Assembly (NCBI RefSeq): GCF_004352915.1
Contig: NZ_SJSY01000064.1
Span: 95,171 to 159,170 of the forward strand
Direction: 5' to 3'
DNA length: 64,000 nt
Source: Flavobacterium zhairuonense
GTDB taxonomy: Bacteria > Bacteroidota > Bacteroidia > Flavobacteriales > Flavobacteriaceae
The translations under genes were made by a program, and so were the position numbers. The first letter of the stretch is position 1. Each line of letters begins with the position of its first letter. The notes beneath the pieces were generated by a model. That model was not told the origin of the DNA. It made no database searches and saw nothing but the letters and a program-made list of their open reading frames with translations. Below, one piece after another: positions 1 to 64,000 of the stretch.

Positions 1-1597
1 CGGCGACGGCCGTAATTTTTTTCGAAAGGTCGCCATTTGCTACCGCTGTTGTTACCTCGGCTATATTACGAACTTGTCCAGTAAGGTTAGAAGCCATTTG
101 GTTCACCGAATCGGTTAAATCTTTCCAAGTTCCACCAACTCCTTTTACTTTGGCTTGACCTCCCAATTTTCCTTCAGAACCCACTTCACGCGCCACACGA
201 GTTACCTCGGCACCAAAAGAGTTCAGCTGATCCACCATGGTATTGATGGTATTTTTCAATTCGAGGATTTCTCCCTCGACATTTACAGTAATTTTTTTAG
301 ATAAATCGCCTTTTGCAACTGCTGTTGTAACCTCGGCAATATTTCGTACTTGTCCGGTTAAGTTGGATGCCATCTGATTTACAGAATCGGTCAAATCTTT
401 CCAAACGCCACCGACACCTCTTACTCTTGCTTGTCCACCCAATTTTCCTTCAGAACCTACTTCACGCGCCACACGAGTTACCTCAGAAGAAAATGAATTC
501 AGCTGATCCACCATCGTATTAATGGTGTCTTTCAACTCTAAAATTTCCCCTTTTACGTCAACGGTAATTTTTTTCGAAAGATCTCCTTTTGCAACCGCAG
601 TAGTTACATCGGCGATATTTCGTACTTGTCCAGTAAGATTGGAAGCCATTTGATTTACAGAATCGGTCAAATCTTTCCAAGTTCCTCCAACACCTTTTAC
701 TTGAGCTTGGCCGCCTAGTTTTCCTTCGGTACCAACCTCACGCGCCACACGCGTTACCTCAGAAGAAAATGAATTCAGCTGATCCACCATGGTATTGATG
801 GTGTTTTTCAATTCCTGAATTTCACCTTTTACGTCAACCGTAATTTTTTTAGATAAATCACCTTTTGCTACCGCTGTCGTTACATCGGCAATATTTCTTA
901 CTTGTCCAGTAAGGTTAGAAGCCATTTTATTCACCGAATCGGTCAAATCTTTCCAAACGCCGCCAACACCTCGTACTTTTGCTTGACCACCCAATTTTCC
1001 TTCGGTACCAACCTCACGCGCTACACGTGTTACCTCCATAGAGAAAAGGTTCAGCTGTTTTACCATGGCATTTACCTCTTTTGCAATTCGAAGGAATTCT
1101 CCCTGCAACGGATTTCCTTCAATGGACAAAGGCATTTCTTGAGACAGATTTCCTTTTGCAACCGATGTAATTACGTGCGCAATTTCAATTGTTGGGTGAA
1201 CCAAGTCGGAAATCAAAGTGTTGACCGAATCGACACAAGAGCTCCATGAACCGCGAGCGCCGTCAAGAACTACGCGATTGGTTAATTTTCCTTGTTTTCC
1301 AATACTTTTTCCAACCTTTTGAAACTCAAAAACCATTCTTTCGTTCAAGTCAATAATTTCATTCAAAGTATCACAGATGGCTCTCTTGGTGCCATCTTGA
1401 TCTGTTGGGAATCGCTGTGAAAAATTACCGTTTTTTACCTTCAGCAAAATTTTCAGAAATTCAGCATCGCTTAGAATAGATTCTTCCGTTTTGCTTTTCT
1501 TGCTTTTGCGATTCGTTGTTTTTTCATCTGTTATGATAGGCAAGGCGATCAGTACTTCATTTTTTGGTATCTTATCGATTGGTTTATTTTTTTTCAT
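1..1597 (-). CDS. multi-HAMP sensor protein, N-terminal part (cut by window edge)
   Basis: The reading frame runs from an ATG at 1597 to the window edge without a stop (532 codons seen). After a Lys-rich, probably cytoplasmic N-terminus of about 120 residues come one divergent HAMP-like unit and then at least four near-identical HAMP units of exactly 92 residues. The DNA period is 276 bp: the same cttgtcc word recurs near 72, 348, 624 and 900. Each unit carries the motifs [20 protein letters not shown] and [13 protein letters not shown]. No membrane segment is visible. Proteins with such HAMP ladders are usually cytosolic hybrid histidine kinases (the Nik1/DhNik1 type) in which alternating HAMP states carry an osmotic or stress signal to a C-terminal kinase and receiver. 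The kinase part lies outside the window, so the kinase call is inferred. It is codirectional with the response regulator upstream and separated from it by a heptamer repeat array. Confidence 0.85.
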
Positions 1598-1640
1598 AAT
1601 TGGTGACTCTTTTGCTGAAGGTTCTGTTTTTGGTGATTTT

Positions 1641-1941
1641 GGGTTATGAGTTATGAGTTATGGGTTATGAGTTATGAGTTATGAGTTATGAGTTATGAGT
1701 TATGAGTTATGAGTTATGGGTTATGGGTTATGAGTTATGAGTTATGGGTTATGGGTTATGAGTTATGGGTTATGAGTTATGGGTTATGAGTTATGAGTTA
1801 TGAGTTATGAGTTATGAGTTATGGGTTATGGGTTATGGGTTATGGGTTATGGGTTATGAGTTATGAGTTATTAGTTATTAGTTATTAGTTATTAGTTATT
1901 AGTTATTAGTTATGAGTTATTAGTTATGAGTTATGGGTTAT
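1641..1941. repeat. 43-copy heptanucleotide tandem repeat
   Basis: Exactly 43 uninterrupted copies (301 bp) of a 7-bp unit in three variants, GAGTTAT, GGGTTAT and TAGTTAT. The variants are clustered: a run of GGGTTAT near 1823-1857 and a run of TAGTTAT near 1872-1913. An inverted piece of the same unit (aactcataattcataactc) follows at about 1961-1980, so transcripts can fold back. The array ends 43 nt upstream of the start codon of the multi-HAMP gene and begins right after the response regulator stop, so it would lie in the leader or inter-cistronic region. Homogeneous short arrays are prone to slipped-strand length change; an effect on expression is inferred. Confidence 0.95.
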
Positions 1942-1987
1942 GGGGTGAGTTTGTTAGTTTTAACTCATAATTCATAACTCATAATTA

Positions 1988-2419
1988 TTATACGTTTTCA
2001 TTAAGTAAAATTTTCCTAAGATGAAATTGCACAAAAGCTTCCATTGAATCGGGTCTTTTTGTATTGTCGTTATAATTGAGCGGTTTTATTATATAGCCTG
2101 AAATGCCTAATTTTTCGGCATTTATGCGGTCACTTCCTTCGGCGGAAGTCGTCATGATAAAAACTTTCAGATCTTTTAAATTTTCATCATTTCTGATAAT
2201 CTTCAAAAATTCTATTCCGTTCATTTTTGGCATATTTATATCAAGCAAAATGACATCAGGAACAAGCGGATCTTTAGCATTTCTCAACATTTGAAGCGCT
2301 TCAAGTCCATTGTATGCAGTATGTAAGACATATTGGATTTCCAGTTTTTTTAAAGATCGTTCCACCGAAATCGTATCAAGCTCGTCGTCTTCTATCAATA
2401 AAATATTAGGCTTTCTCAT
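1988..2419 (-). CDS. CheY-like response regulator (Rcp1-type single receiver)
   Basis: A 143-residue stand-alone receiver domain. The acidic pocket is seen as EDDE near residues 10-13, the phosphorylatable Asp at residue 60 in VILLDINMPKMNG, a Thr/Ser position in FIMTTSAEG, and the conserved Lys-Pro in YIIKPLNY. No DNA-binding or enzymatic output domain follows, so it should signal by protein contact, as do the Rcp1-type regulators paired with phytochrome-like kinases. Its ATG overlaps the 3' end of the upstream histidine kinase gene by 14 bp, which points to translational coupling and makes that kinase the likely partner. The heptamer array begins just beyond its stop codon. Confidence 0.9.
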   Translation of the reverse strand: MRKPNILLIEDDELDTISVERSLKKLEIQYVLHTAYNGLEALQMLRNAKDPLVPDVILLDINMPKMNGIEFLKIIRNDENLKDLKVFIMTTSAEGSDRINAEKLGISGYIIKPLNYNDNTKRPDSMEAFVQFHLRKILLNENV

Positions 2420-3866
2420 ACTTTTTATTATTTCTCCAGGTGAAAGTAAATTTGGTTCCTTCTCCTAGTTTTGATTCTACATGTATTTGTTCTCCTTGAT
2501 CGTCAATGATTTTCTTGACAATTGCCAATCCAACTCCAGTACTTTCCATTTCATTTTTTTCTCTCAGCGTTTGGAAGATTTCAAATATTTTTTGATGATA
2601 TTGCGAGTCTATGCCAATACCATTGTCAGCTACTGAAAATTCATAAAAAGCACCTACTTTTTGACATGTTATTTCAATACTCGGATTTTCTGGTTTTGAG
2701 TATTTGACAGCATTGCTTATTAAATTGGAAAAAACTTGTTCCAGTTTTAAGCGTTCTGTAACAAGTTCTGGCAGATCAATAATTTGAAGCTTGAATTCTC
2801 TAGGTACAATTGATTGTGCGATTTCATGAACGAGAACATTCGTATCGACAAATTCTGGAGTTGTCTTTCGATTTATGCGGGCATAGTCTAAAAGGCCATT
2901 AATTAAAGCTTCCATGCGCTGTGTTCTTTTTGGAATAATGTCTAAATAATTTCTTAGAGCAGGAGAGAGTTCGTTAGATAAATCTTCTTCGATCCAACTG
3001 ATAACATTATAAATGCCACGTAACGGCGCTTTTAAATCATGAGATACTACGTAAGCAAATTTGTTGAGTTCCTCATTTTTGTTTTCCAGTTCTTGAATAT
3101 TCATTTCCAATCGGCGCGACATGATATTTAAAGATGATGCAAGCGCACTCAGCTCATCGTTTTTAAAATCTTGGACAATCGTAAAGCGCCCTTTTGAGAT
3201 CGTATCGGCGACACGAACCATTGAATTTATTCGTTTTGTAATCATAATTACGATGTAAGCCGTGCTGCATATTCCCACGAAAATCGTAAGCGTTAAAAAC
3301 ACCAACGAATATGTTCTTGTTTTTTTTAAGCTGTGAAGCAACATTTCGCTGTGATGTGCTCTGGTCTTATATTCGATTCGCTCAAAATTTTTGAATTTTT
3401 TTGTGATCGAATCATTTATGTTTTTGCCAATATGCTTTTTAAGCTTAGTATCTAAAAGATATAAATATTCTGTAGGATTTTCTCTTCTGGCGCGAATCAA
3501 TTCTGATGTATAAGAGAGCCATTCGCTGTGAAGAATGTTTATTGAATCCAAGATGGAAGCTTGAATAGCGTTGCTGTCAATGAGCGTGTGCTGTTCTATG
3601 ATAAATCCCGGGACTTTTTCTATACCGCTGTAATAAGGAACCAAATAGGTGCTGTCATTTGTGAGTAAATAACCTCGAACGGCACTTTGCATTTGTAGTA
3701 TGGCTCGATGTGTTTTGTTTGAATTTCGTATTACTTCTTCAGATTTTGATAGAAACGCCGAATTTTGATTGACTTTAAGCGATAACCTGTAATTGCTGTA
3801 TGAATCTGCGGCAGAAAGCAAAATAATAAGCGTGAAGGCTAAAATTATTTGAGTTGATAATTTCAT
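2406..3866 (-). CDS. membrane histidine kinase with CHASE3-like sensor
   Basis: A 486-residue membrane sensor kinase. The order is: N-terminal transmembrane helix (about 5-25), a mostly helical periplasmic CHASE3-like domain (30-180, with the family-typical stretch on AVRGYLLTNDSTYL), a second transmembrane helix (about 185-208), HAMP (210-262), HisKA with the phosphoacceptor His in YVVSHDLKAPLRG (about 272), and HATPase_c with an N box (NLISNAVKYS), a G1 box (DNGIGID) and a G2 box (GVGLAIVKKI). All catalytic motifs are intact. CHASE3/HisKA kinases with a downstream single receiver are common in Bacteroidota; the ligand is not deducible. It overlaps the receiver gene and is preceded 40 bp upstream by a possible 42-residue secreted peptide ORF on the same strand. 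Confidence 0.9.
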   Translation of the reverse strand: MKLSTQIILAFTLIILLSAADSYSNYRLSLKVNQNSAFLSKSEEVIRNSNKTHRAILQMQSAVRGYLLTNDSTYLVPYYSGIEKVPGFIIEQHTLIDSNAIQASILDSINILHSEWLSYTSELIRARRENPTEYLYLLDTKLKKHIGKNINDSITKKFKNFERIEYKTRAHHSEMLLHSLKKTRTYSLVFLTLTIFVGICSTAYIVIMITKRINSMVRVADTISKGRFTIVQDFKNDELSALASSLNIMSRRLEMNIQELENKNEELNKFAYVVSHDLKAPLRGIYNVISWIEEDLSNELSPALRNYLDIIPKRTQRMEALINGLLDYARINRKTTPEFVDTNVLVHEIAQSIVPREFKLQIIDLPELVTERLKLEQVFSNLISNAVKYSKPENPSIEITCQKVGAFYEFSVADNGIGIDSQYHQKIFEIFQTLREKNEMESTGVGLAIVKKIIDDQGEQIHVESKLGEGTKFTFTWRNNKKYEKA

Positions 3867-3906
3867 TGTCTTTCTGTTTAAGAAAACCCGTTAAGAATTA
3901 ATAATT

Positions 3907-4035
3907 CTAAAATTGCGTGGAAGCTTCTTTTTGATTGAGGGCAGAATCTTTGCAGTTGTAGCTCAAAGAAGAACTATAATTTGATATTGAAATTAAAAAT
4001 AGCGCAAAGACTATGGAAAAGTATAGGTGTTTCAT
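3907..4035 (-). CDS. possible 42-residue exported peptide
   Basis: A short open frame from an ATG at 4035 to a TAG at 3907, not similar to anything I recognise. The peptide begins with a Lys/His start and a hydrophobic run (YFSIVFALFLISIS), giving a signal-peptide-like profile, followed by a polar tail of about 20 residues with one Cys. It ends 40 bp before the ATG of the CHASE3 kinase and is codirectional, so it could be co-transcribed with it. There is no clear ribosome binding site, but this is normal for the group. It could be a chance frame in an AT-rich spacer, so confidence is low. Confidence 0.3.
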   Translation of the reverse strand: MKHLYFSIVFALFLISISNYSSSLSYNCKDSALNQKEASTQF

Positions 4036-4478
4036 TGGAGTCAAAAATTTAGTGTTAAGGCTACAATGAAAATAAGAAATAAGATTTTACTTTCTTTTAT
4101 ATAATTTCTTTTATATTTTATATAATTAACACCATTATGATTTGCAGGTAGAAAAATGGGTTTTGTCTTTGAATTGAAAATCATGATTTTTTGTAGAAAA
4201 AAGGTATTGATCTAGCGTACTTTTTTTATAAAAAAAAGAATCTTAAAATTAAGCTTAATCTTTTGTTTTTAAATCTTTTAGGGTACGAAAGAAAAGTATT
4301 GATTAAGGAAATTTGCACTCAGATTTTAAGTGAATTTATGAGTAAGATTTTCTATTTAAGATAAGCCTATGTGTCTTGATATTTAGTGAAAACTTCCTTG
4401 TAGCAGAATTCAAATGAAATTTGCCCGCTCCAAGTCAATATTATTCTGAAAATTTATTTCTAAAATACATATTGAGAC
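4036..4478. other. AT-rich intergenic region
   Basis: A 443-bp divergent spacer between the sensor kinase block and the CAP lipoprotein. It is rich in A and T runs (for example the poly-A stretch near 4230). I see no convincing ORF, RNA gene or strong hairpin; it presumably holds the divergent promoters. Confidence 0.5.
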
Positions 4479-4982
4479 ATGATAAAATCTATTTGGATTG
4501 CAATTATAAGTGTACTGTTCTTATTCATTATTGTAGGTTGCGAAGCAGAAACACAAAATGTGGAAGAAAATGCTAGCAAACCCGAAATTGTAACTGATTA
4601 CAATTATTCTTATATGGAACTCGAAACCGTACGATTAATAAATGAATACAGAATTTCTAATGGCTTAGATTCTCTTAAAATAATAAATCATTTATCGTAT
4701 AAAGCAGAAGAACATACTATTTATATGATAGGAAAAAAAGTTCCGAGCCATGATGATTTCGTTAAACGATCACAAGATATAACGGAAGTTTTAGGAGCGA
4801 AAAAAGTGGCAGAAAATGTTGCATATAATTATCGTTCAGCTGAAGGAGCGCTTAATGGTTGGTTGAATAGCCCCGAGCATAAGGAAGTCATTTTAGGTGA
4901 TTTCAATTATTTTGGAATTTCTATAAAAGCAGATCCAGAAACTGGCAAAAATTATTTTACTACTATTTTCATTAAGTTATAA
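4479..4982 (+). CDS. CAP/SCP-domain lipoprotein
   Basis: A 167-residue protein with a hydrophobic signal and a lipobox ending at Cys21 (FIIVGC), so a lipoprotein. From about residue 45 it has a CAP (SCP/PR-1-like) domain: the opening helix METVRLINEYRISNGLDSLK-type pattern is seen as LETVRLINEYRISNGLDSL, then SYKAEEHTIYMI, a His in VPSHDDF, the stretch AENVAYNY, and GWLNSPEHKEVIL with the conserved Ser-Pro-x-His, closing with YFGISI and YFTTIFIKL. Bacterial CAP proteins are small secreted domains whose biochemical role is mostly unsettled. The gene stands alone on its strand. Confidence 0.85.
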   Translation: MIKSIWIAIISVLFLFIIVGCEAETQNVEENASKPEIVTDYNYSYMELETVRLINEYRISNGLDSLKIINHLSYKAEEHTIYMIGKKVPSHDDFVKRSQDITEVLGAKKVAENVAYNYRSAEGALNGWLNSPEHKEVILGDFNYFGISIKADPETGKNYFTTIFIKL

Positions 4983-5084
4983 ATCTAGGATGCCAAATGC
5001 TGCTTTTAAAAAGTTTTTCAACGCTTCCCATATTGATTAATAAACATTTCTAACCCCACGTTAGAGCTATTATTACTTTCATTT

Positions 5085-5117
5085 TTTGAATATTCATATC
5101 GAAAGTTTGTACTTTTG
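5085..5117 (+). promoter_or_regulatory. Bacteroidota-type promoter of the TrmH gene
   Basis: TTTG at 5085-5088 and TACTTTTG (TAnnTTTG -7 box) at 5110-5117 are separated by 21 nt. The -7 box ends only 5 nt before the ATG at 5123, so the transcript would start at or next to the start codon. Confidence 0.5.
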
Positions 5118-5122
5118 CTTTT

Positions 5123-5581
5123 ATGAATGAAAACTTTGTAAATGAATATTTTGGCATAGGAATACAAAATGGTAAAACGCCAGAAAATCTTGGGGTTTTG
5201 TGGCGATCAGCTCAAAATATGGGTGCTACTTTTATTTTTACCATAGGTAACCGATATGCAAAACAAGCATGTGATACACATGATGCTGTTAAATCAATTC
5301 CTTATTTTCATTATGAAACTTTTGAAGCTTTCTTTGAAAACTTGCCTAAAGGAGCACGATTAGTTGGTGTAGAATTAGCTGAAAGAGCAGCTGATTTAGA
5401 AACTTTTGAACATCCAAGAAGATGTGTCTATTTATTAGGAGCCGAGGATCATGGCTTATCCAAAAAAGCAATGGATAAATGCCATCATTTAGTAAAATTT
5501 AAATCGGAAAAAAGTCTAAATGTGGCCGTGGCGGGAACTATTATTATGTACGACAGAAACTTGTCGAAGCCTCGTTCCTAA
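5123..5581 (+). CDS. TrmH/SpoU-family RNA methyltransferase
   Basis: A 152-residue SPOUT methyltransferase domain with no extra RNA-binding domain. The three family motifs are visible: motif 1 near the N-terminus with the Asn and Arg (NLGVLWRSAQNMGATFIF), motif 2 in YLLGAEDHGLSKKAM, and motif 3 in KFKSEKSLNVAVAGTIIMYD, the part forming the trefoil knot that binds S-adenosylmethionine. The length is that of the short TrmH/TrmL class, which methylates ribose 2'-O positions on tRNA or rRNA; the exact target cannot be read from the sequence. The 37-bp gap to the next gene would permit read-through into the AraC regulator. Confidence 0.85.
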   Translation: MNENFVNEYFGIGIQNGKTPENLGVLWRSAQNMGATFIFTIGNRYAKQACDTHDAVKSIPYFHYETFEAFFENLPKGARLVGVELAERAADLETFEHPRRCVYLLGAEDHGLSKKAMDKCHHLVKFKSEKSLNVAVAGTIIMYDRNLSKPRS

Positions 5582-5617
5582 AATTGTAATTCTCTGCGCT
5601 TTAAAACAGATACTTAA

Positions 5618-6469
5618 ATGAAAATTAAATCAATTCCGGTAAATGCTTTGCCTTCGGAGCTTAAGGAAGGGATGATAATTGCCAGAACATCATTTGATGG
5701 GTCGCCTAATTCTAAAGAAGTTGAAAGATCTCATCGTGATGGCGGATATACTTTTATTTTACAAGAACAGGGAATTACGCATATTGAAATTGATTTTAAA
5801 AAATATGAAATAAAAAGCCCATCGGTTATTTATATCCATCCAGATCAGGTGCATCGTGTAATTTCATTTGAAAATGCTATAATTAGCAGTTGGATAATAA
5901 CAGTTGAGAATATAAGGCCAGAATATTTAAAGATTTTAGAAGAGCTTACTCCCGTAAAAGTTTTGTCTTTATCTGAGGAGGTTTTCTCAAATTTAAAGGA
6001 AACGGTTTCTTTGTGTGTCAAATTTTTTGAAAGCAAGAATGAAAAATTATATAGTTCCATTTTAAAAGAAAGCTGTAATGCTTTGTTGGTATTTGTTGCT
6101 TCGCAATATTTGGCCGACTCAAAACCAATTGATAATTCTTCAAGATTTGAAACGATCACTAAATCTTTCAAAACCCTACTTGAACTTCATTTTACAACGA
6201 TTAAAAGTCCCAGCGAATATGCTGACAAACTGAATATATCAACAGCCTATTTGAATGAGTGTGTCAAAACAGCAACAGGCCATTCCGTTTCCCGTGTTAT
6301 TCAACAGCGAATTGTTTTAGAGGCAAAACGATTGTTGCATCATTCTGATAAATCAGTAAAAGAGATTGCTTTAGAATTGGGCTATGATGATTATTCTTAT
6401 TTTACGCGACTTTTTTCAAAAGCAGTAAATATGACTCCATCTGCATTTCGGAATAAAAACCTCGAATAG
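5618..6469 (+). CDS. AraC-family transcriptional regulator
   Basis: A 283-residue protein with an N-terminal cupin-like sensor domain (about 20-110; SHRDGGYTFILQEQGITHIE and the HPDQVHRV turn) and a C-terminal AraC double helix-turn-helix (about 190-283). The first HTH is seen in SPSEYADKLNISTAYLNECVKTATG and the second in KSVKEIALELGYDDYSYFTRLFSKAV followed by TPSAFR. It ends 75 bp before the start of a TetX-like flavin monooxygenase on the same strand, which is its most likely target; directly repeated TTGGTG words in the gap could be its sites. Confidence 0.88.
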   Translation: MKIKSIPVNALPSELKEGMIIARTSFDGSPNSKEVERSHRDGGYTFILQEQGITHIEIDFKKYEIKSPSVIYIHPDQVHRVISFENAIISSWIITVENIRPEYLKILEELTPVKVLSLSEEVFSNLKETVSLCVKFFESKNEKLYSSILKESCNALLVFVASQYLADSKPIDNSSRFETITKSFKTLLELHFTTIKSPSEYADKLNISTAYLNECVKTATGHSVSRVIQQRIVLEAKRLLHHSDKSVKEIALELGYDDYSYFTRLFSKAVNMTPSAFRNKNLE

Positions 6470-6487
6470 TCCTATTTTTGCTTTGTA

Positions 6488-6511
6488 TTGGTGTTGCTAA
6501 TCCACTTGGTG
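6488..6511 (+). promoter_or_regulatory. directly repeated TTGGTG words, candidate AraC site
   Basis: TTGGTG occurs at 6488-6493 and again at 6506-6511, 18 bp apart start to start, between the AraC regulator and the monooxygenase. AraC proteins bind tandem half-sites about two helical turns apart, so this is a plausible operator; it is inferred from position and repetition only. Confidence 0.3.
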
Positions 6512-6544
6512 CATTGTTACTTTGTACCCATAAAAAAGGATAAA

Positions 6545-7723
6545 ATGGAAACGCTAATAAGGAAGAATTTTTTAGAAAATAAAAAGATAGCAATCGTTGG
6601 GGGAGGCCCGGGCGGATTGACTTTAGCTCGTCTTTTGCAATTAAAAGGAGCAGATGTAAAAGTTTATGAAAGAGATTTTAATCAATCATCTAGAATTCAG
6701 GGCGCAATTGTGGATTTACATTTTGACTCGGGATTGAAGGTCCTAAAAGAAGCTGGATTAGTAGAGGCATTCAAAGCCAATTATATGCAAGGTGCCGATA
6801 AATATCGTTTGGTAAATAAAGATGCATTTATTTATGTCGATGAAAACAATAAGGAAACTGAAGACGATTTTGAAAACGAACAATTCAGGCCAGAAATTGA
6901 TCGTGGCGCACTAAGAAATATGCTTATCGACGGCCTCTTTCCAGATACTGTAGTTTGGGATTCCCATTTTTTGAATATGAAAGAAGTTGGAGATTCATGG
7001 GAACTAGAATTTAAAAATGGAAGCAAAGTTTTAGCAGATATTGTTATAGGATCTGATGGATATCGCTCAAAAATTCGTCCATACGTTACAGATATTAAAG
7101 CACAATATTCTGGTGCAACAATTATTCAAGGAGAAATTGAGAATGCCGAAATAGTTTGCCCAGGGATTTTCGAATTGGTCAACAATGCAAATCTTATCGC
7201 AATGGACAATGGAAAAACCATTGCTGTGCAACCAATGGGAAATGGAGGCTTGACATTTTATGCCGCTTCGCTCTATCCTGAAAATTGGAGCAAAACCAGC
7301 GGAATAGATTTTAGCAATTCTGATGAGGTTTGCGATTATTTAATTGACTTTTATAAAGAATGGAATATCGTATTCTTTGACATGTTTAGAGCATGTGAGC
7401 AATTTACGATACGACCATTGAATTATTTTCCGCCAGATCAAAAGTGGAATTCAAAAGAAAATGTCACACTTATTGGTGATGCGGCTCATTTAATGCCGCC
7501 TTCTGGAGAGGGAGTCAATACTGCAATGCTTGATGCTTTAGACTTAAGTGAATATTTATGCAATAGTAAATTTGAAGATGTGAAAAGTGCTATTACAGCT
7601 TATGAAATTAAAATGAGATCAAGAGCTGAAATTCTTGCAAAAGACGCTATAGAAGGAATAAAAGATTTTGCGTCTCCTTCGGAGGAATCTATACGAGAGC
7701 TAATTGAAATGTTTAAAGAATAA
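6545..7723 (+). CDS. TetX-like FAD-dependent monooxygenase
   Basis: A 392-residue class A flavoprotein monooxygenase. The ATG at 6545 is chosen because the frame upstream to 6488 has no family similarity. It shows the dinucleotide-binding motif IAIVGGGPGGLTLARLLQ near residue 15-32, then VYERD, the middle D-G motif (VIGSDGYRSKIR) and the FAD ribityl motif GDAAHLMPPSGEGVNTAMLD near 312. The whole layout follows the tetracycline destructase TetX, including VDLHFDSG, CPGIFEL and the C-terminal helix. By eye the TetX substrate-contact Gln (IIQGEI) is kept, but the contact Arg and His are replaced (ANLIAM; GGLTFYAAS). It is therefore better called a TetX-like oxidase of unknown substrate. It is probably regulated by the adjacent AraC protein. 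Confidence 0.85.
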   Translation: METLIRKNFLENKKIAIVGGGPGGLTLARLLQLKGADVKVYERDFNQSSRIQGAIVDLHFDSGLKVLKEAGLVEAFKANYMQGADKYRLVNKDAFIYVDENNKETEDDFENEQFRPEIDRGALRNMLIDGLFPDTVVWDSHFLNMKEVGDSWELEFKNGSKVLADIVIGSDGYRSKIRPYVTDIKAQYSGATIIQGEIENAEIVCPGIFELVNNANLIAMDNGKTIAVQPMGNGGLTFYAASLYPENWSKTSGIDFSNSDEVCDYLIDFYKEWNIVFFDMFRACEQFTIRPLNYFPPDQKWNSKENVTLIGDAAHLMPPSGEGVNTAMLDALDLSEYLCNSKFEDVKSAITAYEIKMRSRAEILAKDAIEGIKDFASPSEESIRELIEMFKE

Positions 7724-7747
7724 ATTCTTTAAGGATAATGTTGAGTT

Positions 7748-7808
7748 TTTTGCCAGATACAATTCATCATTTGCTAATAAATGACTTTGAATTTTGTATC
7801 TGGCAAAA
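7748..7808. terminator. bidirectional hairpin terminator
   Basis: The perfect 15-bp inverted arms TTTTGCCAGATACAA (7748-7762) and its complement (7794-7808), with an inner aattca/tgaatt pairing, lie between two convergent genes. The flanking T and A runs suit termination on both strands. Confidence 0.75.
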
Positions 7809-7816
7809 TAACTAGA

Positions 7817-9073
7817 TTAATTAGTTTGTTTTAAAATTAATTGTTGTCCTGTCGTAATTAAGCCTGGAACATAAAATGTTATTGTGGCATTAAATAATGA
7901 ATTTGCTGGAATGCTCCACGTAGCCAAGTTTTGCGCAGGCTGTGTAGGCGTCGTGTAAATGTTTTTCAAAGCTCCGTTTAAATAAAGTGGCCCGTTAAAA
8001 GTAAATGAAGGCGAATTTGTTCCCGAAGTAAAGTTTGAAGCAAATGTAAGCGACACATTTTTTGCTGTACTATTTGGGTTGTTCAACTTTAAAGTCAAGG
8101 TGTATTTGTGGCCATAATTTCCATACGTATTTTGCGAAGCTCCATTTAGTTTATAAGAATAAGGCGCATTTTGATTTTGCAAATAAGTGCCACCTACTGC
8201 AAATTTAGAACTTGTATTTAAGCATAATCCCATATATGCTGGCCCTGAAGGCAGATCAATATCTGTAGTTCCAGACCATCCAGAATCTGTATATATTCCA
8301 GCTTCTCGGCCATAAGCGTTAGTACTTTCTGTGTAAATATCGCCTGCAGCGGCAGTTTGAGTAGCGGTTACAGCGTCATTTATATTTCCAGTTGAGGTGA
8401 CAACGGTATAAACATAAACACCTTGTGAAGCCGTAATTTCATAAGATCCATCAACCATATTATTGTTTGCCAATGTTGCTTTGTAAACTTCATACACTTT
8501 AGAAGGGTTTATAGTAACATTACTGAAAGTTGTACGTGGCGTATTTTGCAACCAGTCTTTCGAAACAAAATAACTTTGTCCTGTAGCGCTTCCGTTTAAT
8601 GGTTTTTCAGCATTTGTATAAGTTGATCCTTTTCCGCTAATGGTTAGTGCTGTAGTTTGCGGATTGGAAACTAAAACATGAAGGTACTTTGTGGCGCCTG
8701 ATTGGTTGATGTGGAATAAATAAACTCCAAAAGTACCAGAAAGCGGATTTGAAGAACCACCTCGGCTAGAATCAACTCTAGCATTTTGCATCAGCCATCC
8801 ATTTCCTTTTATAATTTCAGGATTGTTGCTTTTCCAAATTTGTTTGTCGGATAAATTTCCGCTTAAAAATTTCAAATTTTGAGGCGGAACAATCGAAGTT
8901 GGCAACGTTCCAGAAGTCCAGTCTGAAGAAACTAGTGAATTAACAGCTAATGCTGTCTTTGCACTCATTTTTGTTGTGCTTTGAACGGCAGTTTTTTCAG
9001 CAGAATCGTCGCTTGAGCAAGCATAAGTAAGAATTGCTGTAATAACAAAACATAATAGTTTTTTTGTTTTCAT
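7817..9073 (-). CDS. uncharacterised secreted lipoprotein (DUF3370-like)
   Basis: A 418-residue protein with a signal sequence and a lipobox ending in YACSSDD, so anchored in a membrane. I do not recognise a biochemical function. The mature part looks all-beta and low in Cys, with runs such as GTFGVYLFHINQSG, YLHVLVSNPQTTALTISG, AYGREAGIYTDSGWSG and a final NATITFYVPG module. This resembles in style the DUF3370 proteins known mostly from cyanobacteria; the assignment is from memory and weak. It is monocistronic, convergent with the monooxygenase and divergent from the ROK regulator with a 333-bp spacer that holds a long AT palindrome. Confidence 0.6.
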   Translation of the reverse strand: MKTKKLLCFVITAILTYACSSDDSAEKTAVQSTTKMSAKTALAVNSLVSSDWTSGTLPTSIVPPQNLKFLSGNLSDKQIWKSNNPEIIKGNGWLMQNARVDSSRGGSSNPLSGTFGVYLFHINQSGATKYLHVLVSNPQTTALTISGKGSTYTNAEKPLNGSATGQSYFVSKDWLQNTPRTTFSNVTINPSKVYEVYKATLANNNMVDGSYEITASQGVYVYTVVTSTGNINDAVTATQTAAAGDIYTESTNAYGREAGIYTDSGWSGTTDIDLPSGPAYMGLCLNTSSKFAVGGTYLQNQNAPYSYKLNGASQNTYGNYGHKYTLTLKLNNPNSTAKNVSLTFASNFTSGTNSPSFTFNGPLYLNGALKNIYTTPTQPAQNLATWSIPANSLFNATITFYVPGLITTGQQLILKQTN

Positions 9074-9146
9074 AATTGGTTAGATTTGATTGATTTGACA
9101 ATCAGTTAGTTGGTGGCTAAAATAATAAAAAATTAATATCTATATA

Positions 9147-9174
9147 ATTAATATTAAAAATATTTAATATTAAT
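9147..9174. promoter_or_regulatory. palindrome in divergent promoter region
   Basis: Perfect 12-bp arms ATTAATATTAAA and TTTAATATTAAT flank a 4-nt centre. The site is 73 bp upstream of the lipoprotein start and 233 bp upstream of the ROK gene. The rest of the 9074-9406 spacer is AT-rich with a long T run near 9190 and no ORF I trust. It is a candidate operator, but AT-rich sequence forms such palindromes more easily by chance. Confidence 0.35.
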
Positions 9175-9406
9175 TTCGTATTTAATTTATTTTTTTTTTT
9201 AAATCTTTGAATGAAAATAAAAAAGACGTAATTTTAAGATGTTTTTTCTTATTCTGTTTTGGTTGCTTGCTTTTTTGGGAGATCCTAGCGCCAGAATTGT
9301 CGCTTTTGATATTGTAAGATTGTGTTTTAATTTTGTAATAAAAAAAGCAACGGTTAAGTTAAAAATGAATTATGTTTGTAATGGAATTTGTTAAAATCGA
9401 TGATAA

Positions 9407-10633
9407 ATGAATTTAAAAGATTTACTTGATATTAGTAAAGACAATAGTCTTTCGGGGCAAAAGTGGCACATGCTCAGACAGTCAATTGTAAAACGATTAC
9501 TTTCTGCAGGTAATGCAACAATTGCAGAAATAAGTTCTGAACTGCAATCCAGCGTACCAACCGTTACTAAGGCAGTCAATGAGCTTTTGCAAGAAGGCAC
9601 TGTAGTGGATATGGGAAAAATTACCAACAGCGGCGGACGAAGACCTTCTTTATATAGTATCAATCCGACTTGCGCTTTTTTCTTAGGCGTTGAGGTTGGA
9701 AGAACACATATGTCGATAGGGTTGCAGAATATAAAAAATGAGTTTATAAGCCTTGATTTGCGCGTTCCGTTTGCATTAAAAAATTCGCAAGAATCTTTGT
9801 TAGAGTTTTGTGCGCTTATAAATAATTATATCGAAGAGAGTTCTGTCGAGAAAAAATTGATCGTCGGGATTTGCATTAACTTTTCGGGCCGAATCAATTC
9901 GATGGAAGGTTTCAGTTATAATTATTTCTTTAGTGAAAATAGGCCTTTAACGGAAATTATATCAGAACAACTAGGTCTTCCGGTTCATCTTGAAAATGAT
10001 ACGCGCGCGATGGCTTTTGGAGAATATTGCGAAGGCGTTGTTGACGATGAGCAAAATATAATTTTCCTAAATTATAGTTGGGGAGTAGCTATTGGAATCA
10101 TGACCGACGGAAAGCTTTATTATGGAAAATCCGGTTATTCTGGCGAGTTTGGGCATAGTACTCTTTTTGAAAATGAAATCATTTGTCAATGTGGTAAATT
10201 AGGTTGTCTTGAAACTGAAATCTCGGGTTGGTCTTTAGTGCGACAATTTAAAGAAGCGCTTAAAGAAGGCAAGCATTCAAAAATAGAGCTCAACGAAAAT
10301 GAAGATCTGCAACATTTGGATATCATTTCTGGAGCCATTAACCTGGAAGACAGCTTGTGTATCGAATTGGTTACGAGACAAAGCGAAAAAATGGGACGTT
10401 ATTTGTCTATTTTGCTGAATATTTTTAATCCTGATCTCCTTGTTATTGGTGGAGATTTTTCGCAACTAGGTGATTTTGCGTTGCTTCCGATTCAGTCAGC
10501 GCTTAAGAAACACTCTCTTGGATTGGTAAATCGAGATATGAAATTGAAAAAATCAACACTTGGGCATCGTGTGGGCGTAATTGGCGCTTGCTGTATTGTA
10601 AAAGAAAAGATGCTTTCTCCCTTTTTTAAATAA
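9407..10633 (+). CDS. ROK-family transcriptional regulator (NagC/Mlc type)
   Basis: A 408-residue protein with an N-terminal winged helix-turn-helix (about 25-75: LLSAGNATIAEISSELQSSVPTVTKAV, then the wing GKITNSGGRRP) and a C-terminal ROK sugar-binding domain. The ROK zinc site is complete: the His in GEFGHSTLFENE and the Cys cluster CQCGKLGCLET. The sugar-contact sequence LENDTRAMAFGE and the phosphate loop NYSWGVAIGI are also present. ROK repressors of this layout (NagC, Mlc, XylR) sense sugars or sugar phosphates. It ends about 460 bp before PUL 1, whose GlcNAc-type enzymes make it the likely controller of that locus. The 3' end carries a strong terminator, so it is transcribed separately. 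Confidence 0.88.
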   Translation: MNLKDLLDISKDNSLSGQKWHMLRQSIVKRLLSAGNATIAEISSELQSSVPTVTKAVNELLQEGTVVDMGKITNSGGRRPSLYSINPTCAFFLGVEVGRTHMSIGLQNIKNEFISLDLRVPFALKNSQESLLEFCALINNYIEESSVEKKLIVGICINFSGRINSMEGFSYNYFFSENRPLTEIISEQLGLPVHLENDTRAMAFGEYCEGVVDDEQNIIFLNYSWGVAIGIMTDGKLYYGKSGYSGEFGHSTLFENEIICQCGKLGCLETEISGWSLVRQFKEALKEGKHSKIELNENEDLQHLDIISGAINLEDSLCIELVTRQSEKMGRYLSILLNIFNPDLLVIGGDFSQLGDFALLPIQSALKKHSLGLVNRDMKLKKSTLGHRVGVIGACCIVKEKMLSPFFK

Positions 10634-10655
10634 GTAATCCCTAATAAAATTCTTC

Positions 10656-10690
10656 AAAACTCTATAATTCAATTTATAGAGTTTTTTTGT
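10656..10690 (+). terminator. intrinsic terminator of the ROK gene
   Basis: Twelve-bp perfect arms AAAACTCTATAA (10656-10667) and TTATAGAGTTTT (10674-10685) around a 6-nt loop run directly into a T tract. Confidence 0.85.
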
Positions 10691-11040
10691 TTTTGTACTT
10701 CTCGATTCTCTTTGCAAAGGTTCTTTTTGCGCTTAGGTTTCGTTTTTAAATTTTTTTCAAAATCGATTTGCTTGTAATTGCTCTTTTGGCAAATAAGAAA
10801 GACGTTATGGAGTCTGTTTGATTGCTAAACATTCAGTATTTCATCAAATTCTTGAACGAGTGCAAAGTTTTTTTGTGCGAATAATTTTCTTTTCAAAAAA
10901 AATATCCCCAAAAAAGTAAGGATATTTCAAATATGCTTTTCACGTCTTATTGGCTGTATTTGCTGAGGATTCCTAGAATACTCCCAAAACTTTCTAGAAA
11001 TAAGCCAAATATTAATTAATAAATTTTTTTAATAACTAAG
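10691..11040. other. intergenic region ahead of PUL 1
   Basis: About 350 bp of AT-rich spacer between the ROK terminator and the PUL 1 promoter. I see no ORF with coding character and no clear RNA gene; operator sites for the ROK regulator would be expected here but none is obvious. Confidence 0.5.
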
Positions 11041-11068
11041 TTGTGGTTAGTAAAATTTTATATATTTG
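11041..11068 (+). promoter_or_regulatory. promoter of PUL 1
   Basis: TTG at 11041-11043 and a perfect TAnnTTTG box, TATATTTG, at 11061-11068, separated by 17 nt, match the Bacteroidota housekeeping promoter. The predicted start at about 11074 leaves a short leader to the ATG at 11091. Confidence 0.7.
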
Positions 11069-11090
11069 CTCAAACCAAAAAACAAAACCA

Positions 11091-12218
11091 ATGCAGAATA
11101 TCTTAAAAATTACCTTATTACCTATTTTATTGTTTTCACTTTTTTGTTGTGCGAGCAGTGCGGCATCAATTAATGACAAATCTCCTATTGCTCCAGTTAA
11201 AGGAGTTTGGATTACTAATGTTGCATCAAAAGCGTTAGATTCTAAAGAAAATATTAATGAGGCTGTTGCGCTTTGCAAAAAATCGGGTATTACAGATATT
11301 TATGTAGTGGTTTGGAATAGAGGAACGACTTTGTATCCTAGTAAGATTATGAAAGATTTATTTGGAAAGCCAATTATGGAACGTTTTGGAGATCGTGATC
11401 CATTACAAGAAATGATTGATGCAGGACATAAAGAAAATATAAAAGTGCATGCATGGTTTGAATTTGGTTTTGCTCCTTCTTATGATGAAAATGGAGGCGC
11501 AATCCTGAAAAAATTCCCAAACTGGAAAGCAATTGATAATAAAGGGAACTTGGTAACAAAAAATGGTTTTGAATGGATGAACGCCATGGATCCTGAAGTA
11601 CAGAATTTTGTAAAATCACTGATTATAGAGGTTGTAAAAAAATATAATGTTGACGGAATTCAAGGGGATGACCGTTTGCCAGCAATGCCATCGCTTGGTG
11701 GTTATGATCTTTACACGATAGCTTTATATAAAAAAGAACACAATGGGAATCTTCCTCCTGATGACTATAAAAATCCAGACTGGCTTACTTGGCGCGCAGA
11801 TAAACTGACTGTTTTTCTTGGTGAACTTTATAGAGAATTAAAAGCAATTAAACCTAAATTAATTGTGAGTATGGCCCCAAGCATACATCCTTGGGCAAAA
11901 GAAGAATATCTGCAAGATTGGCCAACTTGGCTGGATAAAGGGTATTGTGATTATGTAATTCCGCAGGTTTATAGAAAAACAATTGAGAGCTACACTTCTA
12001 CATTAGAAGAGCAAGTAAAATTCCTTAAAAAAGATCAAAAAGATAAATTCTTCTCAGGAGTCTTGCTGCAAGTAAATGGTGTAAATCCAAAACCTGATTT
12101 TTTAAAGCAGATGATTGACGTCAATAGAAAATTAGGAGTAAAAGGAGAATCTTTCTTTTTCTATGAAGGTTTGAAAGCTTTTCCAGAATATTTTTCTACA
12201 GAATATACTAAAAAGTAG
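11091..12218 (+). CDS. GHL10-family glycoside hydrolase-like lipoprotein (copy 1)
   Basis: The ATG at 11091 gives a 375-residue product with a signal sequence and a Cys-Cys lipobox (LFSLFCCASS), and it sits just downstream of the promoter; the in-frame GTG at 11043 lies inside the promoter. From residue 37 it is a (beta/alpha)8 GHL10 (YngK/DUF187-like) domain: KGVWITNVAS, ITDIYVVVWNRG, KVHAWFEFGF, the acidic strand end YNVDGIQGDDRLPAMP (about 186-200), IVSMAPSIHPW and CDYVIPQVYRK. GHL10 proteins are related to family 10/13-type TIM barrels and are expected to cut glycosidic bonds; the specificity of this subfamily is not known to me. It is a close paralogue of the lipoprotein at 24269, with the same motifs at nearly the same positions. 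First gene of PUL 1. Confidence 0.85.
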   Translation: MQNILKITLLPILLFSLFCCASSAASINDKSPIAPVKGVWITNVASKALDSKENINEAVALCKKSGITDIYVVVWNRGTTLYPSKIMKDLFGKPIMERFGDRDPLQEMIDAGHKENIKVHAWFEFGFAPSYDENGGAILKKFPNWKAIDNKGNLVTKNGFEWMNAMDPEVQNFVKSLIIEVVKKYNVDGIQGDDRLPAMPSLGGYDLYTIALYKKEHNGNLPPDDYKNPDWLTWRADKLTVFLGELYRELKAIKPKLIVSMAPSIHPWAKEEYLQDWPTWLDKGYCDYVIPQVYRKTIESYTSTLEEQVKFLKKDQKDKFFSGVLLQVNGVNPKPDFLKQMIDVNRKLGVKGESFFFYEGLKAFPEYFSTEYTKK

Positions 12219-12306
12219 ATTGACAAAGAATGTCAAAGAGGTAAATCGCCGTAAAAGCGACTGCCATAATATTGCCTCAAAAATAATTGATTTTTAAAAT
12301 CTGGAT

Positions 12307-13722
12307 ATGAAAACAAGAGCTTTGTCTATTGATGCTTTAAGAGGATTTGCGATTATCGCAATGATACTTTCTGGACAAATGATCCTAACGTATTTACCTG
12401 CTTGGATGGCGCATGCACAAGTGCCCCCCAACTCATCATTTAATCCAAATATTTACGGGATTACTTGGGTAGATCTTGTTTTTCCTTTCTTTTTATTTTC
12501 AATGGGTGCCGCATTTCCTTTTTCATTAGGAAGCAAATTAGAAAATGGAGCTAATAAATGGACGCTCTCCCGAGATTCCTTTTTTAGAGGACTTCAATTG
12601 GTCTTTTTTGCCATATTTTTTGAGCATATGAGACCATTTGTAATCGGTAATCCTGTAGATGTTATTTCATGCTTAATTTCTCTAGGCAGTTTTGTTTTGA
12701 TGTTTTTTATGTTTTCAACAGATACGCTGCCGTTTATAAAAGCTTCAAAAAATCAAAAATTAAATAGTTCGATTATAAAATTAGCGGCTTTTGCAATTGG
12801 ATTTGCGTTATTATTGGCGACAAATTTTCAAGGAAAAGAGAATCAAGATTTTGATCTTTATTATAGCGATATCATTCTGATTGTTCTTGCAAATATGGCC
12901 TTTTTGGCAAGTGTGATTTATATTTTCACATTCAAAAAACCAACTCGCCGACTATTGGTTTTGCCGTTTATTATGGCCGTTTTTTTAGCGAGCACAAACG
13001 ATGGATGGGTAAAGCAATTGTATAATTTTACGCCGTTTGCATGGGCTTACAAATTTTATTATTTAAAATATTTCTTTATCGTAATTCCAGGAACTCTTGC
13101 CGGAGAATATATAAAGGAATGGACTGTTGCGCAGCTAAATGAAGTGCGAGAAAATGATAATAAGGCGATTGTGGCCGGTCTTATTTCTATATCGATTATT
13201 ATAAGCAACGTTTATTTTTTATTTGTACGTGAATTAGAAGTGAATCTTGTGGTTACTTTAGGTTTATTGATTTTGAATTATTTTATTTTAAAATCAAATA
13301 CTTCAGAGTTTGGTGTTTTTTGGAAAAAACTTTTTTCGGCAGGAGCTTATTGTTTAGTATTAGGATTGTTTCTAGAGGCTTATGAAGGCGGCATTAGAAA
13401 AGATACTTCAACGTACAGTTATTATTTTGTGACATCAGGTTTGGCATTTTTTGCGATACTTTTTTTCTCCGTGATTTGTGATTATTTCAAATGTATCAGA
13501 GCAACTAAATTTTTGGTTTTGACAGGACAAAATCCAATGATTGCCTACGTTTCGACCTCAATGGTTGTGATGCCAATTCTCACCATTTTAACAGTTACAA
13601 ATTATTTTGACACATTCAATGAAAATGCTTTTACAGGATTTTTGAGAGGTTTTATACTTACTGTGTTAGCTGTTTTGATAACAACCTTTTTCTCTAGAAA
13701 AAAAATATTTTGGAGAACCTAA
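12307..13722 (+). CDS. NagX-like membrane protein (DUF5009, heparan-alpha-glucosaminide acetyltransferase family)
   Basis: A 471-residue polytopic inner-membrane protein with about ten to twelve hydrophobic segments. The N-terminus has the family signature RALSIDALRGFAIIAMILSG, followed by a long loop and TWVDLVFPFFLFSMGAAFPFSLG. This family includes bacterial NagX and the eukaryotic lysosomal HGSNAT, which moves an acetyl group across a membrane onto terminal glucosamine. In bacteria the gene is repeatedly found in GlcNAc or chitin gene clusters, so a role in acetylating or moving amino sugars is likely but unproven. It lies 88 bp after the first GHL10 gene and 34 bp before the FAD oxidoreductase, inside the operon. 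Confidence 0.82.
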   Translation: MKTRALSIDALRGFAIIAMILSGQMILTYLPAWMAHAQVPPNSSFNPNIYGITWVDLVFPFFLFSMGAAFPFSLGSKLENGANKWTLSRDSFFRGLQLVFFAIFFEHMRPFVIGNPVDVISCLISLGSFVLMFFMFSTDTLPFIKASKNQKLNSSIIKLAAFAIGFALLLATNFQGKENQDFDLYYSDIILIVLANMAFLASVIYIFTFKKPTRRLLVLPFIMAVFLASTNDGWVKQLYNFTPFAWAYKFYYLKYFFIVIPGTLAGEYIKEWTVAQLNEVRENDNKAIVAGLISISIIISNVYFLFVRELEVNLVVTLGLLILNYFILKSNTSEFGVFWKKLFSAGAYCLVLGLFLEAYEGGIRKDTSTYSYYFVTSGLAFFAILFFSVICDYFKCIRATKFLVLTGQNPMIAYVSTSMVVMPILTILTVTNYFDTFNENAFTGFLRGFILTVLAVLITTFFSRKKIFWRT

Positions 13723-13756
13723 AGAATTCAATCTTGCTATTAAAATATTATATATT

Positions 13757-15556
13757 ATGAAAATTCAAATAATCGCATTTTTTTTATTTTGTTATGGATA
13801 TTCTCAGAATATCACCAAAAAAACGGTTGACGTTTTAGTAATTGGAGGCTCTACCAGCGGAACATCTGCTGGTATTGCATCTTCGAGATTGGGAGCTAAT
13901 ACATTAATTGTTGAAGAATCTCCATGGATAGGAGGTATGTTTACTTTGCAAGGAGTTGGTGCCTGCGATGGTAACCATAATTTAGATTCTGGAATCTGGA
14001 ATGAATTCAGAGGCGCGCTTAGAGATTATTACGGAGGTGCCGCTGCTCTTGAAACAGGCTGGGTGAGCAACACACTTTTTGAGCCTTCAGTTGGAAATAA
14101 AATTTTCAATCAAATTGCTGCAAAAGAAAAAAATCTTGCAATTATTCACGGTTATTATGTTGTAAGCATCTTAAAAAATGGAAATATTGTTACAGGTGCT
14201 ACTTTCAAAAATGATAAAAATGATATTTTAGAAGTTCAGGCAAAAATTACAATTGATGCTACAGATATTGGTGAAACGCTGAAAATGGCTGGAGCGGCTT
14301 ATCGCTTAGGAATGGATTCCCAAAAAGAAACCAAAGAAGCCAATGCTCCATTAAAAGCCAATAATATTGTTCAGGATTTAACTTGGGTTGCCATCTTAAA
14401 AGATTATGGCAAAGGAACTGACAAAACTATTGCAAAACCAAGCAATTATTCAGCTTCAAATTTTACTGGTTCTTGCATGGAAACAGTTGATCACAAGGAA
14501 ATCGACTGCGATAAAATGCTATCGTACGGTAAAATGCCTAATAATAAGTACATGATCAACTGGCCGAAAAAAGGCAACGACGTATATCTCGACGTAGTTG
14601 AATTATCAAGAGAAGACAGAAATAAAGAACTGCTAAAAGCAAGAAATTATACTTTACAGTTTGTTTATTATATACAAAATGAACTCGGATACAAGAATCT
14701 TGGTTTAGCTGATGACGAATTTAATACGTCAGATTTATTAGCTTATGCTCCGTATTATCGTGAAGGAAGAAGAGTAAAAGGAGTTTCGTTTTTGACATAT
14801 AACCACGTTGCTGATCCTTATAATCAAAAAGAAGCTTTGTATAAAACAGGAATTTCTGTCGGAGATTATCCTGTAGATCATCATCACAAACAAAACCCAA
14901 ATGCCCCTGATCTTGGATTTCCAGCGGTACCTTCTTATAATGTGCCGCTAGGATCTCTAATCCCTGAAAAAGTTGATGGATTTATTGTTTCTGATAAAGC
15001 GATTTCAGCCTCGAATTTAATTAATGGCGCAACACGTTTACAGCCTGTGGTTTTGCTTACTGGCCAGGCAGCGGGAACTTTAGCAGGAATTGCGGTAAAA
15101 AATAAAGTTGAGCCGCGACAGGTTTCGGTAAGAGAAGTGCAGCAATCACTTTTAAATCAAAAAGCATACATCATGCCTCTGTTTGATGTAAAACCTACAG
15201 ATCCTGCTTTTGAAGCTATTCAAAAAATTACTGCTACCGGAATTTTAAAAACAAAAGGCGAAAGCTACAAATGGGCAAACAGAACTTGGTTTTATCCAGA
15301 ACAGAATATTACAGTTCAGGAATTTACAGAAGGATTGAATCAGTTTGACAAAAAGAATAAAGTCGTGAAAAGTCAAACGCTTCTTACGGAACAGGAAGCA
15401 GTGAATCTTTTGACAAAAGCGGGGGCTAAATTCCCAAAAGGAAATCTTTCGGCAAATCCAATAAGTAAAAAAAACTTGGCAATACTAATTGAGGAAAGCC
15501 TACATGCATTTGAAAAAGAAATTGATTTTTCGGGAAACATCAAAGCCAAAAAATAA
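13757..15556 (+). CDS. periplasmic FAD-dependent oxidoreductase
   Basis: A 599-residue protein with a short signal peptide (IIAFFLFCYGYSQ) and an FAD_oxidored-type domain. The nucleotide-binding motif VDVLVIGGSTSGTSAGIAS is at about 24-42, followed by EESPWIGGMFTLQG, TIDATDIGE, the strand APYYREGRRVKG and the C-terminal FAD motif INGATRLQPVVLLTGQAAG. After about residue 485 a segment (DPAFEAIQKITATGILK, WFYPEQNITVQEF) resembles an S-layer-homology-like module. This family is widespread in Bacteroidota polysaccharide loci, but its reaction is mostly unknown; oxidation of a sugar hydroxyl is a reasonable guess. It has the signal of an exported protein and is followed 4 bp later by the SGNH esterase, so the two are co-translated. 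Confidence 0.8.
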   Translation: MKIQIIAFFLFCYGYSQNITKKTVDVLVIGGSTSGTSAGIASSRLGANTLIVEESPWIGGMFTLQGVGACDGNHNLDSGIWNEFRGALRDYYGGAAALETGWVSNTLFEPSVGNKIFNQIAAKEKNLAIIHGYYVVSILKNGNIVTGATFKNDKNDILEVQAKITIDATDIGETLKMAGAAYRLGMDSQKETKEANAPLKANNIVQDLTWVAILKDYGKGTDKTIAKPSNYSASNFTGSCMETVDHKEIDCDKMLSYGKMPNNKYMINWPKKGNDVYLDVVELSREDRNKELLKARNYTLQFVYYIQNELGYKNLGLADDEFNTSDLLAYAPYYREGRRVKGVSFLTYNHVADPYNQKEALYKTGISVGDYPVDHHHKQNPNAPDLGFPAVPSYNVPLGSLIPEKVDGFIVSDKAISASNLINGATRLQPVVLLTGQAAGTLAGIAVKNKVEPRQVSVREVQQSLLNQKAYIMPLFDVKPTDPAFEAIQKITATGILKTKGESYKWANRTWFYPEQNITVQEFTEGLNQFDKKNKVVKSQTLLTEQEAVNLLTKAGAKFPKGNLSANPISKKNLAILIEESLHAFEKEIDFSGNIKAKK

Positions 15557-15560
15557 TAAA

Positions 15561-16223
15561 ATGTTCAAAAGTATTTGTGTTTTCTTTTCGACTCTTTTTA
15601 TGGGGCTATTAGCTCAAGAAAACAAGCAGGTTTTTCATAATTATTTCTATGACCAAAGACGCTCTTTTTTCGAATCAATGCCAGCAGGTAAAAACGAAAT
15701 TATTTTACTAGGCGATAGTATAACGAATTGTGCCAACTGGGATGAAATTTTTTCAGGTGGGAAGGTAAAAAACAGAGGGATTTCAGGTGATATTACATTA
15801 GGAGTTCTTGACAGAATGGATGAAATCGCAAAACGTAAACCTAAAAAAGTATTTATTCTCATTGGGATTAATGATATCGCTCAAAAAATCAGTACCGAAG
15901 TAATCTTGAAAAATTATCAAAGTATAGTGTCAAAATTAAAAAATGATAGTCCTGGAACGTTAATTTATATTCAAAGCATTTTACCCACAAATGATGAGTT
16001 TGATACATTCAAAAATCATCAAGGAAAAATGGAAACTATAAAACAGGTGAATGTAGAATTAGAAAAATTGGCTAAAGAGAATAATGCCGAGTTTATAAAT
16101 CTTTTTCCGCATTTCTTGGATCAAAACGGCAAGCTGAGCAAATCCTATACAAATGATGGACTGCATCTTTTAGGACCAGGTTATCTGTTATGGGCATCCC
16201 TAATAAAAAAATACATTGAGTAG
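15561..16223 (+). CDS. secreted SGNH/GDSL hydrolase
   Basis: The ATG at 15561, four bases after the previous stop, is preferred to an earlier in-frame ATG at 15489 because it puts a clean signal peptide (MFKSICVFFSTLFMGLLAQ) at the N-terminus of a 220-residue product. All four SGNH blocks are present: the nucleophile in LLGDSITNC (near 50), the Gly in NRGISGD, the Asn in ILIGINDIA and the Asp-x-x-His pair in TNDGLHLLGPGY (near 198). The type is that of PAF-acetylhydrolase-like esterases, which in glycan loci usually take acetyl groups off sugars. Its place between the FAD enzyme and the amino-sugar epimerase suggests deacetylation of the imported glycan; the exact ester is unknown. Confidence 0.85.
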   Translation: MFKSICVFFSTLFMGLLAQENKQVFHNYFYDQRRSFFESMPAGKNEIILLGDSITNCANWDEIFSGGKVKNRGISGDITLGVLDRMDEIAKRKPKKVFILIGINDIAQKISTEVILKNYQSIVSKLKNDSPGTLIYIQSILPTNDEFDTFKNHQGKMETIKQVNVELEKLAKENNAEFINLFPHFLDQNGKLSKSYTNDGLHLLGPGYLLWASLIKKYIE

Positions 16224-16253
16224 AAATAATAAACTTTTAAAAATATAGTGTAA

Positions 16254-17456
16254 ATGTTAGAGACTAATAATGATATCAAATTTGACCAAATTCAGCACAC
16301 AGATTTGGGTCAATACGCAGACTTATACAAAGATGAATTATTAAATGAAGTGATTCCGTTTTGGGAAAAATATTCTATTGATAATCAGTACGGCGGATAT
16401 TTTACTTGTTTGGACAGGCAAGGTAACGTTTACGATACTGATAAATTCATCTGGTTGCAAGGCAGACAAGTATGGACTTTTTCGATGCTGTACAATAAAG
16501 TAGAAAAAAAACAGGAATGGCTTGATATAGCGCTTCATGGAGCAAAATTTTTGTTGGAAAACGGCAGAGACGAAGAAGGGAACTGGTATTTTTCTTTAAA
16601 CCAAAAAGGAGAACCTTTAGTAGTTCCGTATAACATATTTTCAGACTGTTTTGCTGCAATGGCATTTGGGGAATTGTACAAAGCCACAAACGACGCTTTG
16701 CACAAGGAAGTTGCCGTAAATACTTATAACAATATTATTGCAAGACAGAATGATCCGAAAGGAAAATGGAGTAAAGCATACAACGGCACAAGAGAATTGA
16801 AAAACTTTTCTCTTCCAATGATTTTATGCAATCTGTCTCTTCTTCTCGAAGAAGCAATTGGTAAAGAAGTGGTAGATCGAATGATTCCGCCACTTATTGA
16901 AGATATCATGACTAATTTCTTAAACAAAGAACACGGCATCATCATGGAAAATGTGGGAGCAAATGGTGCTTTTAGTGACAGTTTTGAAGGAAGAATCATC
17001 AATCCTGGCCATGGAAATGAATCAATGTGGTTCCTTATGGATATTGCGGCTCGATACAATAAACCAGAGCTTGTTAAGCAATGTGAAGAAATTTTAATCA
17101 AAACAACAGAATTTGGTTGGGATAAAGAGTTTGGAGGAATCTATTATTTCTTAGATATCAAAGGCCACCCGACACAAGAACTGCAATGGAACCAAAAGTT
17201 ATGGTGGGTTCATATCGAAACCATGATTTCTTTTGCGAAAGCTTATAAACTGACAGGTAACGAAAAAAGCAAGGAATGGTTTGTAAAACTTCACGATTAT
17301 ACCTGGAACCACTTTAGAGATGAAAAATACAAAGGAGAATGGTTTGGCTACCTGACCAGAGAAGGAAAACCGCTTCTAGAAGCAAAAGGAGGAAAATGGA
17401 AAGGATGCTTCCATGTTCCTAGAGGATTGTACGAATTATGGACGACTTTAAAATAA
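16254..17456 (+). CDS. N-acylglucosamine 2-epimerase family protein
   Basis: A 400-residue (alpha/alpha)6-barrel protein of the AGE (renin-binding protein) family with no signal peptide, so cytosolic. Family hallmarks are FIWLQGRQVWTFSMLY near 63-78, the catalytic-region His in GRIINPGHGNESMWFLMDIA (near 245), WWVHIETM, and the C-terminal His in GCFHVPRGLYELW (near 385). AGE enzymes interconvert GlcNAc and ManNAc; relatives act on mannose or cellobiose. In Bacteroides the AGE-type NanE works with NanL and NanT in sialic acid use, but no sialidase or neuraminate lyase is found here. In this locus, GlcNAc/ManNAc or mannose interconversion is the best inference. It is 34 bp upstream of susC. Confidence 0.83.
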   Translation: MLETNNDIKFDQIQHTDLGQYADLYKDELLNEVIPFWEKYSIDNQYGGYFTCLDRQGNVYDTDKFIWLQGRQVWTFSMLYNKVEKKQEWLDIALHGAKFLLENGRDEEGNWYFSLNQKGEPLVVPYNIFSDCFAAMAFGELYKATNDALHKEVAVNTYNNIIARQNDPKGKWSKAYNGTRELKNFSLPMILCNLSLLLEEAIGKEVVDRMIPPLIEDIMTNFLNKEHGIIMENVGANGAFSDSFEGRIINPGHGNESMWFLMDIAARYNKPELVKQCEEILIKTTEFGWDKEFGGIYYFLDIKGHPTQELQWNQKLWWVHIETMISFAKAYKLTGNEKSKEWFVKLHDYTWNHFRDEKYKGEWFGYLTREGKPLLEAKGGKWKGCFHVPRGLYELWTTLK

Positions 17457-17490
17457 ACTAATTAATCAAAAACCAAAATTATTATTAACT

Positions 17491-20400
17491 ATGAAAAAAG
17501 GAATATTATTCTTGATGTTTTGTTTGGTCTCGCTGTTTGCTGAGGCACAGACAAGACAGTTAAAAGGGGTGATTACAGATTCTGACGGCATGCCGCTGGT
17601 GGGAGCTAATGTTTTGATCCAAGGTTCAAAAACTGGAGCTTCGACAGATTTTAACGGAAGTTTTCAATTAGATGTACCAAACCAAAAAACAACGTTGCTT
17701 GTAAGTTACATCGGATTTAAAGACATGACGGTAGATGCTACAGGAAAAACTTCTATAAAAATACAAATGCAGTCTGTAACAAACCAAATGCAAGAAGTTG
17801 TTGTTGTTGGATATGGAACACAAAAGAAAGCAACTTTGACAGGAGCTATCGGAATTGTAAAAGGTGCTGATTTAAACAAAAGAGCAGTAGCGTCATTATC
17901 AACAGGATTGCAAGGAACTATTGCAGGGGTTACGGTACAACAAACTTCTGGAGAGCCAGGAAGTGATGGTTCTAATATCAGAATTAGAGGTATTGGTTCT
18001 GTAAATTCAAGCACATTTCCATTAGTATTGGTAGATGGTATCGAAATGGATATCAATCAAGTAGATATGAATACGGTTGAAAATGTTTCTGTTTTGAAAG
18101 ATGCTGCTTCAGCTTCTATCTACGGATCAAGAGCTTCAAATGGGGTAATTTTGATTACAACAAAAAGAGGAAAAGATGGAAAAATGAAAGTAAGTCTTGA
18201 TGCTTATACTTCGATCCAATCGCCTACAAACATGCCTGTAGTTTTAAAAGCAGCAGATTATCTTCAAGCGGAATTGAATTCTTTGGATAACGCTGGAGTT
18301 ACGATTCCTGCAGATCAGAGAGCAGCAAGAGAGCAAATGATTGCAGATCAAAGAAATTACAAACCAGACAACTGGAACAGATATGATACAGATTGGAAAG
18401 ATGCTACGATCAAAAAGAGCGCAATCATGACCAACAATAATATATCATTATCTGGAGGAGGAAAAGACATTAAATATTTTGGGGCATTCACTTCTCTTAA
18501 GCAAGATGGTTTGATTGAAAATAATAATTTCAGAAGAATCAATGTGAGATTAAATACAGATGCAAAAATTAACGAATGGTTAAAATTAAACAACGAAATC
18601 TCATATAGAACTTCTACTCAATTGACACCTGGAATTTCAACTCCAAAAGGAATCATAAACAAAGCTTTGTATATGTTGCCAACGCTTTCTGCGGTTAAAG
18701 AAATTGATGGAAACTGGGGGTACGGAAAAAATGGTGACAATCCTGTAGCAAATGCAGAAGCATCAGGAAGCCAAACTATTGAAAGACCTGAGATTTTGAT
18801 GAATGCTACTTTGATTGCTACTCCAGCAAGCGGATTGGAAGTATTAGCACAATACAGCTACAGAAAAACTGAAAACAGAGGTACGTTTATCACAACTCCA
18901 TACATGACTTCATTAAAAGGAGTGGTACAAGGTTATTACCCAGCTAGAGATGGTGTTACAGAGGCTTATAGTGCTAATGTTCGCAATTATTTTAGAGCAC
19001 AAGCTTCATATGCTAAAACTTTCGGTGAGCATGATTTTAAAATCATGGCAGGAACCCAAAGCGAGAATAATATTCTTAAAGATATCAGCGCGAGCAAAAA
19101 TGGTTTTGATTTAGAAAGATATTATTTAGTAAACGGTGATGGCGCAACAGCATCAGCAACAGGTGGAGCAACAGAGTGGGCAATGTCTTCTTTTTACGGA
19201 AGATTTAATTATGATTTTGGTGGAAAATATCTGTTTGAAGTAACTGGCCGTTACGATGGTTCTTCTAGATTTAGTGAAGGACAACGTTGGGGATTCTTCC
19301 CATCTTTCTCTGCTGGATGGATGGTGAGCAAGGAGAAATTTATGGAGCCAATCCTACATTATGTAAGTGATTTTAAGTTAAGAGCATCTGTAGGAACTCT
19401 AGGAAATCAAGATATCGGAAACTATCCTTATGCATCAACTATTCAGCCTGGATACAGCTATTGGCTAGACAAACAATTGGCTCAAGGTGTAGCGCAAACT
19501 ACATTATCAAATCCTAATGTTACATGGGAAAAATCAAAACAGACAGATTTTGGTCTTGACGCTACTTTCTTCAACAGAAAACTTTCTGCTACGTTTGATT
19601 ATTACATAAAAGACGTTTACGATATGCTTTTGGTTTATCCAGTAACTTATTATACAGGACTTAACGCAACTTATACTAACGCTGGTGATATGCAGAATAA
19701 AGGTTGGGAGGTTAGTTTGACATACAAAAATCATATTGGAGATTTTAACTACAGCGTTACAGGAAACTTGAGCAACAATGAAAATGAGATTACAAAATTA
19801 TACGGACCAAATTCAGACAGATCAGTTACTGTAGGATATCCTAACGGCGGAATCTGGGGTTATAAAACAGATGGATATTATGTAGACGCAGCCGATGTTG
19901 CAAATTCTCCAAAACTATCTAATGCAACAAAACCAGGTTATGTGAAGTATGTAAAAATGGATCCAACTGGAGCAAATCCAACTCTTATTACTGAAAATGA
20001 CAAAGTATATTTAGGAGATCCATTTCCTCATTATGAGTATGGATTGAATTTGACAGCAAGTTATAAAAACTTTGATTTGACTTGTTTTTTCCAAGGAGTT
20101 GGAGAGCGAAAAGTATTGATGAGCGGTATTGGAGTAAGACCATTCTTTAACGGATCAAATTTATTTGCACATCAAGTTGATTCTTGGACACCTGATCATC
20201 AGGATGCTGCCTATCCAATTTTAGTTCCTGAAGCGAACTCTGCTGATAACTTTGTTGCATCAGATAAATGGGTTAAAAACGGAGCTTACCTAAGATTGAA
20301 AAATATTGTTTTAGGATATAGTCTTCCAAAAACATTTTTAGAAAAAGCACATATTGACGGTCTTCGCCTTTATGTAAGCGGACAAAACTTATGGACTTTG

Positions 20401-20511
20401 AGTCATTTCTTTCCAGGATATGATCCAGAAGTAAGTTACGGAGGAAATCTAGGAGGAGAGTTTTACCCAATCATGCAGACGGTAACAGTAGGTGCTAACT
20501 TAAAATTTTAA
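17491..20511 (+). CDS. SusC-type TonB-dependent outer membrane transporter (PUL 1)
   Basis: A 1006-residue outer membrane importer. After the signal peptide (ends near EAQ at 20) comes a carboxypeptidase-like/CNA-type beta domain (QLKGVITDSDGMPLVGANVL, about 24-100), a TonB-dependent plug (VVVVGYGTQKKATLTGA, then IRIRGIGSVNSSTFPLVLVDG and VLKDAASASIYGSRASNGVI) and a 22-strand barrel ending in the aromatic-terminated strand TVTVGANLKF. It has no STN domain, so unlike the SusC of PUL 2 it is not wired to an anti-sigma factor. It pairs with SusD only 4 bp downstream to move oligosaccharides into the periplasm. Confidence 0.93.
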   Translation: MKKGILFLMFCLVSLFAEAQTRQLKGVITDSDGMPLVGANVLIQGSKTGASTDFNGSFQLDVPNQKTTLLVSYIGFKDMTVDATGKTSIKIQMQSVTNQMQEVVVVGYGTQKKATLTGAIGIVKGADLNKRAVASLSTGLQGTIAGVTVQQTSGEPGSDGSNIRIRGIGSVNSSTFPLVLVDGIEMDINQVDMNTVENVSVLKDAASASIYGSRASNGVILITTKRGKDGKMKVSLDAYTSIQSPTNMPVVLKAADYLQAELNSLDNAGVTIPADQRAAREQMIADQRNYKPDNWNRYDTDWKDATIKKSAIMTNNNISLSGGGKDIKYFGAFTSLKQDGLIENNNFRRINVRLNTDAKINEWLKLNNEISYRTSTQLTPGISTPKGIINKALYMLPTLSAVKEIDGNWGYGKNGDNPVANAEASGSQTIERPEILMNATLIATPASGLEVLAQYSYRKTENRGTFITTPYMTSLKGVVQGYYPARDGVTEAYSANVRNYFRAQASYAKTFGEHDFKIMAGTQSENNILKDISASKNGFDLERYYLVNGDGATASATGGATEWAMSSFYGRFNYDFGGKYLFEVTGRYDGSSRFSEGQRWGFFPSFSAGWMVSKEKFMEPILHYVSDFKLRASVGTLGNQDIGNYPYASTIQPGYSYWLDKQLAQGVAQTTLSNPNVTWEKSKQTDFGLDATFFNRKLSATFDYYIKDVYDMLLVYPVTYYTGLNATYTNAGDMQNKGWEVSLTYKNHIGDFNYSVTGNLSNNENEITKLYGPNSDRSVTVGYPNGGIWGYKTDGYYVDAADVANSPKLSNATKPGYVKYVKMDPTGANPTLITENDKVYLGDPFPHYEYGLNLTASYKNFDLTCFFQGVGERKVLMSGIGVRPFFNGSNLFAHQVDSWTPDHQDAAYPILVPEANSADNFVASDKWVKNGAYLRLKNIVLGYSLPKTFLEKAHIDGLRLYVSGQNLWTLSHFFPGYDPEVSYGGNLGGEFYPIMQTVTVGANLKF

Positions 20512-20515
20512 CAAG

Positions 20516-22360
20516 ATGAATTTAATTAAGAAAACAGTTATAGGATTAAGCCTTATCGTTGGGTTAGGATCTTGTGATGATTATATAGACAAAGAGCCTT
20601 TGAGTGATTATTTATCCTCAAACTTTTACAACAACGAAGCAGCAATTAAACAAGGTACGAACGGTTCGTACCAAGGTTTATACATGGAAAGCAGCCAATT
20701 GCCGTTTTTCACGCTTTATGATATGTACACTCCAATGGGAATTGAAAGAGCCGATAACAGCTCGATTGGAGTAAACAATGTAAACTTGGAAAATAACTTT
20801 ATTGTAGAAGCACAATGGGCCAACTTTTATAAAGGAGTTGCCAGAGCAAATACGGTTATTGAAGGTTCTGCACCATACATTGACGATTTAAGCGATAAAG
20901 CAAAACAATATGTGGCTGAAAATAAAGTAATCAGAGCGACTCACTATCATTATTTGATTTCTTTATACGGAGATGTACCTTTCTTTACAAAATCGGTTAC
21001 GCCAGAAGAGCAAAAAAGTGCCACAAGAAAACCTTGGATGGAAATTGTTGATTATTTATTAAATGATCTTGAAGAGGCAAGCACGCAATTGCCTTGGCAA
21101 GCTACAGAACAAGGACGTGCAGATAAATCGTATGCTTTGGGTCTAAAAGCTAGAATTGCTTTATACGCTGGATCTTGGTGCAAAGAAGGTTTCGGTCAAA
21201 AAGGAACAAAAGACGCAGCAAAAGCCGCTTATTATTTCGACATTGCAGCTCAGACTTCAAGAAGGATTATTCAAGAATCAGGGAGAGGTTTAGCACCAAA
21301 TTTTGATGATTTATTTACAAGAGCAGGACAGCTTACTGGACCAGCAAAAAGAGAAAATATTTTCGCACTTGCTTATTCTGATCAAGCATCAAAAAAGACA
21401 CATTATCAGTCATTTGGTGAAATGGCAAGAACAGTTGGAGGACAATCAGGAAGATTCCCAACGCAATTATTAGTGGATACTTTTGAAATGGCAAACGGAA
21501 AAAGAATTGACGAACCAGGTTCTGGTTATGATCCTAAAAATCCATTTGCCAATAGAGATCCTCGTTTAAAAATGTCTATTTATACGCATAAATCTAACAT
21601 AATCGCGAACAATGGAGGAGTAAAATTGAACATCACTATGGAGTTGTACAAACCAACCACTTTGTCATTTGATGCGGCAAATAATTCGACTTCAATTTCA
21701 AATCTTGATTATACAGGATCTGTGGCTCAGTATGGTTATATTCAGAGTGGTGTTGGATATTTATGGAGAAAATACAATTATTTTAATGATGAAATTGTTT
21801 CTGAGCCTTCATACAATATTTTGATGATGCGTTATGCAGAGATTTTGTTAATGTATGCAGAAGCAAAAATCGAATTGAATCAAATTGATGGTACAGTAAC
21901 AGGTGCTATCAACGAAGTAAGAGGGAGAGTAAACATGCCAGCAACAACACTTACAGATCAAGCAAAATTAAGACAATTGGTTCGTAGAGAGCGTAAAGTA
22001 GAACTTATCAGAGAAGCAGGTTTGCATTTCTTCGATATGAGAAGATGGAGAACAGGAGCTTTAGAAAATGCTGAAAGAACATACGGTTTCCCAATTGCGA
22101 CTGGAGTAAATGCGGCTACGAATACTTATCCTGATGGATATACTCAAGTTACTGCAGACATGGTTCCAACTTATGGAGCGGCAGGTTCTGAAAGAGATTT
22201 GAATGATTTGGCGCTTTACGGTGCTTATGGCAGCAAATTACGTCAAAGAGATGCCGACAGACCAAACAACTGGAATGACAAATTCTATTTATGGCCAATT
22301 CCACAAGTAGAAAGAAACAAAGCGCCTTGGTTGACGCAAAATGATGGCTACGGTCAATAA
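20516..22360 (+). CDS. SusD-type glycan-binding lipoprotein (PUL 1)
   Basis: A 614-residue RagB/SusD protein. The lipobox is GLGSCDDY (Cys near 20), which places it on the cell surface with SusC. The N-terminal tetratricopeptide-like part is seen in YNNEAAIKQGTNGSYQGLY and VARANTVIEG; the C-terminal SusD domain has YNILMMRYAEILLMYAEAKIELNQ, INEVRGRVNMP, RRERKVELIREAGLHFFDMRRW and the closing FYLWPIPQVERN. It forms the lid of the SusC importer and binds the glycan. Start 4 bp after the SusC stop. Confidence 0.93.
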   Translation: MNLIKKTVIGLSLIVGLGSCDDYIDKEPLSDYLSSNFYNNEAAIKQGTNGSYQGLYMESSQLPFFTLYDMYTPMGIERADNSSIGVNNVNLENNFIVEAQWANFYKGVARANTVIEGSAPYIDDLSDKAKQYVAENKVIRATHYHYLISLYGDVPFFTKSVTPEEQKSATRKPWMEIVDYLLNDLEEASTQLPWQATEQGRADKSYALGLKARIALYAGSWCKEGFGQKGTKDAAKAAYYFDIAAQTSRRIIQESGRGLAPNFDDLFTRAGQLTGPAKRENIFALAYSDQASKKTHYQSFGEMARTVGGQSGRFPTQLLVDTFEMANGKRIDEPGSGYDPKNPFANRDPRLKMSIYTHKSNIIANNGGVKLNITMELYKPTTLSFDAANNSTSISNLDYTGSVAQYGYIQSGVGYLWRKYNYFNDEIVSEPSYNILMMRYAEILLMYAEAKIELNQIDGTVTGAINEVRGRVNMPATTLTDQAKLRQLVRRERKVELIREAGLHFFDMRRWRTGALENAERTYGFPIATGVNAATNTYPDGYTQVTADMVPTYGAAGSERDLNDLALYGAYGSKLRQRDADRPNNWNDKFYLWPIPQVERNKAPWLTQNDGYGQ

Positions 22361-22388
22361 TCGTTAATTAAAAAGATAAAGATAGAAA

Positions 22389-24215
22389 ATGAAAAAAATA
22401 TTTTATTTGCTTATGAGTCTGCTGCTATTGTCCTCGTGTGACGATAGTTTTAAAGACGAACGCAGCTATCAATCGGCGAAGATTGTAGCCGTTAAATTGA
22501 ATAATGTTTTATATAACATTGCAGAGAATGACGCGAACGAGGCAAAGGTTGTTTTGCCTGCTGGTACTAATCTTAAAGATGTTAAAACAGAAATATTAGT
22601 AACTAATGGTACTGTTGTAAGTCCAGAAAACAATGTTAATCGTGATTTGACTAAACCAGTAGATGTTTCTATTTCGGGTCAAGACGGTGAAAATAGTGTT
22701 TGGAAACTTATTGTACAATCACCTCCAAAATTGACAAATCTTAGTGTTGTTGGACTTCCAATCGCAAAAGACAAAATCTTCTTTGGAAAAACTTCGATAA
22801 TTGTTCAAGTTCCAGTTGGAACAGACATTACGAATTTGGCTGTTACTTATGATTTCTCAAATGGTACATTGAAAAATTATGTAAATGGAACAGCGAAAGA
22901 TTATAGTTTTAATCTGCCAAGTAAAGCGCCTTTTAGCTTAGAAGTGCTTGGAGTTGACGGTGTAACAGTTTACAAATACGATGTAGTATTTACTTCAGAA
23001 GCTGTTGGTCCTGCAAAAATCAATAGTATGGTAATTAATGGAGATGTAACTTCTGAAATTATTATCGTTGATGCAGCTAAAAATATTGTACAACCTGTTG
23101 TTCCTTATTTGACTAGTTTCTCAGACGCAACAGTTGTCATTAATGCTTCTTTTGGAAATACAATTGATCCTGCTTTCAAAGGAACAAACGTAAATACATT
23201 AGCTGGATTTAAAGTTAAAATAACGGGAACTGACGGAATTGAACGCGAATTCACAGTGAAGAATCCTTTGATTAAATCAAATCCAATTTTGGAAAAATCT
23301 CACGCTGATTTTGGTTTTGCAGCAAATGCAGGTTCATCTGCAGGATTCAGTGGAAACAATATCGTAATTGCGACAAATGCAATGAATGCAGGACAAACTG
23401 CGGTGTTAGGTATCAACGCTTACGACTTGTCAGGAAACTACTTAAACGGACTTGCGAAAACAGGTACAAATTTCGACGGTGGTGCAGTTACAGGTATTAG
23501 AAAATTAGCTACAGATGACAACGGAAAAATCCTTGGTGTACAGCTTGGAGCTGGAGCTGGTGCCGCAACCACTTTATCAATCATCAAATGGAATTCTATT
23601 TCAGATGCAGCGCCAACGAACTACATTACGTATTCTCAAAACAGTTTAGGTTTAACATTTGCACCAAGAAGTGCTGGCATCAGCATCTCGGGATCATTGG
23701 ATGGAAATGCTACAATTACAGTTCCTTTGGCACAAAAAACAAATGTATTAATCTGGAAAGTAGTTAATGGAGTTTTAAATCCAACACCAACACAGCAATC
23801 ATTCCCTTACTCAGGAACTGGTTTCTACTATAGTGTTCAGCCAGATGATACAGGATTTGTTGGAGCTTCGACAGGAACAGCATATAGCGGAATCAATTTG
23901 ATGAGTGGTTCTTTCTCTGAGACTTTTAAAACAACTTCAGGATCAGTAACAACAGATTGTAAAACAATTGTTTATAAAGGAAGAAAATACATTGCTTATG
24001 TTGCATTTGTTGGCGGTAAACACGTTTTCAGATTAGTAGATTACACTACAGCAAGTACAGCTGCTCTTGAAAGTCCAATTTTAGAAATTACAGGAGCTGC
24101 AGTTTCAAATGCTAATAATACTGTAGATGCTGACTTTGCAGTAATAAATGGCAAATTGCATGTGTTGTATTATGGAACAAACGATAAACTAGCAGTTTAC
24201 AAATTAGAAAAATAA
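22389..24215 (+). CDS. surface glycan-binding lipoprotein (DUF5018/DUF4623-like, SusE position)
   Basis: A 608-residue lipoprotein (lipobox LLLLSSCDDS) directly downstream of SusD. The N-terminal 280 residues contain three repeated Ig-like beta modules of DUF5018 type (ITNLAVTYDFSNG, VYKYDVVF; VEKE-like strands such as SVWKLIVQS and EREFTVKN). The C-terminal 300 residues look like a beta-propeller or DUF4623-like domain rich in Gly/Thr (LATDDNGKILGVQLGAG, YKGRKYIAYVAFVGGKHVFRLVDYT, NGKLHVLYYGTNDKL). Position and architecture are those of a surface glycan-binding protein (SusE/SGBP), with no catalytic motif. Specificity cannot be read. Confidence 0.75.
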   Translation: MKKIFYLLMSLLLLSSCDDSFKDERSYQSAKIVAVKLNNVLYNIAENDANEAKVVLPAGTNLKDVKTEILVTNGTVVSPENNVNRDLTKPVDVSISGQDGENSVWKLIVQSPPKLTNLSVVGLPIAKDKIFFGKTSIIVQVPVGTDITNLAVTYDFSNGTLKNYVNGTAKDYSFNLPSKAPFSLEVLGVDGVTVYKYDVVFTSEAVGPAKINSMVINGDVTSEIIIVDAAKNIVQPVVPYLTSFSDATVVINASFGNTIDPAFKGTNVNTLAGFKVKITGTDGIEREFTVKNPLIKSNPILEKSHADFGFAANAGSSAGFSGNNIVIATNAMNAGQTAVLGINAYDLSGNYLNGLAKTGTNFDGGAVTGIRKLATDDNGKILGVQLGAGAGAATTLSIIKWNSISDAAPTNYITYSQNSLGLTFAPRSAGISISGSLDGNATITVPLAQKTNVLIWKVVNGVLNPTPTQQSFPYSGTGFYYSVQPDDTGFVGASTGTAYSGINLMSGSFSETFKTTSGSVTTDCKTIVYKGRKYIAYVAFVGGKHVFRLVDYTTASTAALESPILEITGAAVSNANNTVDADFAVINGKLHVLYYGTNDKLAVYKLEK

Positions 24216-24221
24216 AACTTT

Positions 24222-24253
24222 AGGAGATTTTCTTTGAAAAGAGAAAATCTCCT
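24222..24253 (+). terminator. inter-cistronic hairpin after the glycan-binding lipoprotein
   Basis: Perfect 12-bp arms AGGAGATTTTCT (24222-24233) and AGAAAATCTCCT (24242-24253) with an 8-nt loop. It is followed by ttaaaaaca rather than a clean T run, so it may act as a partial terminator or mRNA-stabilising stem that lowers expression of the enzymes relative to SusCD. Confidence 0.6.
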
Positions 24254-24268
24254 TTAAAAACAATAAAA

Positions 24269-25399
24269 ATGAAAAAGTTATTAATCTTATCTCTTGCTGT
24301 ATTATTTTTTGCGTGCAATAGCGAAGAACCGCCAAGAGTTTATCCAAACAATCCAGTTCAAACAGGAAAAGCCATGAAGGGTGTTTGGGTTACCAATGTA
24401 GCTTCAACGGCTTTGGGTTCGTTAAATGCCATTAAAGAAACGGTACAGACCTGCAAAAAATCAAACATTACAGATATTTATGTGGTGGTTTGGAATAAAG
24501 GAAGAACGCTTTATCCAAGTGAAATCATGAATAAAGAATTTGGTATTTCAATCATGGAAGGTTATGAAGGGAGAGATCCATTGCTGGAAATGATTACCGA
24601 AGCACATAAAGAAAAAATAAAAGTTCATGCTTGGTTTGAATATGGTTTTGCTGCTTCAAATGGACAGCAAGGTGGCGTGATTTTGAAAAAATATCCGCAA
24701 TGGGCTGCTAAAGATGCTTCTAAAAATTTATTGGTTTCGTCAAATGGTTTTGAATGGATGAATGGAATAAATCCAGATGTCCAGAATTTTATGAAATCTT
24801 TGATTTTAGAAGTGGTAAAAAAATACGATGTTGACGGTATTCAAGGTGACGACAGACTTCCAGCAATGCCAATCGCAGGTGGATATGACGATTATACTGT
24901 TCAATTGTATAAGACAGAAAAAGGTGTTAATCCGCCAACAAATGAAAAAGATGCAGCATGGCAAGATTGGAGAGCAAATAAATTGACTGAATTCTTAGGC
25001 GATTTATACAAAGCTGTAAAAGCCGCAAAACCTACTGTAATTGTTTCAATGGCACCAAGTGTGCATCCGTGGGCAAAGGATAATTATTTGCAGGATTGGC
25101 CAACTTGGTTGGATAAAAAATATTGCGATTATGTAATTCCACAGATTTATAGTTATGATTTTTCAGCTTATTCACAAACATTAAAATCACAAGTTTCTTA
25201 TGTTAAGAATAGCGCAGACCGTTCAAAATTGTTTGCTGGGGTTTTGATTCAATCTGGAACGTACAACGCCACGAACCAGTTTGTAGAACAAATGGTGAAC
25301 GAGAACAGAAACAATTATGTAAACGGAGAAATATTCTTCTTTTTTGAAGGATTAAAATACAATTCTGAATATTTTACTACCAAATACGCTTCAAAATAA
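24269..25399 (+). CDS. GHL10-family glycoside hydrolase-like lipoprotein (copy 2)
   Basis: A 376-residue paralogue of the PUL 1 first gene. The lipobox is LAVLFFACNSE (Cys near 16), then the GHL10 TIM barrel from residue 35: KGVWVTNVASTALGS, ITDIYVVVWNKGRTLYPSEI, KVHAWFEYGF, the acidic loop YDVDGIQGDDRLPAMP (about 187-202), IVSMAPSVHPWAKD and CDYVIPQIYSYD. The acidic and aromatic residues are shared with copy 1; the C-terminal end differs most (the QVYRKTIESY region of copy 1 becomes QIYSYDFSAY). Two surface lipoprotein copies could differ in chain end or side-chain preference. Hairpins flank it on both sides, making it a possible separate expression unit. Confidence 0.85.
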   Translation: MKKLLILSLAVLFFACNSEEPPRVYPNNPVQTGKAMKGVWVTNVASTALGSLNAIKETVQTCKKSNITDIYVVVWNKGRTLYPSEIMNKEFGISIMEGYEGRDPLLEMITEAHKEKIKVHAWFEYGFAASNGQQGGVILKKYPQWAAKDASKNLLVSSNGFEWMNGINPDVQNFMKSLILEVVKKYDVDGIQGDDRLPAMPIAGGYDDYTVQLYKTEKGVNPPTNEKDAAWQDWRANKLTEFLGDLYKAVKAAKPTVIVSMAPSVHPWAKDNYLQDWPTWLDKKYCDYVIPQIYSYDFSAYSQTLKSQVSYVKNSADRSKLFAGVLIQSGTYNATNQFVEQMVNENRNNYVNGEIFFFFEGLKYNSEYFTTKYASK

Positions 25400-25407
25400 T
25401 TTAAAAT

Positions 25408-25442
25408 ATACTACTGCCAGAATCTATTTTTGGCAGTAGTAT
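25408..25442 (+). terminator. hairpin after GHL10 copy 2
   Basis: Perfect 12-bp arms ATACTACTGCCA (25408-25419) and TGGCAGTAGTAT (25431-25442) with an 11-nt loop, followed by tttacataaaaaaa. It is a likely partial terminator; transcription into the next genes may depend on read-through. Confidence 0.6.
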
Positions 25443-25477
25443 TTACATAAAAAAATCAAGCAGAGAAAAATTTAGAT

Positions 25478-26707
25478 ATGCGCCAGAGAAAAAATACAAT
25501 ATTATTTTTTGCACTCATTTTCTTAATGAGTTTGACTGGTTATGCTCAAAATCAATTTGCTGCTTTTGCTAAAAAAGAATCGAGAGAAAAGTTAGTAGTA
25601 AAACTAAAGGATTCCATAATCAATCAGGAAGCGACGGCTTATTTAAATTTCAATAAAAACATAAACTGGAATAGCTATGCATGGGCAACTGCTTTCGTGA
25701 TAGATAATTCCGAACAGAATTTTAAAGTCCTAAAAAAGGCATTATCAGACTATAAACTACTATCAAAACGTGATCTAAAGAAAGTTTTTGAATCGGTATT
25801 TGCTTGTTTTCCAAATGAATTTGTTTTAGAAATGACTGATATTGCAAAAAATGAAACTGAGAACGTTTCAATCTTTGCAACATCAATACATTATTTAGCA
25901 CAAAATAACATAGAGGTAAAACAGCTTTTACAAACGAAGTTTATTGATGATAATAGCGCTGTAATGCAGGCTCTGCGAAATGAATTGAAATCAGATTATA
26001 AACCAATTTCAATTGCTGATTTGATTGAGTTGGTAAAGTTTAATGCCGCTAAAAAAGAGAAATTTTTATACTCCATTCAACATACAAACAGAGATTTGCC
26101 AGGAAAAGCTTTTGTTCAGAATGAAAAAGGTTTCTTAGAAAAAGAAAATGGAAAAGTTATTCTTGTAGATCAATTGGCCAGAAGTGCTACTAATTTGCCA
26201 ATGTACATTACAAACGGCAATACACCGACTGGTTTGTTTAAAATTGAAAGTCTTGCCAAGTCGGAAAATGTTTTTATCGGACCGACTTTGAGTTTTGTTA
26301 CTTTTTTGCCTTTTGAATGTGACGCTTCGGTCTTTTACAATAATGATAAAAAGGATTTTCTTTTGGAAGATTATCTGAAGTTTTTCCCAAAAAAACTGCA
26401 TTCAAATTTAAGCATCCAGCAAACTTTTTGGGCAGGAAAAGCAGGAAGAGACGAAATTCATTTTCACGGAACAACTATAGATCAAGAAATATACAAAAAA
26501 CAGATTTTCTACGGACAAACGCCTTCAATGGGGTGTTTGTGTGCGAAAGAAATTTGGAATGAAAACGGTAATTTGACTCAAAGCGATCAGCAAAAATTAG
26601 TTGATATTTGGCAAAAATCCAATATTGAAAAAGGTTATGCCTATGTTTTGGAACTACAAGAATCAGATTGGATAAAATTTGAAAAAAGCATAAACACAAA
26701 ATTATAA
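25478..26707 (+). CDS. exported YkuD-type L,D-transpeptidase-like protein
   Basis: A 409-residue protein with a signal peptide (ALIFLMSLTGYAQ). About 190 helical residues, possibly HEAT-like (EFVLEMTDIAKNETENVSIFA), precede a YkuD catalytic domain. Its hallmarks are seen in order: NTPTGLFKIESL (near 249), IHFHGTT (near 326) and the nucleophile block TPSMGCLCAKEIW (Cys near 350), which corresponds to the family pattern H-G-T ... S-x-G-C. YkuD enzymes make or cut L,D peptide links in peptidoglycan or attach proteins to it; some relatives hydrolyse. The position inside a polysaccharide locus, with its stop codon overlapping the GH92 start (TAATGA at 26705), is odd and suggests that the substrate carries peptide. 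Confidence 0.75.
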   Translation: MRQRKNTILFFALIFLMSLTGYAQNQFAAFAKKESREKLVVKLKDSIINQEATAYLNFNKNINWNSYAWATAFVIDNSEQNFKVLKKALSDYKLLSKRDLKKVFESVFACFPNEFVLEMTDIAKNETENVSIFATSIHYLAQNNIEVKQLLQTKFIDDNSAVMQALRNELKSDYKPISIADLIELVKFNAAKKEKFLYSIQHTNRDLPGKAFVQNEKGFLEKENGKVILVDQLARSATNLPMYITNGNTPTGLFKIESLAKSENVFIGPTLSFVTFLPFECDASVFYNNDKKDFLLEDYLKFFPKKLHSNLSIQQTFWAGKAGRDEIHFHGTTIDQEIYKKQIFYGQTPSMGCLCAKEIWNENGNLTQSDQQKLVDIWQKSNIEKGYAYVLELQESDWIKFEKSINTKL

Positions 26708-28947
26708 TGAAAAAGTTAATCCCAGTTTTAATCTTAGCCTGTTTGTTTATTTCGTCAGGCAAAATGGACAAAATAAATGACGTTACCCAATATGTAAATC
26801 CGTTTATTGGTACCGGCGGGCATGGCCACACTTTTCCCGGAGCAGTAGTTCCTTTTGGAATGGTGCAATTGAGTCCAGATACTAGAACGCAAGGCTGGGA
26901 TGCTTGCAGTGGTTATTATACAGAAGACACCAGTATTTTAGGATTTTCACACAGACATTTAAGCGGTACCGGAATGACCGATTTTGCAGATGTACTTTTT
27001 ACGCCGTTTACGGGTAAACTGCAATTAGAAAACGGGAATCTGAAAGAATATTATCCATTGAATTTTTCGCATGAAAATGAAAAAGCTTCAGCTGGTTTTT
27101 ATACGGTGAATTTTGATAATGGCATAAAAGCTTCTATGACAGCATCAACAAGAGCGGGATTTCACGAATACAAATTTCCTTCACAAGAAGCCGGAATTAT
27201 CGTCGATTTGCATCATAATCTGAACAATCAAAAGGTTTTGCAATCTTTTATAGAAATTGTCAGCGATACCGAAATTAGAGGAATGAGATTGACTGAAGGC
27301 TGGTCAAAAAGAGATTATGTTTATTTTCATGCGAAATTCAATAAACCGTTTAAAGTTGAATTGTACAAGGATAATAAAATTGTTTCCGCAAAACAGCTAA
27401 ATGCAGATCATATCAAAGCGGTTTTATATTTTGAAAATCCGAAAGAAGTGAAAGTAAAGGTTGGAATTTCTCCAGTTGACGAGAGAGGCGCTTTGCAAAA
27501 TCTGGATGCTGAAATCCCGCATTGGGATTTTGATAAAACCCAAAAGCAAGCAGCAACATTATGGAAAAATCAGCTTGAAAAATTTAAAATTGAAGGCGGA
27601 ACAGCAGATCAGAAAACTATTTTTTACACTGGATTGTACCATGCTTTTATTCATCCGTCAACGTATTCAGATACAGATAAAAGATATAGAGGACAAGACC
27701 TAAAAATTCATACGCTTGATTCTGGAACGTATTACACGGTATTCTCGCTTTGGGATACCTACAGAGCGCAAATGCCTTTAATTGATTTGATTACGCCTTC
27801 TAAAACAAATGAATTTATCAATTCACTTTTGATAAAATACCAACAAGGCGGTTTGTTGCCAATGTGGGATTTGGCAGCCAACTACACAGGAACAATGATC
27901 GGAGCACATTCGACATCTTTAATTGCGGATGCTTACGCCAAAAACATACGCGGTTACGATACAGAATTGGCCTATAAAGCCATGATGCGTTCAATACCTT
28001 ATGACACAACAGGAGTAAAAGTAAATCATCCTGCAATCTGGGAATGGCTGATGACAAAAGGAAAAAAATACAATCAAGAAATGGGTTTTATTCCTGCTGA
28101 TAAAGATGTGATTTTTGCTACTTCAAGAGGTTTGGAATATGCTTACAACGATTGGGCTTTGGCTCAAGTGGCAAAAGATATGGGAAAAACGGAAGATTAT
28201 AAATGGCTTTCAGAACGTGGAATGCGTTACAAAAAATACTACGACAAAGAAACCGGTTTCATGCGTGCCTTAGACAGCAACGGAAAATTTATTGGGCCAT
28301 TTAATCCTTCTTATTCAGATCATATGAACAGTCCATATTGTGAAGGGAATGCTTGGCAGTGGACTTGGTTTGTACCACAAGATGTAAACGGACTTATTGA
28401 TTTGATGGGCGGTAAAGCTTCTTTTGAAGAAAAATTAGATGCCTTGTTTAATACGACTGCTAAATTGGAAGGAGCAGATGCATCTGCCGATATTTCGGGA
28501 CTAATTGGGCAATATGCACACGGAAATGAGCCAAGTCATCACATTATTTACTTTTATAATTATATCAACAAGCCTTTTAAAACACAAGAATTGGCCGATA
28601 AAATCATGAAAGAGCAATATCGAAATGCTCCTGATGGTTTAAGTGGCAATGAAGATTGTGGACAAATGTCGTCATGGTATATTTTGAATGCAATTGGTTT
28701 TTATCAAGTTGCGCCAGGAGATCCTACTTATACGATTTCTAGACCATTGTTTGATAAAGTTACAATCAATTTAGAAAAAGGAAAAAAGTTGATTGTGAAG
28801 ACTATAAATAATGCTCCAGAAAATAAATATGTCGAATCTGTGACTTTGAACGGAAAGACTTTGAACTCGTTATTTTTTAAACACGACCAAATTGCATCTG
28901 GCGGAGAATTAGTTTTCAAAATGACAAACAAAGCTCCAAACAATTAA
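26707..28947 (+). CDS. GH92 alpha-mannosidase
   Basis: A 746-residue exported enzyme whose ATG overlaps the stop of the YkuD-like gene by one base. After the signal sequence, the N-terminal beta-sandwich begins with the classic GH92 opening VNPFIGTGGHGHTFPGAVVPFGMVQLSPDT-type sequence (seen around residues 31-60) and GFSHRHLSGTGM. The (alpha/alpha)6 catalytic part has YTVFSLWDTYRAQMPL, GGLLPMWDLAANYTGTMIG, NEPSHHIIYFYNY and the closing GNEDCGQMSSWYILNAIGFY with the catalytic-base region. GH92 enzymes are calcium-dependent inverting exo-alpha-mannosidases that trim alpha-1,2/1,3/1,6-mannose from N-glycans and yeast mannan. No frameshift; length is normal. The linkage preference is not readable. 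Confidence 0.92.
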   Translation: MKKLIPVLILACLFISSGKMDKINDVTQYVNPFIGTGGHGHTFPGAVVPFGMVQLSPDTRTQGWDACSGYYTEDTSILGFSHRHLSGTGMTDFADVLFTPFTGKLQLENGNLKEYYPLNFSHENEKASAGFYTVNFDNGIKASMTASTRAGFHEYKFPSQEAGIIVDLHHNLNNQKVLQSFIEIVSDTEIRGMRLTEGWSKRDYVYFHAKFNKPFKVELYKDNKIVSAKQLNADHIKAVLYFENPKEVKVKVGISPVDERGALQNLDAEIPHWDFDKTQKQAATLWKNQLEKFKIEGGTADQKTIFYTGLYHAFIHPSTYSDTDKRYRGQDLKIHTLDSGTYYTVFSLWDTYRAQMPLIDLITPSKTNEFINSLLIKYQQGGLLPMWDLAANYTGTMIGAHSTSLIADAYAKNIRGYDTELAYKAMMRSIPYDTTGVKVNHPAIWEWLMTKGKKYNQEMGFIPADKDVIFATSRGLEYAYNDWALAQVAKDMGKTEDYKWLSERGMRYKKYYDKETGFMRALDSNGKFIGPFNPSYSDHMNSPYCEGNAWQWTWFVPQDVNGLIDLMGGKASFEEKLDALFNTTAKLEGADASADISGLIGQYAHGNEPSHHIIYFYNYINKPFKTQELADKIMKEQYRNAPDGLSGNEDCGQMSSWYILNAIGFYQVAPGDPTYTISRPLFDKVTINLEKGKKLIVKTINNAPENKYVESVTLNGKTLNSLFFKHDQIASGGELVFKMTNKAPNN

Positions 28948-28968
28948 TTGTACAAAAAAAATAGTATT

Positions 28969-31290
28969 ATGAAAAAAAATATAATCTGTTTTGTTCTTTT
29001 TTTAAATGCTCTGATGCTTTCTGCACAGGGGAATAAGTGGGACGTTTATCGTACAATTCCGTTGGCGCAACGAATAAATGAGGTCGAAGGAAAGCCTTTC
29101 ATCCTCAATTCAGATTCAAAAATATTTTATCCAAAAAAGAATGACAATTTAAAGCAGATTGCTGTTTTTTTATCAGAATACATTCAGATTGCAAATGGAT
29201 TAAAAATTGAAATTTCAACAGAAAATCCGAAAGCTAATGGAATTATTTTACAAGATAATTTCAAAAATGATAATAAAGAAGCATACAATTTCGCAGTTAA
29301 TCAGAATCAAATTTTGATTGATGGAGCAACAAGTGCAGGAACTTTTTATGGTGTGCAGCTTTTGCGAAAAGTATTGTTGGAAAACGAAACTAAATCGGTT
29401 ATTGAACTTCCAAGTGTACAAATTACAGATTATCCGCGATTTGCTTATCGTGGCATGCATTTGGATGTTGCGCGTCATTTCGCATCAGCAGAATTTGTCA
29501 AAAAATATATTGATTTGCTGGCTTTGCACAATATTAATACTTTTCATTGGCATTTAACCGATGATCAAGGATGGCGTGTCGAAATTAAAAAGTATCCAAA
29601 ATTAACTCAAATAGGATCTGTACGAACAGAGACACAAGTAGGAAAACAGGTTGGAGTTTATGATGGGAAACCGCACGGAGGATTTTATACACAAGAACAG
29701 ATAAAAGAAATTGTTGCGTATGCACAAAAACGCTTCATTACTATTATTCCCGAAATTGACTTGCCGGGTCATATGGTTGCGGCTTTGGCATCTTATCCAG
29801 AATTGGGTTGTGTTGGAAAAGGATATGAAGTGTATAAAAAATGGGGAGTTTCAGACGATGTTCTTTGTCTTGGAAACGAAAAGACTTTTACTTTTTTAGA
29901 AGGAGTTTTTACAGAATTAATTCCGCTTTTTCCTTCCAAATATTTCCATATTGGAGGTGACGAATGCCCTAAAAAAAGATGGGAAAAATGCCCAAAATGT
30001 CAAGCAAAAATCGCCGAATTGGGTTTGCAAAAAGACAGCAAACATTCAGCTGAAGAAAAATTACAGAGTTATTGTATGTCTAGAATTGAAAAATTCTTAA
30101 ATGCAAAAGGAAAACAAGTCATAGGCTGGGATGAAATACTCGAAGGAGGAATAGCGCCAAATGCTACGATAATGTCTTGGAGAAGTGCTCAAGCAGGAGT
30201 AGAAGCTGTTAAACAAGGGCATAAAGCGATTATGACACCGAGTTCGCATGTTTATTTTGATTATTATCAAAGTACAGATGCAGCTTCTGAACCTTTGGCA
30301 ATTGGCGGTTTTACAAATTTAGAGCGTGTCTATTCCTTCGAACCAATTCCAGATGGATTGACCGAAAATGAAAGAAAACTTGTTATTGGCGCACAAGCAA
30401 ACCTGTGGAGAGAATATATTGATACGGATGCGCAAACAGAATACATGATTTTGCCAAGACTTGCCGCTTTAAGCGAAGTGATTTGGACAAATGCCGATAA
30501 AAAGAATTACAGTAATTTCTTGAATCGTTTATCTGATTTTTTAAAGATCTATAATAAACTGAACTACAATTATGCGAAACATATTTTGGAGGTTTCACCA
30601 GAATACAAAGTAGATACAGAAAATGGTCAATTGATTTTAAATTTAAGAACGTCTAGCAAATTTCCTATTTATTATACTTTGGATGGTTCAGAACCAACTT
30701 TGCAAAGCAAAAAATATACAGAAGGAATAATTGTCAATAGCGCCGTAACTGTAAAAGCTGCCGTTCTTTCAGAGAATTATAAAAGCAAAGTTTTCATCAA
30801 AAAGTTTGAATTCAACAAAGCGACTGCAAAACCTATTGTTTTAAAAAATGAGCCTGTTGATCGTTATCGTTTTAATGGCGGAAAAACGTTGGTTGACGGA
30901 AGAACTGGAACAACAGCTTTTAGCACGGGAGACTGGATCGCACTTTACAAAGATGATTTTGAGGCAACTATAGATTTGAAATCAGTTCAACAAATTTCAG
31001 AAGTTACTATGAATAGTTTTACGTCTCCAAACGACTGGATTTTTGGACCTAAACAATTTCAGGTTTTAATCTCAAACGACGGAATAAATTTTAAGGAAGT
31101 TCATACTCAAGATTTAAAAATCGCTCAAAAAGAGGATGGGCCAAAGATTACAAATTTAAAAGCTGTTTTTGCCAAACAAGACGCAAGGTTTATTAAAATA
31201 AAGGCTCCAATTTTTGAGAAAATTCCAGAATGGCACTATTCTGCGGGACAGCCTACATTTTTATTTGTTGACGAAATTTCAATTAACTAA
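28969..31290 (+). CDS. GH20 beta-N-acetylhexosaminidase
   Basis: The ATG at 28969 is chosen over an in-frame TTG at 28948 because it starts a good signal peptide (IICFVLFLNALMLSAQ). The 773-residue product has a GH20b N-terminal domain (about 25-150), then the GH20 TIM barrel: YRGMHLDVARHF, NTFHWHLTDDQGWRVEIKK, PEIDLPGHM, the catalytic Asp-Glu pair in YFHIGGDECPKKRWEKC (near 330), and VIGWDEILEGG. A chitobiase-C-like sandwich (YYTLDGSEPTLQSKKY, about 560-620) and a C-terminal F5/8-type (CBM32-like) domain (about 630-773) follow. It removes terminal beta-GlcNAc or GalNAc in the periplasm by the substrate-assisted mechanism. Confidence 0.93.
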   Translation: MKKNIICFVLFLNALMLSAQGNKWDVYRTIPLAQRINEVEGKPFILNSDSKIFYPKKNDNLKQIAVFLSEYIQIANGLKIEISTENPKANGIILQDNFKNDNKEAYNFAVNQNQILIDGATSAGTFYGVQLLRKVLLENETKSVIELPSVQITDYPRFAYRGMHLDVARHFASAEFVKKYIDLLALHNINTFHWHLTDDQGWRVEIKKYPKLTQIGSVRTETQVGKQVGVYDGKPHGGFYTQEQIKEIVAYAQKRFITIIPEIDLPGHMVAALASYPELGCVGKGYEVYKKWGVSDDVLCLGNEKTFTFLEGVFTELIPLFPSKYFHIGGDECPKKRWEKCPKCQAKIAELGLQKDSKHSAEEKLQSYCMSRIEKFLNAKGKQVIGWDEILEGGIAPNATIMSWRSAQAGVEAVKQGHKAIMTPSSHVYFDYYQSTDAASEPLAIGGFTNLERVYSFEPIPDGLTENERKLVIGAQANLWREYIDTDAQTEYMILPRLAALSEVIWTNADKKNYSNFLNRLSDFLKIYNKLNYNYAKHILEVSPEYKVDTENGQLILNLRTSSKFPIYYTLDGSEPTLQSKKYTEGIIVNSAVTVKAAVLSENYKSKVFIKKFEFNKATAKPIVLKNEPVDRYRFNGGKTLVDGRTGTTAFSTGDWIALYKDDFEATIDLKSVQQISEVTMNSFTSPNDWIFGPKQFQVLISNDGINFKEVHTQDLKIAQKEDGPKITNLKAVFAKQDARFIKIKAPIFEKIPEWHYSAGQPTFLFVDEISIN

Positions 31291-31306
31291 TACCATATAA
31301 ATAACC

Positions 31307-32188
31307 ATGAAAAAAAGCTGCTTATTTCAATTATACGCCCTTTCATCAATGCTTTTTCTGGCTGGTTGTTCTGAAAGCAATTCACAGTCGAAACCAACTG
31401 TAAAAACAAGCATAGAAGAACAAATTAAAACCAAATTTGAAAAAGAAACATTGCCTGCGCCTTCGAGTCCTTGTTTTGCAGGAGCTTATTACAGAAAAGC
31501 TTATTCCAGCAAAGATTATTGGTTAGGAATTGGAGGAACAGTTGTATTGCCAGTTTTGACGTACGATCCTTCAAGAACAAATCCGAATAAACCTGGCGCA
31601 TATTTAGACAATGCTTCAATTTATTTAGGCGGAAATTCTGATGAGCAAGAAACCGATATCGGATTGACTTGGGAAGTAATTCGCGAAGCAGATGGCACAG
31701 TAAGTAAAGAGCATAAAGCATTTCGCCCGTTTTTGCGACGTACAGGTTATAGATCTGGACAAAAAGTACTTTACATGAATGCACCTGCAGAACCTGCTTA
31801 TTATTGGTATCCAGGAGAAACGGTTACCATCAGTATTCAGTTGATAGAGTCGAAAAAACTAAAATTCATTGTCGAAGGTGCTGGAAAAAAATATGAGCAA
31901 ATATTTGATGTTGATGGCTACGATCCAACATTTATGGCACAGTACAAACGTGTAAACGCCATTGATCAGGTAGCAAATGAAGGAAAACCAGCACAACCGA
32001 CTACAGCAAAAGTAACGGGAGCAAAATGGACAGAAACTTTTTTGTTTCGCTCTGTAAATGGAAGTGTAGTAAAAGCGCCAATGCATACGAAACGCTTTAC
32101 AGATATGCAATGCCCGGCAAAAAGTTACTTTAATTTAGCTCCATTTGGTGAAAGTGGCGAATCAATTGATATTTTTGGTTCCAGATAA
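31307..32188 (+). CDS. lipoprotein of unknown function in PUL 1
   Basis: A 293-residue lipoprotein (lipobox MLFLAGCSES). I do not recognise a family. The mature part appears to be a single beta-rich domain with many Tyr/Trp residues (CFAGAYYRKAYSSKDYWLG, GLTWEVIREADG, NAPAEPAYYWYPGETVTISIQLI, KWTETFLFRSVNGS) and two well-spaced Cys. The aromatic-rich strands would suit a glycan-binding module. It lies 17 bp after GH20 and is followed by a structured palindromic repeat, so it is co-transcribed with the enzymes. No catalytic signature seen. Confidence 0.65.
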   Translation: MKKSCLFQLYALSSMLFLAGCSESNSQSKPTVKTSIEEQIKTKFEKETLPAPSSPCFAGAYYRKAYSSKDYWLGIGGTVVLPVLTYDPSRTNPNKPGAYLDNASIYLGGNSDEQETDIGLTWEVIREADGTVSKEHKAFRPFLRRTGYRSGQKVLYMNAPAEPAYYWYPGETVTISIQLIESKKLKFIVEGAGKKYEQIFDVDGYDPTFMAQYKRVNAIDQVANEGKPAQPTTAKVTGAKWTETFLFRSVNGSVVKAPMHTKRFTDMQCPAKSYFNLAPFGESGESIDIFGSR

Positions 32189-32206
32189 AATTTAAAATTA
32201 ATATTA

Positions 32207-32339
32207 AACACATAGAAACATAGTTTTTTATAACCTGAATTAAGATGATTGAAAAAGCCAGCTTTCACACATAGAACTATGTGCATTAATGCAAGTGAAA
32301 CGCCTTTTTTAGACTGCAAAATCTATGTTTCTATGTGTT
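32207..32339. repeat. 133-bp nested palindromic element, copy 1
   Basis: The element is bounded by perfect 17-bp inverted ends, AACACATAGAAACATAG (32207-32223) and its complement (32323-32339). Inside are a second pairing (aaaaagccagctttcac with gtgaaacgcctttttt) and a small central stem (cacatag / ctatgtg). It has no coding capacity. A second copy is at 34962 and a worn piece at 43795. It is a non-autonomous MITE/REP-like repeat that would fold into a large stem in the operon transcript. Confidence 0.85.
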
Positions 32340-32392
32340 AAAAAATAATAACGCATAAAGAAGTTAACTACTAAGCTATAAAAACATAAAAA

Positions 32393-33493
32393 ATGAAAAC
32401 CAGAAGAGATTTTTTAAACCAATTAGGATTGGGCGCGGCATCTGCAATGAGTATTCCTTTATTGAGTTCTTTTGAAAGTGCTTCAGCTATAAAAACTGAA
32501 GAAAGACCAGAATTAATTACACAAGATCGTCCAGAATTATTGGTTCCAAAAGGAAATGCATTACGAATTACGGGAACTTTCCTTGACGAAATTTCACACG
32601 ATATTCCGCATCAAAACTGGGGAGAAAAAGAATGGGATCAAGATTTTGCGCACATGAAGGCTATTGGTATTGATACCGTTATCATGATTCGTTCAGGCTA
32701 TAGAAAATTCATTACCTATAATTCTGATTATTTGATCAATAAAAGAGGCTGTTATAAACCGGGCGTTGATCTTTTGGATATGTATCTGCGTTTGGCTGAC
32801 AAGCATAAAATGAAGTTTTATTTCGGATTATATGATTCTGGTGTTTATTGGGATACGGGAGATATGACAACTGAAATCGAAGCCAATAAATTTGTTATCG
32901 AGGAAGTTTGGAAAAAGTACGGACATTACAAAAGTTTTGCAGGTTGGTATTTAAGTGGAGAAATTAGCCGTAAAACCAAAGGTGCAATTGAATCATTCAG
33001 AACTTTAGGTCAGTTGTGTAAAGATGTTTCTGGAGGTTTGCCAACCTTTATGTCGCCTTGGATTGACGGCAAAAAAGCAGTAATGGCTGCTTCAGGAAAA
33101 CTTTCTAAAGAAGATGCAGTTTCAGTTCAGGAACATGAAAAGGAGTGGGGCGAAATTTTTGACGGAATCAAAGGTGCTGTTGATGCTTGTGCGTTTCAAG
33201 ACGGGCATATTGATTATGATGAATTAGATGCTTTTTTCTCTGTAAATAAAAAACTTGGAGATAAATATGGTTTGGAATGCTGGACAAATGCGGAGACTTT
33301 TGACAGAGACATGCCAATCAAATTTTTCCCAATCAAATTTGAAAAATTGAGATTAAAATTAGAAGCTGCACAAAGAGCAGGATACCAAAAAGGAATCACT
33401 TTTGAATTTTCACACTTTATGAGTCCGCAATCTGCTTATTTGCAGGCAGGTCATTTGTACGACAGATACAAAGAGTATTTTGGTATCAAATAA
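32393..33493 (+). CDS. DUF4434-like TIM-barrel glycosidase candidate
   Basis: A 366-residue protein starting with a twin-arginine-like signal (MKTRRDFLNQLGLGAASAMS). From about residue 55 the pattern is that of the DUF4434 putative glycoside hydrolases: LRITGTFLDEISHDIP, EKEWDQDFAHMKAIGIDTVIMIRSG, KMKFYFGLYDSGVYW, GWYLSGEISRK with a possible catalytic Glu at a strand end, and a late acidic stretch (AFQDGHIDYDELD; CWTNAETFDRD). The family's activity is not established to my knowledge. If the signal is used by the Tat system the protein would be exported folded, perhaps with a metal or cofactor. It is within the operon, 34 bp before the sugar porter. Confidence 0.7.
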   Translation: MKTRRDFLNQLGLGAASAMSIPLLSSFESASAIKTEERPELITQDRPELLVPKGNALRITGTFLDEISHDIPHQNWGEKEWDQDFAHMKAIGIDTVIMIRSGYRKFITYNSDYLINKRGCYKPGVDLLDMYLRLADKHKMKFYFGLYDSGVYWDTGDMTTEIEANKFVIEEVWKKYGHYKSFAGWYLSGEISRKTKGAIESFRTLGQLCKDVSGGLPTFMSPWIDGKKAVMAASGKLSKEDAVSVQEHEKEWGEIFDGIKGAVDACAFQDGHIDYDELDAFFSVNKKLGDKYGLECWTNAETFDRDMPIKFFPIKFEKLRLKLEAAQRAGYQKGITFEFSHFMSPQSAYLQAGHLYDRYKEYFGIK

Positions 33494-33526
33494 TAAAGTC
33501 TTAAAATTTTAATCACAAATAAAAAA

Positions 33527-34912
33527 ATGAATCAAAAAGAGAATATTAAGTATATAATTTTCCTGTCGGTTATTGGCGCTATAGGAGGATTTCTTTTCGG
33601 ATATGATGTAGCTGTTATTTCTGGAACTATAGAGCAAGTAACCAAACAATTTTCACTTGATAATGTTTCAGTGGGTTGGTACGTTGGTTGTGCTTTAATT
33701 GGTTCTATTATTGGAGTAGCCTTTGCAGGCAAAATCGCCGATCTTTTAGGACGCAAATGGACAATGCTTTTGGCTGCCGCGCTTTTTACAACTTCGGCAG
33801 TTGGATGTATGTTTGTTTCGAGTTTTGAAATGTTAATCTGGGCGAGAATCCTTGGCGGAATGGGAATCGGAGTAGCTTCAATTGTTTCTCCTTTATATAT
33901 TTCAGAAGTTTCGCCGGCACGTTTTAGAGGAACTTTGGTAACACTTTATCAATTGGCAATCACAATTGGTATTGTGGCTTCGTATTTTGCGAATGCTAAA
34001 GTTTTGGCGTGGGCAACATCAGGCCATTTTGAAGCGCAATGGGCAACAGTTATTTTCCAGACAGAATATTGGAGAGGAATGTTGGGATTATGTGGTGTTC
34101 CATCTCTTTTATTTTTTATAATCATCTTCTTTATTCCAGAAAGTCCAAGATGGCAGATTTCTAAGAATAATTTGGCTGCAGCCGAAAAAACATTAACACA
34201 ATTATTTGGTGCAGATGAAGCTAAAGAACAAATCGAAAACAACCAAAAATCACTTTTAAATAAAGAAAAAACAGACTGGAGAATATTATTTCAACCAGGT
34301 TATAGGACGGCTTTATTTATTGGGATGAGTTTGGCGATTTTGGGACAGTTTATGGGAGTTAATGTGATTTTCTATTACGGACCAATAATTTTCAAAGAAG
34401 CAGGAATGGCTTCGCAAGGCTCATTAGATTTTCAAATCGTAATTGGAGTCGTGAATGTGCTTTCAACTATTTTAGGAATGTATTTAGTAGATAAAATTGG
34501 AAGAAAAAAACTTGTATATATTGGCGTAACAGGAATGTTTGTAATGCTTATTGCTATTGGGGCTTATTTCTATTTAGGTTTCAACAATCCAAATATTTTG
34601 TTGTACCTAATTATCGGATATATTTTCTTTTGTGCAATTTCTATCTGCGTGGTAATCTGGGTGTTGATTTCAGAAATGTATCCAGTAAAAGTGCGCGGAT
34701 TGGCAATGTCAATGGCAGGTTTTTCGCTATGGATAGGTTCTTATCTTATCGGACAACTAACGCCAGTATTATTAGAATCATTAAGTCCAGCAATTTCATT
34801 TTGGATTTTTGCAGTAATGTGTATTCCATATCTTTTGATAACACGTTTTTATGTCCCTGAAACCACAGGAAAATCTCTTGAAGAAATTGAAGATATCTGG
34901 ATTGCACATTAA
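33527..34912 (+). CDS. MFS sugar porter
   Basis: A 461-residue inner-membrane transporter of the sugar porter family with twelve predicted helices. Family signatures are clear: GGFLFGYDVAVISGTIEQ in helix 1, GKIADLLGRKW in the first loop, the RILGGMGIGVAS helix, the PESPRW motif ending the first half (FIPESPRWQI), VDKIGRKKL in the second half, and the C-terminal PETTGKSLEEIE. Sugar porters move monosaccharides, usually with H+, which fits uptake of the hexose or amino sugar freed in the periplasm by GH20 and GH92. The individual sugar cannot be read. Confidence 0.9.
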   Translation: MNQKENIKYIIFLSVIGAIGGFLFGYDVAVISGTIEQVTKQFSLDNVSVGWYVGCALIGSIIGVAFAGKIADLLGRKWTMLLAAALFTTSAVGCMFVSSFEMLIWARILGGMGIGVASIVSPLYISEVSPARFRGTLVTLYQLAITIGIVASYFANAKVLAWATSGHFEAQWATVIFQTEYWRGMLGLCGVPSLLFFIIIFFIPESPRWQISKNNLAAAEKTLTQLFGADEAKEQIENNQKSLLNKEKTDWRILFQPGYRTALFIGMSLAILGQFMGVNVIFYYGPIIFKEAGMASQGSLDFQIVIGVVNVLSTILGMYLVDKIGRKKLVYIGVTGMFVMLIAIGAYFYLGFNNPNILLYLIIGYIFFCAISICVVIWVLISEMYPVKVRGLAMSMAGFSLWIGSYLIGQLTPVLLESLSPAISFWIFAVMCIPYLLITRFYVPETTGKSLEEIEDIWIAH

Positions 34913-34961
34913 TTTTTATATTTACTATTCCGTTGGATGTAATTTTAAAAAAATACATTCT

Positions 34962-35099
34962 AACACATAGAAACATAGATTTTTTCTTCTCCATTTTGAA
35001 GGTAATAAAAAAAGCCAGCTTTCACACATAGATAACTATGTGTGTTAATACAAGTGGAACGCCTTTTCTACAGAGAGTTAAACTATGATTCTATGTGTT
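34962..35099. repeat. 138-bp nested palindromic element, copy 2
   Basis: Same element as at 32207. It has the left end AACACATAGAAACATAG (34962-34978), the right end ctatgattctatgtgtt (35083-35099, one mismatch), the inner aaaaagccagctttcac block and a central cacatag/ctatgtg stem. It lies between the two transporter genes. Confidence 0.85.
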
Positions 35100-35156
35100 A
35101 AATAAATTGTACACAACGGTTATTTACTACTAAACACTATCAAACCAAAACCAATT

Positions 35157-36419
35157 ATGAAATTCTTTTCAAAGCTCCAAACCAAAGAACCAAAGTCGAT
35201 TTTAAATGCTGCCGTTATTGTAGCTGCTTTAGGTTATTTTGTTGACATTTATGATCTTTTATTATTCGGAATTGTCCGAACAGATAGCCTCAAGGATTTA
35301 GGAATTACTGGCGATGCCATCCGAAATCAAGGCGAGTATCTCATCAGTATGCAGATGTTCGGAATGTTGTTTGGAGGAATTCTGTGGGGAATTCTTGGAG
35401 ACAAAAAAGGAAGAATTTCAGTTTTGTTTGGCTCTATTCTGATTTATTCTGTTGCTAATATTGCTAACGGAATGGTAACCACAATTGATGGTTATGCTTT
35501 TTGGAGATTGATCGCAGGAATTGGACTTGCAGGAGAATTAGGCGCCGGAATCACACTTGTAGCAGAATCTTTGCCAAAGGAAAAACGTGGTTACGGAACT
35601 ATGATTGTAGCTTCGGTTGGAGTTTCTGGAGCAGTTGCCGCTTATATAATTTATGAAGTTTTCCAAGACTGGCGTTTGTGTTATTATGCAGGTGGCGTTT
35701 TAGGAATCTTATTATTGTTTTTGAGAATCAGCATTACAGAATCAGGAATTTTTAAAAGAGTTCAGGAAGAGAATGAAAAGAAAGGAGATTTTTTGTCCTT
35801 ATTTACAGATAGAAAGCGATTTTTTAAATACATAAACTGTATTTTGATCGGAATGCCTCTATGGTTTTTGGTTGGCGTATTGATTACATTTTCCCCTGAA
35901 TTTGCAAAAGCATTAAACATACAGCAAGCCGAAACGATTGAAGCCGGCAAAGCGATTGCATTTTGTTACGCAGGATTGGTTTTTGGAGATATCGCCAGCG
36001 GACTTTTGAGTCAGTGGCTGAAAAGCAGAAAAAAAGTAATGTATTGGTTTTTGGCTTTCAACCTATTAATGGTATTTGTTTATCTGAATGTTTCTGCTAT
36101 TTCAACAAATGTGTTTTACTTTCTTTGTCTTTTAATGGGAGTTTCTGTTGGGTATTGGGTACTTTTTGTAACCATTGCAGCAGAGCAATTTGGAACAAAT
36201 ATTAGGGCAACGGTTACTACAACGGCACCAAATTTTGTGAGAGGGTCGCTTCCCTTGATCATCTTGATTTACTCTTATTTCAGAGATTCGATTTTTGAAG
36301 GAGATATTATCAAATCGGGAATGGTCGTGGGATCTTTATTATCTATAATTTCATTGTTGGCTTTGTCACAATTAAAAGAAACTTTCTCTGTAGATTTAGA
36401 TTATTCTGAAAAAGCATAA
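35157..36419 (+). CDS. MFS transporter (metabolite:H+ symporter-like)
   Basis: A 420-residue twelve-helix major facilitator, distinct from the sugar porter before it. It shows the MFS loop-2 motif GGILWGILGDKKGRISVLFG, a Glu-rich helix 5 (RLIAGIGLAGELGAGITLVAES), and FGTNIRATVTTTAPNFVRG in the second half. This layout is that of organic-acid or sialate type symporters rather than hexose carriers. In Bacteroides an MFS protein (NanT) imports sialic acid next to an AGE epimerase, so an acidic or amino sugar is possible; direct evidence is lacking. It is the last gene of the contiguous PUL 1 run and ends in a terminator. Confidence 0.8.
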   Translation: MKFFSKLQTKEPKSILNAAVIVAALGYFVDIYDLLLFGIVRTDSLKDLGITGDAIRNQGEYLISMQMFGMLFGGILWGILGDKKGRISVLFGSILIYSVANIANGMVTTIDGYAFWRLIAGIGLAGELGAGITLVAESLPKEKRGYGTMIVASVGVSGAVAAYIIYEVFQDWRLCYYAGGVLGILLLFLRISITESGIFKRVQEENEKKGDFLSLFTDRKRFFKYINCILIGMPLWFLVGVLITFSPEFAKALNIQQAETIEAGKAIAFCYAGLVFGDIASGLLSQWLKSRKKVMYWFLAFNLLMVFVYLNVSAISTNVFYFLCLLMGVSVGYWVLFVTIAAEQFGTNIRATVTTTAPNFVRGSLPLIILIYSYFRDSIFEGDIIKSGMVVGSLLSIISLLALSQLKETFSVDLDYSEKA

Positions 36420-36579
36420 TAAAAAATCAATGTTAAATTATTTCATTTACCTAAGTTGAGTGCTTAATGGTTTGGTTATCAATTGCACCAGTCGAATTCA
36501 ATAAAATGGTTATTTTTTAGTAAATTTAATTTTACTTGTAGATTATTGATGAAGATTGTTTTTGTAAATAATTTAATAG

Positions 36580-36607
36580 AAAAGGAAGGTAGAAATGCCT
36601 TCCTTTT
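36580..36607 (+). terminator. terminator of PUL 1
   Basis: Ten-bp perfect arms AAAAGGAAGG (36580-36589) and CCTTCCTTTT (36598-36607), 8-nt loop, T run at the 3' end. It closes the operon that ends with the MFS gene. Confidence 0.75.
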
Positions 36608-36628
36608 TAAATATTAATTCAATTGAAT

Positions 36629-37801
36629 ATGAACCGAACTGCTAAAATAAATTTTATGAATAAATTCCTTTTTTTATTTTGTCTTCTATGTTTTCTTTCA
36701 GGTTGTAAATCAGCAAAAAATAGTCCTATTACTCAAATTTTAAAAAGTGATAACAGTGCTATTAAAAAAGTGGCAGAACAGCCGGAACATTATGAATTGC
36801 AGATTATTTATACTTCGATAAAAAGAAAAAGCGATGGAAAAGTTATTTTAAAAGATTACAAATACAACGTCGATGCTTCAAATTATTTTTACCCGGCAAG
36901 TACAGTAAAACTTCCGATTGCAGTGCTGGCTTTGGAAAAATTGAACAAGATGAAAGATGTTGATGTAAATACCGTTTTTACCGTTGATAATGATACAACC
37001 AAAGCATCTTTTTCAGACAATTTGCGTAAAATTTTTGCGGTGAGTTCAAATGAGGCAAGTAATGATTTTTATGAATTTATGGGACGCGATTATATTAATT
37101 CAAAACTCCATGAAAAAGGATTAAAAGAAGTTCAAGTAAATCATCGTTTATCAACTCCGAACTCAGGAGCTTCGCAGACAAAAAAAATAACGTTTTATAA
37201 AAAAGATGGTGAAAAAATAATCATTCCAAGTGTTAACGATAGCAAAATTATTCCGTTGAAATTAAATAAAACGTTAAAAGGGAAGGGCTATCTTGAAGAC
37301 GATAAACTGGTTAATTCTCCAATGGATTTTAGCAGAAAAAATTATCTTCCGTTAGAAACTTTGCACGGAGTTATGAAAAGAATTGTTTTCCCGAATAATT
37401 TTTCAAGCAAAGAACGTTTTGATTTGTCAAAAGAGAACAGAGAACTTCTTTTGTTTGATATGCAGAATTTGCCTAGAAATGCAGGTTTTAATCCAAAAGA
37501 ATATTACGACGGATACTGCAAGTTTTTAATGTTTGGCGATACAAAAGACCCAATTCCAAGTAACATAAAAATATATAATAAAGTTGGTGATGCTTACGGA
37601 ACATTAGTCGATTGCGCTTACATTGTAGATGAAGTTAATCATGTCGAATTTATTCTCAGTGCTACTTTATTGGTCAACGAAGACCAAATTTTCAATGATG
37701 GGATTTATGAATACGAAAAGATAGGATTGCCTTTTCTTGCACAACTTGGACGCGCTTTTTATGATTTGAATTTAAAGGAAGGTAAAAAAGATCAGTTGTA
37801 A
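36629..37801 (+). CDS. class A beta-lactamase-like serine hydrolase lipoprotein
   Basis: The ATG at 36629 gives 390 residues (an ATG at 36656 is an equally good start). The signal ends in LLCFLSGCKS, a lipobox. The penicillin-recognising fold is indicated by the SxxK nucleophile motif in FYPASTVKLPIAVLALEKL (near 90), the second motif VSSNEASNDFYEF (S-x-N type, near 138) and a KxG third motif in YNKVGDAYGTLVDCAY (near 317). The lower similarity to true beta-lactamases, the lack of an obvious omega-loop Glu and the lipoprotein anchor suggest a peptidase or esterase of D-amino acid or ester bonds. It stands alone behind the PUL 1 terminator and before the LacI gene. Confidence 0.72.
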   Translation: MNRTAKINFMNKFLFLFCLLCFLSGCKSAKNSPITQILKSDNSAIKKVAEQPEHYELQIIYTSIKRKSDGKVILKDYKYNVDASNYFYPASTVKLPIAVLALEKLNKMKDVDVNTVFTVDNDTTKASFSDNLRKIFAVSSNEASNDFYEFMGRDYINSKLHEKGLKEVQVNHRLSTPNSGASQTKKITFYKKDGEKIIIPSVNDSKIIPLKLNKTLKGKGYLEDDKLVNSPMDFSRKNYLPLETLHGVMKRIVFPNNFSSKERFDLSKENRELLLFDMQNLPRNAGFNPKEYYDGYCKFLMFGDTKDPIPSNIKIYNKVGDAYGTLVDCAYIVDEVNHVEFILSATLLVNEDQIFNDGIYEYEKIGLPFLAQLGRAFYDLNLKEGKKDQL

Positions 37802-37868
37802 TCAAATTTTAGATTTTTAAAAGTATAATTGGCTTTATTTGAAAACAATAGAGTCAATTCGTTTATAG

Positions 37869-37996
37869 TTTTATTATTAAAATATTTTAATAATAAAATA
37901 TTTAATGGTAAAATATTTTATATATTTGTTTTTGTAAAATAAATTTTGAAAATATCATTAACCATACTTTCACATAGTCTAGTACCAAAATATTTT
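37869..37996 (+). promoter_or_regulatory. LacI promoter region with three AAAATATTTT palindromes
   Basis: A 30-bp perfect palindrome centred on AAAATATTTT spans 37869-37898. The core recurs as TAAAATATTTTA at 37909-37920, directly before a TATATTTG -7 box (37921-37928), and again at 37987-37996 just ahead of the ATG at 38008. The arrangement of cores before, at and after the promoter is what an autorepressed LacI gene would show. Confidence 0.5.
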
Positions 37997-38007
37997 AACT
38001 TATTTTA

Positions 38008-39051
38008 ATGAAAAGCAAAACCGTTTCTATAAAGAATATTGCCGACGAATTGAAGATTTCAATAACGACGGTTTCTTTTGTATTGAACGGTAAAGCTGCA
38101 GAAAAGCATATTTCAAAAGAAGTGACGAAAAAAGTGCTCGATTATGCGAAACGAATAAATTATAGACCCAATTTAATTGCCCAGAGTCTTAGAACAGGAA
38201 AATCAAAAATCCTGGTTTTCATGGTTGAAGATATTTCAAATAGTTTTTTCTCGAAATTGGCAAGGATCTTTGAAGATATGATTTATGAAAAAGGCTATAA
38301 AGTTATATTTTGCAGTAACGAGAATAATGACGAGAGATCGAGAGAACTTATAGAATTGTTTCATTTCAGGCAAGTTGATGGATTTATAATTGTTCCATCC
38401 CCAGGAATAAAAGATACGATCGAAGGACTTATAAAAAATGATATTCCAGTTGTTTTAATGGATCGATTTTTTGATGATCTAGCTTGCAATTATGTTGGAA
38501 TTGATAACGAGCGCGCTTCAAACGATGCTGTAACGCATTTGATTGACAATCAGTTTAAGAATATTGGTTTTGTTACAACAACATCCAATCAGTCTCAGTT
38601 GAGAGATCGTTTGCAAGGATATGAAAAAGCTATTGCGGCGCACGGATTAAATCCTGCAATCTTGCGAATCCCAGAAGACAAATTGATGGATGGAAAAGAA
38701 TACATAAGCGATTTTTTCAATAAAAATACGGATCTAGATTCTGTTTTTTTCTCCACGAATTATCTTGCACAACACGGGTTAGAGACTTTTAAGGATAATG
38801 ATTATCATTTATTAAAAAAACTTGGAATAATTTCTTTCGATGATCACGATATGTTCCGTTTATGCCCAACTTCGATTACCTGCGTATCTCAACCTCTTTC
38901 TGAAATTTCTGCTAAACTTATAGAAAAGATGCTATTTCTGCTAGATAGCAAAGAGGAAAACAAATCATTTAAAAAAGACGTATTAAAAGCAGAGTTAATT
39001 ATACGTGAGTCATCATTAGCGAAAAAATGTATTGAAAATCAGATTGTATAG
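38008..39051 (+). CDS. LacI-family transcriptional regulator
   Basis: A 347-residue repressor. The N-terminal LacI HTH is complete (VSIKNIADELKISITTVSFVLNG, then the hinge-side YRPNLIAQSLRTGKS), followed by a periplasmic-binding-protein-like sensor domain (VFMVEDISNSFFSKLARIFE, DGFIIVPSP, PVVLMDRFFDD, FDDHDMFRLCPTSITCVSQP). It is likely an autorepressor given the palindromes in its promoter. It is convergent with the GH28/CBM9 pair only 33 bp away, and PUL 1 lies upstream, so either could be its regulon. The effector sugar is unknown. Confidence 0.9.
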   Translation: MKSKTVSIKNIADELKISITTVSFVLNGKAAEKHISKEVTKKVLDYAKRINYRPNLIAQSLRTGKSKILVFMVEDISNSFFSKLARIFEDMIYEKGYKVIFCSNENNDERSRELIELFHFRQVDGFIIVPSPGIKDTIEGLIKNDIPVVLMDRFFDDLACNYVGIDNERASNDAVTHLIDNQFKNIGFVTTTSNQSQLRDRLQGYEKAIAAHGLNPAILRIPEDKLMDGKEYISDFFNKNTDLDSVFFSTNYLAQHGLETFKDNDYHLLKKLGIISFDDHDMFRLCPTSITCVSQPLSEISAKLIEKMLFLLDSKEENKSFKKDVLKAELIIRESSLAKKCIENQIV

Positions 39052-39083
39052 AACAAAATGCTTTTGTTTATTTCTATCTTAAC

Positions 39084-40169
39084 TTAATAGACTGCGACAT
39101 CCCAAACATTCGCCATACGCGCTTTTCCTGAAGGTCCTTCGATATCGAGTATTACAATATATTTGCCGGCATTTTTATATTCATGAATAGGATTTTGTTC
39201 ATTTGAAGTGGTGCCATCTCCAAAATCCCAATGCCATTTAGTAATCTTGCCCGTACTTTCGTCTATAAATGATACCTGTCGTTTGTTCATATTTGTCACT
39301 TTAAATGACCATTTCGCATCAAATGCTTTCTGATATTTCTGGTCAAGTGGTTGTAAGGTAAAAATGGTTCCCAAACTTGAGTTGCCATACATTTTGTGAT
39401 TTTTAGATAGGTTCCAAAAGCCTTTTTTCTTTTCGTCGTTTACATCATCATAATCAATTACCGCCCAAGTAAGTCCAATTTTTTTATTATCATACAAATT
39501 AGATTCGACGGCTCTTTCCGGGCTTTCGCCAGCATAATCAAAAAGTGTAATCCAAAATTCTGCAATAAGTTTTCCGGGTTCGCCAGGCTTAAAGTTATAG
39601 GAATAGGCAATATTTGAATAAGGCATTTTTTTGATCCATGGCTGACTGCCCCATGCAAGCGCCCAATCTTTGCCAACAGCCGGCGTAAAGATGTGGTAAT
39701 TCTGTGCGTGTACACCGTGAAAATCAAAATAGCGTTGGCGCCAAGAAAGGTCTTGATTCAAATGTAGTTGATCAGTTAAAGGGCCACCAGAGAGATCGCC
39801 ATCTACTACAATTTCAAAAATATCATTGTGGAGATCGGGTAAAGAAAAATCCCAATAATCATCATAAGCTTCATATAAAAAGTATAATCGGTTTAGGCCT
39901 TTTACCCATGCTACTCTCACTTTTACATCTAAATTTGAAGGATCTGTCTTTGGATAATGTTTTGAATCATCCCACAATTGGTCTGTTCCTACAATATATT
40001 CTGCAGGAAAAGCATCCCAATCCTCTGTATTGCCATCAATTCTTGGAATCATATTGGCTGGAAACTGATATATTTTATAGCCTCTATCTTCTTGGGAATA
40101 TGACTTTGAACTTAAAAATAAGAAAGCACTAATTAGCAAGAGAAATTTGATTTTCAAAATGACTTTCAT
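39084..40169 (-). CDS. secreted CBM9-like plus PKD domain protein
   Basis: A 361-residue exported protein (signal near LLLISAFLFLSSKSYSQ). The N-terminal two thirds (about 30-270) resemble a family 9 carbohydrate-binding/sugar-lyase-associated beta-sandwich: PRIDGNTEDWDAFPAEYIVG, VRVAWVKGLNRLYFLYEAYDD, HNDIFEIVVDGD. The C-terminal 85 residues are a PKD domain with its signature WHWDFGDGTTSNEQNPIHEYKNAG-type core (seen as KWHWDFGDGTTSNEQNP and HEYKNAGKYIV). It has no catalytic motif, so a binding role in plant or algal polysaccharide use is likely. It lies 2 bp after the GH28 stop and is surely co-transcribed with it. Confidence 0.78.
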   Translation of the reverse strand: MKVILKIKFLLLISAFLFLSSKSYSQEDRGYKIYQFPANMIPRIDGNTEDWDAFPAEYIVGTDQLWDDSKHYPKTDPSNLDVKVRVAWVKGLNRLYFLYEAYDDYWDFSLPDLHNDIFEIVVDGDLSGGPLTDQLHLNQDLSWRQRYFDFHGVHAQNYHIFTPAVGKDWALAWGSQPWIKKMPYSNIAYSYNFKPGEPGKLIAEFWITLFDYAGESPERAVESNLYDNKKIGLTWAVIDYDDVNDEKKKGFWNLSKNHKMYGNSSLGTIFTLQPLDQKYQKAFDAKWSFKVTNMNKRQVSFIDESTGKITKWHWDFGDGTTSNEQNPIHEYKNAGKYIVILDIEGPSGKARMANVWDVAVY

Positions 40170-40171
40170 TT

Positions 40172-41737
40172 CTAAAATGTTTTCGTTGTTGTTTTTTGAA
40201 TTTCTAAATCTTTGAAAGGTTTGCTGTCTTTAATGGAAAATTCGCTAACATCTTTTAAGACAAGGATTCCTGATTTTCGATTTTCTGGCACATTTACATT
40301 ACGCATTTTTATATTTTCTATATCTGTTAGCATTATAGCGGGGCGCATTTCTTTCCCTAACAAATAAAGATTGATATTCATAAGTTCCATGTTTTTTGCA
40401 TGCCGAATAAAAAATCCATAAGCAGGCAATATTCCAAATTTTTGTGGTTCGGGATAGGCTTTTTCAAATTCAGGAACTTCTTGCTGTACATTGGTTTCCA
40501 AAGAATCAAGAGCTCGATACCAGATACTGATATTGCTAAGGCGAATGTCCTCAATTGGATGATTAGGGATTCCGCTTATAAGAGTCGCAAAACGGGAATC
40601 GGCATTATATACATTTATGTTGCTGATATTTATACGACGCAACACGCCAATGGGAGTGCCATCTGGCGCTCTCATTCGACCACCAAGACGAAGAAAAATA
40701 GGAGAGTTGACAATATCTCGCATGGTTATATTGGTAATAGTTACATCTTCTAATATGCCACCGTCAACGGTTTCGAGTGCAAGTCCGCGACAGTTTTCAA
40801 ATGTGCAATTGCTTATAGCAATATTTTTAAAACCACCGTTTGATTCTGTACCAAACTTGATTCTCCCAGTAGGGCCTTCTTTATCTGGAACTAAATGTCC
40901 TTCATTGCGTAAGTAAGTGCCATTGTAAAAAGTGCCACGATCAAAACCGCTTACGCTGCAATTTGTTATGGTGACATTTTCAGTAGGCCGGGAGTAGCCG
41001 AGGGCAAATGAACTCTTAAGACAAATTCCATCATCCCAAGGAGAATTTACGGTGCAGTTTGATATTCGAACATTTTTGCAACAGTCAATATCTATTCCGT
41101 CACGATTGGTGTCAATTTTTAGATTGTCGATCGTAAGATTGTCAACGCCAGTGGCAAGAATACCAAAATGACCGCCAAATAGTATAGTAAAATCTTTCAG
41201 TGTTACATTTCGGCAAAGTTTAAGTGCAATTGCCTTATTCCCGATTGGTGCCTTAAAAGGTCCACTTCGGGACAATCCTTTTCCGTGAATTATTCCTGGT
41301 CCAAGAATCGAAATATCTTCTAGATTTTCGCCCCAAATCAAACTATTGCGCCAATGACTATGTCCAAAATCCTGAAACTGATCATTTAAAGCTGGTTCTG
41401 GTGCATCATAACCAATCTCTCCATCAGGTGAAGCGCCAATAAGAGTGGCTCCTTGATCTAGATAAAGTGCAATATGGCTTTTCAAACGGATAGAGTAACT
41501 TAGATAAGTTCCTGCTGGGAAATATACTGTGCCACCGCCTGCTTTTGCGGCTGCTATTATTGTATTGTTTATAGCATCAGTATCAAGTGTAGTGCCATCG
41601 CCTTTGGCACCATAACTCTTAACATTGAAAGTTGTTTCTGGAAATGCCCAAATAGTGTTGATTGTGATAAAAAACAAACACAAGCTAAAAATGTATCTAT
41701 AGAATAATAGGGAAGAAGCAGTAAGAGGAGTTTTCAT
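40172..41737 (-). CDS. GH28 polygalacturonase-like enzyme
   Basis: A 521-residue exported right-handed beta-helix. Opening signature FNVKSYGAKGDGTTLDTDAINN and GGGTVYFPAGTYL are those of GH28/pectate-type helices. The catalytic strand region appears as IDTNRDGIDIDCCKNVRISNCTV followed by NSPWDDGICLKSS, preserving the Asp residues (DGID and the DD pair near 215). The usual Gly-His-Gly histidine is not obvious; the equivalent turn reads RIKFGTESNGG. Such variants are common in Bacteroidota GH28 acting on rhamnogalacturonan or modified pectin. The partner CBM9/PKD protein supports a pectin role, separate from the amino-sugar PUL 1. Confidence 0.82.
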   Translation of the reverse strand: MKTPLTASSLLFYRYIFSLCLFFITINTIWAFPETTFNVKSYGAKGDGTTLDTDAINNTIIAAAKAGGGTVYFPAGTYLSYSIRLKSHIALYLDQGATLIGASPDGEIGYDAPEPALNDQFQDFGHSHWRNSLIWGENLEDISILGPGIIHGKGLSRSGPFKAPIGNKAIALKLCRNVTLKDFTILFGGHFGILATGVDNLTIDNLKIDTNRDGIDIDCCKNVRISNCTVNSPWDDGICLKSSFALGYSRPTENVTITNCSVSGFDRGTFYNGTYLRNEGHLVPDKEGPTGRIKFGTESNGGFKNIAISNCTFENCRGLALETVDGGILEDVTITNITMRDIVNSPIFLRLGGRMRAPDGTPIGVLRRINISNINVYNADSRFATLISGIPNHPIEDIRLSNISIWYRALDSLETNVQQEVPEFEKAYPEPQKFGILPAYGFFIRHAKNMELMNINLYLLGKEMRPAIMLTDIENIKMRNVNVPENRKSGILVLKDVSEFSIKDSKPFKDLEIQKTTTKTF

Positions 41738-41762
41738 ATAGCTGAGACAAATTATAGACTAA

Positions 41763-41795
41763 TTGTTTCTAAAGTAGTAGTTTGTTTAGAAACAA
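41763..41795. promoter_or_regulatory. inverted repeat upstream of GH28 gene
   Basis: Perfect 11-bp arms TTGTTTCTAAA (41763-41773) and TTTAGAAACAA (41785-41795) with an 11-nt spacer lie 26-58 bp upstream of the GH28 start codon, where an operator would be expected. No T run follows, so it is less likely to be a terminator. Confidence 0.4.
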
Positions 41796-41851
41796 ATATC
41801 CTGTACCATCCTGCTTTCTAAATCATGTGGTTGCTGTTTTTGTATGTTTAT

Positions 41852-41881
41852 AAAAAAAAGCGATTGAAAAATTCAACCGCT
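41852..41881 (-). terminator. terminator of the phosphatase fusion gene
   Basis: Arms AGCGATTGAA (41859-41868) and TTCAACCGCT (41872-41881) pair with one G-U on the minus strand. The poly-A at 41852-41858 is the U run downstream of the minus-strand gene that stops at 41908. Confidence 0.75.
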
Positions 41882-41907
41882 CTTTAATTTTAAATGCTTC
41901 TTAAAGA

Positions 41908-43725
41908 TTATTTTCCAGAAATCAATTCCATGATTTTATCATAAATAGCAGTATTTTGATAAACACCTTTAAAATTATCAGCTCCAGGCCCATAAGCAAA
42001 AACAGGAACCGGAACTGCTGTGTGATCATTTGTGCTAAAACTTCCATGAACATAACCTTTTTCAATACTTCCGTCGATTAACGATAATCCGCCCGTTTCA
42101 TGATCTGCTGTTACGATTATTAAGGTTTCTGGATTTTTGTCTGCAAATTCCATTGCTTGTCCTACTACTTTATCAAAATCCAACATTTCTCGTACAACAT
42201 ATTCTACATTATTCTGATGCCCGCCATAATCAATTTGCGCACCTTCGGCCATGATAAAAAACGGATTTTTGGTTTTTGAGAAAGTGGCAGTTGCTTTCGC
42301 TAAAGATTTAGTTAGAAAATTTCCTCTTCCGTTTTTGATTGAAACCACAGCTTGATCTTCTAAAACTACAAATTGGCTGTTTTTTATTGTATCTAAACTT
42401 GCAAACTTATCCGAAAAAGTATATCCTTTTTCAGTCAAAATTTTAGATAAATCTTTGCCGTCTTTTCGGGATTTAAATTCATTTTGTCCTCCTCCAATTA
42501 AAATATCCGAAGGATTTGCTAAAAAATCATTTGCTATAGGTTCGCTGTAACTTCTTTCTGGTTGATGCGCATAAAACGCTGCGGGTGTTGCATCTGTAAT
42601 GTTTCCTGCAGAGATAATGGCAGTTTTATAGTTTTTCTTGGATAATTGTTGTGTAATTAATTCAAGCGGTTTTCCTAGTTCATCGACACTGATAAATCTA
42701 TTGTTGGTTTTGTGTCCCGTTGCCATTGCTGTTGCGCCCGCAGCAGAATCGGTAATATAGCTGTCTGATGCTTTTGTGATAGAAAATCCTTGAGTTGGAA
42801 TGTTAAAAAGGTTTAACTGTCCTTTGTTTGCCGTATAACCAGCATAAATCTGAGTTAGTCCCATTCCGTCGCCAATAAGCAAAATAACATTTTTAGGGCG
42901 TTTATTTTTGAATGCATTTTTTGGGACATAAGCTTGGTGAAAATCTGTATTCTGGTAAAACGTAGTTTTAATGCTGTTAATGAATTGAGTCAATTCAGCG
43001 ACTTTATCAGTTCCAATAAAATCGACTTTTAAATTCATTAAAGTCATGTAAGTATTCACATTGTCTTGTGTTGCCCAAAATCGCACTTTTTTGTTTTGAC
43101 TGTGGACTTTCTTTATGATTGCCTGAATTTTTTCAGAATCAGCCTGGGTCAATACTCCTTTTCCGTTCCAAATGGTAATTTCTTTTAAATCTTCACTAAT
43201 CATTTCCACACGAGCTAGTTGATCTGGCGTGTATTCTTCGTTTATTCTTCCATCAAAATAAATGAAATCAGGAAAATCTTTCCAAAGAGAAGGCAGCGGT
43301 CTATTTCCTGAAATGACCACTTTTATATTTTTATTCGAAATGATGTCGGGAAAAGTTTTTAACTGTTGCACAATTGTTTTCAAGGTAGCATCAGCATCAG
43401 ACTTAATATCGATCATTAAAATTAAAGGCTTGTTGCTTGGATAGGCTTTTCCTTCTAATGTTTTTAATTTAGAAGAAAGTGGTTCAAGATATAAACTTTT
43501 AAGCGTGTTGTAATTTTTGATCTCTTTTGAAGTATGAGCAACAAATAACTCATTATTTACAAAAAAAACATCGGCTTCGATAACGCCGGTTTCATTAGAA
43601 TAAGCGCCATAAAAAGGCAGTTTGCTTTCATAATCGTTATGAGAATGAATATTGGAAGAACTGTATTCCTGCGCTTGCGCAAAAAAGAAAAACTGAAGGC
43701 AAAAAAGGGTGATTATTTTTTTCAT
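41908..43725 (-). CDS. phosphodiesterase-like / alkaline phosphatase fusion
   Basis: The start at 43725 gives a proper signal peptide (MKKIITLFCLQFFFFAQAQ); the longer frame to 43827 runs into a repeat and is rejected. The 605-residue product has two enzymatic domains. Residues 22-245 resemble the PI-PLC/glycerophosphodiester phosphodiesterase superfamily: NIHSHNDYESKLPFYGAYSN, GVIEADVFFVNNELFVAH, LILMIDIKSDA. From about 255 it is an alkaline phosphatase: NVILLIGDGMGLTQI, the nucleophile Ser in ITDSAAGATAMATGHK, GGGQNEF, and the metal-ligand motif IIVTADHETGGL. Together they could free inorganic phosphate from phosphodiesters in the periplasm. It follows SusD of PUL 2 after a 334-bp repeat-filled gap. 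Confidence 0.85.
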   Translation of the reverse strand: MKKIITLFCLQFFFFAQAQEYSSSNIHSHNDYESKLPFYGAYSNETGVIEADVFFVNNELFVAHTSKEIKNYNTLKSLYLEPLSSKLKTLEGKAYPSNKPLILMIDIKSDADATLKTIVQQLKTFPDIISNKNIKVVISGNRPLPSLWKDFPDFIYFDGRINEEYTPDQLARVEMISEDLKEITIWNGKGVLTQADSEKIQAIIKKVHSQNKKVRFWATQDNVNTYMTLMNLKVDFIGTDKVAELTQFINSIKTTFYQNTDFHQAYVPKNAFKNKRPKNVILLIGDGMGLTQIYAGYTANKGQLNLFNIPTQGFSITKASDSYITDSAAGATAMATGHKTNNRFISVDELGKPLELITQQLSKKNYKTAIISAGNITDATPAAFYAHQPERSYSEPIANDFLANPSDILIGGGQNEFKSRKDGKDLSKILTEKGYTFSDKFASLDTIKNSQFVVLEDQAVVSIKNGRGNFLTKSLAKATATFSKTKNPFFIMAEGAQIDYGGHQNNVEYVVREMLDFDKVVGQAMEFADKNPETLIIVTADHETGGLSLIDGSIEKGYVHGSFSTNDHTAVPVPVFAYGPGADNFKGVYQNTAIYDKIMELISGK

Positions 43726-43794
43726 CGAAAATTGATTTGATTCTTTTAAAGCTGTAGGTAGCTTTATTAGAAATTGGTTTATGTTATTTATTTT

Positions 43795-43858
43795 TAACAC
43801 ACAGAAACATAGCTTTTCTTTATTCATAAAGGGGTTTCACCTTTTTAAATGCACATAG
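43795..43858. repeat. degenerate piece of the nested palindromic element
   Basis: The stretch aacacacagaaacatag, followed by tttcac, ctttttaaa and gcacatagt, matches the outer end and internal blocks of the elements at 32207 and 34962, but is truncated and has no matching right end. It overlaps the false N-terminal extension of the phosphatase frame. Confidence 0.6.
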
Positions 43859-43877
43859 TGAAAAATATTAAGTTTTA

Positions 43878-43980
43878 TTTGTCATTCCGAGGAACGAGGA
43901 ATCGCACTCGGGATTCGACAAAGATTGTGGGATTCTATGCGGAATTTCTAGTGCGATTCCTCGTTCCTCGGAATGACAAA
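43878..43980. repeat. 103-bp palindromic repeat with 30-bp perfect arms
   Basis: The arms at 43878-43907 and 43951-43980 are exact reverse complements (core CATTCCGAGGAACGAGGAAT), separated by a 43-nt loop that itself holds two gggattc words. Its GC content is higher than the surroundings. It lies in the 334-bp gap between SusD and the phosphatase fusion and has no ORF. It looks like a dispersed bacterial palindromic element that may act as a strong transcript stem between the two genes. Confidence 0.85.
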
Positions 43981-44059
43981 CTTTACTTTTTTACAACCGC
44001 AGTCTCCTGACTAAGACTGCAGCGTAAAAAAAACTAACAACAAAAAATGAAACTATTTG

Positions 44060-45595
44060 TTACCAACCCTGGTTTTGAGTCAATGATCCTTTGCTTACAG
44101 CAATTTCATCTGGCGGAATAGGCCAAACGTGGTGAATCGCTGGATTGAAATTACGTGCTGGGTAAATTACGCTTCCGTTATAATGATGCAATGGTTTTGC
44201 ATAGGTTTCTTTTGCATCGCCCCAGCGCACTAAATCAAAGTGGCGATCTGTCCATTCTCCTGCTAATTCACATCTTCTTTCTCTTTTCAAGTCGGTCATT
44301 GTAGCTCCTGAAAGATCTCCAAGTCCGGCACGACGACGAATCATATTGATTTCGGTATCTGCATTTTGGCCTTTCATTAATTTGGCTTCAGCCAACATCA
44401 GAATCACATCAGCATAGCGCAAAAGCGGTACATTTAAAGTTGTTGAAGGTTTGTCTCCGTTTGCATTTACGTAACGAATATCTACAGCTCCAGATCCCGT
44501 TTTTGGATAACTGAAAGGCTCCATGTATTTTTTAAACTGATATCCTGTTCTGTTGCTTGAACTTACAGTATATTTTCCTTCATTAAAAGTCACTTCCTCG
44601 CCAAAATAAACGAATTTGTCTCCTTTTTGTAAAATAGTAGCGCCACGTCTTTTATCAGTTGGAGCATAGGCATCAAACAATTCTTTTGTTGGGTAGAAAT
44701 TTCCCCATCCGTTATAAGCTCCCCATCCTTTATCTTCTAGACATACTCCAGGAAAAATAGAACCTAAAGAAGTATTATCAGCACTTGATGTTACAGACCA
44801 GATATATTCTGTTGACCAGTTATTTTTGATTTTGAAAACATCTTCAAAATTGTCTAGCAACTTGTGTTTGCCACTGTTTACAATCAAATTGGCGTATTTA
44901 ATTGCATTATCCCAATCTTTAGCATACAAATAGGTGCGAACTAAATATCCCCAAGCCGCAGTTTTATGAGCACGGCCATAATTGTCAGGTGACAATTCAT
45001 TGAAGTACGGAAGCAAATCAGCAGCTTTAATCAAATCGGCAGCAATATAAGCGTAATTTTCAGCTACGTTTTTTGCACGAGGCACATAAACGTTTGATGG
45101 ATTTGTTCGGTCTTGAATTGGAATTCCTGCACGGTCATCTCCATAATGGTAAGCTAATTCCAAATGCATTACAGCATGATTAAAATAAGCTTCTCCCAAC
45201 ATTCCGTTTTTTGTTTTTTCATCCAAAGGAATATTCGGAATATTGCGAATGACATCATTACAGCGTTTCATGACTTCGTAGTGTAGTCTCCAAATATCTT
45301 TAGTATCTGATTCTGCTCCGTCAACAATAAAGTTTTTGATACGTTCTGCATTTTGTCTTGGTTTTGTTCCGATATCATCACTGGCATTGTTAAGCCAGAA
45401 AAAACCGCGACCGTACATATTGTCATCAGAATATAAAGCATACATTGCATTTACTCCCGCCTTTGCATCTGCTGGAGTTTTCCAGAAATTCCCGCTTGAA
45501 GGCGCTCCTTGTGGAATCACATCAAGTTCGCTTTCGCAAGCTGAAGTGCTTACCAACAGCACAAAACTTAATACTAATAGACTTAAATTTTTCAT
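44060..45595 (-). CDS. SusD-type lipoprotein (PUL 2)
   Basis: A 511-residue RagB/SusD protein with lipobox LVSTSACESE (Cys near 20). Seen in order: NFWKTPADAKAGVNAMYALY, the helical repeats HYEVMKRCNDVIRNIP and NHAVMHLELAYHYGD, then VPLLRYADVILMLAEAKLMKG, MIRRRAGLGDLSG, LKRERRCELAGEWTDRHFDLVRWG and the closing HHVWPIPPDEI. It pairs with the SusC encoded 18 bp upstream. The bound ligand is unknown; the downstream phosphodiesterase/phosphatase suggests a phosphorylated compound. Confidence 0.92.
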   Translation of the reverse strand: MKNLSLLVLSFVLLVSTSACESELDVIPQGAPSSGNFWKTPADAKAGVNAMYALYSDDNMYGRGFFWLNNASDDIGTKPRQNAERIKNFIVDGAESDTKDIWRLHYEVMKRCNDVIRNIPNIPLDEKTKNGMLGEAYFNHAVMHLELAYHYGDDRAGIPIQDRTNPSNVYVPRAKNVAENYAYIAADLIKAADLLPYFNELSPDNYGRAHKTAAWGYLVRTYLYAKDWDNAIKYANLIVNSGKHKLLDNFEDVFKIKNNWSTEYIWSVTSSADNTSLGSIFPGVCLEDKGWGAYNGWGNFYPTKELFDAYAPTDKRRGATILQKGDKFVYFGEEVTFNEGKYTVSSSNRTGYQFKKYMEPFSYPKTGSGAVDIRYVNANGDKPSTTLNVPLLRYADVILMLAEAKLMKGQNADTEINMIRRRAGLGDLSGATMTDLKRERRCELAGEWTDRHFDLVRWGDAKETYAKPLHHYNGSVIYPARNFNPAIHHVWPIPPDEIAVSKGSLTQNQGW

Positions 45596-45613
45596 TTTGT
45601 TAGTTTTATATTT

Positions 45614-48600
45614 TTAAAATGTTGCGTTTACACCCGTCATATAAATGCGAGAAAGTGGATATTTGCCTAAGTCTAGACCAAAATTGGTAAGTCCAACTTC
45701 TGGATCCATTCCTGAATATTTTGTAATCGTAAATAGGTTTTGTCCTGAAAGAAAGAATCTCAGTTTTGCTTTTCCGTTTAACCAGCTATCTTTAATGGTA
45801 TAACCAATAGAAACGTTTCTTAATCTTAAGAAAGAAGCATCTTCGATATAAAAGTTCGAGATTCTTCCGAAGTTGTTATTGTTATCGGTTGCCGAAAGTA
45901 CTGGAATATCAGTATTTGTATTTGTCGGTGACCATGCATTTTTTGATTCTGCCAATAAATTGTAGCCAGGGAACGAACCATTTAATCCAGTATATTTTAT
46001 TGCATTAAAAACACTATTTCCGGCAGCTCCACTAAAAAAGATATTCATATCAAATCCTTTGTATTTAAAGTTTGCATTTAAGCTGAATGTCGTTTTTGGA
46101 AACGGACTTCCTAATACATGTCTGTCGCTATTATTAATTACGCCATCACCGTTAAGATCTTTAAATTTGATATCTCCAGCAACAGCATTTGGTTGATATA
46201 CTTCGCCTTTAGAGTTTACATAAGCTTTTGCTTCGGCAGTACTTTGAAACAATCCGTCAGTTTGATATCCGTAAAAAGCACCAACTGGACTTCCCACCTG
46301 ATAGATATTCGCCAACGGCAAACTTCTAACTCGGCTTAAATTCAAAGGTTCAAGTGAAGTCAAATCATCTTTAATAGAAACAATTCTGTTGCTTAAGAAT
46401 CCTGCATTTGCAGTAACATCAAATTTAAATTCACCACGTGTTTTTTGGTATGTCAAACTAACCTCAATACCTTTATTTTCAACATCACCAGAGTTCACGA
46501 TTCTTCCTTGCGGCGTTCCTGAAACACCTGGCAATTGGTCGCGGACAAGCATATCTTTATTTGTTTTTACATAAGCATCAACAGATCCTAAGAATGTATT
46601 ATTGAACATGGTGAAATCCAAACCAACGTTTGTCTGTTCTGAACTTTCCCACTTTAAATTCGGATTTGAAAGTTCTCTTTCAGAATAACCGTAGTTGATA
46701 ACAGGAGTCGCTCCAATTAAAGCTGTAGTTTGAGTCAAAGGAACACTAAACTGGTATGGTCCAAGATTTCCTAAGTTTCCTATTTCTCCCCAGCTTGCAC
46801 GTAATTTTAAACTGCTTACAATTGGATTGATGCTTTTCATAAAACTTTCTTCGGAAATCAACCAACCTGCAGAAACAGAAGGATAAACTTTCCAGCGGTT
46901 TTCAGATAAAAGTTTTGATGTTCCGTCACGACGTACAATTCCGGATAATAAATATTTTTGATTAAAATCGTAATTGATTCTTCCAACATAAGATGAAATA
47001 ATCTCATCTGACATTCCTGCACCGGTCTGCTGAATTAATTTCGCATTCAATAAATAACGTTGCGATGGATCTTCATTGTCAAATCCTGTTCCTTCAACGG
47101 TATAAAAGTCTCTTTTAGTTTCTTGGTACGTGTATCCTGCTAAAGCTTTCAGATTGTGTTTTCCAAATGATTTCTCATAAGAAATTGTCTGTTCGCTCAA
47201 CAAATCACTTATTGTCAAAGATTTTTTAGTCAGACGATTGAAATCGAAAATTTTTCCAGGTTCTGTAATTTTAACTGTAAAATCTGTTGCGTTATCTTGT
47301 ATTCTGGTATATCCCCAGTTTGATTTTACTTTTAAGCCTTCGATAATTTCCCATTCTGCATACGGATTGATCAAAATTGTAGAAACCGGATTTCTATTGT
47401 CCAATCTTTTCAAATATGCTACAGGATTGATCACATCTCCATAAGATCCAATATATTTTGTAGGAACACCGCCAAATTGCCCCGAACCATCTTCTTTATA
47501 AATAGTAGCATTTGGCGGATAAAAAATAGCTCCCAAAATTGCTCCAGTATAAGCACTTGACGTATTAGCACTCTGGCCATCTGTCAAGGAGTACGATAAA
47601 TTTTCGCCCAAAATAAAGTTTGGCGCCAATTTAAAAGAAGAGTTTGCTCTAACAGTATAGCGCTCTGAATAAGTATTTAGCAAAATCCCCTCATTTTTTC
47701 TATAACTTCCAGAAAGAAAGAAGTTTGATTTTTCTGTTTTTCCATTTACAGAAAGAGACAAATCCTGAATTTCTCCGGTATGAAAAATTTCATCCATCCA
47801 GTTTGTCTTCGTTGTTCTTGCTGTTGGTTCAAAAGCAGTATTAAAAGCAGGAATTCTAGGCAGTCCTGCATTATCTGTGGCAGTATTCATTGCATCGGCA
47901 TATTCTGCAGCATTTAAAACTTCTAATTTTTTTGCTACATTTTGAAAACCTCCCTGATAGTTTACATTTACATTAATACGATCAGAAACTCCTTTTTTAG
48001 AGGTAATTAAAATCACCCCGCCAGAAGCTCTAGCTCCATAAATTGCTGCAGAAGCCGCATCTTTCAAAACACTGATTGAGCCAATATCATTTGGATTTAT
48101 CGTATTTAAAGAACCACTGTAGATAATTCCGTCCAAAACAATCAATGGTGTTTCGGCATTCAAAGAACCAATTCCACGAATATTAATTGTTGGCGAAGCT
48201 GTTGGATCACCTCCGTCGCTTATTACCGTTACACCGGCAACAGTTCCTTGCAATAATTCAGCAGCATTATTATACGTTCTGCTTGAGCTTTCTTTCATAG
48301 AAACAGTACCAACAGCTCCAAGAACCTCATTTTTTTTCACACTTCCGTATCCCATTACAATTACTTCCTGAAGTTGCTTAACATCAGCAGCTAGTTTTAC
48401 CGTAATGTTTTGAGTGCCGTTTATTTTTACTTCTTGAGTTACATAACCTACATATGAAAAAATAAGCGTCGCTTCAGATGCATTGATTTCCATTTTGAAT
48501 GTTCCGTCAAAATCTGTAGTTGCAGTTGCTTCAGAAGTTTTATCTTTAATTCCGACACCTGGCAAAGGCATATTGTCATCTCCTCCAAAGACAGTTCCCG

Positions 48601-48994
48601 AAACTGTAATTTTATTCTGATCTGAACTTGCAACTTTCTGATTTTTTTTGATTACGATATTATTGCTTACAATTTCGTATCGAAGTGCAACACCGCAAAT
48701 TTTGTCGAGTGCTTGTTCAAGTGTTACATTATTTAATCTTAAGCTTAATTTCTGATTTGTGTTTACTTGACTGCTCTCGTACATGAAATGCACATCAGCT
48801 TGATTTTCAATTTTATGGAAAATATTTTTTATACTTTCATTTTCAACTTTTAAAGTTACTCTTTTGTTAATGTCAACATTACCGGCATTTACTGTTAATG
48901 ATGCAAAAAATAAAGTAATAAAGAGGAATAATTTGATTCCCATTGTCCTTATGCTTTCACACTTTACGGTATTCCGCATTTGTTTTTCATTCAT
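45614..48994 (-). CDS. SusC-type TonB-dependent transporter with STN domain (PUL 2)
   Basis: A 1126-residue outer membrane importer. After the signal (ending near VNAG at 38) there is a secretin/TonB N-terminal (STN) domain, about 45-120 (KNIFHKIENQADVHFMYESS, LEQALDKICGVALRYEI), which in this class contacts the FecR anti-sigma factor. Then come a carboxypeptidase-like domain (ISGTVFGGDDNMPLPGVGI type, near 130-210), the plug (VIVMGYGSVKKNEVLGAVG, INIRGIGSLNAETPLIVLDG) and the barrel, ending in MTGVNATF. The STN domain plus the upstream sigma/anti-sigma genes show that import itself signals transcription. Confidence 0.93.
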   Translation of the reverse strand: MNEKQMRNTVKCESIRTMGIKLFLFITLFFASLTVNAGNVDINKRVTLKVENESIKNIFHKIENQADVHFMYESSQVNTNQKLSLRLNNVTLEQALDKICGVALRYEIVSNNIVIKKNQKVASSDQNKITVSGTVFGGDDNMPLPGVGIKDKTSEATATTDFDGTFKMEINASEATLIFSYVGYVTQEVKINGTQNITVKLAADVKQLQEVIVMGYGSVKKNEVLGAVGTVSMKESSSRTYNNAAELLQGTVAGVTVISDGGDPTASPTINIRGIGSLNAETPLIVLDGIIYSGSLNTINPNDIGSISVLKDAASAAIYGARASGGVILITSKKGVSDRINVNVNYQGGFQNVAKKLEVLNAAEYADAMNTATDNAGLPRIPAFNTAFEPTARTTKTNWMDEIFHTGEIQDLSLSVNGKTEKSNFFLSGSYRKNEGILLNTYSERYTVRANSSFKLAPNFILGENLSYSLTDGQSANTSSAYTGAILGAIFYPPNATIYKEDGSGQFGGVPTKYIGSYGDVINPVAYLKRLDNRNPVSTILINPYAEWEIIEGLKVKSNWGYTRIQDNATDFTVKITEPGKIFDFNRLTKKSLTISDLLSEQTISYEKSFGKHNLKALAGYTYQETKRDFYTVEGTGFDNEDPSQRYLLNAKLIQQTGAGMSDEIISSYVGRINYDFNQKYLLSGIVRRDGTSKLLSENRWKVYPSVSAGWLISEESFMKSINPIVSSLKLRASWGEIGNLGNLGPYQFSVPLTQTTALIGATPVINYGYSERELSNPNLKWESSEQTNVGLDFTMFNNTFLGSVDAYVKTNKDMLVRDQLPGVSGTPQGRIVNSGDVENKGIEVSLTYQKTRGEFKFDVTANAGFLSNRIVSIKDDLTSLEPLNLSRVRSLPLANIYQVGSPVGAFYGYQTDGLFQSTAEAKAYVNSKGEVYQPNAVAGDIKFKDLNGDGVINNSDRHVLGSPFPKTTFSLNANFKYKGFDMNIFFSGAAGNSVFNAIKYTGLNGSFPGYNLLAESKNAWSPTNTNTDIPVLSATDNNNNFGRISNFYIEDASFLRLRNVSIGYTIKDSWLNGKAKLRFFLSGQNLFTITKYSGMDPEVGLTNFGLDLGKYPLSRIYMTGVNATF

Positions 48995-49054
48995 AATTTT
49001 TAGTTTTAATTGTTTTGTTTGTGGGTTTTCTACGTAGTTTTATTTTTGATTCGT

Positions 49055-49975
49055 TTATTCTATTTTATATATTCCAGAATCTATTTTATAATTAGCATTG
49101 ATGATATTGCAAACAAGCCCTATTACTTGATCAGCTGGTAATTCTTTGAAGTAGGCGCTAATTTTTAATTCGTTTAAATTTTTGTTTTTGATTTCAATCG
49201 CCACATTATAATTGCGGTTTATGGTCGCCACAACTTCTGCAAGGGGTGTTTCTTCAAATACCATAATATTTTTCCGCCATAGCGAAATGGTGTTTACAGG
49301 AACATCTTTAAAAGCTTGCAGTTTGTTGTTTTGAGATCTAAAAACCGCTTTTTGGCCAGGAGTTACATACACATTTTCTTCTGTAACTGTAGATTTTACA
49401 TTCACTCTTCCGGTTAAAACCGAAACTTCTTGTGTTCTTTGATCCGGATAGGCCTGAACATTGAAACTGGTTCCAAGAACTTTGGTGTCCATTTTATTGG
49501 TATGTATGATAAAAGGATGTTTTTTGTCTTTGGCAACATCAAAAAAAGCTTCACCGCTCAGGTAAACTTCTCTGGTATCTCCTTTAAATTCTTTCGGATA
49601 TTTTAAAACGCTTCCTGCATTTAGCCAGATTTGAGTTCCGTCGCTTAATTTTATTTTGGCATGTTCACCGAGTTTTACGGCAAATTGTTTGTTCTCAACC
49701 GATGTGGATGATTGGTAAAAGAAAATTGATAAACCAATTAATAAGGTTAAAGATGCAGCAACGGCCCAGTTTTTATATGGAAGCGAAATGACGTTATTGG
49801 TATTCTTAATAGCTTTTAGTTCTTTTTTAAGTTTCGAACGATTCGATTGAATCATTTCCATATTTTCAAAAAAATCATCGGTACGGTCGTACCATTTGTT
49901 CCACATTTCTTGTCCTTTTGGAGAATATTTTCCGTCTAAAAAATGTTTTATTTCTTGTCTTAATTTATCAGGCAT
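49055..49975 (-). CDS. FecR-family anti-sigma factor
   Basis: A 306-residue anti-sigma factor: a cytoplasmic N-terminal 65 residues rich in charged helices, one transmembrane helix (WAVAASLTLLIGLSIFFY, near 68-85), and a periplasmic FecR domain (KLGEHAKIKLSDGTQIWLNAGSVLKYPKEF, VYLSGEAFFDVAKDKKHPF, VLGTSFNVQAY, VLTGRVNV), then a C-terminal STN-like segment (LAEVVATINRNYNVAIEIKN). It receives the signal from the STN domain of SusC 60 bp downstream and holds the ECF sigma factor encoded upstream. Confidence 0.93.
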   Translation of the reverse strand: MPDKLRQEIKHFLDGKYSPKGQEMWNKWYDRTDDFFENMEMIQSNRSKLKKELKAIKNTNNVISLPYKNWAVAASLTLLIGLSIFFYQSSTSVENKQFAVKLGEHAKIKLSDGTQIWLNAGSVLKYPKEFKGDTREVYLSGEAFFDVAKDKKHPFIIHTNKMDTKVLGTSFNVQAYPDQRTQEVSVLTGRVNVKSTVTEENVYVTPGQKAVFRSQNNKLQAFKDVPVNTISLWRKNIMVFEETPLAEVVATINRNYNVAIEIKNKNLNELKISAYFKELPADQVIGLVCNIINANYKIDSGIYKIE

Positions 49976-50000
49976 TATAATTTCTTTATGTCTTTAATAG

Positions 50001-50044
50001 TATGTCTTCGGAATTGTAATTTCAGGTAGGCGCAAAAGGTTACG
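50001..50044 (-). promoter_or_regulatory. conserved promoter-like block ahead of fecR
   Basis: On the plus strand TATGTCTTC (50001-50009), 15 nt, GGTAGG (50025-50030) and AGGTTACG (50037-50044). The same three words with identical spacing occur at 50772-50815 upstream of the sigma gene. Read on the minus strand this is CGTAACCT, CCTACC and GAAGACATA, pointing at the fecR start. Confidence 0.55.
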
Positions 50045-50089
50045 CTTTTGTTAAGAAAAAAGCTGGTTACTTAATCTGAATTTTACTTT

Positions 50090-50647
50090 TTAATTAAACT
50101 CACCTAAATAAGTACGCATGAATTTCAGCGAATATGTAATGTGATATTTTACAGTTTCAATTGAAACATTGAGTTCGTCCGCTATTTCTTTGTTGGAATA
50201 ATGTTTTATGCGGCTTAGGATAAAAACTTCTTTTGATTTTTTAGGAAGAAGCATAGTCGCTTTATCAACTGCTTTTTGTAATTCTTCATAATAAATAAAA
50301 TCTTCGGTTGCGTTATGACTGGAAAACGAAACCGTGTTTTTATCTAAAACTTCTTGTATGTATTGATCAGTAACACTGTGTGATTTAAAGTAATCTAAAG
50401 TCATATAGCGGACAGAGGTATAAATGTATGCAGCAAAACTTTTTTGAATTACGATAGTCTTTCGACGTTCCCAAATACTGGTGAAAACTTCCTGAACGAT
50501 TTCTTCAGAGATTGCGACCGATTTCATTCTGAGGTAAACAAATCGCACAAGGATATCGCGGTATCTAAAATAAAGTTCGTCAAAAGCTTTATCCTTGCCC
50601 GATTTTAATAATTCGACAAGTTCTTCGTCTGTAAACTTCTTATACAT
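50090..50647 (-). CDS. ECF RNA polymerase sigma factor (FecI/SigV-like)
   Basis: A 185-residue ECF sigma factor with region 2 (DKAFDELYFRYRDILVRFVYLRM and EEIVQEVFTSIWERR, about 17-70) and region 4 (ATMLLPKKSKEVFILSRIKHYSNKEIADELNVSIETVKYHI, about 115-165, containing the DNA-binding helix-turn-helix). It is followed by FecR and an STN-type SusC, the standard trans-envelope regulatory set of Bacteroidota. A promoter-like block is shared between its own upstream region and that of fecR, suggesting autoregulation. Confidence 0.93.
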   Translation of the reverse strand: MYKKFTDEELVELLKSGKDKAFDELYFRYRDILVRFVYLRMKSVAISEEIVQEVFTSIWERRKTIVIQKSFAAYIYTSVRYMTLDYFKSHSVTDQYIQEVLDKNTVSFSSHNATEDFIYYEELQKAVDKATMLLPKKSKEVFILSRIKHYSNKEIADELNVSIETVKYHITYSLKFMRTYLGEFN

Positions 50648-50771
50648 GAGACATTATTTTGGTGTGGATAATCAAATGAATCGTGCAAGATGGATCACTC
50701 TTTCTGATTTCGTTTGAATAATGATCATGCGCTTTTAAAAATGACATATATAAAGTTTTGGGTTCTTTTTA

Positions 50772-50815
50772 TATGTCTTCAAAAGTAAAGATGAGGGTAG
50801 GTGTGAAAGGTTACG
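50772..50815 (-). promoter_or_regulatory. conserved promoter-like block ahead of the ECF sigma gene
   Basis: TATGTCTTC (50772-50780), 15 nt, GGTAGG (50796-50801) and AGGTTACG (50808-50815), the same words and spacing as at 50001-50044. A near-perfect 13-bp inverted repeat (50743-50755 with 50765-50777, one mismatch) overlaps its downstream end and could form a hairpin in the leader. Confidence 0.55.
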
Positions 50816-51366
50816 TTTACATTAATAAAATCACCTTAAAACAAAACATATTATTAACATTTGAAACCAATGTTAGCTAAACATTTGAGGATTAAATTTC
50901 TTAAAGTATAGGTAAATGTCTTTTAAAAGTGATTTTTCGGGTTATTTTTTAAACCATTACGGGGGTGAATATAAATGTGTTTAAGTGGTAATTGTTTATT
51001 TATTAATGTTTTATGTAGGAAAAAGATAGTGAAAAAAATAAATAATAACACCATTAGATGGTAAAAAAAATAAACATTAATCGGTTGATTATTAATTGAT
51101 TAGCTATAAAATGAGAGAAATTTGAATATTTACGAAAATAACCACGTAATGGTTATGAAAAAATAAAATGTAAACAATTGATTTTCAGTGGATTTGCTCT
51201 TTTTGATTCAGAAAAAGGATTCATTTCTGAAAAAAAAGAAAAAAAAGTAAGAAATTATCATAAAGAGAAAATAATATCAATCGTTTTGAAAAATATATTT
51301 GTAATGTCAAACTGCAGTTGAAGACAAAGAAAGATGAAAAAATATAAAAAACTAAAAACTAAAATT
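50816..51366. other. AT-rich intergenic region with one promoter box
   Basis: About 550 bp between the divergent sigma and roadblock-like genes. It holds a short inverted repeat, ATAACCA/TGGTTAT, near 51136-51154 and a TAnnTTTG box (TATATTTG, 51294-51301) that likely serves the roadblock-like gene. No ORF or RNA gene is supported. Confidence 0.45.
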
Positions 51367-51744
51367 ATGTCAGACTTTTTAAATCAATTCGGAGAGGATC
51401 TAGAAAAAAATTGCCCAGGTTTTATTGCAGTATCAATTGCAGAAATTCAAAGTGGTATGTCGTACTTCTCACTTTCAGCAGTAAAAGATTTTGATCCTGA
51501 ATTAGCTTCTGCTTTCAACCTTGAAGTTGTTAAAGCGAAACTTAATGCAATCAGCGCCTTAGGACTAAAAAATCAAATTGTTTCAGATATCATGATTACC
51601 TTATCATCTCAAATTCATATTATTGACATTTCTGATAATAATTTGTACATGATTTATCTTGCAGTTGACTCAACTAAAGCTAATATGGGAATGACAAAAG
51701 CAATTCTTAATAAGTATAAAAAAGAGATTGCTTCCAAATTATAA
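51367..51744 (+). CDS. roadblock/LC7-like small protein
   Basis: The ATG at 51367 is preferred (an in-frame ATG at 51334 adds 11 Lys-rich residues). The 125-residue product has no signal peptide and reads as a single alpha/beta domain: SDFLNQFGEDLEKNCPGFIAVSIAEIQSGMSYFSLS, a central helix FNLEVVKAKLNAISALG, then the strands IMITLSSQIHIIDISDNNLYMIYLAV and a final helix. This order is that of roadblock/LC7 proteins, which serve as dimeric GTPase regulators (MglB type). No GTPase neighbour is present here, so the role is open. A terminator follows. Confidence 0.5.
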   Translation: MSDFLNQFGEDLEKNCPGFIAVSIAEIQSGMSYFSLSAVKDFDPELASAFNLEVVKAKLNAISALGLKNQIVSDIMITLSSQIHIIDISDNNLYMIYLAVDSTKANMGMTKAILNKYKKEIASKL

Positions 51745-51763
51745 TGGATTTTGAAATTGTGGG

Positions 51764-51795
51764 AAGGCTGACTTTATATGGTTAGCCTTTTTTTT
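51764..51795 (+). terminator. intrinsic terminator
   Basis: Arms AAGGCTGAC (51764-51772) and GTTAGCCTT (51781-51789), one G-U pair, 8-nt loop, then a run of T to 51795. Ends the roadblock-like gene. Confidence 0.85.
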
Positions 51796-51819
51796 AAAAT
51801 AATTTAAAAAGAAGAAGTT

Positions 51820-53085
51820 ATGAAAAAGAAAATATCCCTACTTGTATTTTTTACTTTCACATTATTGGGTAACGCCCAAAACATCAAAGGTATCAGCGGC
51901 GATACGAATTGGTTAAATATGTGGACAAACTTCAACCCCAAAACCACCAGTTATAATGAGGCTTCTCAAATTATAACTGGTGTAATTACTTCAAACATGA
52001 CATTAAAAAAAGAAAATGTCTATGTTTTGGTAGGGGCGGTTTATGTTGCCCCAAATGTTACTTTGACTATTGAACCCGGCACGTTGATAAGATGTGATAC
52101 GAAAACGTTGAGCATATTAATCGTCACCAAAGGCGCCAAAATTATTGCCGAAGGCACTGAAACAGACCCAATTGTGTTTACTTCCGACAAGAACTCAGGA
52201 GACAGAAATCCGGGTGATTGGGGAGGTATTATTCTTTTAGGAGATGCCCCAATTAATAAAACTGGAGGAATTGGTATTTTAGAATTCGATCTTGATCCGC
52301 AAAAAGCAATGTATGGCGGAGATAATAAAGACAGTGATTCCGGTATTTTAAAATATGTCCGAATTGAATTTTCAGGAAAAAAAACAACGACGAATAAGCC
52401 TTTGAACGGATTATCATTGGCTGGAGTTGGCAAAAAAACAAAATTAGAATACATACAAGTCACCTTTTGTGATGACGATTCTTTTCAGTTTTACGGAGGA
52501 TATATAGATACTAATCATTTAATATCTTTGCGTTCGGCTGATGATGATTTTGATTTTACTCAAGGTGTGCAATGCAATATCTCTAATAGTATTGCAATTA
52601 GAAGTCCGTTTTTATCTGATAAATACGGATCTCGTTGTTTTGAAATGGAAACTGTTGATACCAGAAAAGGAGAGGCTTTAGACAGTAGAAAAGAAATGAC
52701 AAGAGTTAATGCTTCAAATTTTACAATGATGCATACGGAAGATATTGGGCCTGAAATCCAAGGTCTTAAATATGAAGCAATTCTAATTCGAGAAAATACC
52801 TTTTTGACCTTAACGAATTCGGTGATATCTGGATTTAGCCAACTCATCGTATTTGCAGACACAATTCCGATTACAAATGAATATTTGGACAAAATAATCT
52901 TAAAAGATTTGCTTGTAAATGATACCAAGACTCTTGGAATAACTCAAAATAAAGACTACAATTTCCTTATCAACAATTGGTATCAGGACAAACAATACGG
53001 AATTGAGTTTATAAAACTTAAAAACAGTGAGTTGTTTGCAAGTGCATCCATGAAGAAAAAACCTGATTTTAGAATTAAAAACTAA
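51820..53085 (+). CDS. exported right-handed beta-helix surface protein
   Basis: A 421-residue protein with a signal peptide (LLVFFTFTLLGNAQ). From about residue 55 it has the layout of the Bacteroidota surface beta-helix proteins: ITSNMTLKKENVYVLVGAVYV, VTLTIEPGTLIRCD, ILIVTKGAKIIAEGTETDPIVFTSDK, DWGGIILLGDAPINK, ILKYVRIEFSGK, and LEYIQVTFCDDDSFQFYGG. These proteins are usually found at the cell surface and lack any enzyme motif; their role (adhesion, matrix) is not established. No C-terminal type IX sorting domain is visible, as the sequence stops at KPDFRIKN. Confidence 0.75.
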   Translation: MKKKISLLVFFTFTLLGNAQNIKGISGDTNWLNMWTNFNPKTTSYNEASQIITGVITSNMTLKKENVYVLVGAVYVAPNVTLTIEPGTLIRCDTKTLSILIVTKGAKIIAEGTETDPIVFTSDKNSGDRNPGDWGGIILLGDAPINKTGGIGILEFDLDPQKAMYGGDNKDSDSGILKYVRIEFSGKKTTTNKPLNGLSLAGVGKKTKLEYIQVTFCDDDSFQFYGGYIDTNHLISLRSADDDFDFTQGVQCNISNSIAIRSPFLSDKYGSRCFEMETVDTRKGEALDSRKEMTRVNASNFTMMHTEDIGPEIQGLKYEAILIRENTFLTLTNSVISGFSQLIVFADTIPITNEYLDKIILKDLLVNDTKTLGITQNKDYNFLINNWYQDKQYGIEFIKLKNSELFASASMKKKPDFRIKN

Positions 53086-53176
53086 GTTATCCTTATAGTA
53101 GGATTTGCGAAAATATACTTGATTTTAAAAAATAAAGCGTTTTTTATAACTTATCTACCTACCAAAAAAATCAACA

Positions 53177-53209
53177 AAAAACCAGTAATCGATTCGGTTA
53201 CTGGTTTTT
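53177..53209 (+). terminator. intrinsic terminator
   Basis: Perfect 12-bp arms AAAAACCAGTAA (53177-53188) and TTACTGGTTTTT (53198-53209) and a following T run. It lies between convergent genes and can serve both. Confidence 0.85.
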
Positions 53210-53327
53210 TTATTGATTCAATATTTTTAAGTGTATCTTGATCTTCGTAATCGTTGTCTAAATATAGAAGTACAACTTTATTTTAAATGGAATTTTCGCA
53301 AAGATGCAGCTTGGAAAGAGTTAATTT

Positions 53328-54404
53328 TTAACGGATATTTTTTGCTCTCTTCGCAGAATCTGCAATATAGGAAAGGAGCCAGGCCATTTGTCCTTGTTTT
53401 GTAAAATAGATGTTTTTAGATTTGATATCAGGCATTTTTTCTAACAAAGTCAGTAATAATGAATTTGCAGCAATCAAGTATTTTTGAGAATAGGTTTTTA
53501 GTACTTTCTCAATATCCTTGTTTTGAGACGCCAACGCTTCAAATTTTGCATAATCAGTTTTTATCATTTTGTTGTAGGCTACAACATCTTTGACTTCAAA
53601 CGGATTAAAATTTTCTGTTGCACCATTTCCTTTGTACAAGGTGTAAAATGCCCATACTGCGCCACCTGACATGTATATGTTATCCTTTTTGAAAATTTTT
53701 GCATTTTGCTGATACAAACTATTAGTCTGATCGTTTAATTCAGGTAATGCAGAAGACAATAGCTCATTAAATTCTTCGATGGAATTGGTTTTTGCGTTTT
53801 TGCTTATTTTTTCTGTAAAAGTTACAGTTCCTAAATCTAATGTTACAGGATAAAATACCAAAATATCTTCTTCATTGAATTCTTCAACATAGCCGCCTTT
53901 TGTATTTCCGCCACCAATATCAAGAATTAAAGAATCTGAATACTCTTTTGGCGGAATGCATCCTTTTAACAATAACTTTGCTTCTGTTTCAGAAGTAATT
54001 ATTGCTACATCAATGTTTGTAAACACATGCAGTCTTTGCCGTAAAACATCTATATTTTTGGCCATTGCAACTCCTGATGACACTACTATAAAGATATTTT
54101 GTTCTTTAATTTTGTCCTCCTTAATTAATTTGGTGTAATTTTTTACAACCACATTAAAAGCAGTTTCAATATCGTTTTCGGCTAAATTTCCATCTTTAGA
54201 TATTCCTTTTGCAATACCTACATTTTCTGTCCAAAAATCAACTACATCATATTTCCCTTTTTTTATGTTTTGAACATTGATTATCGACATTTTTACTCCC
54301 TTGCTTCCTATTTCAATTCCGCCATAAAGTTCTTGTGAAATTATGCGTGAAGGGATAAAAAAAATAAAAACAATTATGACCTTTAGTGCAATGTATTTTT
54401 TCAT
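53328..54404 (-). CDS. exported actin-fold protein (Ppx/GppA-like)
   Basis: A 358-residue protein with a clear signal peptide (ALKVIIVFIFFIPSRIISQ) followed by an actin/Hsp70-fold phosphatase-like domain. The two nucleotide-phosphate loops are seen as YGGIEIGSKGVKMSII (near 27) and LILDIGGGNTKGGYVE (near 164), with VVSSGVAMAKN and an adenosine-side motif NIYMSGGAVWAFY (near 250). This matches the exopolyphosphatase/guanosine-pentaphosphatase (Ppx/GppA) pattern, but those enzymes are cytoplasmic. Here the signal peptide would place it in the periplasm, where ATP is scarce and polyphosphate could be the ligand. The catalytic Glu equivalent is uncertain (ITSETEAKLLLKG). Confidence 0.68.
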   Translation of the reverse strand: MKKYIALKVIIVFIFFIPSRIISQELYGGIEIGSKGVKMSIINVQNIKKGKYDVVDFWTENVGIAKGISKDGNLAENDIETAFNVVVKNYTKLIKEDKIKEQNIFIVVSSGVAMAKNIDVLRQRLHVFTNIDVAIITSETEAKLLLKGCIPPKEYSDSLILDIGGGNTKGGYVEEFNEEDILVFYPVTLDLGTVTFTEKISKNAKTNSIEEFNELLSSALPELNDQTNSLYQQNAKIFKKDNIYMSGGAVWAFYTLYKGNGATENFNPFEVKDVVAYNKMIKTDYAKFEALASQNKDIEKVLKTYSQKYLIAANSLLLTLLEKMPDIKSKNIYFTKQGQMAWLLSYIADSAKRAKNIR

Positions 54405-54498
54405 ATTGAATGTTTTTTTTAAATACTAGAAAGAAGGAGCTCCCTTTTTATTTAAATACTGAAAAGGAATTAATATTTCATTTTCATATTAAAGCAAG

Positions 54499-55770
54499 CT
54501 AAGATCTCTTTTTCTTGTCTATAAAAATTGATTGCACTATTTTTATTTTAGTTTCAATTGTTTCTTTTTCAACCATTTTCACCAAAAAGTAACATAGCGT
54601 AATAGCAAGTATGCCTATTAAGCTCATAAATATAAAATCGGCTCTGTAGCTTGCATAGGCAACGATTTCCATTCCTGTTTTGGCACTTAATATATGCGCA
54701 AGACTAAAACTCATAGTAAATACAGACATGTATCTTCCTTCCTGATTATTATGGGATCTGGTCATGGCAAATGAGTTCGAAAAAGGGAAAGTCAACATTA
54801 CGCCTAGTGTCATAAAAAACATCATTACATACAATATTCCATACCATTTGTCATTTAATAGCAGAAGAATATAACTAAGCACCATAAATGATAGTCCGAC
54901 CATTATGACATTCAGCTTGTTCATTCTGTTTTTTTCAACATAATTAACAATCGGTAATTCGAACAGCAAAGTCAATATCCCACTAAAACTTAAAAGCAAG
55001 CCGCTGTTTACTTCTGATAGATTAAATTGCTCCTTGTGATAAAGCGTCAAAGTCGTGAATACTTGGAAATACATAATTCCTGTAATAAGCGAAATGAACA
55101 TATGAGTTAAAAAAGTTCGATCTTTTAATATGGCATATTTATCTACTCCATAATTATGTGATTTTAGTTTGAAAGGTAATTTTCGTTCTTTTACTAATAA
55201 GACAAAAACTAAAACTGCTAAAATACAGGTAGCAGAATCTACATAAAAAAGATATTTGTAGCCAACTAATATGATTATAAGCCCGCCCAAAGGAGGTCCA
55301 AATAGAAAACCAAGGCTTGTTGCTGATCTTACCAAAGACAAAGCTCTGGTTTTATTTTCTTTTCTTGTATATGTGTTTAAAGATACCAACATGGCTGGTC
55401 TGAACATATCTGCAATGGTTGTCAAAAGCAGAATCGACAAACAAAATCCTTCAAAGGATGTGATAAACTGAAGCATAAAGAAGATTAATCCACTGCCAAA
55501 TAGACTGCCAATCATTACTTTATAAAATCCAATTCTGTCAGATAAAACACCGCTTAACCAGGTGCCTATAAAAGAACCAACTCCAAAGCAAACCATAACC
55601 CAGCCAATCTGATTGTATTCAAAATGCAGGTTCTCTTTCATATATTTTGACAGAAAAGGAATTACCATGGTTCCTGTTCTGTTTATAAAAGTTATTAATG
55701 TCAAAATCCAAATTTCTTTTGGAAAACCACTATAATTTTCGATGTATTTTTTTCTTAAGTCGTTTATCAT
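54499..55770 (-). CDS. MFS efflux-type transporter
   Basis: A 423-residue twelve-helix major facilitator, drug-resistance type. Motif A is present between helices 2 and 3 (GTWLSGVLSDRIGFYKVMIG) and a motif C-like Gly-rich helix 5 (ATSLGFLFGPPLGGLIIILVG), the marks of H+-driven exporters. The neighbouring gene upstream is a restriction endonuclease and downstream an exported actin-fold protein; neither suggests a substrate. It could export a drug or metabolite. Confidence 0.8.
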   Translation of the reverse strand: MINDLRKKYIENYSGFPKEIWILTLITFINRTGTMVIPFLSKYMKENLHFEYNQIGWVMVCFGVGSFIGTWLSGVLSDRIGFYKVMIGSLFGSGLIFFMLQFITSFEGFCLSILLLTTIADMFRPAMLVSLNTYTRKENKTRALSLVRSATSLGFLFGPPLGGLIIILVGYKYLFYVDSATCILAVLVFVLLVKERKLPFKLKSHNYGVDKYAILKDRTFLTHMFISLITGIMYFQVFTTLTLYHKEQFNLSEVNSGLLLSFSGILTLLFELPIVNYVEKNRMNKLNVIMVGLSFMVLSYILLLLNDKWYGILYVMMFFMTLGVMLTFPFSNSFAMTRSHNNQEGRYMSVFTMSFSLAHILSAKTGMEIVAYASYRADFIFMSLIGILAITLCYFLVKMVEKETIETKIKIVQSIFIDKKKRS

Positions 55771-55958
55771 TTTCTTTTTTTTTTGGGGGTGAAGTTTTTT
55801 CTTTTTAATCTAACTTTAATAAATCAAAAACGATTTATATTATTCTCGTTTTAATTTAAATATGAAGTAGCACTATAGTAATAATTTCTGCCAATGGGCA
55901 AAAGTCATTTTTACTATGAATAATTTTTAAAAAATAATTTGATTTACTCTTTTTACTT

Positions 55959-56939
55959 TTAAGAGGATGAGTCTTTGTTGAAAATAATAGTATTTACCAC
56001 AACCTCTTTCATCCATTTAATAGTTTCAATTACACCTGTTTCTTTACAAATCATATTGCAATTTTGGTGTCCCCAAGCTAAATTATAGGGGGCGTGATTG
56101 AATTCACCAGTTTTCAGTTGATTAATATAAAAAAGGTTAATAGGACTAATTTCCTTACTGAGATCTAATTTCTCTGCCGATTCAAAGAAGTTCAGCAGGA
56201 AGGCGTCGGCACTTAATTTTTTTAAACAAAGCGGACAGATCGTATTTTTGGCATTATCAATAATCCGAGTTTTATAAAGTCGGTCAGTATTTGATAATTT
56301 TTGATTGTTACAAGCCGTAGTTATAGCTGCTATTCGATTTTCGATCTCGCTCTCTGTCATTCCGGCTCCAAGTGCTATTTCTTTAGAATTATAGCAAAGC
56401 CAGAATAAATATTCTAATTGTAAATGAGAGGATTTTATCGTTAAGAGAGAAGCATATTCTGCAACTCTAATTCCAGCGCCTTTACAACTACTGGTATTAA
56501 AGCCAAGAATAATTTTTTCTTCTTTTGAAGAGGAAGATGGTATTCGAGCAACAAAGTGTCCCTCAATAGGAGAGGTTCTTTTTTCAGCTACACTAAGCTT
56601 GTTTTTATAAGGATTAAATTCATTCCACTGCGCTCTCGTCTCATAAAGCAAGATCGCATTGACACCAAGTTTTAATTTGCGAGCCTTCATTAAATCTTGC
56701 GTGTCGGGATTTGTGTAATATTCTTCAGGACTAATTACAACGATAAATCCACTTTCAAATCTGTTGGAAGTGAAGTCGGAAATGTCAAATAAAGGGATTG
56801 ATTCAAATGGAATCAAAACGGTACCATTTCTATTAGCTCTGTTTTGATAGATTACATCATCATTAGCACTTCTGGTTTGTCCGGTCTTGTAAATTTTGCT
56901 TTGCAGCAAAGGAGGTAGTTTGGGTAGTCTTTTTGCCAT
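55959..56939 (-). CDS. BstXI-like restriction endonuclease, no methyltransferase nearby
   Basis: A 326-residue cytosolic protein. The N-terminal half (LQSKIYKTGQTRSANDDVIYQNRANRNGTVLIPFESIPLF, split here: KIYKTGQTRSANDDVI and NRANRNGTVLIPFE) recalls the BstXI family of restriction enzymes as I remember it. The C-terminal third holds a zinc-finger-like HNH/ββα-type cluster: CPLCLKKLSADAF (near 236) and later AWGHQNCNMIC (near 290), giving Cys-x-x-Cys and His-x-x-x-x-x-Cys ligands. BstXI-type systems normally carry separate methylase and specificity genes; none is in this window. It is flanked by MFS and a long non-coding stretch. Family call is moderate. Confidence 0.55.
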   Translation of the reverse strand: MAKRLPKLPPLLQSKIYKTGQTRSANDDVIYQNRANRNGTVLIPFESIPLFDISDFTSNRFESGFIVVISPEEYYTNPDTQDLMKARKLKLGVNAILLYETRAQWNEFNPYKNKLSVAEKRTSPIEGHFVARIPSSSSKEEKIILGFNTSSCKGAGIRVAEYASLLTIKSSHLQLEYLFWLCYNSKEIALGAGMTESEIENRIAAITTACNNQKLSNTDRLYKTRIIDNAKNTICPLCLKKLSADAFLLNFFESAEKLDLSKEISPINLFYINQLKTGEFNHAPYNLAWGHQNCNMICKETGVIETIKWMKEVVVNTIIFNKDSSS

Positions 56940-57343
56940 AGGTTAGTGTTAAGTTGGTTGTATGGTTGATTATGGGACTGACAGATATGGAAAAACTATT
57001 AAAATGGATAAGCCCATTATCTGGCAGAATTGAGCAATTGAACTAACTTTAGTACGTTAAGTTTATATCATAGGCATATCAAATTTGTTAAAGTTTGGTA
57101 AAAGCAAACTAAGATTAAAGAAATATTCTCAACATCCTTTAAGCTTTTCCTTTGCACAATATTAAATATATATTCTTAAAGTTGTTTAACTTTTTTAGTT
57201 AAATTTCAATCCGTTTTCAGCTGTTTTTTTTCCATCGTTTTTTTGAAATAAATTTAATGTTTTGCTTATGTCTTAAAAATGAGTGTTTTAATGGCTATTG
57301 TCTCGTTTTTTAGAGCTAAAAAAACAAAAAATATATATTTTCC

Positions 57344-57380
57344 TTTTTATTTAACAACTTGAACGTTTGTTAAATAAAAA
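57344..57380. other. 14-bp perfect inverted repeat
   Basis: TTTTTATTTAACAA (57344-57357) and its complement TTGTTAAATAAAAA (57367-57380) flank a 9-nt loop. It could be a terminator of an unrecognised transcript or an operator; AT-only arms make it weak. Confidence 0.4.
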
Positions 57381-58009
57381 TAAGAAAAATTTAACCGCTT
57401 TTTTCTTCTTTTTGAAATATTTTTTTAGAGATAGATGAATAAATAGAAACTGGAAATAAAACAAGCGGGGTGTTAATCCAGATAAGGTATTTTGTCAACT
57501 ATCATATTATATATTACGATTTTTGAAAAAAAAAATAATGGTTTAAAAATGTCTTGCTTTTCAGTTAGTTAAATTATTTAAATTTTTGATTATGCCGATA
57601 AGTATAAATACGGTATTTTTATCTTAAGCATAATTTTAGAATAATTATAAACAATTGTTTATGGATTTATCCCTTTCCCTTTTTCATAAATAAGATGCAA
57701 ATTTTAAAGTTGTATACTTATTAATTATGCGCTGAGCAAGCGCTCGACAAAAATTTCTTTCTTCTTTTGTTAATTTAATTTTGCGTAATCCATCAATTTT
57801 TAAGATTCGATTTTTAATTAACGGGTTATTAGTGTTTTAGGTTTACGCACTTTCTTCATAAAGAAGTATTGAAACGTAGTATTTTTCTTTAAAACACAAA
57901 TAACTCTAAAATTTTTAAAATATTTTATTAACAATTGTTAATTATTTCCTACTAAAAATTTTCTTGTGTTTATAAGGTTTTATGCATTATTGGAACATGT
58001 GTTTGCGTT

Positions 58010-58079
58010 TTTTTGCATGTTTTAGATTGAAATACTATTATTGAATAAGTGTTTTTGCATGTTTTTTATAATATATTTA
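58010..58079 (+). promoter_or_regulatory. direct repeats and promoter-like box ahead of the GHL10 surface protein
   Basis: TTTTTGCATGTTTT occurs at 58010-58023 and 58052-58065, 42 bp apart (four helical turns). A TATATTTA box at 58072-58079, one base from TAnnTTTG, sits 30 bp upstream of the ATG at 58110. The repeats look like paired activator sites. Confidence 0.4.
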
Positions 58080-58109
58080 CTAATATTTTAACTAAAAACA
58101 ACCAAATTT

Positions 58110-61100
58110 ATGAAGCAAAAACTACTTAATCTATTCTTTTTGATAATTGTCAATAGCTTAGTGTTAGGCCAAGGAACCAATATTCCACTGGGATGTTCTA
58201 ATAGTGGCGCCGAAATAAGCCCTAGTCCTAAAGCCGATTTAAGAGGCACCTATTTGACATCTGTTTATAATCTGGATTGGCCTAGTAACAGAACTGCAAC
58301 TCCTGCAGTTCAACAAGCCGAGTTGATTACCATTTTAGACAAATTGGTTCTTACAGGAATCAATACAGTTTATTTTCAGGTTCGACCAGAATGCGACGCT
58401 CTTTATAATTCATCTATAGAGCCTTGGTCTTATTGGTTAACAGGTACTCAGGGCGTTCCGCCGAATCCTTTATGGGATCCTTTGAGTTTTGCAATTACAG
58501 AATGTAGAAAACGTGGATTGGATTTACACGCATGGTTAAATCCATATCGTGCAAGTGTCGGTGGTTATACACTGGCAAATAATCACGTTTCTAAACTGAA
58601 TCCTTCTTGGGTTTTTACAGCTTCAAATAATGTTAATCTTAAAATTTTGAATCCGGGCTTGCCAGCAGTACGAAACTATATTATTAGCATTGTGCAGGAT
58701 ATTGCGTCGCGATACGATATTGACGGAATTGTTTTTGACGATTATTTTTATCCGGATCAGGGAATGGCAAATAATCAGGACGCAGCGACTTACGCCAATA
58801 ATAATCCGACAGGAATAAGCAATATTGATGATTGGCGTCGTGATAATGTGAATAAAATGATTGCGGGGGTTTATGACGCTTTACAGGTTATCAATACCAA
58901 CAATAATAAAAATATCGTTTTTGGAGTTGCTCCGTTCGGAATTTGGAAAAGCGGAGTTCCGCCTGGAATTGTTGGAAATCCTTCTTATAGTGCATTATAT
59001 TGTGACCCAATAAATTGGTTGCAAAATGGTAAAGTAGATTTTATTTCACCTCAATTATATTGGAAAATTGGCGGTTCTCAAGATTATATTAAACTTTCGC
59101 AATGGTGGAATGATCAAGTAGCAACTTATGGCAGACATTTATATGTGAGCCAAGGTTATGATCGTTTACCGAGTACTTCTTCTCAAAATTGGCCTGCTTC
59201 GGAAATTCAAAATCAAATTGATCAAAATCGAATTCCGGGAATGACAAATACTTTCGGCCAGACTTCTTATTCGACTCAATATATAATGAGCAATGAAAAA
59301 GGAATTGCTACAACTTTGCAGAATAATCAATACAAGTATAAATCTTTTCCACCTTCGATGCCATGGAAAGACAATATTTGCCCATTGGAACCAACAAACA
59401 TTAGATTTGAAGGAAATGTTCTGAAATGGGATGCTCCAGTAGCCGCTACGGATGGCGATTTAGCAATAAAATATGTAGTGTATGCATTTGCCACACAGGC
59501 CGATATTCCAAATTTTAAACAAGATGGCACAAAAGTTTTGGATATTATAAATGCTACACAAATTACGCTGAATTCGACTCAATTGGCTTCTCCAAACAAT
59601 TATTTCTTAGTAACGGCTTTGGATAAAAACAACAATGAAAGTGCTAATATCACAGGTGTTTCATATAGTAGTTTGCCAGATGCTCCAGTAGCTATAAGCC
59701 CTACAGAAGGACAATTGTATGTAAGTTCTCCGGTAAATTTCTCATGGAATTCTACTGTTACTAATGGTGATTACCGTATTCAGGTTTCTAAATCTAATTC
59801 AGGCTGGACAGAAGCTAACGGATTTACAAGCTCAACAACGCCAAATGCAACAGTTGTGGTAAATGCTGCAGTAAATACAACAATGAATTATGTTTGGGAT
59901 CAGGCCAATGCAGTAGTTTATGAAGCTCCAGTAGGAGGAACGACATATTATTATACCATAAGAAGTTATAGTGCGGCAACGGGAACTTCAAGATATTCTG
60001 CTCCTGTGAGTTTTACTCCAAAAAGTGCCAATTGTACAGTACCAGGAACAACTGTTATTACGATTGATAATGTTGATGCCACACTTGTAGGATCATGGAC
60101 AGCAACATCGGCAACAGCAGGTTATGTTGGGTCAAATTATATTCATGATGGAGATACTGCTAAAGGTACAAAAACAGCAACTTTCACCCCAACAATTACA
60201 CAACGAGGCAAATATGAAGTTTTTATTAATCATACTGCTGGAACCAATCGCGCGAATAATGTCCCTGTGGATATTATTCACGAAAGTGGAACTACAACTG
60301 TCCCTGTAAATCAGCAAATTAATAATGGAACTTGGGTTTCATTAGGAACTTATAATTTCAGTGCAGGGACAAATAATAAAGTGGTTATACGTACAACGGG
60401 CACTTCGGGCGTTGTTATTGCAGATGCTGTTCGTTTTTATTTCATAGATTGTTTGCCTGACGCTACACCGCCAGTAGCTGATTTTACACCGGCTTCGGCA
60501 ACCGTATGTGCGGGACAGACAGTTGCTTATACAAATGCATCAACAAATGCATCTTCTTACAGCTGGTCATTCCCAGGAGGAACTCCGAGTACAAGTACTG
60601 CTGCAAGTCCGGTTGTAACTTATAATACCGCTGGAACATTTAATGTTGTTCTTACGGCGACGAATAGTGCAGGTTCAAATACAAAAACATTAACGAATGT
60701 AATTACTGTAAATCCTTCGACGGCTATAACAGCAGGATTTACGGCTCCTTATACAGAAGTGGCGACTGGTGAAAATATGACGTTGACCAATACTTCTATA
60801 GGTGCGACAACTTATGCTTGGACTTTCCCTAATGGATCTCCGGCAACAAGTACGGCCGCAAACCCAACAGTGAATTTTACAACAACAGGAACTAAAACTA
60901 TTACTTTGGTAGCTTCAAATGCCTGCGGAAGTAATACATACACGATGACGATTTGCGTTGGCACAAATACCAAAACTACGCTGGAAACTTTTGAAGCTTC
61001 TGCAGGAAGATTTACTAGCGTCCCAACGGCATCTGGTTCGACGGTAGGAATTGCGACAACATCAACATTAGCACGAGCTACAGATAGTTACAAAAACGGA

Positions 61101-61823
61101 ACAGCGAGTCTAAAAGCTGTTTTAAATGATAATACTTCCGTAACTACAAACTGGTTGGTTCGTTTGCTTTCTGGCGGAGGAACTCCGGCAAACAATCAGG
61201 CTTTTGTTGGAAACCAAGGATCTTTTGGATTTTGGCTGAAAACAAGTACTGCAAATGCAGGAGCAACCGTAACGGCTTGGATTGATGATACCGATGGTTT
61301 AGAAGAATTGCCCCCGCAAACGATCATCAACAACGGAGCTTGGAATTACTACGAATGGTTTTTACCGACTTCAGTTGGAACAACTATCACAACAGGAAAC
61401 GGAATTGTTGGCGGTGCTTCTGTAACCTTAGACGCCATCGTAATCAAACAAAATAATACGGCAACTTCAATGACAGTTTGGATTGATGATATTCAGCACA
61501 ATTATATTTCGGCTTGTTCTGGAACCAGAAAAATGTCGAAAGAAGAAGATGTTGCAGCGCTCGAAGATGCTGAAGATATTAAAGTTTCAGATGAATTGAT
61601 AGTGTATCCAAATCCAACAAACGGAATCTTGAATTTGAAATTAGACAGCAATATAAAATCAGATGTTCGCTTGTTTAATGTTCTAGGACAGCAAATGCTG
61701 AATACCATTTTTGAAGGAACAGAACAACAACTTGATCTGAACAATCTAGGAAAAGGAATTTACCTTCTTCAAGTTGAAACCGATGGAAAAATCACTACGA
61801 AGAAAATTATCTTAAATAAATAA
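58110..61823 (+). CDS. secreted multidomain GHL10 protein with T9SS sorting domain
   Basis: A 1237-residue protein. Order: signal peptide (LFFLIIVNSLVLGQ); GHL10 TIM barrel (about 40-400; GTYLTSVYNLDWPS, VYFQVRPECDALYNS, DLHAWLNPYRA, YDIDGIVFDDYFYPDQG, FISPQLYWKIG) of the YngK type; two fibronectin-III-like modules (about 425-640); a golvesin/Xly-type binding module (about 650-775; YIHDGDTAKGTKTATFTP); two PKD domains (about 785-950); a jelly-roll CBM-like module (about 955-1130); and a type A T9SS C-terminal domain (VYPNPTNGILNLKL, GKGIYLLQVETDGKITTKKI). It is therefore secreted and probably anchored on the surface. GHL10 differs from the PUL 1 copies in the acidic loop. The next gene carries a peptidoglycan amidase with matching modules, so bacterial cell wall is a likely target. 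Confidence 0.88.
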   Translation: MKQKLLNLFFLIIVNSLVLGQGTNIPLGCSNSGAEISPSPKADLRGTYLTSVYNLDWPSNRTATPAVQQAELITILDKLVLTGINTVYFQVRPECDALYNSSIEPWSYWLTGTQGVPPNPLWDPLSFAITECRKRGLDLHAWLNPYRASVGGYTLANNHVSKLNPSWVFTASNNVNLKILNPGLPAVRNYIISIVQDIASRYDIDGIVFDDYFYPDQGMANNQDAATYANNNPTGISNIDDWRRDNVNKMIAGVYDALQVINTNNNKNIVFGVAPFGIWKSGVPPGIVGNPSYSALYCDPINWLQNGKVDFISPQLYWKIGGSQDYIKLSQWWNDQVATYGRHLYVSQGYDRLPSTSSQNWPASEIQNQIDQNRIPGMTNTFGQTSYSTQYIMSNEKGIATTLQNNQYKYKSFPPSMPWKDNICPLEPTNIRFEGNVLKWDAPVAATDGDLAIKYVVYAFATQADIPNFKQDGTKVLDIINATQITLNSTQLASPNNYFLVTALDKNNNESANITGVSYSSLPDAPVAISPTEGQLYVSSPVNFSWNSTVTNGDYRIQVSKSNSGWTEANGFTSSTTPNATVVVNAAVNTTMNYVWDQANAVVYEAPVGGTTYYYTIRSYSAATGTSRYSAPVSFTPKSANCTVPGTTVITIDNVDATLVGSWTATSATAGYVGSNYIHDGDTAKGTKTATFTPTITQRGKYEVFINHTAGTNRANNVPVDIIHESGTTTVPVNQQINNGTWVSLGTYNFSAGTNNKVVIRTTGTSGVVIADAVRFYFIDCLPDATPPVADFTPASATVCAGQTVAYTNASTNASSYSWSFPGGTPSTSTAASPVVTYNTAGTFNVVLTATNSAGSNTKTLTNVITVNPSTAITAGFTAPYTEVATGENMTLTNTSIGATTYAWTFPNGSPATSTAANPTVNFTTTGTKTITLVASNACGSNTYTMTICVGTNTKTTLETFEASAGRFTSVPTASGSTVGIATTSTLARATDSYKNGTASLKAVLNDNTSVTTNWLVRLLSGGGTPANNQAFVGNQGSFGFWLKTSTANAGATVTAWIDDTDGLEELPPQTIINNGAWNYYEWFLPTSVGTTITTGNGIVGGASVTLDAIVIKQNNTATSMTVWIDDIQHNYISACSGTRKMSKEEDVAALEDAEDIKVSDELIVYPNPTNGILNLKLDSNIKSDVRLFNVLGQQMLNTIFEGTEQQLDLNNLGKGIYLLQVETDGKITTKKIILNK

Positions 61824-61838
61824 TGTTTGGTTTTTGGA

Positions 61839-61874
61839 CTAAAAGACCGCTAGGCATTCTGGCGGTTCTTTTAG
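61839..61874 (+). terminator. intrinsic terminator
   Basis: Arms CTAAAAGACCGC (61839-61850) and GCGGTTCTTTTAG (61862-61874, one-base bulge) close the GHL10 gene before the amidase gene starts. Confidence 0.7.
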
Positions 61875-61954
61875 GTTTTAAAAATTACATTTTTATGTGA
61901 TTTCGTACTATTAATAACCCCAATGTAAGCTATTTATTAACTAAATCAAAAAGT

Positions 61955-64000
61955 ATGAAGAAAAACAAACCTATTAATCTTCGAAACCAAGTTGCTGCAA
62001 TTATGGTTTTGTTTAGTGTTGCAACTGGTTCGGCGCAAACTACGCCAGACTCTAAAAAGCCTAGTGATGCGCAACTGTACACGTTGGCTGATAAATATTT
62101 GAAATCTTCGATTAAAAAAGAAATTAAACCTGATGGTGAAGTATTTCTGCAAAGAAATATGGATGATTACCTAGCATTAACAAATAAGAAAAATGCGGTC
62201 ACTAGTAAGCCAGGCTCAGCTGAAAAACATGATGAGTTAGAATGCGATCATAATGGAGAACTTTTGAAAGAGTACCTAAACAGACCTCATCCTTCTGTGC
62301 TAACAATGACTAAATATTTTGCTGATGCCAGCAAGGAGTTTGGTGTTCCTGTAGAAATTTTGATGGCTGTTGGACAAGTTCAAAGTAACTGGGCACAGGT
62401 ATCATCTTCTTTTTATGGATCTTGGGGTGTAATGGGATTGATTGAAAGTGACTATAACAATCAAATTGTTGAAGGCGCAAAATTAATCAAATCTACTCCG
62501 GAGGCTATTAAAACAGATGCAAAAACGAATATTAGAGCAGCTGCAGCTTTGCTTAAAAGTTATCAGAAGAATGCAAATCCAAAAGGACTGGCAGATTGGT
62601 TTGATGCAGCTCGTGAATTAACTGGTTTGAAAGATGAAGCGATGAAAACTTCATTGGCAGAACGTTTTTTTAAAGTAATTAAAGAAGGCTCCAAAACAGT
62701 TACACTTTGGAAAGAAATCATTGACATTAAAGGAAATGTAGTAACGATTCCAACGGCTAAAACTTCAAAAGGTTCTACTGCTAAAGGAAGTGCGACTGAA
62801 GCAGTTATGGCTGTTGATTACCCTGGTGCTTTATCAAGAATTACAGCTTGTAATTATGGTGTAGGACGTAATGGATATGGTATTGATTACTATTTTGTAC
62901 ACTATATGGCGACAGGTACTTATGAAGGTGCTATTTCTTATTTTAATGATTGCAGCAGAACAACGCCAACTTCGGCACACTATTGTATTCGTAATTCCGA
63001 TGGTCAGATTTCGCAAGTAGTTCGTGAGGCTGACCGTGCTTATTCTCAGGGAGTTTCTGGATATCCACAGTGGAATGGAGCAGGAGTTAGTACAGAACAT
63101 GAAGTATTGGCAACAAACTTATCAATGTGGGACAGCCAGCCAATGTTAAATGCCGCCGCCGCTCTTGCAATTGATGTTTGTGATAGAGCGGGTGTTCCAA
63201 AAACAAGACGAGTAACTAATGGAAATCGTGGAATTTACGGTCATAACGACGTAAATACAGGAACAGATTGTCCTAACCTTACAACGGCTCGTTGGAATGT
63301 TTTATTAGCTAAAATTGCTGCTGGAAGTACAACGAATGTTCCTGTACCTACAGCGCCTACAGCAGGCCAAATTTATGTGAGTACACCAGTTAACTTTACT
63401 TGGGATTCTACAGTTTCAGGAGCAGATTACCGTATTCAGGTTTCTAAATCGAGTTCAGGATGGAATTCTACAGACGGATTTACATCGGCAACTACGCCAA
63501 ATAGTACTGTAGTTGTAAACGATGTTGTAAATACGGTAAAAACATATTCTTGGAATGCTACAAGTACAGCTGTTTCAGAATCTCCAATAGGAGGAACTGT
63601 TTACTATTACACTATTAGAAGTTACAGTGCTGCAACCGGAACTTCAAATTATTCTTCTCCAGTAAGTTTTACTCCAAAAAGTGCTGGCTGTACTGTGCCG
63701 GGAACAACCTCAATTACGGTTGATAATTTAGCTGCGACTTTGGTTGGAGCTTGGACATCTACTTCAGCAACAGCAGGATACATTGGGACAGATTATATTC
63801 ATGATGGCGATACTGGAAAAGGAACTAAATCGGCGACTTTTACTCCATCAATTGCACAAAGAGGCAAATATGAAGTATTCATCAACTTCACAGCAGGAAC
63901 AAATCGTCCAACAAACGTTCCTGTCGATATTATTGATGAAAACGGAACAACTACCGTTACAGTAAACCAACAAATCAATAATGCGACTTGGGTTTCATTA
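61955..64000 (+). CDS. secreted peptidoglycan amidase, modular (cut by window edge)
   Basis: The frame from the ATG at 61955 is open to the window end (682 codons). Order: signal peptide (VAAIMVLFSVATGSAQT); about residues 110-255 a lysozyme/transglycosylase-like helical region (VEILMAVGQVQSNW, FYGSWGVMGLI) whose usual Glu reads Gln; residues 285-460 an Amidase_2/PGRP-like zinc amidase with FVHYMATG, SAHYCIRNSDG and the ligand cluster YGHNDVNTGTDCPN; then a fibronectin-III-like and a golvesin-type module nearly the same as those of the preceding protein. Amidase_2 enzymes cut the MurNAc-L-alanine bond. A T9SS domain is expected beyond the edge. It likely lyses or digests other bacteria's walls. 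Confidence 0.85.
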   Translation, partial: MKKNKPINLRNQVAAIMVLFSVATGSAQTTPDSKKPSDAQLYTLADKYLKSSIKKEIKPDGEVFLQRNMDDYLALTNKKNAVTSKPGSAEKHDELECDHNGELLKEYLNRPHPSVLTMTKYFADASKEFGVPVEILMAVGQVQSNWAQVSSSFYGSWGVMGLIESDYNNQIVEGAKLIKSTPEAIKTDAKTNIRAAAALLKSYQKNANPKGLADWFDAARELTGLKDEAMKTSLAERFFKVIKEGSKTVTLWKEIIDIKGNVVTIPTAKTSKGSTAKGSATEAVMAVDYPGALSRITACNYGVGRNGYGIDYYFVHYMATGTYEGAISYFNDCSRTTPTSAHYCIRNSDGQISQVVREADRAYSQGVSGYPQWNGAGVSTEHEVLATNLSMWDSQPMLNAAAALAIDVCDRAGVPKTRRVTNGNRGIYGHNDVNTGTDCPNLTTARWNVLLAKIAAGSTTNVPVPTAPTAGQIYVSTPVNFTWDSTVSGADYRIQVSKSSSGWNSTDGFTSATTPNSTVVVNDVVNTVKTYSWNATSTAVSESPIGGTVYYYTIRSYSAATGTSNYSSPVSFTPKSAGCTVPGTTSITVDNLAATLVGAWTSTSATAGYIGTDYIHDGDTGKGTKSATFTPSIAQRGKYEVFINFTAGTNRPTNVPVDIIDENGTTTVTVNQQINNATWVSL

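What the first reader, a model, noticed from the sequence alone, without database searches (positions are those of the whole stretch)
11091..37801. Amino-sugar PUL that contains peptidoglycan-type enzymes
One co-directional run joins SusC/SusD with GH20, GH92, two GHL10 lipoproteins, an AGE epimerase and a NagX-like protein, and also carries a YkuD L,D-transpeptidase-like enzyme and, just after the terminator, a class A beta-lactamase-like lipoprotein. The last two families normally act on peptidoglycan peptides, not on plain polysaccharide. A third GHL10 protein sits next to a peptidoglycan amidase at 58-64 kb. The proposal is a locus for peptide-bearing glycans: peptidoglycan fragments or glycopeptides. 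GH92 argues for N-glycan or mannoprotein instead.
Basis: partly seen in the sequence, partly recalled or inferred. Interest (0 to 1): 0.75.

Follow-up and report, generated by a model that had tools for sequence, protein, structure and literature searches.

The report
Peptidoglycan-feeding SusC/SusD gene cluster
A 16-gene nutrient-uptake cluster in a bacterium that is probably a Flavobacterium combines sugar-cutting enzymes of a family known to cleave bacterial cell walls with two enzymes predicted to cut peptides, so it would likely let the cell feed on other bacteria's peptidoglycan, although an alternative diet of mannose-bearing glycoproteins is not excluded.

Summary
The "YkuD" protein matches no Pfam or NCBIfam model, but its AlphaFold model has a YkuD fold, closest to two L,D-carboxypeptidases, with an invariant His-Gly and Cys. 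An unannotated lipoprotein (31307-32188) models as a glutamic-peptidase fold, so the locus holds two predicted peptide-acting enzymes. In distant genomes GHL10 is fused to the exo-muramidase NamZ (one case), and the same module sits near NamZ, NagZ-type, AmpG-type and MurNAc/GlcNAc-kinase-like genes (two genomes). The YkuD gene occurs in 4 of 299 genus genomes, exactly those with this SusD; 13 of 13 DUF4434-centred loci read outside the genus lack it, so it is accessory. The beta-lactamase-like gene is not part of the locus: 27 of 299 genomes have it, 23 of them without the locus. Recurrent alpha-mannosidases keep a glycoprotein diet alive. Peptidoglycan scavenging is my leading reading, at about even odds.

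The parts
9407..10633 (+). ROK-family regulator with winged-helix-like N-terminus; likely regulator of the locus
   Evidence: ROK 150 bits, helix-turn-helix matches below their cut-offs; a 43% homologue lies beside the AGE/FAD/DUF4434 module in G032 and G073; 99.8% and 99.5% identical in G520 and G348
11043..12218 (+). GHL10 lipoprotein a (start probably ATG 11091)
   Evidence: PF02638 223 bits; sequence match to solved Cwp19 5oq2 E=1.2e-10; 25% identical to E. coli DigH with shared invariant Asp209-Asp210
12307..13722 (+). DUF5009 / NagX-HGSNAT-like membrane N-acetyltransferase
   Evidence: PF16401 237 bits; NagX model 50 bits, below cut-off
13757..15556 (+). FAD-dependent oxidoreductase with signal-peptide-like start
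   Evidence: PF12831 314 bits; recurs with DUF4434/AGE outside the genus
15489..16223 (+). GDSL/SGNH esterase-like (start uncertain; ATG at 15504, 15561 or 15600)
   Evidence: PF13472 87 bits
16254..17456 (+). AGE, N-acyl-D-glucosamine 2-epimerase (predicted ManNAc/GlcNAc)
   Evidence: NF052547 642 bits over cut-off 600; solved AGE 6f04, 2gz6 E<1e-156
17491..20511 (+). SusC-type TonB-dependent transporter
   Evidence: Plug and CarbopepD_reg_2
20516..22360 (+). SusD-type surface glycan-binding lipoprotein
   Evidence: SusD_RagB 149 bits
22389..24215 (+). lipoprotein in SusE position, no Pfam family over cut-off
24269..25399 (+). GHL10 lipoprotein b
   Evidence: PF02638 222 bits; 57% identical to GHL10 a
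25478..26707 (+). YkuD-fold cysteine enzyme with N-terminal helical domain; predicted L,D-peptidase
26707..28947 (+). GH92 alpha-mannosidase family
   Evidence: PF07971 583 bits; solved GH92 7zgm E=2.4e-164
28948..31290 (+). GH20 beta-N-acetylhexosaminidase family (first ATG 28969)
   Evidence: PF00728 406 bits
31307..32188 (+). lipoprotein with predicted glutamic-peptidase fold
32393..33493 (+). DUF4434 protein
   Evidence: PF14488 277 bits; solved 4h41 602 bits
33527..34912 (+). sugar-porter MFS transporter
   Evidence: TIGR00879 347 bits over cut-off 238
35157..36419 (+). second MFS transporter; last gene of the run
   Evidence: MFS_1 95 bits; conserved in place in G520, G348 and, cut by the contig end, G338
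36623..37801 (+). beta-lactamase-like serine hydrolase: neighbour, NOT part of the locus
   Evidence: 27 of 299 genus genomes have it, 23 of them without the YkuD gene

Best explanation
This 16-gene SusC/SusD operon is predicted to be a scavenging locus for peptidoglycan-type fragments, that is GlcNAc-MurNAc strands and the peptides on them. Inferred order of work: the lipoproteins GHL10 a and b, probably on the surface, would cut the glycan strands, as Cwp19 and DigH of the same family do. SusD and SusC would bind the pieces and bring them into the periplasm. There the YkuD-fold cysteine enzyme would trim L,D-peptide bonds of the stems; its closest solved folds are L,D-carboxypeptidases, so hydrolysis is more likely than cross-linking. 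The lipoprotein with the glutamic-peptidase fold would cut longer peptides. GH20 would remove GlcNAc from non-reducing ends. The NagX-like protein would re-acetylate free glucosamine, AGE would convert ManNAc to GlcNAc, and the two MFS proteins would import the sugars. MurNAc would be finished by NamZ and MurQ-type genes found elsewhere in the genome. The role of GH92 is not explained; removal of mannose from wall-attached glycans is a guess. Shown here: gene content, predicted folds, conserved motifs, co-conservation, the GHL10-NamZ fusion, and the presence of MurQ- and NamZ-family genes. All activities in this organism are inferred.
For: GHL10 has peptidoglycan-cleaving members: Cwp19 is a lytic transglycosylase with a GHL10 catalytic domain (PMC6016235, passages), and DigH degrades denuded peptidoglycan glycans (PMC12288456, passages and introduction). 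DigH matches PF02638 at 453 bits, and GHL10 a matches solved Cwp19 at E=1.2e-10. A single 931-residue protein in G895 carries GHL10 (48-342) and NamZ exo-muramidase (577-930). In G637 and G686 the DUF4434/AGE/GHL10 module sits near NamZ, a NagZ-type GH3, a NagX-type acetyltransferase, an AmpG-type transporter and a kinase resembling GlcNAc/MurNAc kinases. GHL10 lies within 20 kb of DUF4434 in 10 of 15 anchors against 0.41 expected, within 10 kb in 6 of 15 against 0.21. The YkuD-like family lies within 10 kb of GHL10 in 4 of 27 loci against 0.45 expected (p about 0.001; still 4 of 27 at 20 kb, 0.88 expected, p 0.01), three of them with DUF5009 too. The YkuD gene and this SusD occur in the same 4 of 299 genus genomes, with conserved gene order. 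The genome has two MurQ-type genes over the cut-off, one about 0.6 kb from a NamZ gene.
Against: No amidase, NamZ, NagZ, MurQ or AmpG match lies inside the 16-gene run. The YkuD gene is absent from 13 of 13 DUF4434-centred loci read outside the genus; in G799 and G597 it lies on another contig than DUF4434. No DUF4434 is found in the stretches fetched around the 27 other YkuD-like genes, 23 of these 27 have no GHL10 within 10 kb, and NamZ is near the YkuD-like family in 0 of 27. GH20 and the glutamic-peptidase-fold lipoprotein are also absent from those 13 loci. NamZ lies within 10 kb of DUF4434 in only 1 of 15 (0.13 expected, p 0.12), 2 of 15 at 20 kb. GHL10 and NamZ each occur in 34 of 34 genomes searched, so mere presence says little; the NamZ-GHL10 closeness (6 of 129 within 10 kb, 1.1 expected) comes from four genomes and includes tandem copies. 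Alpha-mannosidases recur with the module: GH92 here and in G254 and G827, GH38 in G637, G686 and G773; I know of no peptidoglycan role for them. AGE suggests ManNAc. The YkuD assignment is by fold and motif only: Foldseek gives nothing at E<=0.001 and profile comparison with the genome's own five YkuD proteins fails. GHL10 a is only 25% identical to DigH.
Confidence: 0.5

Rival explanations
1. A glycoprotein/glycopeptide PUL: GH92 and GH20 strip mannose and HexNAc from glycoproteins, the glutamic-peptidase-fold lipoprotein cuts the protein, AGE and the MFS pair handle the released sugars, and the GHL10 and YkuD-fold enzymes have taken on non-wall roles.
For: GH92, whose best solved matches are GH92 alpha-mannosidases; GH20; recurrent GH92/GH38 in related loci; the fold of 31307-32188 resembles glutamic peptidases including HC7 solved with glycopeptides, a di-glutamate mucinase (PMC13003899, passages).
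Against: None of the 16 genes matched a GH18, GH85, GH130 or GH163 model in the Pfam scans. The characterised GHL10 proteins I found and the YkuD structures matched are peptidoglycan enzymes, and GHL10 is fused to NamZ in one genome and near it in others.
Confidence: 0.27
2. A sialic-acid-type or ManNAc-glycan locus: the AGE, MFS, GH20, SGNH esterase and SusC/SusD set resembles nan operons (recalled for Tannerella and Bacteroides).
For: AGE over its curated cut-off. In G032 the AGE/FAD/DUF4434/MFS/SusCD module includes a DHDPS-family protein nearest to N-acetylneuraminate lyase (136 bits, below the cut-off of 281).
Against: A probe with that protein finds only one 23%-identical relative in this genome. 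No sialidase family among the 16 genes; the rest of the genome was not searched for sialidases.
Confidence: 0.08
3. A locus for a partly N-deacetylated, peptide-free amino-sugar polysaccharide such as PNAG or chitosan: GHL10 cuts it, GH20 trims, and the NagX-like enzyme re-acetylates glucosamine.
For: NagX-like protein here and, in six YkuD-like loci, AAC(3)-type N-acetyltransferases; the third GHL10 protein shows a very weak GHL13 match, E=0.049.
Against: It gives no role to the YkuD-fold, glutamic-peptidase-fold or GH92 proteins; the characterised GHL10 proteins I found act on peptidoglycan.
Confidence: 0.1

Closest known systems
Tannerella forsythia ampG-murTKQ muropeptide/MurNAc operon (PMC5388701, passages)
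   Same: A Bacteroidota operon for scavenging environmental peptidoglycan fragments; the G637 and G686 clusters share AmpG-type and MurNAc-kinase-like genes with it.
   Different: Its main text has no occurrence of SusC, SusD or TonB and the passages seen name no GHL10, GH92 or YkuD enzyme; the window run has no ampG, murT, murK or murQ match.
DigH of E. coli and Cwp19 of Clostridioides difficile (GHL10 proteins)
   Same: Same Pfam family; both cleave peptidoglycan glycan strands.
   Different: They serve cell division or autolysis; here the family sits in a nutrient-uptake operon, GHL10 a being 25% identical to DigH.
Pgp2 and Csd6 L,D-carboxypeptidases (titles and abstract starts only)
   Same: Closest solved folds to residues 185-395 of the YkuD-like protein.
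   Different: They trim the cell's own wall to set shape (abstract starts). The match covers only the catalytic part; the helical N-terminal domain here was not among the matched residues.
N-glycan/glycoprotein PULs of Bacteroides with GH92 and GH20 (recalled)
   Same: SusC/SusD with GH92 and GH20.
   Different: No endo-glycosidase match in the run; adds GHL10 and YkuD-fold proteins.
Glutamic peptidases: eqolisins, neprosin, HC7
   Same: Predicted fold of 31307-32188.

Membership tests
SusC/SusD polysaccharide utilization locus | adjacent SusC and SusD genes with co-directional glycan enzymes | tested here: met
SusC/SusD polysaccharide utilization locus | the set is conserved as a unit | tested here: met
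   16 of 16 run genes in the same order in G520 and G348; 14 in G338, whose contig ends inside the locus on both sides
YkuD (L,D-transpeptidase) superfamily | YkuD fold of the catalytic domain | tested here: met
YkuD (L,D-transpeptidase) superfamily | HG(T)...[ST]xGC catalytic signature (motif recalled) | tested here: met
   His330-Gly331, Gly352-Cys353 invariant in 50 of 50; Ser in the [ST] place in 33 of 50, Thr in others sampled
YkuD (L,D-transpeptidase) superfamily | match to the curated PF03734 model | tested here: not met
   no match; so it is a divergent relative by fold, not a member of the Pfam family
GHL10 peptidoglycan-cleaving enzymes | PF02638 over the curated cut-off | tested here: met
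   223 and 222 bits, cut-off 27.9
GHL10 peptidoglycan-cleaving enzymes | activity on peptidoglycan glycan | not testable with these tools
   needs enzyme assay
Class A beta-lactamase as part of the locus | linked occurrence with the locus | tested here: not met
   27 of 299 genomes have it, 23 of them without the YkuD gene; the G338 match is a 53% homologue on another contig
nan (sialic acid) operon | N-acetylneuraminate lyase in locus or genome | tested here: not met
   only a 23% DHDPS-family match in the genome with the G032 protein as probe
N-glycan PUL | endo-beta-N-acetylglucosaminidase or GH130 in the locus (recalled criterion) | tested here: not met
   no such Pfam match among the 16 genes
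Glutamic peptidase | eqolisin/neprosin-type beta-sandwich fold | tested here: met
   predicted model
Glutamic peptidase | catalytic Glu/Gln or Glu/Glu pair in place | tested here: inconclusive
   several invariant Glu and Gln (Q114, E115, E123, Q221, E225, Q230) but not mapped onto the active site

The most novel reading that the evidence does not exclude
A SusC/SusD locus dedicated to eating the bacterial sacculus: GHL10 strand cutters, a secreted YkuD-fold enzyme turned from wall building to catabolism, and a glutamic-peptidase-fold lipoprotein together dismantle prey or detrital cell walls, with AGE and GH92 clearing ManNAc and mannose from the attached secondary wall polymers.
Probability: 0.3. 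Interest if true: 0.75.

Novelty: new variant of a known kind. Interest (0 to 1): 0.52.

Why it matters
Peptidoglycan is an abundant polymer, but the only Bacteroidota route for eating it that I met in the papers seen is the Tannerella muropeptide operon, described there without SusC/SusD. If this locus works as proposed, it gives a genetic marker (GHL10 + DUF4434 + AGE + DUF5009, with or without the YkuD-fold gene) for bacteria that feed on other bacteria's walls. It would also suggest a role for several families of unknown function and show a YkuD-type enzyme used for nutrition.

Tried and rejected
Beta-lactamase-like gene as part of the locus: rejected. Terminator before it: none found. A homologue of the SusE-position lipoprotein in the distant YkuD/GHL10 cluster: BLASTP best E 0.24. 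YkuD-GH92 adjacency in Deminuibacter soli (L008, convergent genes): a single case, treated as possibly chance. PHROGs for the two unknown proteins: no match. Flavobacterium-type promoter pattern (recalled): 7 matches, 7.4 expected by chance, none at the operon start. Foldseek for the YkuD-like model: no hit at E<=0.001. Profile comparison of the YkuD-like family with the genome's own YkuD proteins: no usable alignment, 0.2% probability. Single-sequence search of the class with the YkuD-like protein: 2 of 295 genomes, own included; the profile search later gave 23 of 395 in the phylum. The scan of genome contigs gave one locus. Paper searches: in the listings I saw no paper describing a SusC/SusD locus for peptidoglycan; one search was swamped by an over-short term, and most subscription papers are not held.

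Limits: 50 sequences (the query and 49 of the 120 listed of 1438 homologues) form the YkuD-like alignment; 34 (the query and 33 of 120 listed of 651) that of 31307-32188. DUF4434 contexts were fetched for 13 of 15 other genomes (G613 and G690 were not fetched), 16-39 kb each. In the closeness test I left out the window's own genome, the second DUF4434 copy of G032, the eight other GHL10 rows with E of 2e-6 or weaker, and the second segment of one G637 gene; GHL10 copies within 10 kb of each other were merged when GHL10 was the target; genome sizes are rounded and genomes treated as independent.

Full report
The locus. The window holds a co-directional run of 16 genes from 11043 to 36419. In order: GHL10 a, DUF5009/NagX-like, FAD oxidoreductase, GDSL esterase, AGE, SusC, SusD, a SusE-position lipoprotein, GHL10 b, the YkuD-like protein, GH92, GH20, an unannotated lipoprotein, DUF4434 and two MFS transporters. 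A ROK regulator (9407-10633) lies upstream and probably belongs, because a 43% homologue lies beside the related module in G032 and G073. The organism is inferred to be a Flavobacterium from the names of the nearest proteins; the genome itself is unnamed.

GHL10 is the strongest clue. Cwp19, whose catalytic domain is GHL10, was shown to be a lytic transglycosylase (PMC6016235, passages). DigH degrades peptide-free peptidoglycan glycans (PMC12288456, passages and introduction); I confirmed that DigH matches PF02638 (453 bits) and that GHL10 a matches solved Cwp19. In genome G895 one 931-residue protein joins GHL10 to the exo-muramidase NamZ.

How the locus travels. The YkuD-like gene is in 4 of 299 genus genomes, own included. 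This SusD (83-100% identical) is in the same four; ten further genomes have only 33-35% relatives at the threshold used. Gene order is kept in the other three: 16 of 16 run genes in G520 and G348, and 14 in G338, whose contig ends at both sides. Two named metagenome-assembled genomes show the YkuD-like and the 31307-32188-type proteins 15 locus-tag units apart (GZ087_07390/07405, H7Y10_11340/11355), three genes if tags step by five, as here; GZ087 may be G338 itself, since both contigs are 22,343 bases long. Across the phylum, 23 of 395 genomes (own included) hold the YkuD-like family in 28 places. Of the 27 others, four lie within 10 kb of GHL10 (0.45 expected, p about 0.001; at 20 kb still four, 0.88 expected, p 0.01). 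Three of these also have DUF5009, and all four an SSS-symporter-like gene, in the fetched stretch. So the YkuD-GHL10-NagX link exists outside this genus too, in differently arranged clusters, but in a minority of the family.

The core without YkuD. Centred on DUF4434, 16 of 296 genomes (own included) match; I read the surroundings in 13 of the 15 others. None carries the YkuD-like gene there, nor GH20, nor the 31307-32188-type lipoprotein, but AGE, FAD oxidoreductase, GHL10, DUF5009, GDSL and SusC/SusD recur in varying sets. GHL10 is within 20 kb in 10 of 15 anchors, against 0.41 expected. In G637 and G686 this core lies near NamZ, a NagZ-type GH3, a NagX-type acetyltransferase, an AmpG-type transporter (TIGR00901 179 bits for the G637 protein, below the cut-off of 350; the G686 protein by 65% identity to it) and a kinase that resembles GlcNAc/MurNAc kinases (tested for G637; the G686 protein is 49% identical). 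NamZ is within 20 kb of DUF4434 in only these 2 of 15 anchors (0.25 expected, p 0.025). The YkuD gene is therefore an accessory, not part of the core.

What speaks against peptidoglycan. GH92 is in the run; GH92 recurs in G254 and G827, and GH38 in G637, G686 and G773. AGE implies ManNAc. In G032 the core includes a DHDPS-family protein nearest to N-acetylneuraminate lyase, although a probe with it finds only a 23%-identical relative in the window's genome. The run itself has no amidase, NamZ or MurQ match; those exist elsewhere in the genome (two MurQ-type genes over the cut-off and one NamZ next to one of them), and an Amidase_2/GHL10 pair lies at 58-64 kb. GHL10 and NamZ occur in 34 of 34 genomes searched, so their presence in a genome is not specific; only closeness is informative.

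The beta-lactamase-like gene. It occurs in 27 of 299 genus genomes, 23 of them without the YkuD gene; in G338 the only match is a 53% homologue on another contig. In G520 its order relative to the LacI gene differs from the window's. It is a neighbour. By eye the translation has an STVK motif but no E-x-x-L-N motif (motifs recalled), so even beta-lactamase activity is doubtful.

Verdict. I commit to peptidoglycan scavenging at 0.5, with a glycoprotein diet as the main rival at 0.27.

Noticed in passing
window 58110-64000: A GHL10 protein with PKD, golvesin C-terminal and type IX secretion tail domains is followed by an Amidase_2 protein; they share 71% identity over 232 residues outside the catalytic parts. 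Amidase plus GHL10 would make and then cut denuded glycan, the DigH logic.
   Followed up: partly
L129:5357-8149 (G895): A single protein fuses GHL10 to the NamZ exo-muramidase; among the 34 genomes searched for both families it is the one I saw in a shared open frame.
   Followed up: partly
L065, L067, L078, L087, L088, L089: The YkuD-like family has an AAC(3)-type N-acetyltransferase beside or near it in six distant loci (Pfam-checked in L067 only); reason unknown.
   Followed up: no
L089:12551-17112: Near the YkuD-like gene: GH94 phosphorylase, phosphohexomutase and NanE-type ManNAc-6-phosphate epimerase, again an amino-sugar setting.
   Followed up: no
window 39084-49975: A second SusC/SusD locus on the minus strand with a right-handed beta-helix protein, alkaline phosphatase-like protein and FecR regulator.
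   Followed up: no
window 55959-56939: A BstXI-type restriction endonuclease (PF09552, 230 bits).
   Followed up: no
window 32393-33493: DUF4434, a family of unknown function by its Pfam name, lies within 20 kb of GHL10 in 10 of 15 anchors in other genomes.
   Followed up: partly
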